From the NCBI GenBank assembly GCA_964036045.1, contig OZ038379.1:81560562-81624561 (forward strand): a DNA stretch of 64,000 bases, read 5' to 3'. The stretch is from Eutreptiella sp. 'Long Island Sound 2002'. Lineage: Eukaryota; Euglenozoa; Euglenophyceae; Eutreptiales; Eutreptiaceae. Below, in pieces: positions 1 through 64,000 of the stretch (the first letter of the stretch is position 1; each line of letters begins with the position of its first letter). The position numbers and the translations under genes are program-made. Under the pieces are notes generated by a model. The model was not told the DNA's origin. It saw only the letters and a list, made by a program, of their open reading frames with translations, and made no database searches.

Positions 1-825
1 GCTTTTTTCTAAGTCACAGTGGTACGCCTGGTCCACACAAGACGTTGTAGATAACCTCCAGGCCCTGGTATGGAACCTGGTGTGGGGTGGATATCCATAG
101 TCCTCGTAGAAACCGTCGTTTCGCCGCTGCTGGGAAAAGTACAGACCGGTCAGGATGTTTCCCTTGAGCCAGATGCATGCATGGATCCGCCAAGCAAGGA
201 AGTGCAAGGCTTCCAGATGACACCAGCCTGTGATCTGTTGTGTACAGGGGCAGGTCGTCTCTGGGTATGGGGGTAGGTCTACCTTTTTTACGGATCTCGG
301 TTTTTGATTCGATCTCTCTGGATTTTTGCGATAATTGGCTGCATGTTGTTGTCGTTGTATGTTTTGATGTATGCTCGCCCTTTTTGAAGGCGTGACTGCA
401 TGTTTTTTGTGGATGACGATGAGCATTAGACAAACGAAAGGCCCGAGTTGGGGTATGAGTGTGATTGTATGAGCGCGGTACCGAACCACGAGGGAGAGTC
501 GACACAAGAGGGCACGGGGTCCAAAGCAGCCTACTGTCTTACACGGTATTGCGAACAACCAGCGTGTATGGGCATGTTTGTATGCGTGCATGATAAAGGG
601 AGCCTTGCCCACGGTTCCGGGGAATGGACCAAACTTTGCCTCCCTTGTGGTTGTCTGTACTTCAGCCTATGGCCGGCCACCGACGAGTTTGTCTTTCGTG
701 TGCTTGCGTGCCTGTGACCAATAAAACAGAAGGAATTAATCATCACCTCTTTCATAGTCATGACGCCATCAGCCTATGAAACCGTTACTTTCAAATAAGG
801 AAACATTTTTTCGGTCAAAATAAAA
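1..825. other. Unassigned left-end sequence
   Basis: I recognise no gene here. Open frames on both strands are short, of mixed composition and without a motif I can name. An AATAAA-type signal at 719-725 and a T-rich stretch after 780 could mark the 3' end of a transcript entering from the left. It does not match any other part of the window that I could find. Confidence 0.3.
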
Positions 826-1111
826 ATGTTGTCAAAAGTACTTTCATGGCAAACAGCACAAGAAAATATGTCCGTAGAGGGGTCACAACCCGTAGTACAC
901 TTACGTGGGGCCCCAAAAGAGGGGTTTTTGGCCAAAAAAAGGGCATCTCAAGCGCCTGTGACCACCTGCAACCGCCTGCGACCGCCTGCGACCGTGAGCT
1001 CTCCCCATGGCTGCACTATGATGCAACAATGTGTTTTGCATGTTTCCGTTGCTCGATATTGGCCGTTTTGCACTTTTGCGATTTGGTCCTTTTGTGCTCT
1101 AACTAGTTAGA

Positions 1112-1225
1112 ACGGGGTTAGAGCACTAGTTATCGCGTGGGTTGTCGCGCGATAACCTAGTTATCGCGAGAGTTATCGCGCGATAACTACTTATCGCGCG
1201 AGTTATCGCTTAGGTCATCGCGCTA
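1112..1225. repeat. GTTATCGCG hairpin array, left E1A
   Basis: Repeated GTTATCGCG and CGCGATAAC words are separated by short spacers and preceded by CTCTAACTAGTTAGA. Each pair can fold into a hairpin. The segment 1010-1225 matches the reverse complement of 48911-49130, so it is the inner part of an inverted terminal region. Confidence 0.8.
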
Positions 1226-1280
1226 CATTTTCTCTTGTTTGATGTTTTCCCTCTTCGCTTTAGCACTCAAATACTCTACA

Positions 1281-3399
1281 ATGGCCCTTGCTGCTGCTGC
1301 CCACGCTTGGTGCGAGCACCATCAAAAGCTCCCTGGGCTCCGTCACCTTGGCGGTCCCGAGGGGTTTACGATGGGTGCCATCAATGTGAGGCGCCCTGTG
1401 GCGACTCATTTTGACCATGGTGTGGACTTTGGACTCATCGTCCATAACTCTCCCTTCATGGCGAACGAGAAAGACCCCCTGGTTCTCACCAGCTACATCT
1501 CCGAGTTGCCAGAGGTAAACCCAGGGGTTGGTGGATTTTTGATCTAGCTGCATCCAGAAGATGTGGACGCGGCGTTGGAGTCCGTCACCGCCCATGCCGA
1601 GAAGGGTGCGGGGACGAAGACGACCCTTTATGTGGGTCAAGAGGAAGAAGAGGAGGAAGTGGAGGGGGAAGCGGAGGAGGTGGTCGAGGTGGGGGCTGGG
1701 AGGAGGAAGGACAAGCTGCACAACCCCCTCATGAGTAGTGTCCAGAAGGTAAGGATCCGACCGGGTAAGGGGAAGGGGAAGTCGGATGGTTGGTTCCCCC
1801 AACCCCTCACCCACAACACCCGGCGGGTCTGCACTGACGACCCCGAAACCAAGCTCCCCATGCACTCCCTTTGCCCCACAAGGGAGTGGGAGCGTGAGTG
1901 GTATGGGGTCACCACTCCCGACATTATCCTCGGGGCAGGGGTGATTCTTTTTCCTTTTTGGGCAACACCCCCCCTTCTTGGGGAGGCGGAGGAGGTGGTT
2001 GCCGCCGAGCCTTTGGGGTCCTTTGAGAGGTACCCCAATGATCTTGTGGTCACCACCAGGGGAAGGCTGGTGGTGAACCACCTGATCGAGCATGATTTTT
2101 TGAGTGCTGTGCAGCTGGAAAGTCTTTTTGACGATCTGCATAGGGTGCCTCTCTCACAGAAGGCACCCATTTTCAATGAGAACCCCCCGATTGTGGGCAG
2201 GCCCCAAGATTGAGGGACCCGCCGCACAGTGTATGGCAACTATGGGGGTGCCAACCACCACAAGCACAACCCCCACAAGCTCCACGATCTGCCAGTCCTC
2301 AAAAGGGTGGCACATCGTGTCATTGAGACTGCGAAGAAGACTGTGGTGGGGGGGGTTGGGTGGAGCTGCACCATCGTGGACATGGCGGAAATTTCGAGCT
2401 ATGACCACACACCCCAGCACCTCCATTGTGATGCCCCCCCCTGCACCATTCCTGCAGGCACATTGATTGTTAATTGCCTCAATATGCTCAGCCATAATCA
2501 TGAGGCCGAGGATGGGTCGAATTTTCTTTTTGTGCCCTCTAGTAGTTCGGGGTTCCGTGACCCTTGGTTGGAGAGCGGTGTGCCATTCAAGAGGGGCGCT
2601 GCCTTTTTTTTTAATGCCCTTGATGTCCACTGGGGGTCAGGCATTCCAAAGGCATCCCCCACTGGTGTGACCCGTCCTCGCCTCATGGCATTTTTTGTAA
2701 TTGACCTAACCCAAGGGCCTAACCTACGCTTCCCAAACCTGCATGTCACCCAGCCCATTAAGCGAACCCAGCTGGGGGCACCTGGTGGCCAGGTTGCCAA
2801 GACGGTCCCCTTTCAGGGGGCGGTTAGGTGTAGGGGAAAGGTCGTGGCCAAGTGCTACGGTTGCGATCAAGCTCTTTTCTGCACCGCACACAAAGATGGT
2901 CTTTGTGTGCCATGCCAGGAGGGGGAGGAGCAAGAGGGGGGGAGGAGGAGGAGTTGGTGGAGGACCCCAATGGAGTCACTATTGAGCAATGTGCACAGTG
3001 CTTGCTCCCGTTGGGAACAACCACCGGGCATTTTTTGTTGTCAGGGTGGGGGGATGGGAGGGAGGTGGTTGCCCCCCTCACTAATGATGAGGTGGGGGGG
3101 GTCGCACGCCACCCTGATCAGTGCCCCTTGGCCAAGGTGCCATACGGAGGCACTGCCCTGGCCTACCTTTCAAGGGGATGTGGGGATTAGGGTGCCACCA
3201 GGGTACATTTTGGTGCTGAGGAAGGGAATGTATGGAGGAGTGGCCAGGGAGGCCCCTCAGGTCGTGGGGGTGGCCTCAGGTGGTGGAGTGGAGGCAAGTG
3301 GGGGATGCAGCCGTCACGGACTTCGTGCGGCCGCACAAGATGAACCTGGTGCTGGACGACCCCAAGAAGGAGGGCAAAGGCATGTGCCCATGTCACCAG
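1281..3399 (+). pseudogene. E1A 2OG-Fe(II) dioxygenase-like gene, first exon region
   Basis: The start at 1281 is chosen because E1B has an ATG at the same place (49304) followed by similar protein. The frame breaks at a TAG (1545-1547), where E1B reads CAG, and again near 2213. After an acidic linker, the C-terminal part has a double-stranded beta-helix pattern: H-C-D at 2424-2432, a distal His in DVHWGSG (2628-2630) and an Arg about 17 residues later (2679-2681). These are the HxD...H...R iron and 2-oxoglutarate ligands. A Cys/His cluster follows (C-x2-C-x4-C-x2-H-x4-C-x2-C, about 2856-2916), likely zinc binding. E1B keeps all of these. The substrate is unknown. Other iron/2OG hydroxylase families remain possible. 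Confidence 0.6.
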
Positions 3400-3640
3400 G
3401 TGTGAAGACTGCCCACTACACCTTGCACTAACCCCTGCTCTAACTAGTTATCGCGCTAGGTTATCGCGTTCTAACTAGGTGCTCTAACTAGTTATCGCGC
3501 TAGGTCATCGCGTCCCAACTAGTTATCGCGGGGGTTATCGCGGGGGTTATCGCGGGGGTTATCGCGTTCTAACTAGGTTATCGCGCGAGTTATCGTGGTA
3601 GTTATCACGTGTGTTTTTTTGTTTCTTTTGCTCTTCCTAG
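3400..3640 (+). repeat. E1A intron filled with GTTATCGCG palindromes
   Basis: The donor is CAG|GTGTGA at 3399/3400. The acceptor is a T-rich tract ending CTTCCTAG at 3640. Between them are about ten GTTATCGCG-type words, including three consecutive GCGGGGGTTATC units and CTCTAACTAG spacers. E1B has an intron at the same place (51416-51632), with the same motif but a different array length. Splicing joins a conserved KGM-C-PCHQ segment to ATVLQLP. Confidence 0.75.
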
Positions 3641-4182
3641 GCCACCGTCCTGCAATTGCCGCGTCTCTTCGTCAAGGAGGCAGCCGAGGCAGCAGCAGCA
3701 GCAGCAACAGGAGCAGCAGAAGCAGCAGGGGCACCGCCCGCCAAGCCGGTGGCGGTCCGTGCGGAGCTGGAGGGGCAGAAGTGGCAGCCGAAGGGGGTAG
3801 CCTGGCGCTGGGGGGAGCCGACGGACGAGGTCTGCCGGCAAGGGGGGACCGGATGGTACCGGCAGGTCACCATCACCGAGAAGGAGGGGGGGGTGGAGAG
3901 GAAGACCAACCTCACCCTCCCTTCCTATGTGTGGGTTGGGGGGGAAACGGCCAAAAGGCCGAATGCTGTTGAGGGGGAAACGGTTGCGGCTTTTTTGTGT
4001 TTGTTTGGGATGGGTAACCCCCCCCAAAGGAAAAATTGTTTTTTGTTGAGGGTGTGCTTTGTTGATGAAGCATCGGGGGGGTACGCTGGGAGGGAAGTGT
4101 AGCAGAAGCTGCACACGCCGGGGGGGCATCCACCAGGTTGGGGGGTTCGAGGCCCCCTAATCTGTGTGTGATGCAACCGCCG
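3641..4182 (+). pseudogene. E1A second exon, 5' part, up to the E2A insertion
   Basis: The exon begins just after the acceptor and encodes an Ala/Glu-rich helix and then a globular stretch (GTGWYRQVTITEKEGG, LLRVCFVDEASGGY). E1B (51633-52170) encodes close relatives. A TAG at 4099-4101 and a frame change in the following G-run break the frame. The exon is cut at 4182 by E2A and resumes at 11161. With E2A and one 2-bp duplication removed, the reading frame is continuous across the junction and matches E1B. I do not recognise the domain family. Confidence 0.6.
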
Positions 4183-4211
4183 TGTACCCTTCGTGAACCG
4201 GCCGTTTGAAT
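4183..4211 (+). repeat. E2A left terminal inverted repeat
   Basis: TGTACCCTTCGTGAACCGG followed by CCGTTTGAA. It pairs with 11125-11160 in inverse orientation and matches the E2B left end at 17478. Confidence 0.85.
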
Positions 4212-4365
4212 CGAGATTCACGGTACCGTGAATTTCACCCAATTTTGTTGTGTTTTGCTCGTAACTTGGTGCTATTGTGTGCTTTTGTCGTGCTACCTTC
4301 GCCCAAAGTAAGATGCAACAAATATGTGCAATTTAGAGGTTTAAAGTCCCCGCATGGTTCAACAC

Positions 4366-4505
4366 ATGTGGTACGATTCGCGTGAATTTGAAATTCACGC
4401 ACCCAGATTCACGCAGAAATTCACGGTAGATTCACAGATTCATGCCAATGTGGAATTCGCACGAATTTCATACGAATTTCGTACGCATTTCGCACGAATT
4501 TATCC
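4366..4505. repeat. TTCGTACGAA palindrome array, E2A 5' region
   Basis: Multiple AATTCGTACGAA, ATTCACG and TTCGCACGAA words lie just upstream of the first coding exon (ATG at 4567). The same words recur in the E2 intron, before the transposase and at the right end. Confidence 0.8.
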
Positions 4506-4566
4506 TCCTTTCCACTCTTTCGCTTTGTCAAAGCTCTCAAAGGCTGCGCATTCTTCTCTTTGAATC

Positions 4567-6486
4567 ATGTCCCAGCAGACTATGTCCCAGCTCGCCAGCC
4601 TGGCCTCGCGCCCCGACCCCGCAGCCGACACCCTCGCCCGCTACCAAGCCCTCCCCGTCGCCCACCATCAATTGGAGGAGGCGACGTACGGGTCGGGGGC
4701 ACTGGGGGTGGATGACGTCGTGGGCTGGGCAGCATCCCTCGATCCCTCCCCCGAGGTCATCCACATCGACATGCGCAGCCCCAGCCACAACTCCTACCTC
4801 GGGGGGAGGGGATGGGCCACAACCTTGTGGAGGGAACTGCGCCGCCAACTCTCCTCCCTTAAATTTCTGCATCTAACCCCTCTCCCCTCCAGTGTTGACT
4901 AGCTCCTCAACTCCATGAGGACTAACCCTGTGGGGAAGCCTCAGGACGCCCACATCCAGGTGTACCCCACCACTAACCTCGTCCATACCCCCCCCCCCCA
5001 CTGCGATATGGTGTGCCTACAGGATCTTGCTGCAGGTGCACCGGCAGACCATTCTTTTTTCCCCTTTTCTTGGCACCTTGCCAACCCCCGGTGGTGGGAT
5101 GATTTGGGCATCGCCCCTTTCCATCCCCCCACCCCCCCCCCAGGTGCACGTCTCCGACGTCACCCACCCCACCTTCTATAGCACAACTTGTTTGCAATGG
5201 TATTGTGGTGCCTCATGCGCCCCCCCCTTCATTTCAAGTGAACCCCCCCTCCGCACCGAACCCCTTCCCGACCCCCCTTTTGGGGTGATGGGCAACCCTG
5301 ACCCCGCCCCCGACAGGGTTGGCCCCTCCCAGCCGCCCCTCAACTTTGTTGATGGGAACGGCTACATTGTGCTTCGGGGGCTTGTGGGGGCACGGCATTG
5401 TGAGGTGGGGTGGAACAAGGGGGTGAAGGCGTTGGGCAGCGGCGACGAAAAAGTCGTCGCAAAAAATTTTGCGCTCCTTTTCAACGCCGCAGGAGTGAGG
5501 AGCAGGCCAAGGATCCTGGGCTCCCCCGGCGTTGGCAAGCAAGAGCAACTTGGGGTCGGGGGTGGGGGGGCCTCTCTTCTAGAAGTTCCACCCCCACCTC
5601 ACCGAAAATGTCCCTCGGGTTGGGGACCTCCACCCAATGACGCCGGGCAGCGTCATTGTGGCGAGTGTGGGGGGTGGGCCGCAGCTCCCCCACACCGACG
5701 TCGCCACCCACCCCGAGGTCCTCTCCCCCCACAACAGGGAGGTCTCAGGTTGCCACCTGAGTAGCTTCCTCTGCTTGTCAGAGGACTACCAGGTGGCGGT
5801 GCAGGCGGGGACGGCCCTGGGGGAGGCGGGGGAGGCGCGCTGGGACACCGTTGAGCTGCATTGGGGGGACATGCTGCTGATGGTGGCCACCAGCCGCCAT
5901 CATGGATTGCCTGCCCTCCCCGACTCCAAGGATGGGCTGCAGGGGGCTCTTTTTAACTTGTGGACCCCGCCCCCCGACACAAACACCACCAGGCCAACAC
6001 AACACACCTGGACCCCACCCCCCCAAGGAGGCCCTGGAGGTTGCTGGGGATTTGTCCAGCTCGGACTTCCCCAGCGTGGACCAGGTGTTGTGGGTGGGGA
6101 AGGGGGCGGTTGGGAGGGTGGGGTTGTGGGAGGGGGATGCTGCTCAGGCCCTCTTCGCCGACCCCCCCGAGTCGGTCCCGGCAGGCCCCCCCACCTACCC
6201 CTTCCACCCCGCCTTCCTCTCCCGGTCGGCCCCGGCCTCCGACCTCGCCGTCATCGAGGTCGGCGAGCAGTGCATGCTGTTCTTCGTGGGCAGCGTGCAC
6301 CAGCTGGAGGTCTGCAAGGGGGACAATGTCGATGCGGAGTCGGAGATCCACTTCGCCATGACCGGCATTGCCCCCCCGGAGCGGCCGACCACGCTGTGGC
6401 ACCTGGTGAACACGGTCCCAGCGTCGCGGTCGCCCAAGTGCGCGAAGACCGGGGCATGGAGCATCACCTGCCCATGCGAGTGCAAG
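4567..6486 (+). pseudogene. E2A 2OG-Fe(II) dioxygenase-like gene, exon 1
   Basis: The start MSQQTMSQLASL is supported by the E2B copy (17841). A TAG at 4900-4902 interrupts the frame where E2B has CAA, so this is a point nonsense mutation. Further frame breaks occur at C/G runs. The segment NFVDGNGYIVLRG (about 5341-5385) resembles the N-terminal strand of phytanoyl-hydroxylase-like proteins. H-T-D at 5691-5699 and a His in TSRHHGL (5898-5903) fit iron ligands. The expected 2OG-binding Arg position is Gln (CAG, 5940-5942) here but Arg (CGG, 19183-19185) in E2B, one G-to-A change. The exon ends at a Cys-rich CPCECK with donor AAG|GTGTGC. The substrate is unknown. Confidence 0.55.
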
Positions 6487-6765
6487 GTGTGCTTGCTTGT
6501 GTGTTTGCTTTGTTTATTGGCAAATTGGACGAAATTCACGTGAAATTCGTACGAAATTCGTGCCAATTTCGTACGAATTTCGCACGAATTTCACGTGAAT
6601 AAATTTGTGTGAATATTCTGGAAATGTGAAATTCGTACGAAATTCGTACGAATTTCGCACGAATATCTGTGAATTTCGTCCAATTTGCTCCTTTTGTTCT
6701 TGCATTGCCTCCTGTCCACTCCCTCTTTCTCAATTCGTGCCTGGCACACTTCCCCACATCTGCAG
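6487..6765 (+). repeat. E2A intron with TTCGTACGAA palindromes
   Basis: The donor is at 6487 (GTGTGCTTGC) and the acceptor is a pyrimidine-rich tract ending CATCTGCAG at 6765. The core 6533-6680 is dense in AATTCGTACGAA and TTCGTGCGAA words plus a long inverted pair around ATTCTGGAAATGTGAAATTC. E2B has lost this intron within a larger deletion. Confidence 0.75.
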
Positions 6766-8308
6766 GTCCCGTTCACCGCGTGGTCGCCGGATATTTGGCA
6801 CCACACCAAGTGCAAGTACAAGCCCCGGCCCCGTTTGCCCGAGGAGCACGCCGAGCCCCACGAAGGCCCCGGTGGCGACCAGCCCGCAGGCACCGGTGGC
6901 GGACGGCCGCCGAGCGAGGCCGGCAGTGTGCGCAGTGAGGGGTCGCGGCGCTCTGGACGTTCGTGAGGCAGCGAGGCCAGCACCGCCACGGGGCATGTGG
7001 CGCGCGAGGTGGTGGTGCCCATGCCGTCCCGCGACGAGTTGGGCGACGCCCACACCGACCCCCCCCTAGACCGGGTCACCTTGGCCGCCAGGCAGCCGGA
7101 TCCGGCCCGGACCCAGCAGGTGCCGCCCGGGCCCGACGGGCGGCAGCGGCACCTCAGTGCCGTGTGGGACATGGTCTTGGATTCCCGGGGGGTGCAGGGC
7201 ACATTCCGCATCTCCTTCCCCTGCCCCATTGTGGTTAGGGGGGGGGCCAACCTGCCTTCGGGGCAGGAGCTGGTGGTCATGTTTGCCTACCGGCTTGTGA
7301 GTGGACACTGGCGGGTGCAGACCGGGGTGTCGCGGATCGGGGAGGAGGGGACGGTGAGCACGGCTGGGGTTTTTGGGCTGAATGTGCTCACGGGTTGGGA
7401 GCAGCGGAGGCCGGAGTGGGCGGACGTGGCATGGCTTGCCATGCGCGTCCATGTGGGGAGACAGCGGAACATGGGGGTGGCTGGCGTCATTGACGTCGAG
7501 GAGGACGAACCCCCCACCCGCAAGCGAAAAGGGCGCCCCCCCCAAGGGGACACCGAGCCCCCCCCCCCCCCCAAAACCCGCGCGTACGGCCACCCCAACG
7601 GAGCGGGCGGTGCGGGCGGAGCAGGCAGACCCGGTGGCGGGGCGGGGGCAGAGGGGGGTGGTGCAGGAGTGGGTGGACCAGCAGCGGGTGAGGGCGTGGG
7701 AGGCACGCGCGATCAGCGCGGAGGCTGCCAACCGCGACCTCGAGGCCCGTCTGTCCAAGGCCAACGAGGACAGGCGGGACTCCGAGTCGCGGTTGGCGGA
7801 CGTCACCAAGGAGCGTGACCGGCTGGCCACCAAGGTGAAAACTCTTGAGCACGACTTGGCGACGTTGCGCAAGGCAAAGCCGGCGGCACAGCCAGCAGAG
7901 GCAGTGGAGAGGTCTGAGGGTGCCGACGCCCCCCCGGATGACAAGGGGGGGGCCAATGCCGCCGGTGTCAGGTACCTTCTGGCCGGCGCACAGGCGTGGC
8001 ATGCCCAGGCCGAGGCGTGCGCCGGCCAGATGTTGGCAGTGTCCACCGTCCTGCGGATGGCCATGATGGCCAGTGGCAAGCAGGTCGATGTGGACAGCGT
8101 GGCCCCCGACGCCCCCAAGGTGACTGCCGCATTGGAGGAAGTGTGCCGGCAGTACCCCCCCCACCGCCTCACGTCGGCGGCCATGGACCCCTCCTTTGTG
8201 CAGGCGGTGGGGGAGCAGAGCTCCCAGGGGTCCGCTAACCGGAGCTCTGCTCCGGGGGGGGGGGGGGGTAGCTCACCCTTTACCCTCGGGACCACCTGTC
8301 CTTTCTAA
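6766..8308 (+). pseudogene. E2A AT-hook and coiled-coil protein, second exon
   Basis: The exon encodes TAWSPDIWHHTKCKY, low-complexity Pro/Gly stretches, a globular segment (GTFRISFPCPIVVRGG, 7198-7245) and a basic RKRKGRPP patch (about 7518-7541) that fits an AT-hook, a minor-groove binder for AT-rich DNA. A heptad-rich coiled coil follows (RLADVTKERDRLATKVKTLE, about 7791-7850). The C-terminal part is helical and ends in a Ser/Gly tail. The frame changes at a C-run near 7560 and a few other places. The same order of basic hook then coiled coil is seen in E1A (11161-11705). A DNA-binding, oligomerising role is inferred. Confidence 0.5.
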
Positions 8309-8640
8309 CCACCACAAATGTTATCTTGCCCCCCCCCCCCCCCAAGCATGGGCAGTTTGACCAACATGTGGGGCACTCCCCCCCCACTGTGCGAAATTTT
8401 CTGCACCACTGTTTGTACATTATTCGGGGTATGCTATGCCCCCGGACCTGTTTGCGATATTTTCTGCGGCACTGTTTGTATTTTATTTGGGTTATGCTAT
8501 GCCCCCTAACGTGTTACACTGCTGACTGAGTTCTAGCCGGAATGACAGCCACTGGAGTGGGTGTGTGATAACCCATGAGCACCATCCTGTGCTTGCTTTG
8601 TGAGGGTCAACGAGGGCAGAAGGGTGAGGCTTCGGCAGAA
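8309..8640. repeat. Non-coding spacer with tandem duplication
   Basis: Two tandem copies of a roughly 63-bp unit (about 8389-8451 and 8452-8510) contain ATTTTCTGC, CACTGTTTGTA and TATGCTATGCCCCC. E2B keeps a single diverged unit near 20186-20240. There is no coding signal. Confidence 0.6.
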
Positions 8641-8649
8641 ATTCTGTGA

Positions 8650-8835
8650 CAGTCATGCGAAATGAGCACGAAATTGGTACCAAATTCGTACGAAATTCGT
8701 ACGAATTTCGTGTGAATTTCGTGCGAATTTCACATTTTCAGAATATTCACACAAATCCATTCAATTGAAATTCGCACGAAATTCGTACAAAATTCGTACG
8801 AATTTCGTGCGAATTTATGTGAATTTTTTCGAATT
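8650..8835. repeat. TTCGTACGAA palindrome array before the E2A transposase
   Basis: A dense array of AAATTCGTACGAA and TTCGTGCGAATTT words forms two large imperfect palindromes separated by TTCAGAATATTCACAC. It sits 100-280 bp upstream of the transposase ATG, so it could act as a promoter-proximal or subterminal binding site. Confidence 0.75.
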
Positions 8836-8934
8836 GCATGCGAATCACAGTAGAGACAGTTGTCTGCGGGAGGGGGATGGTAGAAACCTTGCGATGACTG
8901 CCTCCCCCATTCAAAAGGTCTTGTATCTCACACC

Positions 8935-10697
8935 ATGCCGCGGCCCAAGGAGCCATTCCATCTGCTAGCGGATCGTACACGACGGCGGCGCCTACAAGAG
9001 CTCCAGGAAGTTGTTACCAAGGAGCTTGCAGCACCCTACACCGTCAAGTACCTGCCCGACACCGGGCAAACAGTGCTTACCCCCGAAAGAAGAGTTGTAG
9101 CCACCTTCCAGCCTGAGCCCACCATGGAGGAGAGGTTGATTATGGCCGTCCCGAGGATCCGGTCATTGCACCTCTCTAGGACGGAGTCCCGGTACCTAGT
9201 GGGGAGCATGACGTACGGTGTGGTATGGGACCAGGTGTACGGCATGCTTCGGCAGCTAGCGTTGCCGGAGTCCCGGGCGTTCACCGCCTATACGGGAGAC
9301 GACGCGGCCATCAATGGTGCGGCTTGCTACCTACCTGACCGCATCGGCCACCTATTCAAGTGTCGACCACCCCCACCCTCGGACATCATGCAGCCCGGGG
9401 ACCGACGGCTGCATTGGTTGCCTATCGCGGTGGACAGTACATCGAGGCATGAGGCCTCGTACGTCCATTGCACGCTTGGTGGCACCGCCAACCCCAACCA
9501 ACTATCTAGTTGGTGGCTACTAGGGGGCGGTGAAAAGTGGGAGACCCTCTACGCGGCCTCCCAAGAAATTGATTTTGATGATGAGTTGCGCAAGGCCGCA
9601 ACCGTAAGTTTTAAGGATACGAGAGGGAACGATAGGCAGTCCCTTTTTTTTCTGTGTGCAGATGGTAAATGACAGGTGCTCAGGGGGGCTGCCAAAACTG
9701 GAAGGCAAAATCCCCTGATGCCACTGTGTGTTGGGTCTGCATGCGTAACCGTGCTCTGTGCCTTGCTACCTTTGCTACAGCAAGTGCGATAGACGGCAAC
9801 TGGGAACCGGCCGTTGCCATAAATGCTCTATATAGGACCATTACGAGTGATAGGCGAGTGCCTGATTATGGCCTGCATGGGGTCTTTTGTGTCCTGTTGT
9901 GTGCAGTCAACGGGACACGGGACCTAGTTGTACAATTGACAGGGAAGGCACCGGCCACTGTGGCACGCACCATGCTGCAACCGGTTCTAGATGAGGCACG
10001 GCTTGCTGCACGAACTTGCACCCTTGCCTCATTAAATAATGACAAGGAAGACAGCAAGGGGAAGGTGAGGATGGAGTGTGCTGCTGCCATCCATTTCATG
10101 CGGAATAGGGGTTGGGAGAAGATAATAGATGCTTGCCTAGAGCAGCCTAGTGTGAGGCAGCATCAAGTAGGGGGAAAAAGTTGGGAGTCGGTGTGCAAAA
10201 CGTGGTGGGAGAATTTTGCAAGCATGTGTGTATACGCGTGGCGTTCCGCATGGTTCTCCGGGGCCGACTTGGGGCGGCTCCGGAACCATAGCATAGCCAC
10301 GGGCGCTGCCCACAATGAGCTCCAGTGGGGCAAACTTCTGTGGACGCATCTTTGGATCGACCACATGTATCATTCTGCAAAGAAGTGGAGAATCTTGTCA
10401 ACGTTCTCCTGCTTTGCCATGGAGGGAAGTCACCGCAGGCTGAAGCGCATGTTGCGCAACAGCGGGGGCCGAAGCCTCCTCCGGGGGAGACTAGGGGTGC
10501 AAGTGGTTGTGGACAACCACACCATTGACAATAGCCTTTGGTTGCATGGGTGGGATGCGACCAAAAGGGCTCAACATGGGCAAGGGCCCATAAGTGTACA
10601 AACGTATGCAAGCCGCACAAGAAGACGGCTTCTAACCGACATGCAGCACCTTCAGACTCTACAGCGGCGGTTCCGGTGCCGCAAGAGACGGACATGA
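8935..10697 (+). pseudogene. E2A DDE-like transposase (one frame break)
   Basis: ATG at 8935 (MPRPKEPFHL) is conserved in E2B at 20528. Two open segments (8935-9672 and 9669-10697) join at a one-base slip. Motifs in order are AVDST (Asp at 9433-9435), CADGK (about 9655-9668) followed by MTGAQGG, CWVC...C (about 9738-9772), PDYGLHGV (about 9861-9884) and EGSHRRLKRMLRNSGG (from about 10423). The same series occurs in the E1 and E6 proteins. I read the first Asp, the DGK Asp and the late Glu as a candidate DDE triad with an inserted zinc knuckle. It is not assignable by eye to a named superfamily. The protein would be about 585 aa. Its job is presumably to cut at the TGTACCC termini. Confidence 0.6.
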
Positions 10698-10797
10698 GAT
10701 CACCTTACCAACCCAGACCATTGTTGGCTGTGACCGGGGTGCATGCTGGGGGGCCTGCTAGGGGTGTGAGGACAAATCAGGGGGTGCACACCGGTAT

Positions 10798-11160
10798 CAT
10801 TTGTGTAAAATCACGTGAATTCACGTGAAATTCGTACGAAATTCGTATGAAATTCGTGCGAAGTTCGTGCGAATTTCGTACGAATTCACGTGAATTCACG
10901 GCTGTGCATCGGCTACAGGCTTGCCGGGTTCCGGCACCTCTCGTTTTGGGCACGGTTCGGACATGATGGATGCTTTTGGGGCGGGACTCTCATTGGATGA
11001 TGCGTAACAAAGTTGGGGGAGGAATTTTGGCCCCTCAAAGCCCTCAGAATGAACCAAGAATATGGCATTTTCCCCCAAAAACCTCAAAATTTGGGTAAAT
11101 TCACGTGAAATTCACGCAATTATTCAAACGGCCACTTAACGGCCGTTCACGAAGGCTACA
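10798..11160. repeat. E2A right end: palindromes and TIR
   Basis: TCACGTGAATTCACGTGAAA, AATTCGTACGAAATTCG and related words lie at 10808-10902, followed by a spacer, then TTCACGTGAAATTCACG and the inverted terminal repeat ending at 11160. The E2B equivalent is 35850-36195. Confidence 0.8.
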
Positions 11161-11705
11161 CGCATGGGTCCAATCGTATGCGCCCAAGCGAGGAAGGCCC
11201 ACCAAGCATACGAAGCGGAGGGCTGAGGTGGTGGTCGTTGAGGCGGAACCCCCCCCCCCCCCGCTAAGGGTAAGGCCCCCACCCCTTCCCTCAAGCCGTC
11301 GAAGGTGCCCAAGGTGGCGGCCCAGCCCCCCCCTGAGGCCCTTGATGTGGAGGCCTTGGGGGCCAGTGTTGCCACCCTCGTGACGGACGCTTGCCAGACT
11401 TTGGTCGCGCAAGCGGCCGCCACGGGGGTCCAGGCCACACTTGCCAAAGCTCGGGCGGCCTACCACAAGTCGGCCTTGGCGAAGGCCGAAAAGGTCCAGG
11501 GCAACACTCAGCGTGCCTTGGACTGGACCCCCAACCTTTCCGCCAAGAGGGGGGAGGGGTTGGAGACGGTTAGGGGGGCCCTGAGAGAGGCCGAGGAGGG
11601 CAGGCGGAAGACAGAGGTGGAATCGGCGGGGCTGAGGGTGGAGGTGGAGGCGCTGCATAGGAGGGGGGGTGACCTCCAGAACCCCCTGGGGGTGGATGAG
11701 GCGTA
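11161..11705 (+). pseudogene. E1A AT-hook and coiled-coil segment (continuation after E2A)
   Basis: The exon interrupted at 4182 resumes here with WVQSYAPKRGRPTKHTKRR (from about 11164). GRP within a basic patch is AT-hook-like; E1B has the same segment with KAGRPTKH. After a poly-Pro run with a probable length slip, a long helical region follows (TLVTDACQTLVAQAAATGVQ to LRVEVEALHRRGGDL, about 11371-11680), rich in Ala, Glu and Lys as in a coiled coil. A TAG at 11704-11706 closes the frame. The likely role is DNA binding and oligomerisation. Confidence 0.5.
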
Positions 11706-11706
11706 G

Positions 11707-12450
11707 GTGCGCAGCCTCACCTCCACCCTCACTGCCACCTCACCACCCAGTAGGGGCTGGGTCCGCCGTCAGTGTAGCGGGAGCAGGAGTGGGAGTCAAA
11801 GACTCCTGGGTTCGCTAAGGGGGTTGCCTAAGTGCGTTTTTCGTGGGGAGGAGCGATATGGGGCCCAAGTGGACATTTGCCACTTCGGCGTAGTGAGAAG
11901 CGGACACCCCAACCCCTCTAATTTTAGGGCGACCCACATGGCTACTGCTGCCTTGAGGCCTTCCCTCACCCCCTTGTTTGTAGAGCTGAATGAGTATTGC
12001 ACTTGGAATGCTCCACCATGGTTCACATGGTGTAGCATCCAAGTTGTTCGCCCCCAAGGGACGGACACCATGGGCGTTCACGCCCGTTGGCGTGATTGGG
12101 CGCCCATGGCGCTAATTGTGTGTGTGGGGTTTTTCACGGGGGGTGATTTTTGGGTGGAGAGTGGTGGCCTGCCGAATCCCTCCCGGAGAGACAAAAAGCG
12201 GCACACCTGTGTGTGCAAGGGTAGGGCGGTGGAGGGTTGGGCATGCAAGGCCACACCCCAAGCCCCGATGTTGTTCAACACCCGGGCACTACACGCTCCA
12301 TTGCCATGGGAGGGCGAGCGATGGAGCGTGATTTTTTGCAGTGCAGGGGGGAGTTGCTGCAATGCACGCCTACGTGGCGGCAGCAGCTTGTGGCCATGGG
12401 TTTTAGGGTGCCCAATGCTTGCTCTAACCCCTCCAGTTAGTGCAGACTAA
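11707..12450 (+). pseudogene. E1A TET/JBP-like 2OG dioxygenase domain
   Basis: The protein reads through FRATHMATAALR, WCSIQVVR, VCVGFFTGGDFWVE and LHAPLPWEGERWSVIF. A strand, the G-x-F-T-G-G-x-F turn, the distal His (12292-12294) and R in GERWS (12319-12321) follow the TET/JBP pattern of nucleic-acid base hydroxylases. The metal-binding H-x-D should lie at 12079-12087 but reads H-A-R, so the Asp is lost and this copy is probably inactive. Shifting frame in the T-run near 12335 continues with WRQQLVAMGF, typical of the C-terminal helix in this family. E1B is truncated before this region. A generic 2OG hydroxylase is the alternative. Confidence 0.55.
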
Positions 12451-12665
12451 CCTGTGCTCTAACTAGTTATCGCGGTAGGTATCGCTCTCTAACGGGGTGC
12501 TCTAACTAGTTATCGCGCCGGGTTATCGCACTCTAACTATTGATCGCGGGGGGTTATCGCGCGGGTTATCGCGCGATAACCTGGTTATCGCGGGGGTTAT
12601 CGCGTGGGTTATCGCGTGTGTTTTTTGAGCCCTTGCCTCAAAACCCTCCCTCATTTCCTGCCCAG
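12451..12665 (+). repeat. E1A second palindrome-filled intron or intergenic array
   Basis: About ten GTTATCGCG-type words with CTCTAACTAG spacers lie between the dioxygenase domain and the transposase exon. The acceptor is a pyrimidine-rich tract ending CTGCCCAG at 12665. The donor is not certain. Confidence 0.7.
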
Positions 12666-14400
12666 GCCCTCTTATTCTTCATGGATAATGCTGCTAATGA
12701 GGCCCTCAGTCCCGTGAATTCGGGTAAGGTGCGGCGGTACACCGATTGGCAATGCCCCAAGGCCGGGCGGCGGCGGTTGAAGGCCATTCAGCTGCTGGTG
12801 CCAGTTCTTTTGGGGGATCCCAACATTGTTTGTGGCACCAACTTTGTTCAAGTGGTGGGTCGTGCACTGCCCTGTCCGCCCCACTTGGTGGCCATCGTGC
12901 ATTCATAGCTTAGGAGCATGATGCCCTGAGCATGCTATGCATGGCATGCAGCATGCATCTTTCCCAGCAGGCCCTTTTGCGAATGCCCCGCCGTTGTACC
13001 CAACGGGACCTAAGCACCGTTCGGCAACGGATCATGCCCTACTTTCCCCAAGCAACCATTGTAAGGTCTACCACAGGCCGCAATAGGGCAGCTGTCCATG
13101 TGCCTTTGCTGTCAATTGTACATAACGCGATATATATGGCCCGAGTCACTGGGAACCCCCCCCCTAGTGGCGTTGCCATTGTTGTCATTTCCGTTGATTC
13201 GACTTCCTTGTGGAAGGCATCCTCTACCCGTGCGGATGTATGGGTCAATGTATGGGGGGAGGCAAAGTATGCTTCGAAGGTGAAGCTATGGCCCTCATGG
13301 TTTTGCATGGATGGCCGAGATGAACAGGTCTTTTTGAGCAGCCTGGACATCTCCGCCAACCTCAACCAAGAGGTGAGGGATGTGGAGGAGGACGTTGTCC
13401 TCTTTCAAAACCAATTTTTGATCTGCACTGTCATTTTGACAGGGGATGGGAAGGGGATGGAAGCAATGGGGGGGGCTGGGTCTAAGTGTTGGTTGTGCAA
13501 AGACCCCAATGGTATTGTTGAGCAAATGGGGGTGGAGTCCACCTCAAGATGGGTCGCATTTTTGAGATGTGTGACCCCTGATAGACGGCCGGCGGACTGC
13601 CAACATGCAGCATGCCGCATTCTAAATGGCATTGCAAAGCGCACTGAGACCACCATTTAGGCCCTCCCCCCTGGTACCCTTGGTAAGGCCCAAGCTCTTG
13701 CAGCTTTGCAGGCCTTCAAACAAGCCCTAAAGGATGAGACCTCAGGCATCCCTCTGAGGGAACGTCTCCCCTCGGCCTCAAGGGCCGAGGAAAAAGATTT
13801 TGATCTTACAAGCACCAAAGTTTTCCTAACCTCCCCACCTTCCAAAGGCAATTTGTGGATTGCCTCAAAGATCATGTCCCTGCAGTGAGGACCCCCGTTG
13901 GACCTCCATTATTGGTTGTTGTGCATGTCATGGTAAAATGCATTGAGGGTTTGTATGAGCTTTGGAGGTTGAGGGAGGTGTACAGTCTAACCCAAGGGTA
14001 ACGCCACCGTGCGTTGACCACAAAATTTTCAAAAGCTTGGGGAGACTCAGGTTGGTCCCCCACCAGGTGGATCCATTGGTGCTTGGCACATTCCACTTTT
14101 TTGCCGAGAAATGGAGGAACGTTTTTCAGTTTTCCTCCATCCCAACGGAGTATCGGCATGGGCCTTACAAGAGGAGGCTCAAAAGTTGTTTCAAGGGTTG
14201 GTCCTTGGTGAGGCCCAGTATGTCCCTCCGCCACATGCACCATTGCATGTCCATGAACGCCCTGGAGCAAGGGCTTTTGGGACTTGAGGCAGCCAAGGCC
14301 TCACACATCGACGACTTTGTACGAAGAAAGACCATGAATGCTTTGTGCCAAGTGCTTTGTGTTGCTTGTCCTAGCGAGGGATGGAGGAGGGGTGCGCGAT
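12666..14400 (+). pseudogene. E1A DDE-like transposase, decayed
   Basis: The exon starts ALLFFMDNAANEAL. The central open segment is 12932-13660 and later parts are in shifted frames to about 14400. The motif series matches the E2 transposase: VISVDST (Asp at 13196-13198), LTGDGKGMEAMGG (Asp at 13445-13447), KCWLCK (from 13484), a VHVMVKCIEGLYEL segment near 13925 at the position of PD-GLHGV, and EYRHGPYKRRLKSCFKG from about 14149. Candidate catalytic residues are the two Asp and the last Glu. The CWxC pair probably binds zinc. The named superfamily is unclear. At least three frame breaks make it non-functional as it stands. Confidence 0.55.
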
Positions 14401-14701
14401 AACTACCCGCGATAACTACGCGATAACTGAGTTATCGCACAATAACTTGTGCTCTAGCTAGTTAGAGCAACGTGCTCTAGCTGTCTTCTAACCCACTACC
14501 AACTCTGCTGTAACTCTTTGACCCCCCCCCAAAAAAAACCCCTACGATGAGGGTTGTGTGGGGAAAGAAAGGGGATGGGGGGTTTTTGAGGGTGCCGAAT
14601 CCATTTTTTTAGGTGGTTTGCCCCAAAATGCTAGGTGGGTGTTCCGGAAATTGTGCTCTAACTAGGGGTTTCCGCACCACGCCCTAGAACGCTGCATCCC
14701 A
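14396..14701. repeat. E1A right end: hairpin array and terminus
   Basis: CGCGATAACT repeats lie at 14396-14450, followed by CTCTAGCTAGTTAGAGC, a purine/pyrimidine-biased spacer, and the terminal motif at 14669-14701 (CCACGCCCTAGAA...CATCCC). The same terminal motif ends the element finishing at 49240. Confidence 0.65.
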
Positions 14702-14708
14702 TTGCTCC

Positions 14709-15020
14709 GTGAGAGAGCGGCTACAAAAGTTACAACAGCACAACGGTGAAGCCTTGAGATATTTGTTGGGGGTTATCCTGCAGGCCGGTCTAGTTGCTTT
14801 GACCAAGGGAGTTTTGAGCAATTTTGCTCTGGGCCTATACCACTGGTTGAACCCTGTCCCAATGAGGAGAATCGTGCAACTTAGCGCAGAGACGTTAACG
14901 GCATTGTTTGCCATGATGCAATGTGCCCAAGGCCCCCAACGGCAATATACCTTTCTCTACCGAGCTCTAGGTTACACATCAAATTTGGGGTTACATATGA
15001 AAATTTTTATGTTGACTTGA
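14709..15020 (+). CDS. Short helical ORF in E3, unknown
   Basis: A 103-residue open frame with regular hydrophobic spacing (ALRYLLGVILQAGLVALTKG, LYHWLNPVPMRR, LTALFAMMQCAQG). It may be an exon, since a GGTTACAC-type array starts just downstream (14970 on). No family is recognised, and a chance frame is possible. Confidence 0.3.
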   Translation: MRERLQKLQQHNGEALRYLLGVILQAGLVALTKGVLSNFALGLYHWLNPVPMRRIVQLSAETLTALFAMMQCAQGPQRQYTFLYRALGYTSNLGLHMKIFMLT

Positions 15021-15265
15021 ATAGAGGTTATTTGCAAACTACCCCGCCGGTGACCCACTCCCGTAGTGTAGGTTAAGAAGGCTTTTTGTTTTTGGTTTTT
15101 TTTTGGTCTTCGACGGGTGTGTCACCCGGTGTGTAACCCCTAGTGTTTGCGCCCACTCATTTTCCCTTCCCTAGGAGCAGTTACACAGGGGTGTCACCGG
15201 TTACACAAGCGGTTACACGTTGCCGTGTGCTTTCCTTTTCGTTCCCGGTTTGCAGGGTTTTTTTA
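14970..15265. repeat. GGTTACAC array, E3 5' region
   Basis: Words such as GGTTACACAT, GTGTAACCCC and GGTTACACAAGCGGTTACACG surround the first E3 exon. The acceptor-like CGGTTTGCAG at 15249-15258 precedes GGTTTTTTTAAAATGCC, which resembles the start of the exon at 36784. Confidence 0.7.
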
Positions 15266-15267
15266 AA

Positions 15268-16456
15268 ATGCCGTTGCCCCTAGTCCCCAAGAAGTCCAAA
15301 AAACAGCTGTCGGCGAACGCTGTGTTCTCTACCTGCAGTTGGTCGCCCGTTGCTACACGCAAGGCCGCAAATGTCCTTATGGTATGTGTTTTCCATGTTG
15401 TGCCATGTAGCGGTTACACAAATGCCAACGGTTACGCGTGCCGTTACACATTCGTACTTCCATGCCATACACAAATGCCAACAGTTACACGTGCAGTTAC
15501 ACATCCGGTTACATTGTATGTGTTTTTTTTTAGGTTTAAGAGGGACGTGCACCCTCGCTACCTCTGTGCGTTGGTGAAGAAGGCTACCCCCAAGAAGCTG
15601 CTGTTGCAGCATTGCCTTGGGTACAATGTGGACGATGATTAGGTGGAGGACATTGTGCACAAGGGGACCATCAGCGTGCAGAAAACGGACGTAAGCAATG
15701 TCTGGGGTTATTTCGCTGGTCCCTCGACGGCGAAGGAAAGCGAAAAGGGAACCAGAAAGGGTAGGCAATCGGAGGAGAAAGGCCCACCCAAGGCCCGGGT
15801 CAAGCATTCCACCAAGGGGGGCGGTGAGGGAGAAAGGTCCGGTGTTGAGAGGGCCCATGGGTCGGCAGATGTCCAGTGGTTGGAGGCAGGTCGGGCAGAG
15901 GTGGCAGCCATGGCCAGCCAAGGATCGAGTGGACCCCCATCCTCCAAAGGCCCCCCGCAATAAGTCACCCAAGGAATCAGCAGAGGAGGAGGGACATGAG
16001 GTGAAGGATGTGGACGTTGGGTCAAAGGATGAGGAGGACGAAGAGCAAGAGGAAATGGCGAAGCAATTGAAGTAGCGGAAGGGGAAGAGCAAAGCGAAGA
16101 AGGAAGTGAAATGCCAGTTCATTTTGCATGGACCGGCAAAGGGAGGGGTAAAAGCGGTAGGGAGAAAGGAAACCCGGGCAGAGGTCAACGCACGGTCCCC
16201 CCACCTGGAGCAGTTGTACCAGCGCACCAAGGGCATTTTGAAGGACGTATATGGACTCAGCACCACCCAGCTGAGGCACCATTTCGTCCGTTGCCTGGTC
16301 CCCTATTCTGTCGTCATCCCGATCGACCAATTTTCAGGGGACGAAGATCCGGTTGCCAGCGCCCGCACCCATGCGAAGTGGTTGAGGGAGGACTGCGCCT
16401 CGTCGTTGGCGGCAGCGCTGGACTGCAACATCACCGTCATGACCATCCGCTTCAAG
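15268..16456 (+). pseudogene. E3 gene: basic/acidic protein with an internal repeat-filled intron
   Basis: ATG at 15268. Exon 1 ends at about 15381 (TTATG|GTATGTG). The intron to 15533 is made of CGGTTACACA repeats and ends in a T-run plus TAG. Exon 2 continues RDVHPRYLCALVKKATPKKL, then a charged region (EEEGHEVKDVDVGSKDEEDE and KGKSKAKKE), then a globular part (HLEQLYQRTKGILKDVYGLS, LRHHFVRCLVPYSVVIPIDQ, CASSLAAALDCNITVMTIRF) up to a donor at 16456/16457. Stops at 15640 and 16072 break it. No family is recognised. The mixed-charge tract suggests a nuclear, chromatin- or DNA-associated protein. Confidence 0.4.
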
Positions 16457-16679
16457 GTGCGAGGGAAGGCTTGCGTTGTTACCGCTCTTGTTGGTGTCCG
16501 TCGTCATTGCTAGTGGCGGTATGCTAGTTGCGGTCTGCACTGTAAGGTTGGCTCGCTTTTCTTCTTGTGTTTCTTGGCATGCATATTCGAGGCGAAATGG
16601 CCAAGGCGGCTGCCACTGCCAAGGTTAAGCTGAAGCAGGGTAATGGGTCAACGCTAGGCGAAGCAAACCTAGGATACGC

Positions 16680-16915
16680 ATGTATGCCCCGTAACCCCAC
16701 CGGTTACTGAACCGGTTACACTGTGCATGCACTTGTGCCCGGTTACATTAAGTGTTAACGGTTACGCACCCGGTTACACCATTTGTTTACAATGCACGTA
16801 GCCGGTGGGACATTTGTGTTAACGGTTACGCGACGGGTTACAGGATGTGCACACAACAACTTACGTGCAAGAGTTGTCACCGCTTGCGTAACCGCTTTTA
16901 CTGCTTGCTTAACCG
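16680..16915. repeat. GGTTACAC repeats within a second E3 intron
   Basis: ACCGGTTACTGAACCGGTTACACTG, CGGTTACGCACCCGGTTACACC, CGCGACGGGTTACAGG and GTAACCGC words fill the stretch after the donor at 16457. The acceptor is probably CCCAG around 16975. Confidence 0.65.
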
Positions 16916-16975
16916 CTGTCACCGGACATCCGCATTCTTAAGTTTCCCTGCCGTTCGGCGTTGTGGATTGTCCCA

Positions 16976-17477
16976 GTTGCCAGCATTTGGTGGATGCGGA
17001 GGACGACGCCTCATAAGGATTCCCTCGAGGGCACACCCCCAGTGCCATCCCCAGGCCAGGCAACACCACCGCCCACCACACGGCCGCAGGCGATGACACC
17101 TTAGTGTACGCGGGTTTGTCGGACTTGGAGTACGCGAGGTCACTGGGGCCGGGGCGGCCATCGTCGCTTGCGGGGATCCATTTGGGAGGGAATCCGAGCA
17201 TGCCATTGAGGTTCCTGCATGTCAGAACGCAGGACCTTATGGAAATGTCTGCCGAAATGCTCCAGGAAACAACACAACACACCTGGAAGCATTTTTGCGT
17301 CATACTCATGGTCATGAAGCAAGGTGCGACCCCCCTTCCGGAGTTGATTGGGAACTGGGCATCGGTCAGCAGGGCAGAGTGGGACGACAAGATTTACACC
17401 GTCACAAATAGGCGGTGATTCGCCCACCGCTTCAACCACCTCCACCTGAGGCACGTGTGTGACCAGTGTCTCGGTGT
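16976..17477 (+). pseudogene. E3 exon cut by E2B
   Basis: The readable protein includes VYAGLSDLEYARSLGPGRPS, MEMSAEMLQETTQHTWKHFC and LPELIGNWASVSRAEWDDKI, then, in a shifted frame, FNHLHLRHVCDQCLG at the E2B boundary. It continues at 36196. No family is recognised. Confidence 0.4.
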
Positions 17478-17840
17478 TGTACCCTTCGTGAACCGGCCGT
17501 TTGAAACCGAGATTACCGGTACCGTGAATTTCACAACTTTTTGCTGTGTTTTGCTCGTAACTTGGTGCCATCATGTGTGTTTCTCGTGCTGTCTTCGCCG
17601 AAAGTGAGATCCAACAAATCTGTGCCAATTAGAGGTTTTAAGTAGCCACATGATTCCACACATTTGGTGAGATTCGGTCGAATCTAAAAATCACACACCC
17701 AAATTCACACATAAATTCCCGCTAGGTTCACAGATTAACGAGACTGTGAAATTCACACGAAACTCGTACGAATTTGCCCCGATTTCCATTGTTTCGCTTT
17801 GTCACAGCTCTGAAAGCCTTTCTTTGCATCCTCTGTTGAC

Positions 17841-19595
17841 CATGTCCCAGCAGATCTTGTCCTAGCTTGCTAGCCTGCAGTCCCGCGCGATCCCGCTGCC
17901 GACACCCTCGCCCACTACCAAGCCCTCCCCGTCGGCCACCTCTAATTGGAGGAGGCGACGTACCAGTCGGGGGCACTGGGGGTGGACGATGTTGTGGGCT
18001 GGGCAACATCCCTCGTCCCCTCCCCCAATATGATTCACATCGACCTGCGCACCTCCATCAGCAACTCCTATCTTGGGGGGAAGGCGTGGGCCACAAATTT
18101 GTGGAGGGAACTCCGCCGCCAAATCCCCACCCTGAAATGTTTGTATATGACCCCTCAACTTGCCACCCTTGACCAACTCCTCAATTCCATGCGCACTAAC
18201 CAAGTGGGGAAGCCTAAGAACGCCCTCGTCCAGGTGTACCCCACCCCCCCGATTGCGACATGGTGTGCCTTTGGGATCTTGCAGCGGGTGCACCAGCTGA
18301 CCACCCCTTTTTCCCCTTCTCTTGGCACCTTGCCAGCCCCCGGTGGTGGGAGGATTTGGGCATCGCCCCTTTCCATCCCACCATCCCACCACAGGTGCAC
18401 ATCCCCGACATCACCCACCCCACCTTCTACAGTACATCTTCTTTGCAATGGTACCGTGGTGCCTCATGTGCCCCCCCTTTCATGGACCCCCTCCGCACTG
18501 AACACCTTTCTGACCCCCCTCATGGGGTGATGGGCAACTCCGACCCCGCCCCGGACAGGGTTGGCCCCTCCCAGCCGCACCTCAACTTTGTTGATGGGAA
18601 CGGCTACATTTTGCTTCGGGGGGCTTCTGGAAACAGAGGATTGCGAGGTGGGGTGGAACAAGGTGATGAAGGCGTGGGGCAGCGGCGACGAAAAGGTGTT
18701 CGCAAAAATTTTGAGCTGCTTTTCAACGCCGGGCGGAGTGAAGATCAGGCAAGGGATCCTGATCTCCCCCGGCGTTGGCAAAGCAAAAGCTCCCCGGGGT
18801 TGGGGGTCGGGGGGCCTCTCTTCAAGAACTTCCACCCCCCCCCCCTCACCGAAAGTGTCCCTAAGGTTGGTACCTCCACTCAGTGACGCCGGGCAGCGTC
18901 ATCGTGGCTAGTGGGGACTGGGGTCCAGCTCCCCCACACAGATGTCGCCACCCAGCCGAGGTGCTCCCCCCCAACAGCACGGACATCTCGGGTTGTCACC
19001 TGAGTAGCTTCCTGTGCCTGTCAGAGGACTACCAGGTGGCGGTGCAGGCGGTGACGGCCCTGGGGGAGGCGGGGGAGGCGCGCTAGGACACCATTCAGCT
19101 GCAGAGGGGGGGCATGCTGCTGATGGTGGCCACCAGCCGCCACCATGGGTTGCCTGCCCTCCCCGCCTCCAAGGATGGCCTGCGGGGGGCTTTTTTTAAC
19201 TTGTGGACCCCTGACCCCCGGCACGGCCACCACCAGCCCAACACCAGGCATCTGGACCCCCCCCCCCCCCAGGACGCCCTGGCCGTTGTTGGGGATTTGT
19301 CCAGCTGTGACCCCAGTGGGACCAAGTGTTATGGGTGGGGAAGGGGGTGGTTGGGAGGGTGGGGTTGTGGGAGGGGGGTGCTGCCCGGGCCCTCTTCGCC
19401 GACGTCCCCGAGGCGGTCCCGGCCGGCCCCCCCACCTGCCCCTTCCACCCCACCTTCCTCTCGCGCTCCGCCCCGAGGTCCGATCTCGCCGTCATGGAGA
19501 TCGCCGAGCAGAGCATGCTCTTCTTCGTCGGGAGCGTGCACCAGATCGAGACTTGCAAGCGGTACAACGTCGATGCGGAGTCGGAGATCCACTGA
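17841..19595 (+). pseudogene. E2B 2OG dioxygenase-like gene, 5' part
   Basis: Homologue of 4567-6354. It reads through the position of the E2A nonsense codon (TLDQLLNSMRTN) but has its own stop at 17862-17864 and frame slips. The HxD is kept as LPHTDV (near 18940) in a shifted frame, the distal His as SRHHGLPAL (19135-19160), and the 2OG-binding Arg as LRGAFFNLW (19183-19185). The copy therefore shows that the ancestral enzyme had a complete HxD-H-R set. It is joined by deletion to the coiled-coil region at about 19594. Confidence 0.55.
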
Positions 19596-20045
19596 AAACC
19601 CTGGAGCGCGACCTCGGGACGGCGGGCAAGGCCGCGGGGGCACCGGCAAAGCCACCGGCACAGAAAGGGGAGGGGGCTGAGGGTGCCGAGGGCCCCCCGG
19701 TGGAGAGGCCGGTGGGGGCAATGCCGCCGGTGTCCGTTACCTTTTGCCGACGCGTTGGCGTGGCATGCCGAGGCCGAGACATGCGCCGGCCAGATGTCGG
19801 CCGTGTCAACCGGCCTCCGGATGGCCATGCTTGCGAGTGGCCAGCAGGTCGAGGTGGATAATGTGGCGCCCGACATGGGCAGTGTCAGTGCCTCCCAACA
19901 GGACGTGCGCCGGCAGTACCCCCCCCACCCCCTGCCGTCAGCGGTCATCGACCCCTCCTTTGCTGAGGCGGTGGTGGAGCAGACCTCCCAGGGCTCCGCT
20001 AGCCGGAGCTCTGCTCCAGGGGGGGGGGGGGGGCTGACCCTTTAA
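19596..20045 (+). pseudogene. E2B remnant of the coiled-coil protein C-terminus
   Basis: Matches E2A 7836-8290. AWHAEAETCAGQMSAVSTGL and a Ser/Gly tail (SASRSSAPGGGGG) are retained. The AT-hook region is deleted. Confidence 0.55.
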
Positions 20046-20527
20046 CTTCGGGGCCACATGTCCCTTGTAACCTGCATGGATGTTATATGTACATTTTTAT
20101 ATATGAATATATGTACAAATATACTGCCCCCCCCCTCAGGCATGGGCAGTTTGACCGACATGTGGGGTGCTCCCCCCCCACTTTGCGAAACTTCTTCCGC
20201 GTTGTTCGTATTTTAGTTGGGGAATCCTATGCCCGTCGATCTGTTACGCTGCTGAGGGTGTCAGCCGAAATGATGAACATTGGATTGGGTGTGTGGTAAC
20301 CCCTGAGGTTCATCCTGTGCTTGCGTTGTGAGGGCCACCGAGGGCAAAAGGATGAGTCAACTGCTTTTTTTTGAAAAAAATTCGCTCAGATTTACGTGCA
20401 ATTCGTACGAATTTCGTGCGAATTTCACTAGATTCACACCAAATTTAGTCACCTAGGGCATGGGGATGGTAGAAACGTGCGATAAAAACGTTTCTAACCC
20501 AATTCTACAGGCTTTGTACCAAACACC
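20046..20527. other. E2B intergenic spacer
   Basis: It holds a short ATATATGAATATATG tract (20095-20120), one diverged copy of the E2A tandem unit (near 20186) and a shortened TTCGTACGAA array (20395-20450). No gene. Confidence 0.5.
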
Positions 20528-21407
20528 ATGCCGCGGCCCAAGGAGCCATTCCATTTGGTAGCGGATCGTACACGACGGAGGCGCCTACAAGAGCTCCGGC
20601 AAGTTGTTACGAAGGAGCTTGCAGCACCCTACACCGTCAAGTACCTGCCCGACACCGGGCAAATAGTGCTTACCCCCAGAAATAATAGTTGTAGTGGCCG
20701 TCCCGCCTGAGCCCACCATGGAGGAGAGGTTGATTATGGCCGTTTGGCGGATTCGGTCGTTGCACCTCTCTAGGACAGAGTCACGGTGCGTAGTGGGCAG
20801 CATGACGTACGGTGTGGTATGGGACCAATTGTACGGCACCCTTCAGCAGCTGGCGTTACCGGAGTGCCGGGCGTTCATTGCCTATACGGGAGATGACACG
20901 GCCATCCATGGTGCGGCCTGCTACCTACCTGACCGCATCGGCCACCTCTACAAGTGTCGACCACCTGCACCCTCGGACATCATGCAGCCTGGGGACGGAC
21001 GGCTGCATTGGTTGCCTATCGCGGTGGATGGTACATCGAGGCATGAGGCCTCGTACGCCCATTACACGCTTGGTGGCACCGCGGGCGCCAACCAACTTTC
21101 TAGTTGGTGGCTGCTCGGGGGCTGTAAAAAGTGGGAGACCCTCTACGCGGCCTCCCAGCATCAAGAAGGAGGAAAAAGTTGGGTGTCGGTGTGCAAAACG
21201 TGGTGGGAGAATTTTGCAAGCATGTGTGTTGCCGCGTGGCGTTCCGCATGGTTCTCCGGAGCCGACTTGGGGCGGCTCCGGAACCATAGCATAGCCATGG
21301 GCACCACCCACAATGAGCTCCAATGGGACAAACTCTGTGGACGCATCTTTGGATTGACCACATGTATTATTTTGCAAAGAAGTGGAGAATATTGTCAAAG
21401 TTCTCCT
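20528..21407 (+). pseudogene. E2B transposase, internally deleted, 5' part
   Basis: MPRPKEPFHLVADRTRRRR is conserved with E2A. There is a frame break near 20690, and AVDGT replaces AVDST near 21025. The segment corresponding to E2A 9565-10160 is missing, and the copy resumes at HQEGGKSW (about 21163). The LINE interrupts it after TTCTCCT at 21401-21407. The 3' part is 35448-35729. Confidence 0.7.
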
Positions 21408-22994
21408 ACACCCCCACTGCTGCCCAGGGGCGCGTGACCTCACCGTGGTGTGGGGGTTAAAACGGGGGGGGGGTCCCCCCCGGGCTAACACGCAATCTGG
21501 GGGGTGCCCTGGTCCAGCCGCGGCGGTCAGGGCACGGGATCGCGCGCCCCACCCCTCGCCGGCCACCGTGGGAGAGTCACGATGGCACAGGGCGGGCTCC
21601 ACCGGGGGGTGGCGGTATGCGAGCGTATCCGGGTTCCCCTGTAACCCAGCCCTCGCCAGGGCTCCAGTGCATCCTTCTTCCCCAACCCATGGCGCCTTGT
21701 GTTCTGCACAGGTACATCATGGGTGGGGAGAACATCATATCCAACGCCCGTCCGGGCCTGGGGCACAACCACTATGGCCTTCGGCCAGGGGTCTGATGTC
21801 ACGGGGGGCTACCGGTCTCCCCTGCGATGCAATGCGGGGCAACCGTGACATCAGGCCTCACAACCACGCACCCAGTTTCGCCCGGCGGGTGGACTATGTC
21901 CAGAGCGGGAAGACGATGGAGTATAGGGGAGACAACATCGAAGGGGAGGCCCCCCCATGCCAGTCGTGCAGCCGATTACCGTTGGAATATTCTGAAAGAA
22001 GGGGAGGCCCCCCGAGTGTATACCACGGGTAACGCCAAACAGGCGCTACCAATATGAGAGATATATGAACGAAGGGGAGGCCCCCCGGTTGTTGTGCCGA
22101 GGAGGGGCGCCATCCCCTCCCGGCGAGTGGAAGTGCGGCCTTTTAAGGAACCGAGGGGGGGCGCCATCCCCCCCAGGCCCCAGATGTGCATGTATCAAGT
22201 AAAGTAAGTACGTTACTGAAAGAACCTCAGTATTGTATAATGTACGCCTCCGGCCAACAACCAGGGAGGGCCGGAGGTCCGGGTAAAAGCCCCGGACCCC
22301 CCAAAGGCAGCCCCAAAGGTGAGCGCACCACTAGACGGGGCATGTCTGCGGGGTAAAAACATGCGCTGCGTAAACAATTAACTTAATAAATAGTGCTTAC
22401 TGCTATAATTAATGCTTAAACGGGTAAATGCCGCCCCCCCGGGACCAGTTTAGTGCGCACCCCCTAGAGCCGGACTCGACTGGCCGTGCTGAGGCGAGCC
22501 CTAACGGGTATGACAAGCCAGCTTAAGTGCCGGTAGCCACGCCTCAGCACACTCCGCGGGCTTCTAAGGCCCGCGGGGGCCCCAAATACCGTTTCGTTCG
22601 GGAGTTAAGCCCCGGCGGAATTCGGGGTTGTTCGTGGTTAAGAGGACTCACGTTGAGTCCCTGCTACTGTTACCCCGGGTTTATGATCTCCGGTACTGCC
22701 TGCTTACTTGCCTGCTGCTGCTAAGAGATAGCAATGGGGTAGGACTACCCCCCCCCCCCCCAACCCCCAAGCCGGCACGGCACCGGGGGACCCCCACCGC
22801 GGCCGCAAGGGCTACGCGTGGGCGGCTCCTGGTTTCTGTCGAAGTGCAGAGAAAGTAGTTACCACGACCCCCCGAACGCCCGCGGGGTTAGTGGCACCCC
22901 AGTCCCCCGGGCCCCGCATGGGACGCGTGGAGACGGGGTCCGCCCGTAGGGGTCGGGGTGAACCCCCAAGGATTAATGCGGGCACAAGACACGC
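21408..22994 (+). other. LINE 5' leader with repeated hairpin motifs
   Basis: GAAGGGGAGGCCCCCC occurs three times (about 21939, 21999 and 22074), and self-complementary GGGGCGCCATCCCC-type motifs occur twice (about 22102 and 22155). The strand is GC-rich with an AT-rich island at 22190-22250 and 22365-22420. It looks like a structured leader or promoter region. No convincing ORF. Confidence 0.5.
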
Positions 22995-25552
22995 TCCTCC
23001 CCCACACAGCGGCGGTTACACCCGAGTCTCTCTGGTCCTGCCCGGGCCGCGGAGGGATAGGGACGCCCCGTGGGTGTATGGGGGCACACGGTGAAGCCCC
23101 CCCCCCACACGGCGGCGGTCACACCCGAGCCCTTCCGGTCCTGCCTGGGCCGCGGAGGGATAGGGACGCCCCATGGGGGTCTTCGGGGGCACACGGAGAG
23201 GTCTCCCCCCCACACAGCGGCGGTTACACCCGAGTCCCTCCGGTCCTGCCTGGGCCGCGGAGGGATAGGGACGCCCCGTGGGGGTTTGAGGACACACAAA
23301 GGGTTCCTTCCCCCACACAAAGGCGGTTACACCCGAGTCCCTCCGGTCCTGCCCGGGCCGCGGAGGGATAGGGACGCCCCGTGGGGGTTTGGGGGCGCAC
23401 GGAGAGGTCCCTCCCCCACACAGCGGCGGTTACACCCGAGTCCCTCCGGTCCTGCCTGCGCCGCGGAGGGATAGGGACGCCCCGTGGGGGTTTGAGGGCA
23501 CACGAAGGGTTCCCTCCCCCACACAGCGGCGGTTACACCCGAGTCCCTCCGGTCCTGCTTGGGCCGCGGAGGGATAGGCACGCCCCGTGGGGGTATGGGG
23601 GCACGCGAAAGAGTTCCTCCCCACACAGCGGCGTCTACACCCGAGTCTCTCCGGTCCTGCCTGGGCCGCGGAGGGATAGGGACGCCCCGTGGGGGTTTGA
23701 GGAGCACGGAGAGGTTCCTCCCCCACACAGCGGCGGTTACACCCGAGTCCCTCCGGTCCTGCCTGGGCCGCGGAGGGATAGGGACGCCCCGTGGGGGTTT
23801 GGGGGCGCACGGAGAGGTCCCTCCCCCACACAGCGGCGGTTACACCCGAGTCCCTCCGGTCCTGCCTGCGCCGCGGAGGGATGAGGACGCCCCGTGGGGG
23901 TTTGAGGAGCACGGAGAGGTTCCTCCCCCACACAGCGGCGGTTACACCCGAGTCCCTCCGGTCCTGCCTGGGCCGCGGAGGGATAGGGACGCCCCGTGGG
24001 GGTTTGGGGGCGCACGGAGAGGTCCCTCCCCCACACAGCGGCGGTTACACCCGAGTCCCTCCGGTCCTGCCTGCGCCGCGGAGGGATAGGGACGCCCCGT
24101 GGGGGTTTGAGGGCACACGAAGGGTTCCCTCCCCCACACAGCGGCGGTTACACCCGAGTCCCTCCGGTCGTGCTTGGGCCGCGGAGGGATAGGGACGCCC
24201 CGTGGGGGTATGGGGGCACGCGAAAGAGTTCCTCCCCACACAGCGGCGTCTACACCCGAGTCTCTCCGGTCCTGCCTGGGCCGCGGAGGGATAGGGACGC
24301 CCCGTGGGGGTTTGAGGAGCACGGAGAGGTTGCTCCCCCACACAGCGGCGGTTACACCCGAGTCCCTCCGGTCCTGCCTGGGCCGCGGAGGGATAGGGAC
24401 GCCCCGTGGGGGTATGGGGGCACGCGCATGAGTCCCTCCCCCGCACAGCGGCGGTCCCCCCCCAGTCCCTCCGGTCCTACCTGGGCCACGGAGGGATAGG
24501 GACGCCCCTTGGGGGTATGGGGGCACAGGTATGAGTCCCTCCCCCGCACAGCGGCGGTCACACCCGAGTCCCTCCGGACCTGCCTAGGCCGCGGAGGGAT
24601 AGGGACGCCCCGTGGGGGCTTGGGGGCGCACGGAGATGTCCTTCCCCCGCACAGCGTCGGTTGCATCCGAGTCCCTCCGGCCCTGCCCGGGCCGCGGGGG
24701 GATAGGGACGCCCCGTGGGGGTTTAGGGACACGCGGAGAGGTCCCCCCTCGCACAGCGGCGGTAACACCCGAATCCCTCCGGTCGTGACGGGGCCGCGGA
24801 GGGATAGGGAAGCCCCGGGGGGGTTTTGGGGGCACGCGTATGAGTCCCCCCCCCACATAGTGGCGGCTACACCCGAGTCCTTCCGACCCGACCCGGGCCG
24901 CGGGGGGATAGGGACGCCCCGTGGGGGCTTAGGGACACACGGGGAAGTCTCCCGCCACACAGCGGCGGTTACCCCCGAGTCCCCCCGGTCGTGCCAAGGC
25001 CATGGAGGGATAGGGACGCCCCGTGGGGGGTTGTGGGTGGCGCACGGGGAGGTCCCTCCCCCACACAGCGGTGGTTACACCCGAGTCCCTCCGGTCCTGC
25101 CTAGGCCGCGCGGGGATAGGGACGCCCCATGGGGGTTTTGAGGGCACACGGAGGGGTCCCTCCCCCACACAACGGCGGTCATACCTGGTCCCCCCGGTCC
25201 TGCCCGGACCACGGAGGGATAGGGGCACCCCAAGGGCTGAGGACAACACGCGAGGAGTCTCTGCCCACACAACGGCGGTTACACCCGAGTCCCTCCGGTC
25301 CTGCCGGAACCGCGGAGGGATAGGGACGCCCTGTGGGGGTTTTTGGGCACACGGAGAGGTCCCCCACCCACACAGCGGCGGGCACACCCGGGTCCCTCCG
25401 GTCCCGCCGGGGCCGCGAAGGGATAGGGACGCCCCGTAGGGGTCTGGGGGCTCTCGGAGAGGGCTTTCCCCCACACAACGGCGGTCACACCCGGGTCCCC
25501 CGAGCCCTGCCCGGGCCGGGGAGGGATAGGGACGCCCCGTGTGGGGTTTGGA
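22995..25552 (+). repeat. 103-bp tandem array, about 25 units, in the LINE 5' region
   Basis: Units start CACACAGCGGCGGTTACACC, continue CCGAGTCCCTCCGGTCCTGC and GGGATAGGGACGCCCCGTGG, and end in a variable 15-20 bp. The spacing is 103 bp (for example 23221, 23324, 23427, 23530). Outer units are more diverged and central ones nearly identical, with a larger duplicated block (for example 23389-23700 and 24000-24310). Tandem 5' units in LINEs often act as promoter modules; that role is inferred here. Confidence 0.85.
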
Positions 25553-25654
25553 CGGCACTCCCAACCTGCGTTCTGTCCTGCCGCCCGCCATCGCGGACGG
25601 AGGGGTGCGGGGTGCTGAGGTACCCCCGTATTTGCAGGACACAGAGAAAGCAAA

Positions 25655-28600
25655 ATGAGTGGCCCTATCAACCTGGCTTTTCCCGGAGAACCCGACTACC
25701 GGGACTCCCCATTGCTGGATGCCATCCGGCAGGGGTCCTCGGCGGCGCACGGCCGCCTGAGGGATAGCTGGTCAGTGGCCAGTGACAAGGCGCTGCTACA
25801 GGCCGCCGCGGATTCACTCCCGGAGGTCGCCCGAGGGCGCCCAAAGGAGGTGCCGGACGCGCTTCGCTGGGCCCGGCGCGTGGGGCCGATTACCGCTATT
25901 ACGTCCATGGGGGTTATCTTGACACCACGGGGGTTGTGCCTCACGGCCACGGTTACTGGGTCATACGACGCCCAGACTTTCGTCTCCCAGGACGTCCCCC
26001 TTATGGTGGCGGCTGGGGGACCTCTGGTCGAGTACTTGGGGAGTACAATGCATCCCCGTCATCTGGATCTAGCCCGTCGGGTCATCTCGGGGTGCGCCCC
26101 TTTCGACACCCTACGGCTACGGAAACGCTTGGCGCGGATCCTGAAGGTGGATGACGCCCTAGCCGAATCCGCCAGCACCGCAGGTGCACCACAGCACAGC
26201 CAACGCGGCTTTACGTCCAATTGCTCCCTTTCTGTCCCCCGGCTGTCAAGCTGATTGGGGTCGTTTGGGGGCCAAGGACCAAGTACGAATCCTTTGGGCT
26301 CTGCCCAAGCGGCCAACTGAGGTCTTGCCTCACATCTCCGGCACAGGGAACGAACTCTGGGCGGGATTAATGGTGTGGGCCTCCCGTCAAGTGGGAGGCG
26401 CCAGCGCGGGAGTACCAGTTACCCCGTTGCCGAGGGGGTTACCTGAAATCCGGGATTGGCCCATGGACGTCCTCTGGGGTGCCTTTGAGGCTTCCACCCT
26501 ACCGATTACCACGGTGGAGGCACCGGGGGAGCTGCTAGGCGATATTACGCCTTCTTGGGCCTCAGCCCCCGTTTTGGCGTTGCTTGCCTCTCAGGGCACC
26601 GAAGCCCCTCTCAGCGCTGCGTCCTGGACGCGGGTATCGTCCCGCACCGGGGGTGGTGCAGCCGCCGCGGACCTTCCCGTCCCGGCGGGCGCTGGGGCCT
26701 CACCGGTTGTGGACGCAGACACGGCCGGGGATGACGACCCCACGCAACCTTACGTGAACGTGGACGGTGTGGATCCAACGGTTTCCGACCCTTGGCGATT
26801 GCTTGAGCCCTGTGCGGGGGCTTCAACCGGCGCGACCCCTACCGCGGGGGGCGACGCGGTCCCTCGAGGGGCACATAATCCCGAGGGGGAATCCCCCTCC
26901 AACCCGACGGGGGTCAACCGCGAAATCAGATTTGGGGGTACCTCCATATATGAGTTCGACGCAGAATCCCCAATAGGGGAGCGTGTGGAAGACTCGCCCA
27001 CCCCACTGGCGATCCCGGACCCTGCTGGCTCGGATCTCGGGGGCGGCTCCATGCCGGCAGACCGCCGCACCTCCCACGCAGTCGACAATCGGCTTGCGCC
27101 GTCCGACGGGGGCTGCGCTTTGGTGGCTGCCCATCGCGCGGCCCAGTCGGGGTTTCCTCCGCCCATATCTAATACCCATGGGGTCCTTGCCGGGGGCTCT
27201 GCCGGGGACTCACACGCGAGGCCGGTACCTGCGGCTCCGCAAGCGCCCGCGCCCGTGAGGGCCGGGGTGCATGTGTCTCTGGGTGACGGGACTGGCCTTC
27301 TGTGCCCACATGGCACCACGGCGGGCGTGCCCCACCGGGATGGCGTGCCCGGCAGGAGTCCGGGTGAACGTTGGTGCCCGGAGTCTGCGGGGGCGGGGGG
27401 TCGCCCCCCCATGGATGCGGGGCGCCGTCCCCCTCTGTGGGAGTCCCGTCTCCAAGACCTGGAGCGTGACCTGGAAGACGCCCAGGCCACGTGCCAGGCC
27501 CTGTCCTCCGAGCAGGATTGCCGCCTGCAGGAGCTGCAGCGGGTCGGTGCGGACCTGCACCGCTCCGAGGGGGAGTTGGCGTCCATGCGGCGTGACCACG
27601 CCACGGTCAGCGGGGAACTGGTGCGGCAGCGCTCCCACACGAGGTCCCTCGAGGAGGAGGGCACAAGCCTCCGCCGACAGCTCGCCGACGCCCAGCGGGC
27701 GGCACGCGATGTCGCGGGGGCGGTGGACGAGCGCCTTAGCCGGCACCTCCCCGCCATCCTCGAGGCTGTGCAGATTGTTCGGGACGAGCACATCTCACAT
27801 CCCTCGGTGGAGCGGGCGCTGCGGGGCTGGGTGCCCGCGGGGTACGGGCCGCCCTCCACGGCGAACCCGAATTTCCGGGAGATCTGCGCGACTGTGGTCT
27901 GCGCAGCGGTCCTCCGGGTGGACCTCCCCCCCCCGTCCGTGGAGCAGGTCTCTCGTCGCTTGCGGGTCCCGGTCCAGCCCGTCCTGCACTTCCCGACGGA
28001 GGCCGTAGGACAGGGACCGCTGCTGGGGTTGTCCGCGGATACCCGCCCGATGGGCAGGGCCCCAACGCCTCACGAAGGGCCAAAGACCTCCTCGGCGGTC
28101 CCCTCGGCCGGCAAGCCCGTCGTCGCGGTCACCCCCGGGAAACGCTCCGGGGGGGACACCACTCCCACTGCCGCGGAGGCGGCCGGTGCGACAACCCCCA
28201 CACCGGGGCGGGACGAACTCCGCGCTCTCTTGGTGTACCTCAATGAGGTACCACCGGACTCGCAGACGCGGGAGGCCCAGAAGCTTCATCTGCACCTGGC
28301 TACCAGGCTGGACCCCCCCCCCCCGGAGTTCCCCCAAAGCAACCTGCGGGCCCAGTATACGGCCCTGGGCAGACTCCTGCCCACGCGGCCCGGGTTGGGC
28401 CACCCGGTTGGGGAGTTCGTCCGGGACCGCCGGGCGGAGCCCTCCGGATCGCAGACCCCGGCCCCTGACTCTCAGGGGGCGGCCAAGGTAGCAGCAGCAT
28501 CCCGGGCCAACCAGGCTGGAGGGAGCGGCAAATCCCCTGGCAGGGGCAAAGGCGGCTCGGACTACGACACGTACTCCGTGGCCGTCATGGTCCCGTGGCG

Positions 28601-29630
28601 CGTCAACCCGCGCGACACCCCGGAGGCCATCTACCCCCTGTCCCCGGGGTGGCTGGGCATGGTCTTGAAGAAGGCCTTCGGGGACTTCCGTGTGTCCTAC
28701 ATCAAGGACAAAGGGCAGCTATGCCACACGGAGGATGGGGGTTGGGCACTCGTGAGCGTGCGGCCCGAGGCTGCCTCCGCCTTGGAGGGGGGCGGAGGCG
28801 ACGCCGACAAACAGTTCACCTACGAGTGGGCCAAGGCCAACAAACAACCGTATTCCGGTGGGCTGCTGCGGGCCCACCACGTGGAAAAGAGCGATGCTGT
28901 GCTCCAGCGGATGCCTAGTAGGGACCCTATGGCAGGACCCAAAGGCTTGATCCGGGCTCGTGATCGGGACGGGGCCGGGGACGAGGGTCGGAAGCGGCGC
29001 CGGTCCCCCTCTTGGTCCCCCCCGCGGGCCTCCCATCGGTCGGAGGGAGACTACACCCCGCGACAGGGGAGCAGATACCCCTCGCCGGAGGACGACTACC
29101 GTCGAGGAGGCTGGTGGCATACTCCCCAGTCGGTGGGGGGACCGTGGGAGGGGCGCTACGATCACCGTGCGCCGTCGCGGAGCGAGCAACCTCGCCAGCC
29201 ACCACAATGGCTCCCCCGGGACGACGGCTGGGGACAGGATTACCGGTCTTACGACCCCCCCACGAGTTATGGGGAACGCTCCCCCTACCCTCGACCGGAG
29301 ATGCACCCCATGGCTCCGCCGCATGAGGCGGCGGCGGCCAGCCCTCCGACCACCGCCGTTTGGGGAGCGCCGCCCGTGGATCCCCGCTACCCGGGGGACG
29401 GCCGGGCGCCCCACTACGGGGCGGCCATGCCCCCGCAAGGGATGAGCTTCCCGCAGGCGCCGTATCAGCACCAGCCATACGAGCCGCCGGCCCCGACCGC
29501 GGACGCGACAGGCCCCCCCCCGGGGTACGCGGGGCCCTGGTACGGGGAGCCAGTCCCAGCTCCCGCTGCCACAGCCCCGCCCGGCCTGGTGAACCCGGTG
29601 GCGCCCCCCACGTGGGGACCCAGCCGGTAA
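25655..29630 (+). CDS. LINE ORF1, gag-like protein, in two overlapping frames
   Basis: The first frame, 25655-26254 (MSGPINLAFPGEPDYRD...), overlaps a second open frame, 26184-29630 (1148 codons), by about 70 bases. Either one base has been lost or gained, or a frameshift joins them. The long part holds a Pro/Gly/Ala-rich region, a coiled coil (about 27440-27790: LQDLERDLEDAQATCQALSS, LRRQLADAQRAARDV), a globular nucleic-acid-binding candidate (YSVAVMVPWRVNPRD to KQFTYEWAKANKQ, about 28570-28850) and an Arg/Ser/Pro/Tyr-rich tail (GRKRRRSPSWSPP). This fits a LINE ORF1 RNA chaperone that trimerises by coiled coil and coats the RNA. No zinc knuckle is seen in ORF1. Confidence 0.65.
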
Positions 29631-32600
29631 GGGGCGTTCCAGACGAACTTCCCCTCCCCGCGCCAGTCACACTGGGGTGGGACGCCGGGGACGTGTTCTC
29701 TCCGGGGGGCGTGGCCCACGACCAGCTCAAGCTTCTGGCCCGGGACTCTTTGTGTCCGGGGCGCCCCTCTGCCCAGTGGGGAATTGTGTTCGGCGTTTCT
29801 GGCGCCGTGTGCGGCGTGCGGGACGTGGCCACGACGCTGGAGTGCTTATCGGGCCTCCACCCCGCGCTGGGGCACGTGTCCCTTTTCCAGGGAGACCGGC
29901 GCCTTCCCGCCATCCTTCAGCAGTGGGCGGCCCACATGGCCGTGTACCAAGTCTCGGGCGGCCATTCGGTGCAGGTGTACAGCGGTGGGGGGGGCGTCAC
30001 CCACCCGCCCGGGGCAGAGGGATCCGTGACGTGGGTGCCCAGGTCCACGTACAGTCGCGGCCGGGTGGTGTTCAAAGTTGCGTCCAGCAGCTCCACCGCC
30101 TACGTGGCGGCCAACATCGACGCGTGGGCACTACGGCGGTATTTGCGGCGATCCACGGCGCTAGAGCTCCCCACCAAGGTCCGGCAAGCCGTCCTCCGCC
30201 GGTTGGAACACGCGACGGGTCCCACTGGCCGGGGGGCGCTCGACGCCCTCTGTGGGGACACCTCCAACGGGCACCGCGGACTCGGGGACCTCTGGGATGT
30301 CACCCTGAACCTCCGGAGAGGCCTGATGGGTAAGATGCCGGCCCTGGGGTCTTGTCTGCGCGGGTGGGGTTATCCGGACTTGGTGGGACTACAGGAAGTG
30401 GGCAAGATGCCCGCCAACGTGGTGGTCCACGCCATGTACTGGGCCGCATTCACCCCCGCGGCCCATCCGGCGGCCGGGGTGGGGTTGCTGGTGCGGTGGC
30501 ATCCCACCTTTTGGGAGGTAGCGGGCGCGGCGTTGCCCTGGAATACCAATGTCGGGGGGGACACGTCCTGGCGGTGGTGCTGTATTTTCCGGCCGACCAG
30601 GACTTGGACGTGGTGCGGAGCATCCTGTCGTGGGCATTGGGCGTCATGGCCCCCCGTCGTGGGGTGTATACCCTGATGATGGGGGATCTCAACGCCAACC
30701 CGGGATGGGCGACGGGCTTCCGGCGGGCCCCGGCCGCCCTCACCATCCTGTGGGAGGAGTTTGTCCAGGACACTGGCCTGGTCCGTTGTCGCCCCACCTC
30801 CGAGGCGCCCACGTGGACCGACGGGCGGGGGTGCGTGGGGGTGATTGATCACATGCTACAAGGCCCTGCCCCAAAGGAGGGACATCTGTGGGTGGACGAG
30901 GCCTCCCCCTTCCCCTATGACCACCGCCCGGTGGTGTGGGACGCCCGGGATTGCCAGGACCCTGAGGACAGACCCCCGGTGCGGCTGCGTGCCAGGCATT
31001 TCCACATACGTGACCCGGGCATCACGGGCAGCTACCATGCGGCCCTGGCAGCGGCCCGCCGGGAGGAGGGTTTGCGACCCGCGAGTCTGACGGCCCTGTA
31101 CGAATATTTCCTGGCCTCCACCATACGAGCGGTGGAGAGGGCCCATGCCCCCCCCCTCAATTCGGGGAGCTCCCGGGGCGTGTGGACCAGGTCCACCGTT
31201 AGCTCCAGGCACACGCTAAGCGGTGCCCACGGTGGTGGGAGTCACTTGACGCGCTCAAAGAGCGTTTGGATCTCCGCCAGGACCTGGCGGAAGCCTGGGA
31301 GGTGGGGAACCTGCAACGGTATCTCTCCCATCTCCCGGAGGTGGCCCCCTTCGCCAGACCATCCCGTGGGGCTTTCCGCCACCTGTACGGGCCCGCTCGC
31401 ACGCCGCCGGTCCACCCGCGGTTCTGCGCTCAAGTGGACGTGGCGCCGCGTGCCAGGGCCAAGGTGGTCAGCGTCACCGACACCAGAAGACGCCGAGGGA
31501 GCGACGCCGGGGGACGTCCGGGCCCTCACGGGTTGGGTCACGCCCACACAACCGCTCGGGTTGCCCACGGCTACGGTCCCCCACCTCCGCCGCATACTCC
31601 AGCGCACCGGCAACACGGCTCCGGCTCGCGACCAGTTGCAGTACTGGATGTTGCGGCAGATGGACGACGACGGTCTCGCCATTGTATGCGAGGTCGTCAA
31701 CCGCTACATGTGGGGGGAACGCCTGGAGGCCCTCTCGCTCGGGGACCTCCACCTCCTCCCTAAGAAACCTCCCCATGGCGTTGGGGCCAATGACCGCCCA
31801 CTCACCAACCTAGTCCTTCTACGCAAGGTGGTGGGTCTGGTGGTAAAGGAGGAGGAACAGCCCTGGCTTCGGGAGCACGGGTTCCTTCCCCCCAGCCAAT
31901 TCGCCCTCTGGCCGGGAACGTCCATATGGGACTTCCTCAGGGTACGGGGTACTGCACGATTATTTCTGGTACCGCTGGGGTTCCGGGGGCGAAGCCTGGC
32001 CCGTCCTCGATGACGTCCGTCACGCTTTCGGTTCCCCAGACCACGTGTCCCGGGACTCTGCACACTAGGTGCTGGGTTACGGCCCGCAGCTGTGCCACTT
32101 GCACCGCTCCCTGGTGGAGGACATGCGCCTGGACATGGGCGGCACGGATGATGTCGACCATGCCGAGGGGTGGTTCGATGCAGGGTTCGGGCAGGGCTGC
32201 CCTCTGTCCCCGCTGGATTACGCGCCTATGGGGGAGGTAAAGGCGAAGATGGTGTCCCGTAACTACCCCGGGGTGCTCACCCCAGCAGGCCTTTTGCACA
32301 GTCTGGCCTGGGCCGACGATACGGTCTGGCTCGGGGGCTCCCCAGAGGATGTGTCCGCCATCGCCAGAGCCCTCCCCGCCGCAGAAGACGCGGTGGCCCT
32401 GGGGTCCGACGTGCCGAAAATGCACATCCTACGGACCTGGATGGACGGGCAGCGCGTACGGTACGGGGTCCCCTCGGTTCTGATGAACGGGGTTCGGCTG
32501 CCCGTGGCGACGGAGAAGGGTTGCATCCGCTCCTTGGGGCGACACGCCCTCCCACATACGTATCACAAGGAAGATTTCCGGAAGTTCATGATGGCGGCGC

Positions 32601-34903
32601 GGCGTGCTTCCCCGGTTATCCCCATCAAGTCCTTGCGGGCGCAATACCCCCCGGCCATGTACAACCCGAAGGCGGGCGGCATGGCGCGTTTCCAGGCCGG
32701 GGTTCGGTCCCCCCCGGTCCGGGTATGGCACCTCGCGGACTACCCCGCCATCTCCGCCCTCCGGGCGATAGTGGGGGAAAACCTGCCAGCGCACCTTGCT
32801 CGGGCCTGTGCAGGCGGGGCTCTCCGGCATTTGCCCTCTGGGTCCGGACGTGTTGACCACGTTTGTGCTCAACTACGCCCGTCAGCTAAACCACCCCAAT
32901 CCCCTGACCCGGGCTTCCGCCCGGTGGGGGCACATGTGCGCCCTTTGGCGGTTCCACCCGGACATGCCCTCGGTACTTTGGGGCCTGGCGGACTGTGATT
33001 GCCACCCCACGGACCATGACCGGTTCCTGCGCTATACGTGGCTCATGGAAATCCGGGTCTGGCACGCTCCGGGGAGCCACGCCGTGGAGGTGAGCAAACA
33101 CCCACTGGGCGCGGCGACGACCATCGACGAGGCAAACGACGGCCACGCGGCTTTGGCGGCCGGTTATCGGGACTGGTCCAGCACCCGCAGAGCGGGTTGG
33201 CCCTCGCGGTTTCGTGGACCGGATACCCTCCCCCCGTGGCCCCGCTGCATGCAGTGGGCCCATGCGGTACACTCCGAGGGGGTCACCGTGCAGAGGCTGT
33301 TTTCGTGCAGGACGCCTCCTGGTATCCCAACCACACAGCCGGGGGCGGGCTGGTGGTGGCGGACCCCACGACAGGATGGCACCGGATCTACCGGATCCCC
33401 ATCCCTGTCCACGTAGACGGGTCCTACCAGGCGGAACTCTACGTGGCCTGGGAGGTTTTGCGGGCACGTGGCGCCCACCGGGTGGTGTGCGGCACCCGAG
33501 GCCGGCAATGGTCTTTCCACGATGGCAAGGGCTATATAGACGCCGTCCAGTCCCGCAATCCCGGATCCTCCCCGCTGTCTGACGACCTGTTGCGGGCGTG
33601 CCGGGGTTTGCTGTCCGAGGGGTTCAGTGCGCCTCAGCACCTGTACTCCCACAGAGTCGGCACCTTCCTGGACGCCCTGTTGGACGTAGCCGACGGGGAA
33701 GCCAAGAAGCAAGCATCCGGGGCCCGCCCCGAGGTGGGGTGGATCCGGGGGCTTCAAACACCCCAGGTCTGTTTCACCCATAACAACGTCCAGGTGCACA
33801 ACCTAGACCGTCTGGTCGAGACGTCGTCGCGCCGTCTGTGGGATCTTCATATGGAGGCCCCCAGCACGGGGAGCGCCCATCCCTGGGGGTTTACTCCGCC
33901 GTTATCGAGCGGGGTTTAGTCCGGTGGGGGGCGCACCTCCGCACGATGGCGCGCCAGGACGGGCTGGGGCTCGCCGGGGACGAGCGCCCCTGCCCCGCCT
34001 GTGGCCAGACGGTGGGAGCGCGCCATTCGGTTTCCACCTGCCCGTGGCGCCACCTCTTTCAGCTGGCGATCGACACGCAGCTGCACATACGCCTGGACAA
34101 GCTGTGTGCACGTTGGCAGCGCCTCGCGGTGTCCCCATGGGGGACTGTGGTCCTGTACGGGCCGGATGCCTTCACCCTCAGCGTGGGCTCACCGAGGAAC
34201 GACGACCCCCATCCCGGGGCGGGGGTGCGCATTTGTATATCGATCCGTGCGGGGAATGGGAACCGGAGGACGTGCGGTACTTGTATGACAGGGGGTTAGT
34301 GGTGGGCGCCGCCCAGCGGGTGCTGGCCACGGTCGTCAACTTTTGGGACGCCCTGGACCGTAAGCGGGAGATGCCCATCGTCCCGGCGGCCAGGGAGGTC
34401 TATTACCGGGATGAGGACGGTCACACGTGGGACCTCGCCCCCGGGTACCAGCGCGCTTCGACCCGACCTCCCGGAGCTGGCCGGCGATGGCCGGGCTGTG
34501 GCCGGGGGCGAGTCTGCTGTGGCCCGTGTGCGAGCGCGGACGGCTGTCTGCCGTTCTGCCCCCCGGGCAGTGCAGGCCCCCATGCTGGGGCGGAACCCAG
34601 AGGGTCCTCTGGTATTCGGACCGGCCTCTGCCCAAAAGCTTGGGCCGTTGGCCCCGGGAGGTCCGCGAGGCGGATTTGGTCATTATCGATGGGCCGGGCG
34701 GCCTGCCGCCGCGGCGGTTGGCGTGGCTCCTTTCGTACGGACCACCCTCCCGTTATATGGGGTTGTACGAGGCGCGGGGGGCGCAAGACCGTCGCCAAGT
34801 GCGCCGGTTGCACGATATGATGATGGCCACCTTGCGCATGGCCGGTTATCAGCCCAGGGTTTCTTACCAGTTGCTGGGGTTGGCTTTGCGGCAACCCCGG
34901 TGA
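29600..34903 (+). pseudogene. LINE ORF2: endonuclease, reverse transcriptase, RNase H
   Basis: The endonuclease of the apurinic type shows LVGLQEVGK (30380-30406), GDLNANPG (30683-30706), GVIDHML (30839-30859) and YDHRPVV (30917-30937), with a frame change near 30570. The reverse transcriptase fingers appear in 31560-31960 (HLLPKKPPHG...NDRPLTNL), and the palm motifs are FGQGCPLSPLDY (32188-32223) and LAWADDTVWL (32305-32334). RNase H follows with VQDAS, YQAELYVAWEV, GYIDAV and SHRVGTFLDALLDVADGEAK (33300-33710), so D-E-D-D are present. A CPACG...H....C knuckle is at 33991-34041. The end at 34903 is a clean stop. At least five frame changes occur, several at C/G runs. Confidence 0.8.
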
Positions 34904-35447
34904 CCCCCTCACTACGCCTGGACCCAGGTGTGTTCCATGGGTGCGAACCGGGGGGACAGGGGTGCAGCGGTCGGCTGTTTGTTGGAGGGCCCCGCGCACG
35001 GGCACCTCCGTCAGAAGTGCCGTGCGCGGGGGAGGGAGGGGGGATCGGGCCACGGACCAAGCCCCCGTGATCCGCGCGCCAAACGCCACTCAGTCGGTAG
35101 TACCTGGCGGCTAAGGGCCCACACCCGTGAGACTGCGTCCTCCTTCCCTTGGGGGGGTGGTGGACCGTGCCGGAAGTGGAGCCGGCGCTCCGCCTCGCCC
35201 CCATTCCGTGCCCCTGGGGGGTGATCCGGCTACGTGTAGGGCGGGGGTGCATGCACGTGGTGCGGACCAGGGGACAAGAGGAGGAGACGAAGAGGAGAGC
35301 CGCCGCCATGATGCTTAGCCGGACGGGTTGGGATGTAACCCCCCTCCCGGTCGCGCGCCAGACCGTGGAGGGCCGGCGGGCACCATGGGGATGTGCCGCG
35401 GGGGCGCCCTACCGGGGGACCGCATCTCCTCCTCCTCCTCCTCCTCC
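34904..35447 (+). other. LINE 3' UTR with (TCC)n tail
   Basis: About 520 bases of GC-rich non-coding sequence, then ATC(TCC)7 ending where E2B transposase sequence resumes (TTTGCCATGG at 35448). A short repeated tail instead of poly(A) is known in several LINE clades. No gene. Confidence 0.7.
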
Positions 35448-35729
35448 TTTGCCATGGAGGGAAGTCACCGGAGGCTGAAGCGCATGTTGCGCAAAAGCGG
35501 GGGCCTAAGCCTCCTCCGGGGGAGACTAGGGGTGCAAGTGGTTGTGGACAACCACACCATTGAGGATAGCCTTTGGTCTCATGGGTGTTATGCAACCAAA
35601 AGGGCACAAAATGGGCCAGGGCCCATGAGTGTACAGACGTGTGCAAGCCGTACAACAAGATGGCGTCTAACAGACATGCAGCAGGTTCAGACTCTACAGC
35701 GGCGGTTCCGGTGTTGCAAGAAACGGACA
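35448..35729 (+). pseudogene. E2B transposase, 3' part after the LINE
   Basis: Continues from 21407. CFAMEGSHRRLKRMLRKSGG-type sequence with the candidate catalytic Glu is kept, followed by LLRGRLGVQVVVDNHTIEDS and a basic C-terminus ending at the same stop context as E2A 10697. It is homologous to 10412-10697. Confidence 0.75.
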
Positions 35730-35849
35730 TGAGAGCACAACACGAACCCAGACCATTGTTGCCTGTGGCCCGGGTGCATGCAAGCTTGAACTGGAGAGCC
35801 TACTAGGGGTGTTAGGAGAAATCAGGGCGTGCACACCGGTAACATTTGT

Positions 35850-36195
35850 GTAAAATCACGTGAATTCACGTGAAATTGATACGAAATTCGTACGCAATTC
35901 GTGCGAATTTCGTACGAATTCAGGTGACTTCACGCCTATGAATGGGCTACAGCTTTGCCAGGTTTCGGCACCTCTCGTTTGGCGCGCGGTTTGGGCATGG
36001 TGGATGCTTTTGGGGCGGGACCTTCATTAGATGATGCGTAATGAAGCTGGGGGAAGAATTTTACTCCCTCAAATCCCTCAGCAGGAACCAAGAATATGCC
36101 GTTTCCCCCTGAAAAACCTCAAAATTTGGGTCAATTCACGTGAATATTCACGCCAGATTCAAACGGCCACTTATCCCTCGTTCACGAAGGGTGCA
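35850..36195. repeat. E2B right end: palindromes and TIR
   Basis: TCACGTGAATTCACGTGAAA and AATTCGTACGCAATTCG words at 35855-35930, a spacer shared with E2A, then TTCACGTGAATATTCACG and the inverse of the left terminus. Confidence 0.8.
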
Positions 36196-36450
36196 GTGAC
36201 GGTGGCAGTCCAGCCCCCCGCACCCTGGACCGCCGTCTTATATTGCTGGGGTTGTTGGACCCCCCGATTTTGCGATCGGAGACAATAATGGGGCACTAGA
36301 CCCCTTTTCGTTTCATGATGCGTGGGATGTGCCTGGGCCGAGATGTATACTCACCGATTGGTACCCTGACCGCTTGAGTGCGGTGGAGGCCTACAATGCA
36401 TGGTTGCATGGTGTGCATTTCCGGCACCAGCGGTAGGCACCGCCATTCGG
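36196..36450 (+). pseudogene. E3 exon, continuation after E2B
   Basis: Joins 17477 in frame (CLG|DGGSPAPRTLD). In a frame shifted by one it continues PPDFAIGDNNGALDPFSFHD and ILTDWYPDRLSAVEAYNAWL. No family is recognised. Confidence 0.4.
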
Positions 36451-36589
36451 GTGGGAGTGACGGGTGCATTGACATGCAGGCTGAGCACAACTCCCCTGAG
36501 GAGGGGTGGACGGTTGGAAGAACCTAGCAGTTTGGAGAACGTCGCAAAAAAGCTGAAAGTGACACTGTTGGTGCCTGTGCCTCTGCGTG

Positions 36590-36783
36590 TTGTTTACCCA
36601 TGTAACCGCTTGCATAACCGCTGCTACCGGTGCTGCAGCTGGGTTTAGACACAGGTAACGTAGCGTAACCGCTTGTGTAACTGGTGACACATCCGTGTAA
36701 CCGCGGGGTCCAATCATGGGAAACATGTCTAACCGCTAGTGTAACCTCCGTCCCCATGACATCTTTATAGGGTTTTTTTGCAA
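36590..36783. repeat. GGTTACAC/GTAACC array before an E3 exon
   Basis: GTAACCGCTTGCATAACCGC, GTAACGTAGCGTAACCGC, GTGTAACTGG and CTAGTGTAACC words end in an acceptor-like CATCTTTATAG followed by GGTTTTTTTGCAATGCC. That exon start is shared with 15257-15272. Confidence 0.65.
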
Positions 36784-37250
36784 TGCCACTGCGTAGGCCA
36801 CGCACCACCAGTGTGAAGAAGATAAAAGCATGGAACCCAAGGTGCTGCCAGCCAAGCAGGTTAGAGGGTACCTCGATGCCAAGACCGCAAGTGGGCGACC
36901 CCGAAAGAAGCAAAACAGCATCCCCAAGGTCGTTAACGACGTTTTTGCTCCCATTGTAGACCCGCTGGCCATCCATCTGGAGAAAAAGGGCCTTGTCGAC
37001 CTTGTGCCTCTAGTCCCGTGGTACTTCAAGTTCCGCATCATGCTTTGCATGTGGAGGCCCCGGCGGGTGGGAGACATCCGGGTGGCGGGCCGGATGTGCT
37101 ATCACCGAGGGCTAGCTGCCCTTTTGACTAGATGAGAGTACTACGCAATACACAAGGAGGCCATCATACCCGTCACCCAGATGTTGCACGACAGGAACAC
37201 AATATGGAGGGACCATTGGGTGTTCAGTGCCATCCCCGACGCCCTTGGTA
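36784..37250 (+). pseudogene. E3 exon with GRPRKK basic patch
   Basis: ATG near 36783 (MPLRRPRTTSVKKIKAW), then in a second frame LDAKTASGRPRKKQNSIPKV, an AT-hook-like patch, and VDPLAIHLEKKGLVDLVPLV, PWYFKFRIMLCMWRPRR. A TGA at 37133-37135 interrupts. EAIIPVTQMLHDRNTIWRDH follows up to a possible donor at 37250. E4 sequence begins immediately after. No family is recognised. Confidence 0.4.
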
Positions 37251-37363
37251 CTTGTATGAAAAGTAGTATTGTTCATAATTCATATTTCATGTATGAACGG
37301 TTCACATATGAACCATGAATTATGAACAGCTTTTTTAAACGCTTCTTTGTCCACAAATTTTGT

Positions 37364-39337
37364 TATGTCTTACCCTCCCTCCGTCGTCACGGAGCTGAAC
37401 ATGATGCTTCTTCGGCTCAGTGGTGCCACCAGTCTTCGGGACAGCAAGTGTTCCGCCCTGTTGGCCCAATGGATGTCATCGTCCCCCCTAATCCGGGCCC
37501 GTTTTACGGAGGCAATGGACCACGCTCCCCTCCCGGCGGTCCACAAAACCAAGGTGCAGACCATCCGTACGTATGCGGAGGCCCTCTTTCCCGCACCCCC
37601 TCTGATAGGGCCTCTTTTGGGGTTGGGTGCAGCCCGGCCCGGCTTCCGCGTGTTGTCTGAGTACATCACCCGCCGGGGCGACGCCTACACCGCCCACACG
37701 GGACTGCCCTTCCCACGGCCCATCCCCACACGGGACCAATTTGACGCAACGTGGAAGTCATTGACCGCTCCGCTTGCGTTTTTTCCCCTGGCTGAATGTG
37801 CCGACCCCCCATCGTCGGGTCGCTGCTCGCCCCTGCGGTCGTGGGCACAATACGTGCAACCCCGGCCGGCATTGTGCCAATCTATTGTCTGGACCCGCCC
37901 CCTCACCTTTGTGGTGCGGGATGACGGGTATCCTTGCGCCGGTGGCAGTTGGTCGCAGCTATCGGTGGGGCTATTGAACCATGGGCTAAAGGCGCGCACA
38001 CCCGCCTTCCTATTGGTCATCGGCATGGCCGTCACGGGGGACAAGGATATGGTTGCCCTGGGCCAAGTTTGGGCTCAGGTGCTACAAGTTTGTAGTCTGC
38101 ATTGTCGTGTTCATAAGTAGTTCATAATTCGCGCGTTCATAATTCGAAAAATGCCGTCATAAAACGCCGTGCTGCCCATTTATGAATTTTGAAAGCGTTT
38201 TATGAACCCGAATTATGAACACCTTTTATGAAAGCAGGTCCTGCAGTCCATCATTGACTGCAAAATATTTTACTGGTGCGACAGCTAGGTGCCGGCAGCG
38301 GTCCTCCTTGGTGGGGACCAACCGTGGCTCCGGCGGGTGCTGGGCGTCAGCGTGGCTTCCCAACCGGGGGGCGTTGTAAACGAGGCCGTATGTGACAACC
38401 CGGCCAAGCAGTGGAATGGCACCGCTGTTCGGAGGACAACGCAGTCAGATGCGAACAATCATCGTCGCTATCTGGTGACCCGCAAAAGTTTGGATGCGGC
38501 ACGATGCACCGGCGAGCCGTTGCTGGTCATAGCCACAAACCGACTATTTTTGTGCATTTTGCACTGTTGCATGGCCTTTGGGAGGCTCTTCGTGGCCTCT
38601 CTGGAGGCCCGGGTGGGAACTTATCCCCCTCAAGTTGCAGGGAAGGTGCAGAAAATTCTGTACCGCAACCGGTGTGGCGTGCGTTTGGGGGCGCACAACG
38701 CAGTGGACGGTGAGGAGGCCCACAACCTGTTCCGGGCCTGGGAGCAGATTGCGCCGCTGCTTGCATATGTCGAGCAGGACCCCACGTGGCAAGCGGTTGT
38801 GGTGCTGCGAACATTGCTGCGCACTTTGTACTCGCCGATTTCGCCTGTGCCGCGCCCTTCGTGCCGACTTGTTGCTGCTGCGTTTCGGGAACATTGTTGC
38901 GGGGAGTCGCTGTCGCGATATTTGTTGTTCCTCGAAGATGCTCGTGATGCCATGCTCGAGACTGCGGATGCATGTGGGGTGGGATTGGCTGCTGTGTTAG
39001 GGGACGTTGTGGAGAGCGTAAATTACATTTTGAAGAAGGGGTACAATGGGCATAGTGCTAGGGGTGGGGGTGCGGGTAAGAGTGCAGTGGAACGGGAGGC
39101 AATGGTCGTGCAGCAGGTTTGGGAATGGTGGTTTCTAACCTTTGACCTCCCGTTGTTGCATTACAACACCCCACACACCGCGTTGTGCACCGCCGCTTCA
39201 CTTGTGAGCACTACCCCCCAAGCACCCACCACCCACGTGCCCTCTGCGACCCAGCTTTCTTATTCTTTGCCCATCCACCGACGCCGCCGAGATGAGGAAG
39301 CTGCTGGAGGAGAGCTTGAGGGCGACATTGGCCCTGG
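37364..39337 (+). pseudogene. E4 transposase-like gene with palindrome-filled intron
   Basis: Exon 1 is 37364-38087 (MSYPPSVVTELNMMLLRLSG, LSEYITRRGDAYTAHTGLPF, WTRPLTFVVRDDGYPCAGGS, LSVGLLNHG), the intron 38088-38237, and exon 2 from 38238 (VLQSIIDCKIFYWCDS, a TAG at 38286-38288, then VPAAVLLGG). Later segments are ILHCCMAFGRLFVASLEARV, DVVESVNYILKKGYNGHSAR and WEWWFLTFDLPLLH. The ordered Asp (VRDDG), Asp (TGDKD) and Glu (VVES) could be a DDE triad, and LHCCMAFGR sits where other families here have GLHGV. The E5 exon at 52525-53246 is a clear homologue. Function as a transposase is inferred. Confidence 0.5.
38088..38237 (+). repeat. E4 intron made of TTCATAATTC palindromes
   Basis: 150 bp. 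Donor CAA|GTTTGT, acceptor ATGAAAGCAG. GTTCATAATTCG and its inverse alternate through the whole intron. The homologous E5 intron is 151 bp at the same codon but contains TTAATATTAA palindromes. Confidence 0.8.
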
Positions 39338-39493
39338 TGGTATGCTGCTTGTCGTGTTCATATTGCGTTCACAATTCGGCGTTCATAAAACCGAAACTGC
39401 GGTCATAAATGAATTATGAACCGATTTATGAACTGATGCATTATGAACCGCTTTTATGAACGAATTATGAACAGTGTCCCCCATGTCCACAGG
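39338..39493 (+). repeat. Second E4 intron with TTCATAATTC palindromes
   Basis: The donor is near 39338 (GTGGTATGC) and the acceptor is CCATGTCCACAG at 39493. The core 39355-39475 has at least eight TTATGAAC/GTTCATAA words. Confidence 0.6.
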
Positions 39494-40409
39494 AGCAGCG
39501 AGTGGCAGCCCATGCTCCAGCTTCTTCGCCTCCTCCGCATCCTCAGGCTCCACCTCCACCTCCACCTCTAGCTCAAGCTCCTGCGCCTCCTCAAGCCCAC
39601 CCCCAACCCCACGCCGCTCAGTGATGGTGAGGCCCTCCACGGCCCCTCGTACAAGGCCTCCTGAGAGGGGCTTTCCCGCCAGGGCTGCCATGCCCATGCC
39701 CCCCCCCCCCCGCCCCGTACCGCCAGGCCCCCCCCCTCCCCATTGTTGCGGATGTGGTGCCGCATCATGCGCCGCAATGCCCATCGCAGGGTGACGTAAG
39801 TCACCTCAGGGCTGGAAAAAAGGGGGGAATCGGCGGAGTACCCGCTTTCCAGTGCCCCTTGCGCCCAAGGGAGGGTCAGCACCAAGAGCTGGTTGGCCTG
39901 GCTGAGTTGGCCTGCCTCCCCCCGCAACCAGGGGGTGGCAACCAAAACCCCCTCCCCCCCTCCCCCCTTCCCCTCCACTGCCGCGTCCTCGACCTCGGCC
40001 TTCACCTCCTCGATGTCCTCCGCGGCCTCCTCCTCCTTCACCCCCCTCTGCCCCGCGGCCCCCTTCTTCTTCTTCTTCTCCTCCCTCTTGTTCTCGTGCT
40101 TCATCTTCTTCTCCTCCTTCTTCTCCTCCTTCTTTCCTTCTTCTCCTCCTTTTTCTTCTCCTTCTTGCTCCTCTTCCTCTCCTGCTCCGAGGAGTCTGTT
40201 GACTCCTCACTCGGGGAGTCGGCGGCGGGTCGGGAGGCGGACGCGGGGTGGCCCCATCAAGCCCCTGGCCCCGGCAGCCCCGGCCACCATCAGCACCATA
40301 GGCCCCACCGGCGCCCCCCCGGGTGCCCCCCCCCCCCCCGAGCACAGCGGTGAACGTGCGGACCGCCCTGGGCGCCATGGGGACCATTGCACCAGAGCCG
40401 GATTTCAAG
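39494..40409 (+). pseudogene. E4 low-complexity exon with a long pyrimidine tract
   Basis: After the acceptor, the plus strand reads Pro/Ala/His-rich sequence (EQRVAAHAPASSPPPHPQAP) and then breaks. From 39950 to 40200 the strand is almost pure pyrimidine (TTC and CTC runs). The donor AAG|GTATGTG is at 40409. The minus strand is open and Lys/Glu-rich over the same stretch, but the splice signals favour plus. No domain is recognised. Confidence 0.35.
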
Positions 40410-40535
40410 GTATGTGCGTCCATAATTCGTTCATAATTCGTTCATCATTCGGCGTTCATAATTCAGCACCCCTGCACTGCCCGTTTATGAACCACGAATG
40501 CGATTTATGAACGCGTTTTATGAACGCATTTATGA
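40410..40535. repeat. Third E4 palindrome cluster
   Basis: CATAATTCGTTCATAATTCG, CGTTCATAATTCAGC, TTTATGAACCACG and CGTTTTATGAACGCATTTATG words follow the donor at 40409. An acceptor may be GTCGCAG at 40587. Confidence 0.65.
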
Positions 40536-40587
40536 ATGGCACTATCACACGTCGCGGACGTGGAAGACAACCCGGCGGACGTCGCAG

Positions 40588-41598
40588 GGGTCCACATCTG
40601 GTACAAGTTGGGCACCGCGGAGTTGAGCATTGCCCTGTCCGCCCTGTACCGGCTGCTGCTGCTCAACTCTCAGCCGGGGGGGCGCCATCCTGTGCGGGCT
40701 GCGGGAGTGGGAGCGCTCCCGCCGCCTCACGGACACGTGGGCGGCCAACACCCCCTGCTGGGCGGCCCTGTGAGAGTTGGGGTCGGAGGGGTGTTCGGAT
40801 GAGGACAACCTGCTGTCCAGTTGTGGGATGAACCCCCCCACCCCGGCCAGCCTCGCAGCGTCTCCCTAGCAAAGCCCGCCCCCGCCGGGAAACCCAAACC
40901 CCGTGCCGTGCCCCCCCCCCAAACCCACGTAACCCAAAAAGACCCCCCCACCGAAGCGCAAGTCCTTGGAATCGGGCGGCAGCTCGTCATCGGACCAGGC
41001 AATTTTCCGTCGCCATGGGAAGGGGAAGGGGAAGCAACCGCAGCAGCAAAAGCGGCGCGAGGAGCCCCCCTCTTTGGAGGGCGATGAGTCACCTGACCCC
41101 CTGCTTGATGAACAGGTGTATGTGCCCTACACCGATGGTGTCTACCGGGGGGTTGTGACCTCGGTTGCGGCGGGGCAGGGGGGGAGAGTGTGGGTGGAAC
41201 ACCCAGGGGAAAAGGAGATGTTTCAGGTTGACAGGCATCTGTTGTATGCCTCACATGCTGCAGCAGTGACCCACTGGGAGCAGCAGAAGCCTGCAGCTGC
41301 AGGCAAGAAGGCCGCCAAGGCCAAAAAGAAGCCTAACCCCAAACCGGACGCTCACCCGCCGGCTGAGCCGGCCCCCAAACCAGCCGCACCTGAACCCAAG
41401 CCTGTGGCTAAGCAGGCCCCTCAGCCGGAGCCCAAAGCTGCCCCTCAGGCCGCCCCCATGGAGGTGGATGCCCGCGCGCACCCCTCGGGCCAAACCCGCA
41501 GCCCAACCACATGCCCAAACCCATGCCTAGGCCCCGGTTGGGGGCAAAACGCAGGCCACGGCCCCCCTTTGGGAGGACCCAACGGGCCCCACCCCTGA
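40588..41598 (+). pseudogene. E4 Lys/Pro/Ala-rich C-terminal protein
   Basis: A first segment reads HIWYKLGTAELSIALSALYR. After frame changes, 40966-41598 encodes a basic region (KGKGKQPQQQKRREEP), a compact segment VYVPYTDGVYRGVVTSVAAG followed by GGRVWVEHPGEKEMFQVDRH, which looks like a small beta-barrel reader-type fold, and then an alternating Lys/Pro/Ala tail (KKAAKAKKKPNPKPDAHPPA) like a histone H1 tail. A chromatin or DNA-binding role is inferred. No confident family. Confidence 0.4.
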
Positions 41599-41689
41599 GG
41601 TGTAGGGCGGCATGAACCAGCAAGGACAAGCAAGGACAAGCAAGTACAAGAAAGGTTGATGCCTGAGCGATTTCTGTGTGCCTGTGCAG

Positions 41690-41800
41690 CTGCTCATAAA
41701 ACGCGTTCATCAAACGCATGCATAAAACGCTCGACGCGTTCATAAAACGAGAACTGAATTATGAACTGAATTATGAACCGAATTATGAACAGGGGTGGTG
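41690..41800. repeat. E4 right-end TTCATAAAAC/TTATGAAC cluster
   Basis: GCTCATAAAACGCG, GTTCATCAAACGC, GTTCATAAAACG and three tandem GAATTATGAACTGAATTATG words. It is the last E4-type array in the window. Confidence 0.7.
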
Positions 41801-41913
41801 GTTTTCATAATTGTCAAAAACTGGCAGAAATGGCAATTTTTCCAAAAAACCCCCGGTGGACAAAAAAAAAACTCACCCCAAGGGTGTTGACCCCCCCCCA
41901 ATTTTGAACGAGT

Positions 41914-42963
41914 ATGGCCCGTGGGGACCCTAGCAAGAGCAAAATCCGTTCTTATTTCATAAAACCATTTATGATGAACAAAATTACCTTTCACACAGGC
42001 GCCAAGGGCGGGGACGAGACGATGGTCCCCCACAAGGGGAAACGGGCAGGCCCCCTGCGGCAGTTCATACCCCGGAAGCCGCATAGTACGGGGGTCAAGT
42101 TGCATATGCTAGCGGACGCCGTGCACCCCTTCGTCACGGACATTGTTTTTGTACGCCGGCCCAAAAGTGAAGAAATTCGTGGGGCGCTTGGGGGTGGCGG
42201 GCGATAACAACGCTAGCACCATAGGTGGGGGGATTTACTGCCCAAGGGAAAAGCCCTTGTGGCAGATTCTTATTTTGGTAGCCCCGTTTCTCATATTGTG
42301 CAAACGCGACACTGAATTGGTCCCCAAAATGGGTGCTGCAACCCCGGCCAGACAGGTTTCGGAGGGGCATGGTGTAGATGGAGCCTATAGTCTATGGGTG
42401 TTTAAAAACCCAAAGGTGGGGTCTAAACCCCCAAGAGTATTTCTGTTTTTGAGTAATACTATGTTTGACACAACCATACCCCCCATAGAGGTGGGTACAA
42501 CCTGCGGACTGTAGTGGGGGCGTACCGGCAATTCGCCAACGGAGTTGACACGGCCAACCAAATGGCCTTGCAACATCGGGAGACACGCTGCTTCACCTCG
42601 TGGAGTAAGCCGACCCGTGCTTTTCTCTTGAGGTACGCAATGGTGAACAGTTTCACCATTGTACGGAAAGCACCTTCGTCGCCAAGGACAAATCCCTGTG
42701 GGATTTCCAGTGGGATTTATTGTCCTCTATGGTTAGTAGTGAGACCCCCAAGGTCCACTATGCAACCAAGGTTGCCTCCTGTGGTACGTGCAGGCATTGT
42801 GGGCGACGTACCCTGTTTGAATCTGCGGCATGTGGAGTGCCTCTGCACAACTCTAAATGTTTCGGGGAGTGGCATGCAGCATGTCAAAGGTCACGCTGAG
42901 TCGAACGTTGCCATAGGTAAATTGTTGCCTCGGTTTTGTACTGTTTTGGCTGGTAGGGGATAG
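41914..42963 (+). pseudogene. piggyBac-like transposase remnant
   Basis: The segment 41914-42207 contains GGDETMVPHKGK followed by LRQFIPRKPHSTGVKLHMLA, matching the first catalytic Asp region and the K-x-G-x-K-x-x-x-L-A-D core of piggyBac-family (DDE_Tnp_1_7) enzymes. The segment 42514-42963 contains QFANGVDTANQMALQHRETR followed by RAFLLRYAMVNSFTIV, matching the late G-V-D-x-x-N/D-Q and the downstream hydrophobic helix. The second catalytic Asp region (usually D-N-F/W-F-T) is not recognisable in 42190-42500. A GGTTACAC array lies immediately downstream, so it could belong to E3 and have been separated from it by E4. It is broken by frame changes and not functional as it stands. Confidence 0.6.
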
Positions 42964-42964
42964 G

Positions 42965-43215
42965 GGTATGAGGTTACGCATTGGGTTACACAGTGGGATA
43001 GCACAATACAATTCTTTGTGGCCGGAGGGGACCGTTTACACAAAATGTGTTAACGGTTACGTGTCCGGGTACACATGGCAAACAAATGAGGTCTCTCACA
43101 CCGGTGACACCGGTTACACAAGTGTGTAACCGGTTACATGTCCGGTTACACATTTCATGTGCACGGGTGACACAAGTGTGCAGGGGTTACACAACCGGTT
43201 ACATAGCCCTTCACA
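42965..43215. repeat. GGTTACAC array downstream of the piggyBac-like remnant
   Basis: GAGGTTACGCATTGGGTTAC, GTTAACGGTTACGTG, CACCGGTTACACAAGTGTG, TAACCGGTTACATGTCCGG and ACAACCGGTTACATAG words, the densest such array in the window. Confidence 0.8.
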
Positions 43216-43276
43216 AGGGGTGAGACAGCCAAAAGTAGAAAAATTGGTGTTTCTTAAAGGGAAAAACAGGGGTAAA

Positions 43277-43804
43277 ATGTTTCACCGGACCCCCACATAT
43301 GCACAAGTACGTAATGTAGAGAAAGGAATATGTGTCCGTGTACCATGTGCCGGATACGGATCGGGGAAAGGAGGACGGTCACCGACGGATGTGATCAAAC
43401 CCCGTCAAGGTGAAACATTGGGAAGCGTACCTCGATATGGACACGCACGTTTTTTTTTTTGGGCCCAAGCTTTCGGACTGGTCGGCCTACGGAGCGATTT
43501 TGTCCCTGGGTCGGCGCGAGGCCTTGAAAGAACCGGCCATCCCTGATTTGACGCAGCCCACAATTTTCGTAACACAGGACACATTTTTTGCGCTTGGCAT
43601 GGGTTGTCCGTCGCCAGACATCGCAATGAAATACCCTGTATCGCGGCATCCCCCGAGGCGTATGAGGCCACCGGCTACCGTTTGCTGGAGGACGTTGTGC
43701 CACCGGACCTGGTGGATGAGTTGTGTGCCGTGCATTTGGAGGAAGAGGAGAATTGGGAGGACATTCTCCTTCAGGGCCACAACCAAGGTGGTAGGCACCG
43801 GTAA
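43277..43804 (+). pseudogene. E6 phytanoyl-hydroxylase-like fragment
   Basis: Frames change at the T-run at 43450. Readable parts are HVFFFGPKLSDWSAYGAILS and LTQPTIFVTQDTFFALGMGC, then, in a second frame, ASPEAYEATGYRLLEDVVPP followed by DLVDELCAVHLEEEENWEDI (43650-43770). The G-Y-x-x-L-E-D-x-x-x-P-x-x-V-D-E-L pattern is typical of the N-terminal strand and helix of PhyH-type 2OG dioxygenases. No HxD or distal His is found before the frame ends at 43804, so the catalytic core is absent. The assignment rests on this segment alone. Confidence 0.4.
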
Positions 43805-43862
43805 ACCGATGGGAGATGGTGATTGGTGCCTTGGCTTGTTGGCTGAGGGCTTGGAGGCAGCT

Positions 43863-44110
43863 GTGTTGTTGTCATTCATTTTTTTTCAACATCAATGTGT
43901 CATTCATTTTAAAAGTGAGGGTTAGTGGTGGGCCTGGGGAGAACTGTGTTGTTGTCATTCATTTATTTTCAACGTCAATGTCTCATACATTTCACAAGTG
44001 AGGGTCGCTGGCGGGCCTGGGGGGATTGTGTTGGTGTCATTCATTTATTTTCAACGTCAATGTGTCATACATTTCACGAGTGGGGGTCACCGGTGGTTGC
44101 GGTTCTTCAA
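43863..44110 (+). repeat. Three-unit tandem repeat (82-83 bp)
   Basis: Units start at 43863, 43946 and 44028 with GTGTTGTTGTCATTCATTT, followed by TTTTCAACATCAATGTGTCA and GTGAGGGT-GGTGGGCCTGG. It appears non-coding. Confidence 0.75.
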
Positions 44111-44299
44111 GTTGAATTTTTCATTGATCTTCAACCTTTTCAACTTCTTCGCATGATTCTGCAATGGCGTGCACACATGTTTCAATGTTTGAGGCAGTTG
44201 GGTTTGAACTGGGGGCGTTATGTGTGCGAGTGTAGCATGCATATCTCTAACCCATACGGTGCCATGGCATTACAAATACTTACTTTACCCCATTCTTGC

Positions 44300-44495
44300 A
44301 TGTGTAGAAGGCGCCGTTTGCGTGGTTGCACACTTTGCACCTGGGACGCAAAGGCATCCTTTTGTATGCGCAAATTGCACGGATTGCACGTCGACTTTTT
44401 TTGAGCGAGAACGCAAAAACACCCTTTTTGCGCTGGGCCAGAAAGTAGGGTCGGCACGCAAGTAGGCTCATTTATGCACGCAAAACACGGTAATT
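44300..44495. repeat. TTTGCGT/ACGCAAA repeats in a probable E6 intron
   Basis: GTTTGCGTGG, GGGACGCAAAGG, TATGCGCAAATTGC, GAACGCAAAAACACC, CTTTTTGCGCTGG and GCACGCAAAACACGG occur within 200 bp and end at an acceptor-like CTCTTACCTGTAG (44511). This would be E6's own signature palindrome. Confidence 0.5.
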
Positions 44496-44559
44496 ATGTC
44501 TCTTACCTGTAGTGCAACGCGCTTGTGCCACATGCGTCCTAGGTGTTCTTTCTATATTA

Positions 44560-45850
44560 TGCCGCTGCATCCGTGGCAGTTCCACCACCTAGCACTGGGC
44601 AATCGCAAAGGCCGTGGTGAACGTATCAGCGGCCTGCAGCGTGCCGTGCAAGATATTATGGGGGTGGACTGGCATGTAAGAATGCGTAGTGGGGTTACGA
44701 ATGTGGTGGACGTGTACACGGATGTCCCCACGGATCATCAAGTCGATTTGGAGTTGAATGCCGTGGCGGTGTTGCGGGAATCGAGGAAGGAGGGGCAAAG
44801 TGTGTCTCGGCTGCAATATACCCGGTCAACATCCACTTGGTATTGCCCTTAGGCCAAAATCGTGTCCGAGTGAAAGACTTTGGGTGATCCCCACCCCATT
44901 GATTTTGTGTTGCACACTCCCGGCGGTAGTTATTTGATTGGGTCTAGGGTGAATGTGAAGGACAAGCTGCAGCTTATGTGGCACAATAATCCCCCGGTAA
45001 CACAAGGGAACCAAGTTGTGGTGGGCATTTCTATTGATGGCACCAAACTTTCGCAACGTTCTTTTGAGCACTTTGCGGTAGGGGAGTTGGGGAGCCGTCT
45101 ACCTTTGGGCTCATGGGTGCTACTCCATGGCTCAGAGACCACCCAAATTCTTCGCGACTTTGCCCACCAAGAGAATTTAAACCTTGATGTGTTTGCTGTG
45201 AATGAGATGCAAGTTTTGAATGAGGGAGGGTTTGCAACTCCCGTTGTTTGCGTAATCATAGCTAACACCAAGGCGCAAGTTGCCCTCTCAGGGTGTCGCA
45301 ATTTCAAATGTAAGGGCACATGTGTGCAGGCTCTGCGGGGGGAACTGTTTTCATTGTTTGGGTGCGTTTGGGCAGGGAATCTCAATTTTGCTCAAGGTTT
45401 GGCAATGGGGGGGATGACATTGCTAGCACTCCTTCCTTCCAAAGACCACCGGACCTTGGACTCCATGGCGTGCACCGTTTGGTGCATTGTGCGGGCAGTG
45501 GGTTGGTTAAGGCTTTGATGCATCACCATGGGTGGACATTGGTTTGGGTGCAGTGGTTTTGGGATGACACCACGGTTGAGAGCCGTACGGCCACGGTGGC
45601 CGATTGTGAGCAAGAGAAGGTGGGAAAGAAGCCCGTGCGATTGGAGCAAAGTGCCGCGGGGGCATGGGTGAAAAGGCAAGGGTGGGATCTCATTGCCGAC
45701 TACTTGGAGGGGGACAATAATTTACCAGTCCCGGTGCAAGTGGTGGCGGTTACAATGACATGGAATGCTTGTTGGCGTTTGTGGGGAGAGAAATTTGCAC
45801 TCACCTTGTGTGGAAGGACGGGAGGTTGGACCTTCACGATTCTTGCATAG
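44560..45850 (+). pseudogene. E6 DDE-like transposase, decayed
   Basis: Segments are MPLHPWQFHHLALGNRKGRG (from 44560), then 44880-45518, then 45494-45850. Motifs are VGISIDGTKLSQRS (Asp near 45035); IANTKAQVALSGC (about 45256-45294), where the other families have G/A-D-G-K, so the second Asp is Asn or missing; FKCKGTC; and, one frame over, RPPDLGLHGVHRLVHCAG (about 45443-45496), almost the same as PDYGLHGV in E2. The end reads WRLWGEKFALTLCGRTGGWT. No late Glu motif is certain. The shared motif order places it with the E1 and E2 transposases. Confidence 0.5.
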
Positions 45851-45859
45851 ACTGAGACC

Positions 45860-46012
45860 GCGCGCCTTGTTTAACGAGGCGCCCAGGGGGGGGGGGGGAT
45901 TTGGCGCTAACGAGGCGCACCGGGCGTGGGGGGGGGGTTTGGCGCTACCGAGGTGCACGGGGGGGGGGTTTGGCGCTAACGAGGCGCACGGGGGGGGAGG
46001 GTTGCGAACGAG
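45860..46012. repeat. GGCGC/G-run minisatellite, copy 1
   Basis: Four to five units of about 31 bp (TTTGGCGCTAACGAGGCGCA plus a run of 8-12 G). The same array occurs at 48664-48910. The G-runs could form G-quadruplexes, and GGCGC...GCGCC pairs can form hairpins. Confidence 0.75.
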
Positions 46013-46330
46013 CCGCGCGGGGGGGTGGGATGCGCTGTTTTAGGGCATGGTGCGTAACTCCCCCAATTTTGGGGGTTGTTAATATGGTTGGAACCCGGAC
46101 TTTCACGTGTTACATGCGTGCACTACGATGCGAATACTCGGACGAAGGCGAGGACTCCAGTGACATAGCTTCAGTATTGCCGGCAATGTTCACACCAAAA
46201 ATAAAGTCTTCCCGTTATGCTTTTGTGTTGCCGGCAGTTGGCGGTTAAGCCCTGTTGGTTCTCAAAAAGCAGGCTGCTGAATTATTTGGGTTATTTCATT
46301 ATTTGGCTGGCATTTTACTGTTATAAGAAG

Positions 46331-47340
46331 ATGGAATTTGACCCAGATCATCTGGTTTTGGCAGATCCGCGCGAATTGGATACCGCTTGGACTATTTTGG
46401 TTAGGCACCCTATTTTGGCTCACAAGGTGTCTTCCGAGAATAGGGCACGTACTGTGGATGCGGGTTATCAACTTTGGACAGATTATTTAACGTTCAATAC
46501 TACATCTTGGTGCCGTATTTTCAAAGAAACATTGGATGTTCTTATCGTTAGTTCTTCGTTCCCAAAATATCGGGATGCTAGGTTATTTGGCTTAGCCAGG
46601 GCTTGGGGGGTAGAGGCTCCAAATTTCGACTTGGCCTCCGACCAATCCAACGCTGTGTTCAAATTATCTGAGTTATTATCCAGGAGCCAAGGGAGTTTGC
46701 CCGAGGTTGTTTTCAAGGTACCCGAGGTCGAAGCCGCTCCTATCACTATGCCTTGGGGCAAGGAAGTATGGGATATGGACGTACACTTGGAAGAGTTGTG
46801 GAAACAGGCCAAGACACCCATGACTGATGAAGTGCGCAAAGCACTCGTTGATGATATACCATTGTATAAATCCATTCCCGAATATGGCCTGGACACCAAT
46901 TGTAAAAAGGAGAGCGCTCATGCCATGGACCGAGTTCACAAACAATGGGAAACACAACTTTATAATGCGTTGCGCATTTTTGGTGTGTTGGATTCTACTT
47001 TGCGATAAGGTGCGGACGCGGCGTTTGACGCCGAAGAATTGGTTCACCGTGCATTTTATGTGCTTGCGGATTTGTCCCGAAGGGTGCATGACCATCGTAA
47101 GAACAAGTCGATCCCCGGTTCGGTTGCAAAAGGCAATTTGTTATTTTACAAGGAGGATATGCAACATGCGAAGTTCGCCCAATCTGTAAACAGGCTCGGT
47201 TATGGGGGAAAACCTCGGGGAACTAGTGGGGGTGATTTTCGCCGAAAAGGAAAATCCACCTAACGAGGCTATGGTTCCGGCAAGGGCTATGGACGTGGTT
47301 ATGGAAAAAATTCCTATCAAGGAAGAAACTCCAAGGGACA
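46331..47340 (+). pseudogene. DIRS-like gag
   Basis: ATG at 46331 (MEFDPDHLVLADPRELDTAW), helical middle, first stop at 47006-47008 (a TAA), then AFDAEELVHRAFYVLADLSR and LLFYKEDMQHAKFAQSVNRL. Past a second TAA (47261-47263) come RGYGSGKGYGRGYGKN and SYQGRNSKGHG, a Gly/Arg/Lys-rich tail as in DIRS gag proteins. It lies directly upstream of the reverse transcriptase, as usual in this group. The base composition is AT-richer than the neighbours, which suggests a different origin. Confidence 0.6.
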
Positions 47341-48600
47341 CGGTAGTCAGGCCCAAGGATCCTCTCCCTCCTCCACGCTGTTATGACTCTCTAGTCGCTC
47401 ATGTGCAGGCGCGCCTTCCGTGGTGGCGGCGCCATGTACAGCCGTCCGTGGTGCGCATTATCGAAAGAGGAGTGGAGCCAAATTGGTTGAGACTGCCGGC
47501 GCTACGCAATCCGCAATGCCATGTACTCACTCCCGAGGAGTTGGAGATGACCCGAGCTCTCATAAATGACGAGTACATGCCGGTTGGGGCCGTCATCAAA
47601 TTGAAGAGTCACACGGGGTACACCGTTCCATGGTTCCTCATCGTCAAAGACGACGGATTGGGAGGTCAAAAGGTCTGTTTGATCCTCAACTTGAAAAAGG
47701 TAAATGCCTTCCTTCATGCACCCAAGTTTACTTTGGAGAGTATTTCAAAGATTTATCCCCACCTACTCAAGGTCATGTGGGCAGCCTCTATCGATTTAAA
47801 GCATGCATATTTGCATCTTGGTTTATCGCCGTCCTTGTCAACGGTTTGTACACTGCGGGTGGGGGGCGATTACTATCTTTGTGGCGGCGCCTTTTGGGCT
47901 TGCACACTTGCCGTATGTTTGGGACCGGGTCATCAAGACATTTCAAACTTTGGCACGCCGCCAGGGATATTTAGTGTTCTTTTATTTCGACGATATCCTA
48001 GTGCTTGGACTTTCCCCAACGGAAGTGAGGCACATCGTGGCCCATTTGCTGAAATGGTTTCGGGACGCGGGACTATTGGTCAATATAGCAAAGTCTCATT
48101 TAGAGCCCGTGCAGAATTTAATTCACTTTGGTGTGCAATTGGATTTCATAAAGGGATGCTTCTCTATCCCGGGGCGCAAATTGAAGTCTTATCGCAAGGA
48201 GTTGGGGAAATTGGTTACTCACGAAATGGTTACTTGCCAACGGGCGGCAGCTATTTTGGGGCAAGTAAAGTCACTGCTCATTATAATTCCCGCTCTTCGC
48301 TCTTTCCTTTGCCTTCTACAGGCCGTCGTTCAACAAGCGTCGGTCCACGAATGGGACACGATTTTGCCGGTGCCTGCGGAAGTTTGCGAGGAGCTACGTT
48401 GATGTAAGGACATCCTCCTCCAATGGCCGGGGCGCTACATGTTGGGACGGCCACCCACGAGGCTTTTCGCGTTGGACGCCTCCACGCACGCGTACGGCGG
48501 GTCGGACCTTCGGGGACATCATCTCGTACACGGTTATTGGCGCCACCTCATGCCGTGGCACATCAACCTCAAGGAAGTTTCCGCGGCTATGGACACAATG
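47341..48600 (+). pseudogene. DIRS-like reverse transcriptase and partial RNase H
   Basis: Reverse transcriptase blocks: VKDDGLGGQKVCLILNLKKV, MWAASIDLKHAYLHLGLSPS, then after a frame slip near 47830 FVAAPFGLAHLPYVWDRVIK, VFFYFDDILVLGLSPTEV (Asp-Asp at 47989-47994), GLLVNIAKSHLEPVQNLIHF and LGKLVTHEMVTCQRAAAILG. The last blocks are distinctive for DIRS/PAT elements. RNase H begins with FALDASTHAYGG and WHINLKEVSAAMDT, then is cut at 48600 where E6-type sequence starts. The tyrosine recombinase expected downstream is missing. Confidence 0.75.
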
Positions 48601-48910
48601 TGACCTTGTGTGGAAGGAGGGGAGGTTGGACCTTTGCGATTCTTGCATTGGCTGAGACCGCGCGCCTCGTTTAACGAGGCGCGCGGGGGGGGGATTTGGC
48701 GCCAACGAGGCGCACGAGGGGGGGGGGGGGAGTTTGGTGCTAACGAGGTGCACGGGGGGGGGGGTTTGGCGCTAACGAGGCGCGCGGGGGGGGAGTTTGG
48801 CGTTAACGAGGCGAATAGGGGGGGGGGGAGTTTGGCGGTAACGAGGTGCACGGGGGGGGGGGGGTTGGCGCTAACCAGGCGCAGGGCGCGCGGGGGGGGG
48901 GGGGGGGTTG
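48601..48910. repeat. E6-gene 3' fragment plus GGCGC minisatellite, copy 2
   Basis: 48601-48663 matches 45805-45868 (TGTGTGGAAGGA-GGGAGGTTGG...CTGAGACCGCGCGCCT). The minisatellite 48664-48910 has about eight units with longer G-runs. The duplication brackets the DIRS fragment. Confidence 0.7.
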
Positions 48911-49065
48911 CGAACAAGCGCGATGACCTACGCGATGACTCGCACAATAAGTAGTTATCGCGCGATGACTAGCGCGACAACTCGCGCGATAACTGGGTTA
49001 TCGCGCGATAACCCCCGCGATAACCAGTGCTCTAACCCCGTTCTAACTAGTTAGAGCACAAAAAG
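48911..49065. repeat. GTTATCGCG array, inverted relative to the E1A left array
   Basis: CGCGATGACT, CGCGATAACTGGGTTATCGC and CCCGCGATAACC words, then CTAACTAGTTAGAGC. The reverse complement of 48911-49130 matches 1010-1225. Confidence 0.8.
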
Positions 49066-49303
49066 ACCAAGTCGCACGAAGTGCAAAACCAGCAATACCG
49101 AGCAAACGAGACAAGCAAGGCACATTCTTGCATCATAGTGCACCCATGTAACATGTGAAATTCCGGGTTCCAACCATATTAACAACCCCCAAAATTGGGG
49201 GGGTTCCGTGCCACGCCCTAGAATAGCACATCCCAACCCCCCGCGCGGCATTTTCTCTTGTTCCATGTTTCTTCTCTTCGCTTTAGCTGTCAAATAATCT
49301 ACA

Positions 49304-51415
49304 ATGGGCCTTGCTGATACCCACCCTTGGTACGAGCACCATCAAAAGCTCCTTGGGATCCGTCGCCTTGGTGCACCCGAGGGGTTTACGATGGGTGGCA
49401 CCACTGCGAGGCACCCTGTAGCGAGTCATTTCGAAAAGGGTCTGGACTTTGCACTCATCGTCCATAAGTCCCCCTGCATGGCGGACGAGAAGGACCCCGT
49501 GGTTCTCAGCAACTACATCTTCGAGTTGTTAGAGGTAAATCTAGGGGTTGGTGGATTTTTGATACAGCTTCATCCGGAGGATGTGGACGCCGTTGTGGAG
49601 TCCATCACCGCCCATGCCTAGAATGGTGCGGGGACGAAGACGACCCTCTATGTGGGCCAGGAGGAAGAGGAGGAAGTGGAGGAGGAAGTGATGGAGGTGG
49701 AGGAAGTGGGAGGTGGGTGGGGAAGGACAAGCCCCACCAACTGCTCGTGGTTAGTGTCCAGAAGGTAAGGATCCGACTGGGTAAGGGGAAGGGGAAGTCG
49801 GATGGTTGGTTCCCCCAACCCCTCACCCACAACACCCGGCGGGTCTGCACTGACCACCCCGAAACCAAGCTTCCCATGCATTTCCTTTGCCCCAGAAGGG
49901 AGTGGGAGCGTGAGTGGTATGGGGTCACCACTCCCAACATTGTTTCGGGGCAAGGGATGATTCTTTTTCCTTTTGGGGCAGCACCCCCCCTTATTGGGGA
50001 GGCCGAGGAAGTGGTTGCGGCAGAGCCCATGGGGGTCTTTCGTTGGGATCCAAACGATCTTGTGGTCACTGCCGGAGACAGGTTGGTGGTGAACCACTTG
50101 CTCGAGCACGATTTTCGAGTGCTGTGCAGCTGGACAGTCTTTTGGATGATCTTGAGAGGGTGCCTCTCTCAGAGAAGGCACCCATTTTCAATGAGAACCC
50201 CCGCATGTCGGGCAAGCCACAAGATTCACCGACCCGTCGCACATTGTATGGCAACTATGGGGGCCGCAACCACCACAAGTACAACCCCCACAAGCTTCAC
50301 GATCTGCCGGTCCTCAAAAGGATCGCAGAGCATGTGCTTGAGACTGCGAAGAAGAGTGTGGTGGGGGGGGTTGGGTGCAGCTGCACCATTCTTCACATGG
50401 CAGATTTTTTGAGCTATGACCACACCCCGCAGCACCTCCATCGTGATCCCCCCCCCTACACTGTGCCCGATGGCACATTGATTGTTAATTGCCTTCATTA
50501 TGCTTACGCATAATCATGAGGCCGAGAATGGGTCGCATTTTCTTTTTGCCCCCTCCAGCAATCCTAGGTTCCCTGACCCTTGGGTGGAGAGGGCTGTGCC
50601 ATTCAAGAGGGGCACTGCCTTTTGTTTTAATCCCCTTGATGTTCACTGGGGGTCCGGCATTCCAAAGGCATCGCCCACTGGTGTGACCCATCCTCGCCTC
50701 ATGGCATTTTTTGCAATTGAGCTAACCCAAGGGCCTAACCTACGATTCCCAAACCTGCATGTCACCCAGTCCATTAAGCGGCCCCAGCTGGGGGCACCTG
50801 GTGGCCAGGTTGCCAAGACGGTCCCTTGTGAGGGGGCGGTTAGGTGTAGGGGGAAGGTCGTGGCCAAGTGCTACGGTTGCGGTGAGGCTCTTTTCTGCGC
50901 CGCACACAAAGATGGTCTTTGTGTGTCATGCCAGGAGGGGGAGGAGCAAGAGGGGGGGAGGAGGAGTTGGGGGAGGACCCCAATGGTGTCAGCATTGAGC
51001 AATGTGCTCAGTGCTTGCTCCCGGTGGGAACAACCACCGGGCATTTTTTGTTGTCAGGGTTGAGGGCTGGGAGGGGGTTGCCCGCCTCACTCATGAGGAG
51101 CCGGGGTGGGTCGCAGGCCAACCCGATCAGTGCCCCTTGGCCAAGGTGTGCCACAGGGAGACATTGCCGGGGCCCACCTTGCAACGCCATGTTGGGACTA
51201 AGGTGTCGCCGGGGTGCATTTTGGTGGTGACGAAGGGAATGTATGGAGGCGTGGCAATGGTCCCCCCTGAGCTCGAGGGGGTGGCCCAGGTGGTGGAGTG
51301 GAGGCAAGTTTAGGAGTATGCAGCCCTCACGGACTTCTTCTACTTGCAGAGGATGAACCTGGTGCTAGATGATCCCAAGAAGGAGGCGGGCAAAGGCATG
51401 GGCCCATGTCACCAG
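49304..51415 (+). pseudogene. E1B 2OG-Fe(II) dioxygenase-like gene, first exon region
   Basis: Homologous to 1281-3399. The frame stops at a TAG (49619-49621) where E1A reads a sense codon (GAG), whereas E1B has CAG at the E1A stop. The copies decayed independently from an intact ancestor. Iron/2OG ligands are H-R-D at 50439-50447, His at 50644-50646 and Arg at 50695-50697. The cysteine cluster CYGCGEALFCAAHKDGLCVS is kept, with the final CxxC. A frame change near 50480 separates HxD from the distal ligands, so this copy is also broken. The exon ends KGMGPCHQ with donor CAG|GTGTGA. Confidence 0.6.
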
Positions 51416-51632
51416 GTGTGAAAAGTGCGCACTGAACCCTGCTCTAACCTTTGCTCTAACTAGTTATCGCAGCAGTTATTGCGCTCTAATTGGGTGCTCT
51501 AACTAGTTATCGTGCTGGGTTATCGCGTTCTAACTCGTTATCGCGGGGGTTATCGCGGGGGTTATCGCGCTCTAACTAGGTTATCGCGGTAGTTGTCGCG
51601 TGTTTTTTTATTATTTCTTTTGTTCTTTCCAG
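51416..51632 (+). repeat. E1B intron with GTTATCGCG palindromes
   Basis: Donor and acceptor (TTCTTTCCAG) are at the same codon as in E1A. It has seven or eight GTTATCGCG-type words, shorter than the E1A intron. Confidence 0.78.
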
Positions 51633-52215
51633 GCCACAATCCTGCAATTGCCGCATCTCTTCGTCGAGGAGGCAGCCGAGGCAGCAGCAGCAGCAGCAAC
51701 AGGAGCAGCACAAGCAGCAGGGGCATGGGCCGCCAAGCCGGTGGCGGCCCGCGCGGAGCTGGAGGGGGAGAAGAGGCAGCCGAAGGGGGTAGCTTGTCGA
51801 TGGCAGGAGCCGGCGGATGAGGTCTGCCGGAGGGTCGGGACCGGATGGTACCGGCAGGTCACCATCACGGAGAAGGAGGGGGGGGTGGAGAGGAAGACCA
51901 ACCTCACCCTCACCTCCTATGTGTGGGATGGGGGGGAAACGGCCAAATGGCCAAATGTTGCTGAGGGGGAAACACTTGCGGCTGCTTTGTGTTTGTTTGG
52001 GTTGAGTGACCCCCCCCAAAGGAGAAGTTATTTTTTGTTGAGGGTGTGCTTCATTGATGAAGCATCGGGGGGGTACACTAGGAGGGAAGTGTGGCAGAAG
52101 CTGCACAAGGGGGGGGGGAATCCACCAGGTTGGGGGGTTCGAGGCCCCCCAATCTATGTGTGATCCAACCGCTTCGTGGGTCCAGTCGTATGCGCCCAAG
52201 GCGGGAAGGCCCACG
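51633..52215 (+). pseudogene. E1B second exon with unoccupied E2 site
   Basis: Encodes ATILQLPHLFVEEAAEAA, the GTGWYRQVTITEKEGG block, RVCFIDEASGGYTRREVWQK, then, after a frame slip in the G-run at 52110-52117, DPTASWVQSYAPKAGRPTKH. That last piece spans the position where E2A interrupts E1A. E5 truncates it after about 52215. The family is unknown; the AT-hook-like GRP patch suggests DNA contact. Confidence 0.6.
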
Positions 52216-52524
52216 AAGCATCCCTAGTGACCTAAATTAAAGTCAATATGTTAATTTTTAATTTTTGATATATGAAGGCGTTAACATATTAATGTGGCAA
52301 ATATTAAGAGGTTAAAGTCAAATTTTTGCGATTGGGCCATTGGTACCCATTTGTCCATGCACATATGCGGACCTATAAGGGGTGTTACGTGGCATATTGT
52401 TGCACAACGGTATAGTAGAGAGGTTCCAATGTTGTGTTGGTGGGTGTCTTGGACACCCCCCCTCCGGTTGCCCGCATTCCCCCCCCCCCTCCACACCACC
52501 ATGTTCCCTTGTATAGCCTTTGTT

Positions 52525-53575
52525 ATGCCTTTCTCTCGGGACACCCTTACCGAGCTTAACATGACGCTCGTGCGTTTGAGTGGGGCCAAGAGTTTGCGGG
52601 ACCCTTTGGTCTCCCAACTCCTTGGTGAGTGGGTGGCCTCATCCCCTTTGGCCCGGGCCCGATGGTCCGAGGCCATGGAGGTTGGCTACCCCTCCCTTAT
52701 TCGTACTAAGCAAGTGGAGGCGGTGAAGCAATATGCCTCCCACCTCTTCCCGGCCCCGGACCTCATCGGCCTCCTCATGGACTTGAACGTCCCCAAGCTC
52801 GGCTTCCGGCACGTGTCGGAGTACATGAGCCGCCGTGGGTCGGCCTACATGGCCGCAACGGGCCTCCCGTTCCCCCGCCCCATTTCCACTCGGGATACGT
52901 TCACGGACACGTGGAAGGAGTTGGTCACCCCCCTTGACCTACGGCCACCCGTGTCCGTCCCCAATCCCCCCGCGAGTGGGCGCTCTTGGCCGCTACCCTC
53001 ATGGGCCCGGTACGTTCAATCACGCCCATTGCTAGTGGACACCATCGATTGGACAAGGCCCCTTACCTTCATTGTGCGTGGGGATGAGCACCCGTGCGCC
53101 GCTGGTAGTTGGACCCATTTCTCCATTGGGCTCCTCAACCACGGCGCACAGGGCTGCACACCGCGTACTAGTGGGTGATAGGGATGGCCGTGTGCGGGGA
53201 CAAGGACATGGCGGCACTAGCAACGATATGGGCCGATAACTTCAAGGTTTGTGGCCCATTCGTTGTTTGTTAATTTCTGCATTAATTTCTGGAGATTAAG
53301 ATCCAGAATTCGGTTAATATTAACGCCGACTGAAGAATTAACTTAATATTAATCTCGAGAAATTAATGTAAATATTAACACATGGTTTTTTTTGGAGGTG
53401 TTGAAGTCTATTGATGACCGCAAGGGGTTCTAGTGGCCAACACCTAGGGTGCCGGGTGAGCTAGCCATTCGGGAGGACCACCCCCTAGTGCACCGCTTCA
53501 TTGGCGCCTCTAGATGGCCCATAGTGGGCTCTACATATAAAGTATACAACATCAATGCACGTTTTCTTGTATGGA
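52525..53575 (+). pseudogene. E5 transposase-like gene
   Basis: Exon 1, 52525-53246: MPFSRDTLTELNMTLVRLSG, LPFPRPISTRDTF, DWTRPLTFIVRGDEHPCAAG and FSIGLLNHGAQG, a clear homologue of E4 exon 1. Intron 53247-53397. Exon 2, VLKSIDDRKGF, a TAG at 53433-53435, then [20 protein letters not shown] up to the CA tract at 53590. An in-frame TGA also occurs at 53176-53178. The remainder of the protein is missing. The start could be 52501 instead. Function as a transposase is inferred through E4 only. Confidence 0.5.
53247..53397 (+). repeat. E5 intron made of TTAATATTAA palindromes
   Basis: 151 bp. Donor AAG|GTTTGT, acceptor TTTTTTTTGGAG. TTAATTTCTGCATTAATTTC, GGTTAATATTAACGCC, CTTAATATTAATCTC and TTAATGTAAATATTAAC words. 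The donor hexamer and insertion codon equal those of E4. Confidence 0.75.
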
Positions 53576-53585
53576 ATGGGAAGAA

Positions 53586-53589
<4 letters not shown>

Positions 53590-53653
<64 letters not shown>

Positions 53654-53703
53654 ACACACACATACACACCTGGTAAAAATGGCAATACCCCCACCCACCC
53701 ACA

Positions 53704-53780
<77 letters not shown>
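53590..53780. repeat. (CA)n microsatellites
   Basis: Two CA runs (about 53589-53668 and 53699-53779) are separated by GGTAAAAATGGCAATACCCC. Apparent open frames of His-Thr or Cys-Val repeats are by-products. Confidence 0.95.
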
Positions 53781-53783
<3 letters not shown>

Positions 53784-53975
53784 ATGAGGTCGGCACCCCC
53801 CCACACACCCAACCCCTCCCACACACATCCCTCCTTGCTCCTTCCTCTCTCCTCCCGTTGCCCTTGCGCTTAATATTTGAGAGGGTATTCGCTTTCTTTT
53901 CACAGGTTATTTTTTTGGGAAGATTGAAAATTGTTGAAGATCGTTGAAAATTGAGCAAGGAAAAAAAGGTTATAG

Positions 53976-54011
<36 letters not shown>

Positions 54012-55859
54012 GTGCATGCATGTGTGTCCATTGTGGCTAGTTTCTAGGTTTTAGAATGCCCCAAAGGAGATAAAGGGGCTAGTTTAGGGTTATGGTTCCT
54101 AGGGCTGTGGTGCATGGGTGTCTGGGTTCGTGGGGTTGCGGTGTGTGGCCCTATGGTACGTCTCGGTGTGGTTTCCAGGGTTGTGGTGTGTGGGGGTGTG
54201 ATGTTTGGGGCTGTGTTGTGTGGGGCTGTGGTCCCCCCCCGGCAGTATGCAACCCCCCCACACCCCTAAAGCCCCCCCCCCCCCCGACGCCCCCCCCCCC
54301 CGGGTGCGTGAAATGGTGAGGTGGCTGTGCGTTATGCACTTTTTTTCACGTTAATTTTTGCGTCGCTTTCGTTCATTTTTCGAGATTAATATTAACGCTT
54401 GCGTCGATTAATAATTAATATATTAATTATTTTTTTGGCTCGATAATATTAATTTCCACAAATTAGTCCACGGGGTCAAAAATTAACTTTTGGTTTTTTG
54501 TCTTTTTATCGGACTGCACACCCCTAACATCCCACAGCCCCACACCACAAACCCCAAACCCCCACAACGCCACCCCCCACAGCCCCAAGCACGGCAGCCC
54601 CAAAGGGCACTATGCTCGGCATACCATGACCCCACAGCCCAACAACCCACAGCCCCACACCCCGCAGCCCCAAGCACCACAATCCAAATTGTTACAGCAC
54701 GGCACGCCACAGCCCCACGCCCTACAACCCAACAAACCATGGCCCAACACACCACAGCACCCCACCCCACAGCCCCATGCCCCACTGCCCCACACAGCAA
54801 AACCGCACACACAGCCCCATGCAACACACTTGTGCACAGCACAGCCCCGAACACACCGCCTTACATCCCACAGCCCCACACCACGCAGCTCCACACCCCA
54901 CAGGCCCACACCCCACAGGCCCAAGCACCAGAGCCTAAAGCATGCCACAGCCCCACACCCTGCAGCCCAACACACCACAGCCCTACACCACACAGGGCCA
55001 CACGCCACAGCCCACACACCACAGCCCCACACACCACAACCCCACAGGCCACGGCTTCACACACCCCAGCGCTGTACACTACATTGCCGCACCCCACAAC
55101 CCCACACACCCTAGCCGGACACCCCAAAGGCCCACACACCACAAGCGCACACACCAAAGCCCCACATTGCCCCCATTGTTTCCGTTTAATTTTTAGACCG
55201 GCGGTGTTAATTTCTTGAGATTAATATTTAATTTTTGGACCGGCGTTCCAAATATTAAAAATTAACCGATAATATTAACTTACCAGAAATTAAAAAGTCG
55301 TCCCAAAAATTAATTATGCCGCCCAGTCCCTCCTGCACTGATTTTGTTCACCTACAATGCACCACAACCCACCACAGGGCTGCAATGCACCCCCACAGCA
55401 CCCCCCCCCCCCACCCCATGCAACAGCCCCACACACCACAGCACCTGACACCAAACCCCACACATGTCCACCACACACCCATATGCCACAGATGTACCCA
55501 CCACAACCCCACACCACAGCCCCACAGACCACAACCCTAGAAACCTTAGCCCCACACACCAAAATCCTAGAAACCACTCCCCCGCACAGCACAGCCCCAA
55601 ACATCACACCTCCACACACCACAGCCCTAGAAACCACACCGAGACGTACCATAGGTCCACACACCATAGCCCCACGAACCCACACACCCACACACCCCAG
55701 CCCTAGGAACCATAACCCTAGACCCCATAGGCCCAAACATCACACACCACAATACCAAGGGGGGGGGGGTGGCATTGCCAATGAAACCTGAACTGGCCCC
55801 TTTATCTCCTTTGGGGCATTCTAAAGCCTAGAAACTAGCCACAATGGACACACATGCAT

Positions 55860-55913
<54 letters not shown>

Positions 55914-56115
55914 CTACAACTTTTTTCTCCTTGCTCAAATTTCAACGACCTTCAGCAATTTTCAATTGTTTCTTCAAAAAAAAAAAACTTCCGGAAAGAA
56001 AGGGCCCTCCCAAACATTAAGCGCAAGGGCAACGGGAGGAGAGAGGAAGGAGCAAGGAGGGATGTGTGTGGCAGAGTTCGGGTGTGTGGGGGTGCCAATA
56101 TCATTGTGTGTCTGT
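53770..56115. mobile_element. Element with 460-540 bp inverted terminal repeats
   Basis: The left arm 53770-54230 and right arm 55578-56115 are reverse complements with scattered differences. Both hold a CA/GT run, ATGCATGTGTGTCCATTG, a GCCCCAAAGGAGATAAAG-type word and a CCACAGCCCCACA-rich inner part. The interior has two TTAATATTAA clusters (54345-54480 and 55190-55315) and CCACAGCCCCACACC tandem repeats. There is no coding capacity, so it is non-autonomous. Confidence 0.7.
54500..55160. repeat. CCACAGCCCCACACC degenerate minisatellite
   Basis: About 15-bp units (CCACAGCCCCACACC, CACAACCCCACACA) repeat irregularly over 660 bp. The same words occur in the inner TIR arms (inverse at 54090-54240, direct at 55400-55740). 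The long frames on both strands come from the biased composition. Confidence 0.85.
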
Positions 56116-56154
56116 GTGTGTGTGTGTCTGTGTGTGTGCAGAAAAAGGGGAAGG

Positions 56155-59100
56155 GGGGCTCCCCGATACGGCAGGGGTGAGGTAGCCAATTTGCCCACTT
56201 GTGGGCCACTTCTGATTCTGCCCCCCGCTCTGTAGCGGTGGGGCTCCCCGATACGGCAGGAGTGAGGTAGTGAATTTGCCCACTTGTGGGCCACTTCTGA
56301 TTTTGCCCCCCGCTCTGCAGCGGTGGGGCTCCCCGATACGGCAGGGGTGAGGTAGCCAATTTGCCCACTTGTGGGCCACTTCTGATTTTGCCCCCCGCTC
56401 TGCAGCGGTGGGGCTCCCCGATACGGCAGGGGTGAGGTAGCCAATTTGCCCACTTGTGGGCCACTTCTGATTTTGCCCCCCGCTCGGAAGCGGTGGGGCT
56501 CCCCGATACGGCAGGGGTGAGGTAGCCAATTTGCCCACTTGTGGGCCACTTCTGATTTTGCCCCCCGCTCTGCAGCGGTGGGGCTCCCCGATACGGCAGG
56601 GGTGAGGTAGCCAATTTGCCCACTTGTCGGCCACTTCTGATTTTGCCCCCCGCTCTGCAGCGGTGGGGATCCCCGATACGGCAGGAGTGAGGTAGCCAAT
56701 TTGCCCACTTGTCGGCCACTTCTGATTTTGCCCCCCGCTCTGCAGCAGTGGGGATCCCCGATACGGCAGGGGTGAGGTAGCCAATTTGCCCACTTGTGGG
56801 CCACTTCTGATTCTGCCCCCCGCTCTGAAGGGGTGGGGCTCCCCGATACGGCAGGGGTGATGTAGCCAATTTGCCCACTTGTGGGCCACTTCTGATTCTG
56901 CCCCCCGCTCTGAAGCGGTGGGGCTCCCCGATACGGCAGGGGTGAGGTAGCCAATTTGCCCACTTGTGGGCCACTTCTGATTCTGCCCCCCGCTCTGCAG
57001 TGGTGGGGCTCCCCGATACGGCAGGGGTGAGGTAGCCAATTTGCCCACTTGTGGGCCACTTTTGATTCTGCCCCCCGCTCTGCAGCGGTGGGGCTCCCCG
57101 ATACGGCAGGGGTGAGGTAGCCAATTTGCCCACTTGTGGGCCACTTCTGATTCTGCCCCCCGCTCTGCAGCGGTGGGGATCCCCGATACGGCAGGGCTGA
57201 GGTAGCCAATTTGCCCACTTGTGGGCCACTTCTGATTCTGCCCCCCGCTCTGCAGCGGTGGGGCTCCCCGATACAGCAGGGGTGAGGTAGCCAATTTGCC
57301 CACTTGTGGGCCACTTCTGATTCTGCCCCCTGCTCTGCAGCGGTGGGGATCCCCGATACGGCAGGGGTGAGGTAGCCAATTTGCCCACTTGTGGGCCACT
57401 TCTGATTTTGCCCCCCGCTCTGCAGCGGTGGGGCTCCCCGATACGGCAGGGGTGAGGTAGCCAATTTGCCCACTTGTGGGCCACTTCTGATTTTGCCCCC
57501 CGCTCGGAAGCGGTGGGGCTCCCCGATACGGCAGGGGTGAGGTAGCCAATTTGCCCACTTGTGGGCCACTTCTGATTTTGCCCCCCGCTCTGCAGCGGTG
57601 GGGCTCCCCGATACGGCAGGGGTGAGGTAGCCAATTTGCCCACTTGTGGGCCACTTCTGATTCTGCCCCCCGCTCTGAAGCGGTGGGGCTCCCCGATACG
57701 GCAGGGGTGAGGTAGCCAATTTGCCCACTTGTGGGCAACTTCTGATTCTGCCCCCCGCTCTGCAGCAGTGGGGATCCCCGATACGGCAGGGGTGAGGTAG
57801 CCAATTTGCCCACTTGTGGGCCACTTCTGATTCTGCCCCCCGCTCTGAAGGGGTGGGGCTCCCCGATACGGCAGGGGTGATGTAGCCAATTTGCCCACTT
57901 GTGGGCCACTTCTGATTCTGCCCCCCGCTCTGAAGCGGTGGGGCTCCCCGATACGGCAGGGGTGAGGTAGCCAATTTGCCCACTTGTGGGCCACTTCTGA
58001 TTCTGCCCCCCGCTCTGCAGTGGTGGGGCTCCCCGATACGGCAGGGGTGAGGTAGCCAATTTGCCCACTTGTGGGCCACTTTTGATTCTGCCCCCCGCTC
58101 TGCAGCGGTGGGGCTCCCCGATACGGCAGGGGTGAGGTAGCCAATTTGCCCACTTGTGGGCCACTTCTGATTCTGCCCCCCGCTCTGCAGCGGTGGGGAT
58201 CCCCGATACGGCAGGGCTGAGGTAGCCAATTTGCCCACTTGTGGGCCACTTCTGATTCTGCCCCCCGCTCTGCAGCGGTGGGGCTCCCCGATACGGCAGG
58301 GGTGAGGTAGCCAATTTGCCCACTTGTGGGCCACTTCTGATTCTGCCCCCTGCTCTGCAGCGGTGGGGATCCCCGATACGGCAGGGGTGAGGTAGCCAAT
58401 TTGCCCACTTGTGGGCCACTTCTGATTTTGCCCCCCGCTCTGCAGCGGTGGGGCTCCCCGATACGGCAGGGGTGAGGTAGCCAATTTGCCCACTTGTCGG
58501 CCACTTCTGATTTTGCCCCCCGCTCTACAGCGGTGGGGATCCCCGATACGGCAGGAGTGAGGTAGCCAATTTGCCCACTTGTCGGCCACTTCTGATTTTG
58601 CCCCCCGCTCTGCAGCGGTGGGGCTCCCCGATACGGCAGGGGTGAGGTAGCCAATTTGCCCACTTGTGGGCCACTTCTGATTTTGCCCCCCGCTCTGAAG
58701 CGGTGGGGCTCCCCGATACGGCAGGGGTGAGGTAGCCAATTTGCCCGCTTGTGGGCCACTTCTGATTCTGCCCCCCGCTCTGCAGCGGTGGGGCTCCCCG
58801 ATACGGCAGGGGTGAGGTAGCCAATTTGCCCACTTGTGGGCCCCTTCTGATTCTGCCCCCCGCTCTGCAGCGGTTGGGCTCCCCGATACGGCAGGGGTGA
58901 GGTAGCCAATTTGTCCACTTGTGGGCCACTTCTGATTCTGCCCCCCGCTCTGCAGCGATGGGGATCCCCGATACGGCAGGGGTGAGGTAGCCAATTTGCC
59001 CACTTGTGGGCCACTTCTGATTCTGCCCCCTGCTCGGAAGGGGTGGGGCTCCCCGATACGGCAGGGGTGAGGTAGCCAATTTGCCCACTTGTGGGCAACT

Positions 59101-60545
59101 TCTGATTCTGCCCCCCGCTCTGCAGCAGTGGGGATCCCCGATACGGCAGGGGTGAGGTAGCCAATTTGCCCACTTGTGGGCCACTTCTGATTTTGCCCCC
59201 CGCTCTGCAGCGGTGGGGCTCCCCGATACGGCAGGGGTGAGGTAGCCAATTTGCCCACTTGTGGGCAACTTCTGATTCTGCCCCCCGCTCTGCAGCGGTG
59301 GGGATCCCCGATACGGCAGGAGTGAGGTAGCCAATTTGCCCACTTGTCGGCCACTTCTGATTTTGCCCCCCGCTCTGCAGCGGTGGGGCTCCCCGATACG
59401 GCAGGGGTGAGGTAGCCAATTTGCCCACTTGTGGGCCACTTCTGATTTTGCCCCCCGCTCTGAAGCGGTGGGGCTCCCCGATACGGCAGGGGTGAGGTAG
59501 CCAATTTGCCCACTTGTGGGCCACTTCTGATTGTGCCCCCCGCTCTGCAGCGGTGGGGCTCCCCGATACGGCAGGGGTGAGGTAGCCAATTTGCCCACTT
59601 GTGGGCCACTTCTGATTCTGCCCCCCGCTCTGCAGCGGTTGGGCTCCCCGATACGGCAGGGGTGAGGTAGCCAATTTGCCCACTTGTGGGCCACTTCTGA
59701 TTCTGCCCCCCGCTCTGCAGCGATGGGGATCCCCGATACGGCAGGGGTGAGGTAGCCAATTTGCCCACTTGTGGGCCACTTCTGATTCTGCCCCCTGCTC
59801 GGAAGGGGTGGGGCTCCCCGATACGGAAGGGGTGAGGTAGCCAATTTGCCCACTTGTGGGCCACTTCTGATTCTGCCCCCCGCTCTGAAGCGGTGGGGCT
59901 CCCCGATACGGCAGGGGTGAGGTAGCCAATTTGCCCACTTGTGGGCAACTTCTGATTCTGCCCCCCGCTCTGCAGCAGTGGGGATCCCCGATACGGCAGG
60001 GGTGAGGTAGCCAATTTGCCCACTTGTGGGCCACTTCTGATTCTGCCCCCCGCTCTGAAGGGGTGGGGCTCCCCGATACGGCAGGGGTGAGGTAGCCAAT
60101 TTGCCCACTTGTGGGCCACTTCTGATTCTGCCCCCCGCTCTGAAGCGGTGGGGCTCCCCGATACGGCAGGGGTGAGGTAGCCAATTTGCCCACTTGTGGG
60201 CCACTTCTGATTCTGCCCCCCGCTCTGCAGCGGTGGGGCTCCCCGATACGGCAGGAGTGAGGTAGTGAATTTGCCCACTTGTGGGCCACTTCTGATTTTG
60301 CCCCCCGCTCTGCAGCGGTGGGGCTCCCCGATACGGCAGGGGTGAGGTAGCCAATTTGCCCACTTGTGGGCCACTTCTGATTTTGCCCCCCGCTCTGCAG
60401 CGGTGGGGCTCCCCGATACGGCAGGGGTGAGGTAGCCAATTTGCCCACTTGTGGGCCACTTCTGATTTTGCCCCCCGCTCGGAAGCGGTGGGGCTCCCCG
60501 ATACGGCAGGGGTGAGGTAGCCAATTTGCCCACTTGTGGGCCACT
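56155..60545. repeat. 85-bp satellite, 52 units, with higher-order structure
   Basis: The landmark CCCCGATACGGCAGG recurs every 85 bp from 56161 to 60496 (51 steps). Units differ at a few sites (TCTGCAG/TCTGAAG/TCGGAAG, GGGCT/GGGAT, GATTCTG/GATTTTG, GTGGG/GTCGG). Blocks recur at 12 units (56745-57440 and 57765-58460, 1020 bp), at 9 units (765 bp, about 58860 and 59630) and at 47 units (the first and last four-unit blocks, 3995 bp). No unit has a stop codon in any minus-strand frame, which creates three frames of 690-1585 codons. These are probably not genes. Confidence 0.92.
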
Positions 60546-60806
60546 TCTGATTCTGCTCCTCGCTCTGAATTTTGTCCCCTTTTGTTTTTGCCCTTCGTGT
60601 ATGCAACAGTGTCCTTCAAGCAATGCTCTGCGAATGGCACCGGGGCATACACGAAGAAATCAGCCACAATGAGTTCCGTGGGCACGGATGATACCCTATG
60701 AATACACATGCAATGTACTATTGCTTGGCTGTTTGGGACTCTCTACCCTTGAGCTGACGAAGGAGCTTATTCGTCATTCAACGGTGAGGAGCCACAAACC
60801 CATGAT

Positions 60807-62252
60807 ATGGTGCAATGCATGTGGGGGACCGACAATGAAAGTTCATTGTACTCGTGGTGCATGCATTGTGAGGGGTGTGGCTTTTGCCTACACACTTTGG
60901 AGTGTCCAGTTCGTGGAAGGGCCCACCCTAGCACGGACAAGTGGCTTTTTCAAAAGTGGTGTCAGGAGGTAGACGTTGAGGAGTTTTTGACCGCCACCCT
61001 CCCCAACGAGCCCGTGTCCGGTGACGAGGAGTTGGACGTCCTTTCTAATCCTCTATTGGCTTCTCCCCCAGGTAAGGACGTGAAGAAAAAAGAGGTCCAG
61101 TCATCTGATTCAGAGGTGGACCTCTTTGCGCCTCCCCCTACGGCCCCTGTGCCAAAGAAGAAGGCGAAGGGAAAGAAGGTCTTGCCCAAGGCACCCCCTA
61201 TCGACCCTCCCAATCCCCAAAGGCGTACTCGGAGCACCATTCCGAGCGAAACAACCCCTTTGGGGGTGGGAGATTGGTTGACCGACAAGGATATCCTGTG
61301 TTGGTTGAACCAAGAGGTCTGCCACAATGAAATCGATGAACCACGTGCGTGGACTCTCGCGGTTATATATATCAAGAGACTCTCCAAGTACATGCAGAGA
61401 GTTGAATCCGGCGAAAGAATGACCAACATGAGGTGGTGCCGCCGCCACATTTTTGTGGTTAATTCCAATGACAAGGAAGGGTTGCACTGGTTTGTGTGTG
61501 CCTTCGATTGTCGTGTCCGGTTGGAGCTTTTCACTATTTGGGTTTGGGAACCCCTAAGCTCCACTCATTTGATCCGTCCTTTCATGTCGGCCTTGAAGAA
61601 GCTTTCGCGAACCACCAAGCACCGCGCCTTGGGATTCCAAACGGACGGTTGGTCTTGTGGTTTTCAAAGCTTGAACATCGCAAAGCAGGTGGTGGAGCAC
61701 CGGGGTACTTTTTCCAATGTGCCCCTTGTCCCAATGGGTGCCGGTTTTGTGGACTATGTGCTCAGCATTGTTAACGCTGATCGTGCTGTGCGGGTCGCTC
61801 AAGCGCCCGGTGATGATGTTGAGGGCGTGATCGAGCTTGCTGGCCCTCCTGAGTCCCCCCCCAGCACCCAAGTTGAAGGTGCACTTTCGGCTAAGGAGGA
61901 TAGTGTTCAGGCCACCCCCACCCCACTCGAAGGCAAGGAGGCCTCCGCCGAGCAGAGCGTGGAAAGCCCGGAGGCTAGGCCGCAACCTTCCGTGGACACT
62001 CCCACCGAGGAGGAGGACACCCGTCCCAAGGTCCTCATCCGTGGAGAGTGGCGCAAGGTGCCGGATGGCTACCCAGCAGATGCATCTGGCCAGCTGGAGC
62101 GTGACCAGCTTTTCATTGATGACCTGTGCAAGCAGGTAGTTCCAGAGTTGCGCGCCGCTTGTCAGCTTAACGCCAATCCTGGTGCAAAGCCCAAGTCCGG
62201 TGACACAAAAACGGACTTGATCTACAAGCGTGCATTCTGCAACTACTTGTAG
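60807..62252 (+). CDS. Ulp1/SENP-like cysteine protease (C48 family), transposon-type
   Basis: 481 codons from ATG 60807 to a stop at 62250-62252. Residues about 15-35 are Cys-rich (YSWCMHCEGCGFCLHTLEC), a zinc-binding candidate. An acidic/Lys-rich linker follows (KDVKKKEVQSSDSEVD, PKKKAKGKKVLPK, NLS-like). The catalytic part is residues 170-310: LHWFVCAFD with His 227, FTIWVWEPL with Glu 248 where the family usually has Asp or Asn, FQTDGWSCGFQSL with Gln 278 and Cys 284. The C-terminal tail, about 170 residues, is Pro/Glu-rich and ends in a helical module. The family cleaves SUMO-like modifiers, and such domains are common in DNA transposons. Another start or upstream exon (HKPMIWCNACGG at 60794, another frame) is possible. 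It is the only long intact gene outside the LINE. Confidence 0.7.
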   Translation: MVQCMWGTDNESSLYSWCMHCEGCGFCLHTLECPVRGRAHPSTDKWLFQKWCQEVDVEEFLTATLPNEPVSGDEELDVLSNPLLASPPGKDVKKKEVQSSDSEVDLFAPPPTAPVPKKKAKGKKVLPKAPPIDPPNPQRRTRSTIPSETTPLGVGDWLTDKDILCWLNQEVCHNEIDEPRAWTLAVIYIKRLSKYMQRVESGERMTNMRWCRRHIFVVNSNDKEGLHWFVCAFDCRVRLELFTIWVWEPLSSTHLIRPFMSALKKLSRTTKHRALGFQTDGWSCGFQSLNIAKQVVEHRGTFSNVPLVPMGAGFVDYVLSIVNADRAVRVAQAPGDDVEGVIELAGPPESPPSTQVEGALSAKEDSVQATPTPLEGKEASAEQSVESPEARPQPSVDTPTEEEDTRPKVLIRGEWRKVPDGYPADASGQLERDQLFIDDLCKQVVPELRAACQLNANPGAKPKSGDTKTDLIYKRAFCNYL

Positions 62253-64000
62253 CGGGTGCATGTTTTGTGGGCTGTATTTTCCTCCGCCGTTTGGTGTACC
62301 AATGGTGGAGCGTATAAGATTGCTATAATATTGGCCCCATGCCAGTGCCTTGGTGGCCTATAATGGTGGTAGTAGCGTTGGCCATGGCCCTGTCGGGACT
62401 CTTTTTCTTGAGCCTGATTTTGTTCCCAGTGCAGGCACACTGGATGTTGGCCATGGCCCTGTCAGGACTCTTCTCTTGGGCCTGATTTTGAGTCTAGTGC
62501 CAATGACAACATGTGAAACTATGTTATATTGGCCGAGTCCCAACTAATTGGTGGCCACGCGGAGTACTATGTGCTTTGTGGACTCGGCGTCCCATCGTTA
62601 AGGTCGCTATGGGGTGCCGTACGGAACCGGGAGCTGTACATATTGCGCATGTATTGCAAAGGTTGGATTTCTTTCAATTTTTGAATTTTTTTTATAATTT
62701 ACACGACTTACAGCAAAAAAAAAAATTACACGACTTACCACAAAAATTAAAAAATTCAATTTTTTTTATAATTCACACGACTTACAGCAAAAAAAAAAAT
62801 TACACGACTATACGGTTTTTTTGTACACGACTTACATTTTTCACACTGGTCACTAGGAGCGCCCTGCAGAGCGCACCATTTGTGAAACCTAAAAAAAACT
62901 GGGTCTCTTTATGGAAATTTTCGACGATGCGCTCTACGGGGCGGAAAAAAACCAAGACAACACAAGGAGGTGTAAAAATGCAAGCACGGTAAGACCACAC
63001 CCATTGCACCAAAGATAGACGCTTAGCAGGCCCCCTAGAGGTCCTACAGTACTTTGGCGCCTCGTTGCCAAGGCGGAACATACCAAGCCTCCGGCCAAGG
63101 AAGACACGAAATGAGTTTCCTATTGCCCCGTTTGGTGTATCGATTTTGTAGGTGTTGAATTTTTTGCGCTCTGCAGAGCGCAGATTTCACATTTCATCCT
63201 TTTTCACCTTTGCTACTGTCCCTTTCAGCACGAGCAGTTTAGTACTGTCACTTCATAGTTTTCACTGGGGTCTTTGGATGCCCTTAATTTCAATAGTATG
63301 ATTTGCTTCGGTGATAAGTATGAATGAATTTCCATAACAACCATTGCTGCATATCTCTGCCTCACGACTTACCCCCAAAAAATGGCAAATTGGGTACGTA
63401 TGTTTCGCACCGCTAATGCATGTGTGTCGTCACCAAATCCTCTGTTTCGTCCTGTATAGGGCGTGGATTTTCAAACCGAAATGTGCATTCAAAAAGCAGA
63501 TAACATAGAACAATGGGGTGTTTAACCTACTGTTAAAAATGTCCCTAATGCACATGACCAAAAATGGGTATGAAAAAGGACGTTTTAAGATGGTGGTCCG
63601 GTGCGCTCCGGGGGTGCTTTGCCCGTGACCTAAAGAGCCGGCTAAGGCATAACTGGAGGCGGGATGGCTACCATTGTGATTCCCCTGAATCAACATCATA
63701 CAGAAAAAGGAACTTTTACAGCATCATGGCGCAGCTTTCACAAACCCATGAAGGATGCCGAGGAACTCGAGCCAACTTGGCACACCGAAGGTGGTAGGTT
63801 GCTCTGCAAGCATCGCATGACACCGGTTTAAGAGCAATAGTGTCACGTTTTCGGGGAATTGGCTCATCACACATATTGCATACACAACGTTTAACCTTTG
63901 GCTGACATGGGGCTACCTTGGCACCTTGGCACCTATGAAGGGGTTGGGCATGTCCTTGATTGTTGGCCGCACCCTCCTCGCTAGGTGGGGCTGCAAAAGC
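62253..64000. other. Gene-poor right end with short repeats
   Basis: Tandem duplication at 62375-62435 and 62444-62505 (GTTGGCCATGGCCCTGTC-GG, then CTTGGGCCTGATTTTG). An AT-rich tract 62690-62835 repeats ACACGACTTACAGCAAAAAA. The perfect 16-bp palindrome GCGCTCTGCAGAGCGC is at about 63167-63182, with a relative at about 62858-62872. The rest, 63200-64000, has only short frames and nothing I recognise. Confidence 0.5.

Follow-up and report, generated by a model that had tools for sequence, protein, structure and literature searches.

The 64,000-nt window (the whole stretch of DNA analysed here) contains DNA transposons of several families, named E1 to E6, in nested copies: E2a lies inside E1, and E2b and E4 lie inside E3 (Table 1). 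The left part of E1 is 86% identical to a copy at 49242-52172 (E1b), and a neighbouring E1 copy runs uninterrupted across the E2a site. As judged by its DDE_Tnp_1_7 domain, E3 is piggyBac-like: PF13843 matched 42007-42204 with 25.5 bits (cut-off 22.4), and a second, collinear piece at 42469-42960 reached 15.8 bits, which is below the cut-off. Apparent introns in gene B of E2 were rejected as decayed coding sequence, the relatives of this gene being open throughout.

Table 1. Elements, genes, introns and word arrays in the window.
Feature	Position	Strand	Remark
E1 left part	1006..4182	+	continues at 11156-14701, split by E2a
E1 left array, word GTTATCGCG	1129..1222	+	~12-bp pitch; 58 bp before gene A start
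E1 33-nt intron	1515..1547	+	no words (negative case); also 49535-49567
E1 intron 2	3400..3640	+	11 words, all same direction; same intron in 8 other copies
E2a, in E1, ends TGTACCCTTCGTGAAC	4183..11155	+	apparent 2-bp target duplication
E2 left array	4452..4502	+	64 bp before gene A
E2 gene A intron	6487..6765	+	array 6527-6681, 16 word matches, self-palindromic
E2 array between genes A and B	8670..8817	+	117 bp before gene B
E2 gene B, transposase	8935..10694	+	broken frame
E2 right array	10827..10888	+	
E1 right part	11156..14701	+	
E1 array before gene B	12466..12616	+	64 bp before gene; also seen in L037, L038
E1 gene B, broken transposase gene	12681..14380	+	homologous to E2 gene B
E1 right array	14395..14439	-	mostly opposite direction
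E3 first part	14700..17477	+	outer border approximate
E3 array	15119-15218		within first part
E3 introns with arrays	15382-15533 and 16457-16976		within first part
E2b, E2 copy in E3	17478..36195	+	interrupted at about 21408-35440
E3 array before transposase gene	36600..36746	-	36 bp before gene
E4, in E3, terminal inverted repeat GCCCTTGG...	37250..42006	+	by eye, borders approximate
E4 left array	37272..37326	+	3 matches; 38 bp before its gene
E4 intron 1	38088..38237	+	forward words then reverse; read-through in 19 relatives
E4 intron 2	39340..39492	+	forward then reverse words
E4 intron 3	40410..40569	+	forward then reverse words; 3' border uncertain
E4 right array	41693..41978	+	
E3 last part, piggyBac-type transposase pieces	42007..43250	+	PF13843
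E3 right array	42972-43204		within last part
E6 word cluster ACGCAAA	44317..44484	+	74 bp before transposase gene; weak, about 3-fold over following gene
E1-type end with array	48917..49148	-	inverted, adjoining E1b
E1b intron 2	51416..51632	+	array of 9 words
E5 intron 1 with E5 words	53247..53397	+	protein position as E4 intron 1; junction by eye
E5 downstream word cluster	55186..55313	.	

The transposases of E1, E2 and E6 are related by sequence comparison (E1 versus E2 gene B: hhalign E 4.6e-7, probability 92.6%; the E6 transposase likewise to that of E2). A 587-aa relative of E2 gene B (P0001, 94% identical) has a predicted RAG1/Transib-like fold, a verdict that covers the families in the comparison list. 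The E2 transposase is therefore predicted to have a RAG1/Transib-type catalytic fold, and E1 and E6 are placed with it by homology. RAG1/Transib elements make a 5-bp target duplication and carry a CACAGTG-type terminal heptamer. In contrast, the ends of E2 read TGTACCCTTCG (TGTACCC) and lack such a heptamer, and its apparent target duplication is 2 bp (CG in E2a, GT in E2b, TG in locus L008; three of three, by eye), a length that depends on where the element end is set; an empty-site search in E1d found no anchor. P0001, P0086 and P0092 had no Pfam match up to E 0.1, and a PDB profile search with the E2 transposase returned only one unrelated chain (E 0.4), so that E2 also differs in having no match to solved chains. 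No homology between the E4/E5 and E2 transposases was found by hhalign on a two-sequence alignment (probability 0.1%), nor were relatives found in viral contigs, a set that left out the window's own genome.

The first-pass annotation had proposed that each family carries its own palindromic word, arrayed at its termini and in introns and not in exons. Counting own-word matches with mismatches allowed, we found 77 in the introns of the elements (2,023 nt) versus 2 in coding sequence (21,328 nt; odds ratio ~420, its p-value being nominal because of overlapping matches and related copies), 70 in 3,161 nt of element ends and 33 in the 1,089 nt of gaps preceding second genes. The contrast between introns and coding parts recurs in E1 (11 in 241 nt versus 0 in 5,531), E1b (9 in 217 versus 0 in 2,606), E2 (16 in 279 versus 0 in 5,223), E3 (13 in 672 versus 1 in 3,300), E4 (24 in 463 versus 1 in 3,777) and E5 (4 in 151 versus 0 in 891), and words of other families gave a chance-like background of 1 match in introns and 15 in coding parts. 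All nine long introns found contain own-word matches; introns were called from splice signals and paralogs rather than RNA, some were noticed because an array broke the frame, and array-free introns may be missed. A word-blind detector recovered 16 of 23 E1-E4 arrays (satellite clusters left out) and picked up some tandem repeats; it found no E5 or E6 array, 53500-60800 not being in its listing. Matches to GGTTACAC at 23014-25277 were dropped as part of a 103-bp tandem repeat.

The proposed layout thus holds for E1 to E4 and for one E5 intron, and with introns bearing the words it is more than ordinary subterminal repeats, as had been claimed. For E6 the case is weak and includes no demonstrated intron: the 7 near-matches in the 361 nt upstream, compared with 9 over the 1,440 nt that follow, lie little above the background of its own gene. 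Palindromy is confined to the words of E2 and E5 (TTCGTACGAA, TTAATATTAA), and the 33-nt E1 intron is an exception to the rule for introns. Array pitch is mostly 11-13 bp, and geometry depends on the family, being direct in E1, dyadic in E4 and palindromic in E2.

Moreover, there is a third array site, new with respect to the earlier annotation, upstream of each gene. Own-word matches precede 11 of 11 gene starts (nine genes, two of them in a second copy) at distances of 36-279 bp, as raw counts; in nine of the eleven the distance is 36-117 bp. Upstream of the E5 gene there are only two matches.

The words recur in other copies of the same elements. Genome-wide, pairs of E1 words spaced at 12 bp were counted 11,637 times and their reversed form 0 times, and the E2 word 18,557 times against 2,006, while exact E1-E5 words numbered 0 in 16 arbitrary 10-kb stretches, a small sample (160 kb). 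Three random loci (L011, L014, L018) contain rows of other words, which we regard as leads only. All six E1 stretches fetched from word-pair matches have the pairs in the same intron, and among nine copies compared this intron holds 9-12 words in each with none in the flanking exon; six of the nine were chosen through their words and test placement only. E1a and E1b, found by homology, and E4, followed by protein read-through, show independently of the words that these are kept. Beyond the window, the E4 evidence consists of this read-through: among 120 listed of 675 matches, all 19 E4-like proteins that match the splice-junction pattern and extend at least 12 residues from the pattern start show the word past the junction, the pattern having been written after inspection of protein tails. 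Of the proteins that do not fit the pattern, P0202 continues beyond the junction with no word peptide and P0147 is frame-shifted. For E2, two array peptides were seen in 1 of 17 proteins with at least 10 residues before the junction, an uninformative result as the other proteins mostly begin just before it. Furthermore, in an E2 relative (L025), most of whose transposase pieces are 57-77% identical, the E2 end is retained, as are near-copies and a single exact copy of the E2 word, whereas E4 and E5, 54-55% identical, fill a common intron position with different words.

Of the three functions suggested in the first-pass annotation (binding sites, RNA hairpins and base-modification targets), predicted binding sites fit best, given a pitch of mostly 11-13 bp, a family-specific word and the same words at ends, promoters and introns. 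We propose that the words are laid out in arrays to which an element protein binds, and that the element reuses them as operators at its promoters and as roadblocks in its introns, a reading that we consider about as probable as its negation. Each word would be the DNA site of its own element's protein, either the transposase or the product of an accessory gene, and sites spaced by about one helical turn would allow several molecules to bind side by side. The end arrays would mark the element for transposition, and those just upstream of genes would serve as operators. Transcription would run through the arrays of the long introns, and protein bound there could block RNA polymerase and lower transposase output with the protein sequence untouched. 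This proposal rests on the near confinement of each word to the non-coding parts of its own element, on the pitch and the genome-wide E1 and E2 counts, on the same E1 intron being filled in nine copies and words preceding 11 of 11 gene starts, and on the retention of end and word in L025 set against the differing E4 and E5 intron words. There are precedents: TNPA on the subterminal repeats of Spm/En blocks RNA polymerase according to the cited extract (PMC2613891), an internal transposase site is described as restraining piggyBat (PMC11707139), and P elements possess internal transposase sites in the cited section (PMC7776569). On the other side, the evidence for selection on the words is mixed, the geometry varies by family, and the arrays could have spread passively.

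Passive spread is the core of the alternative that survives best, although we think it unlikely: the sites would serve end recognition only, and internal arrays would be by-products of duplication, gene conversion or end-fragment insertion into introns and gaps, tolerated there as non-coding. In E2a the intron array matches the A-B gap array in inverted orientation (84% over 166 bp including spacer), and it resembles the gap array of L008 (86-89%) more than L008's own intron array (80%), which suggests exchange between arrays; the intron and gap arrays of E1 are also 79% alike. Word conservation speaks partly for the same alternative. Compared with six copies, word columns, spacers and exons of E1b differ by 0.071, 0.205 and 0.213 and those of E1a by 0.119, 0.175 and 0.177; for E1d the values in this order are 0.124, 0.148 and 0.092, exons differing least. 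Within the neighbourhood, between E1a and E1d, the intron shows the opposite direction (words 0.146, spacers 0.087) and the gap near equality (0.088 and 0.110). Picking columns as words biases toward conservation, and the signal of selection is mixed, not clean. However, placement is regular at all 11 gene starts, in all nine long introns and at fixed places in E1 copies, and a passive process is not expected to hold 9-12 words while exons differ by up to 21%.

An introner-like origin, in which small non-autonomous end copies inserted in genes became introns, is improbable. The E4 introns resemble a left end plus a right end, and introners with inverted repeats are described in the cited extract (PMC9860276), which likewise links transposon ends to introns. 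Here, in contrast, the word is carried by introns of the transposon's own genes, and as the intron stands at one position in E4 and E5 but holds a different word in each, it looks older than the word that now fills it. Inspection by eye revealed no target duplication at the splice sites, and exact words were absent from the small sample of arbitrary DNA.

We consider it slightly more improbable still that the arrays act as RNA hairpins joining splice sites or regulating splicing. The forward-then-reverse order in the E4 introns would suit hairpins, and against 60 shuffles folding was in excess in the introns of E2 (z -10.5), E4 (introns 1 and 3, -4.0), E5 (-3.0) and E1 (-2.8 and -3.7), versus -0.1 to -1.4 in four exon controls. 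Yet there is no excess in the E3 introns (-0.2, -1.1), E4 intron 2 (-1.2) or the E4 right end (+0.6), the intron arrays of E1 and E3 run almost wholly one way, the same words stand upstream of genes and at ends, and the 33-nt E1 intron has none; hairpins as the shared factor were therefore rejected. Targeting by a base-modifying enzyme or by host silencing (small RNA, methylation) is the least credible alternative. HTD...RHHG-like residues in E2 gene A are reminiscent of 2OG oxygenases. TET/JBP-bearing transposons are described in fungi in the cited extract (PMC12730594). The accessory-gene pieces (gene A of E1 and E2), although broken in frame, gave no Pfam model above cut-off, the words of E3, E4 and E5 lack CpG, one shared modifiable motif was rejected on inspection of the words, and such targeting would leave one word per family unexplained.

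The proposed operator arrays resemble known systems in part. As described in the cited extract, Spm/En, a CACTA element, has element-specific short end repeats that differ between related elements and are bound by its protein TNPA, which can stop RNA polymerase; our elements would match this in a binding that is so far predicted, but the Spm/En arrays are described at ends, whereas here they also fill introns and precede each gene (PMC2613891). The CACTA terminal motif was absent from the two elements inspected, E2 (TGTACCC) and, by eye, E4 (GCCCTTGG), unlike in Spm/En. Like E3, piggyBat has a piggyBac-type transposase, and its internal site near the left end is described as lowering activity; its three motif pairs all lie no more than about 120 bp from one end, whereas E3 has arrays of 6-12 word matches, two of them in introns (PMC11707139). 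In the cited section the P element has a few internal transposase sites of 10 bp close to its ends, where it also carries 11-bp repeats; its intron control works through alternative splicing of the third intron rather than through repeated words (PMC7776569).

It is conceivable, though we lean against it, that independent superfamilies (piggyBac-type, RAG/Transib-like and the E4/E5 group) converged on a self-operator system in which each uses its own end-recognition word as a control code inside the element, at every promoter and in all long introns. When a family splits, ends and introns would change their word jointly, so that each family represses only itself. Subterminal repeats are usually read as transposition machinery. 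If such a word governs transcription from promoters and introns as well, a transposon would bear a readable regulatory code, and the binding specificity of each transposase could be read from its word. Families that are related but differ in word (E4 and E5; E1, E2 and E6) would then show a change of specificity that all sites follow, and with E1 and E2 words present in thousands genome-wide, there would be enough of them for a statistical test of the coevolution of protein and site.

In the window, transposon copies lie nested within one another. That the E2 copy E2a is inserted in E1 is shown by self-comparison and by a neighbouring E1 copy, which runs uninterrupted through the insertion site; E2b and E4 are judged to lie within E3 from the sequence and from a piggyBac-type reading frame after E4. 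The six short words, one for each transposon family E1 to E6, were located and then scanned for with mismatches and orientation taken into account, and the elements were split into coding, intron, gap (before the second gene) and end compartments. A family's own word gave 77 matches per 2,023 nt of intron (introns being predicted from splice signals and paralogs, and several spotted through an array-broken frame), 70 per 3,161 nt of end and 33 per 1,089 nt of gap, versus just 2 per 21,328 nt of coding sequence with E6 excluded. The words of other families matched once in introns and 15 times in coding parts, a chance-like background, and sixteen 10-kb stretches at round coordinates contained no exact E1–E5 word. 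The first-pass annotation, which had placed the arrays in termini and introns and outside exons, is borne out in the window for E1–E4 and for one intron of E5. Its statement that internal introns carry words holds for all nine introns found that exceed 33 nt (E1 twice, E2 one, E3 two, E4 three, E5 one) and fails for the 33-nt E1 intron, wordless in both copies examined. A detector blind to the words recovered 16 of the 23 E1–E4 arrays in the window (E1 6/6, E2 3/7, E3 3/5 with the satellite excluded, E4 4/5) and none of those of E5 and E6.

Genome-wide recurrence (2.28 Gb, 2,205 contigs) is firm for E1 and partial for E2 and E4. The pair GTTATCGCG-N3-GTTATCGCG occurs 5,868 + 5,769 times versus 0 for the reversed pattern, and 100 listed sites form 35 arrays. 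Among these, three elements have the full order of left end, intron, gap and right end, with spacings of 2.35–2.41, 2.26–2.31 and 1.87–1.90 kb (window E1: 2.32, 2.05 and 1.93 kb), and others have part of it. Eight stretches taken at array coordinates, and therefore a test of place and not of presence, had all six expected introns between both E1 exons, with 10–12 words each and none in the exon, and both expected gaps before gene B, the transposase gene. With E1a, E1b and the neighbouring E1d, the same intron is filled in nine copies (9–12 words; six of the nine word-selected); E1d and L036 each have one mutated splice site. In the case of E2, TTCGTACGAA occurs 18,557 times versus 2,006 for a control that lacks the two CpGs and is an imperfect match, and the word-selected locus L008 has four arrays resembling those of E2a. 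Two further loci (L005, L006) have only the E2 left end (88–89% identical) and internal E2-word arrays in common with E2, their interiors being different and repeat-rich; they are perhaps non-autonomous derivatives that retained internal arrays. The translated E4 word was present in 19 of 19 proteins selected by junction pattern among 120 listed of 675 matches, and missing from P0202, which falls outside that pattern.

A third site had been missed by the first-pass annotation. Own-word matches lie 36–279 bp upstream of 11 of 11 gene starts examined (nine genes, two also in a second copy; start codons picked by eye), the yardstick being the coding own-word rate and not shuffled sequence. The nearest matches are at 36–117 bp for nine starts, at 217 bp for E5 (two matches) and at 279 bp for E1b, where they come from an inverted end adjoining an insertion. 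The layout proposed for E5 and E6 is thinly supported in both; E6 has 7 near-matches in the 361 nt upstream versus 9 in the 1,440 nt after.

Neighbouring features (window positions unless a locus is named)
Feature	Position	Remark
E2 gene A	4567-6486	HTD...RHHG residues, reminiscent of a 2OG-Fe(II) oxygenase; no Pfam match above cut-off
E2 intron array	6520-6688	Inverted relative of gap array, spacer too
E2 gap array	8671-8835	
103-bp tandem repeat	23014-25277	GGTTACAC inside many units
Direct repeats	45803-46029, 48603-48827	At the reverse-transcriptase locus
Reverse-transcriptase gene	46012-49249	RVT_1, E 7e-9; 120-bp flanking inverted repeats, right arm adjoined and overlapped by inverted E1-type end with word array
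Long repeat-rich block	53590-60740	CA runs, inverted arms, overlapping very long open frames
Word row CGCTAGAAC	L011:1880-1933	Possible further family; some 11-12 bp spacings; arbitrary stretch
Word row GTTAGAAATCG	L014:4885-4988	As L011
Word row ACGCAAAAA	L018:9574-9724	As L011

Specificity, placement, spacing and recurrence of the words are observed; passive spread of the arrays is an alternative to a regulatory reading of the internal ones. Sequence exchange seems to have taken place between the intron and gap arrays of E2, and such swapping between positions is what passive spread would yield; conservation of word versus spacer is mixed. Variable hairpin strength and an array geometry that differs by family also count against the regulatory reading, and the evidence from E5 and E6 is thin. 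No description of intronic word arrays was found in the portions available of the Spm/En and piggyBat sources or in a literature search limited to partial texts.

The E2 relative L025, whose transposase pieces are mostly 57–77% identical, still has the E2 end along with a single exact copy of the E2 word and some near-copies, with no full array by the detector. Intron 1 lies at the same place in E4 and E5 with different words inside, each that of the rest of its own element, and the homologous transposases of E1, E2 and E6 go with three words. Words therefore appear to stay the same within a family and to change from one family to another, in ends and introns together. This pattern, which is not proof of binding, is as expected of a protein–site pair. 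In the regulatory reading, an element protein would bind the word, its molecules lying next to one another at intervals of roughly one helical turn. For restraint by internal sites, the available text on piggyBat, whose activity such sites hold back, offers a precedent (PMC11707139); for a roadblock by a bound element protein, that on Spm/En does, where bound TNPA causes early transcript termination (PMC2613891). Promoter arrays may serve as operators and intron arrays as roadblocks.
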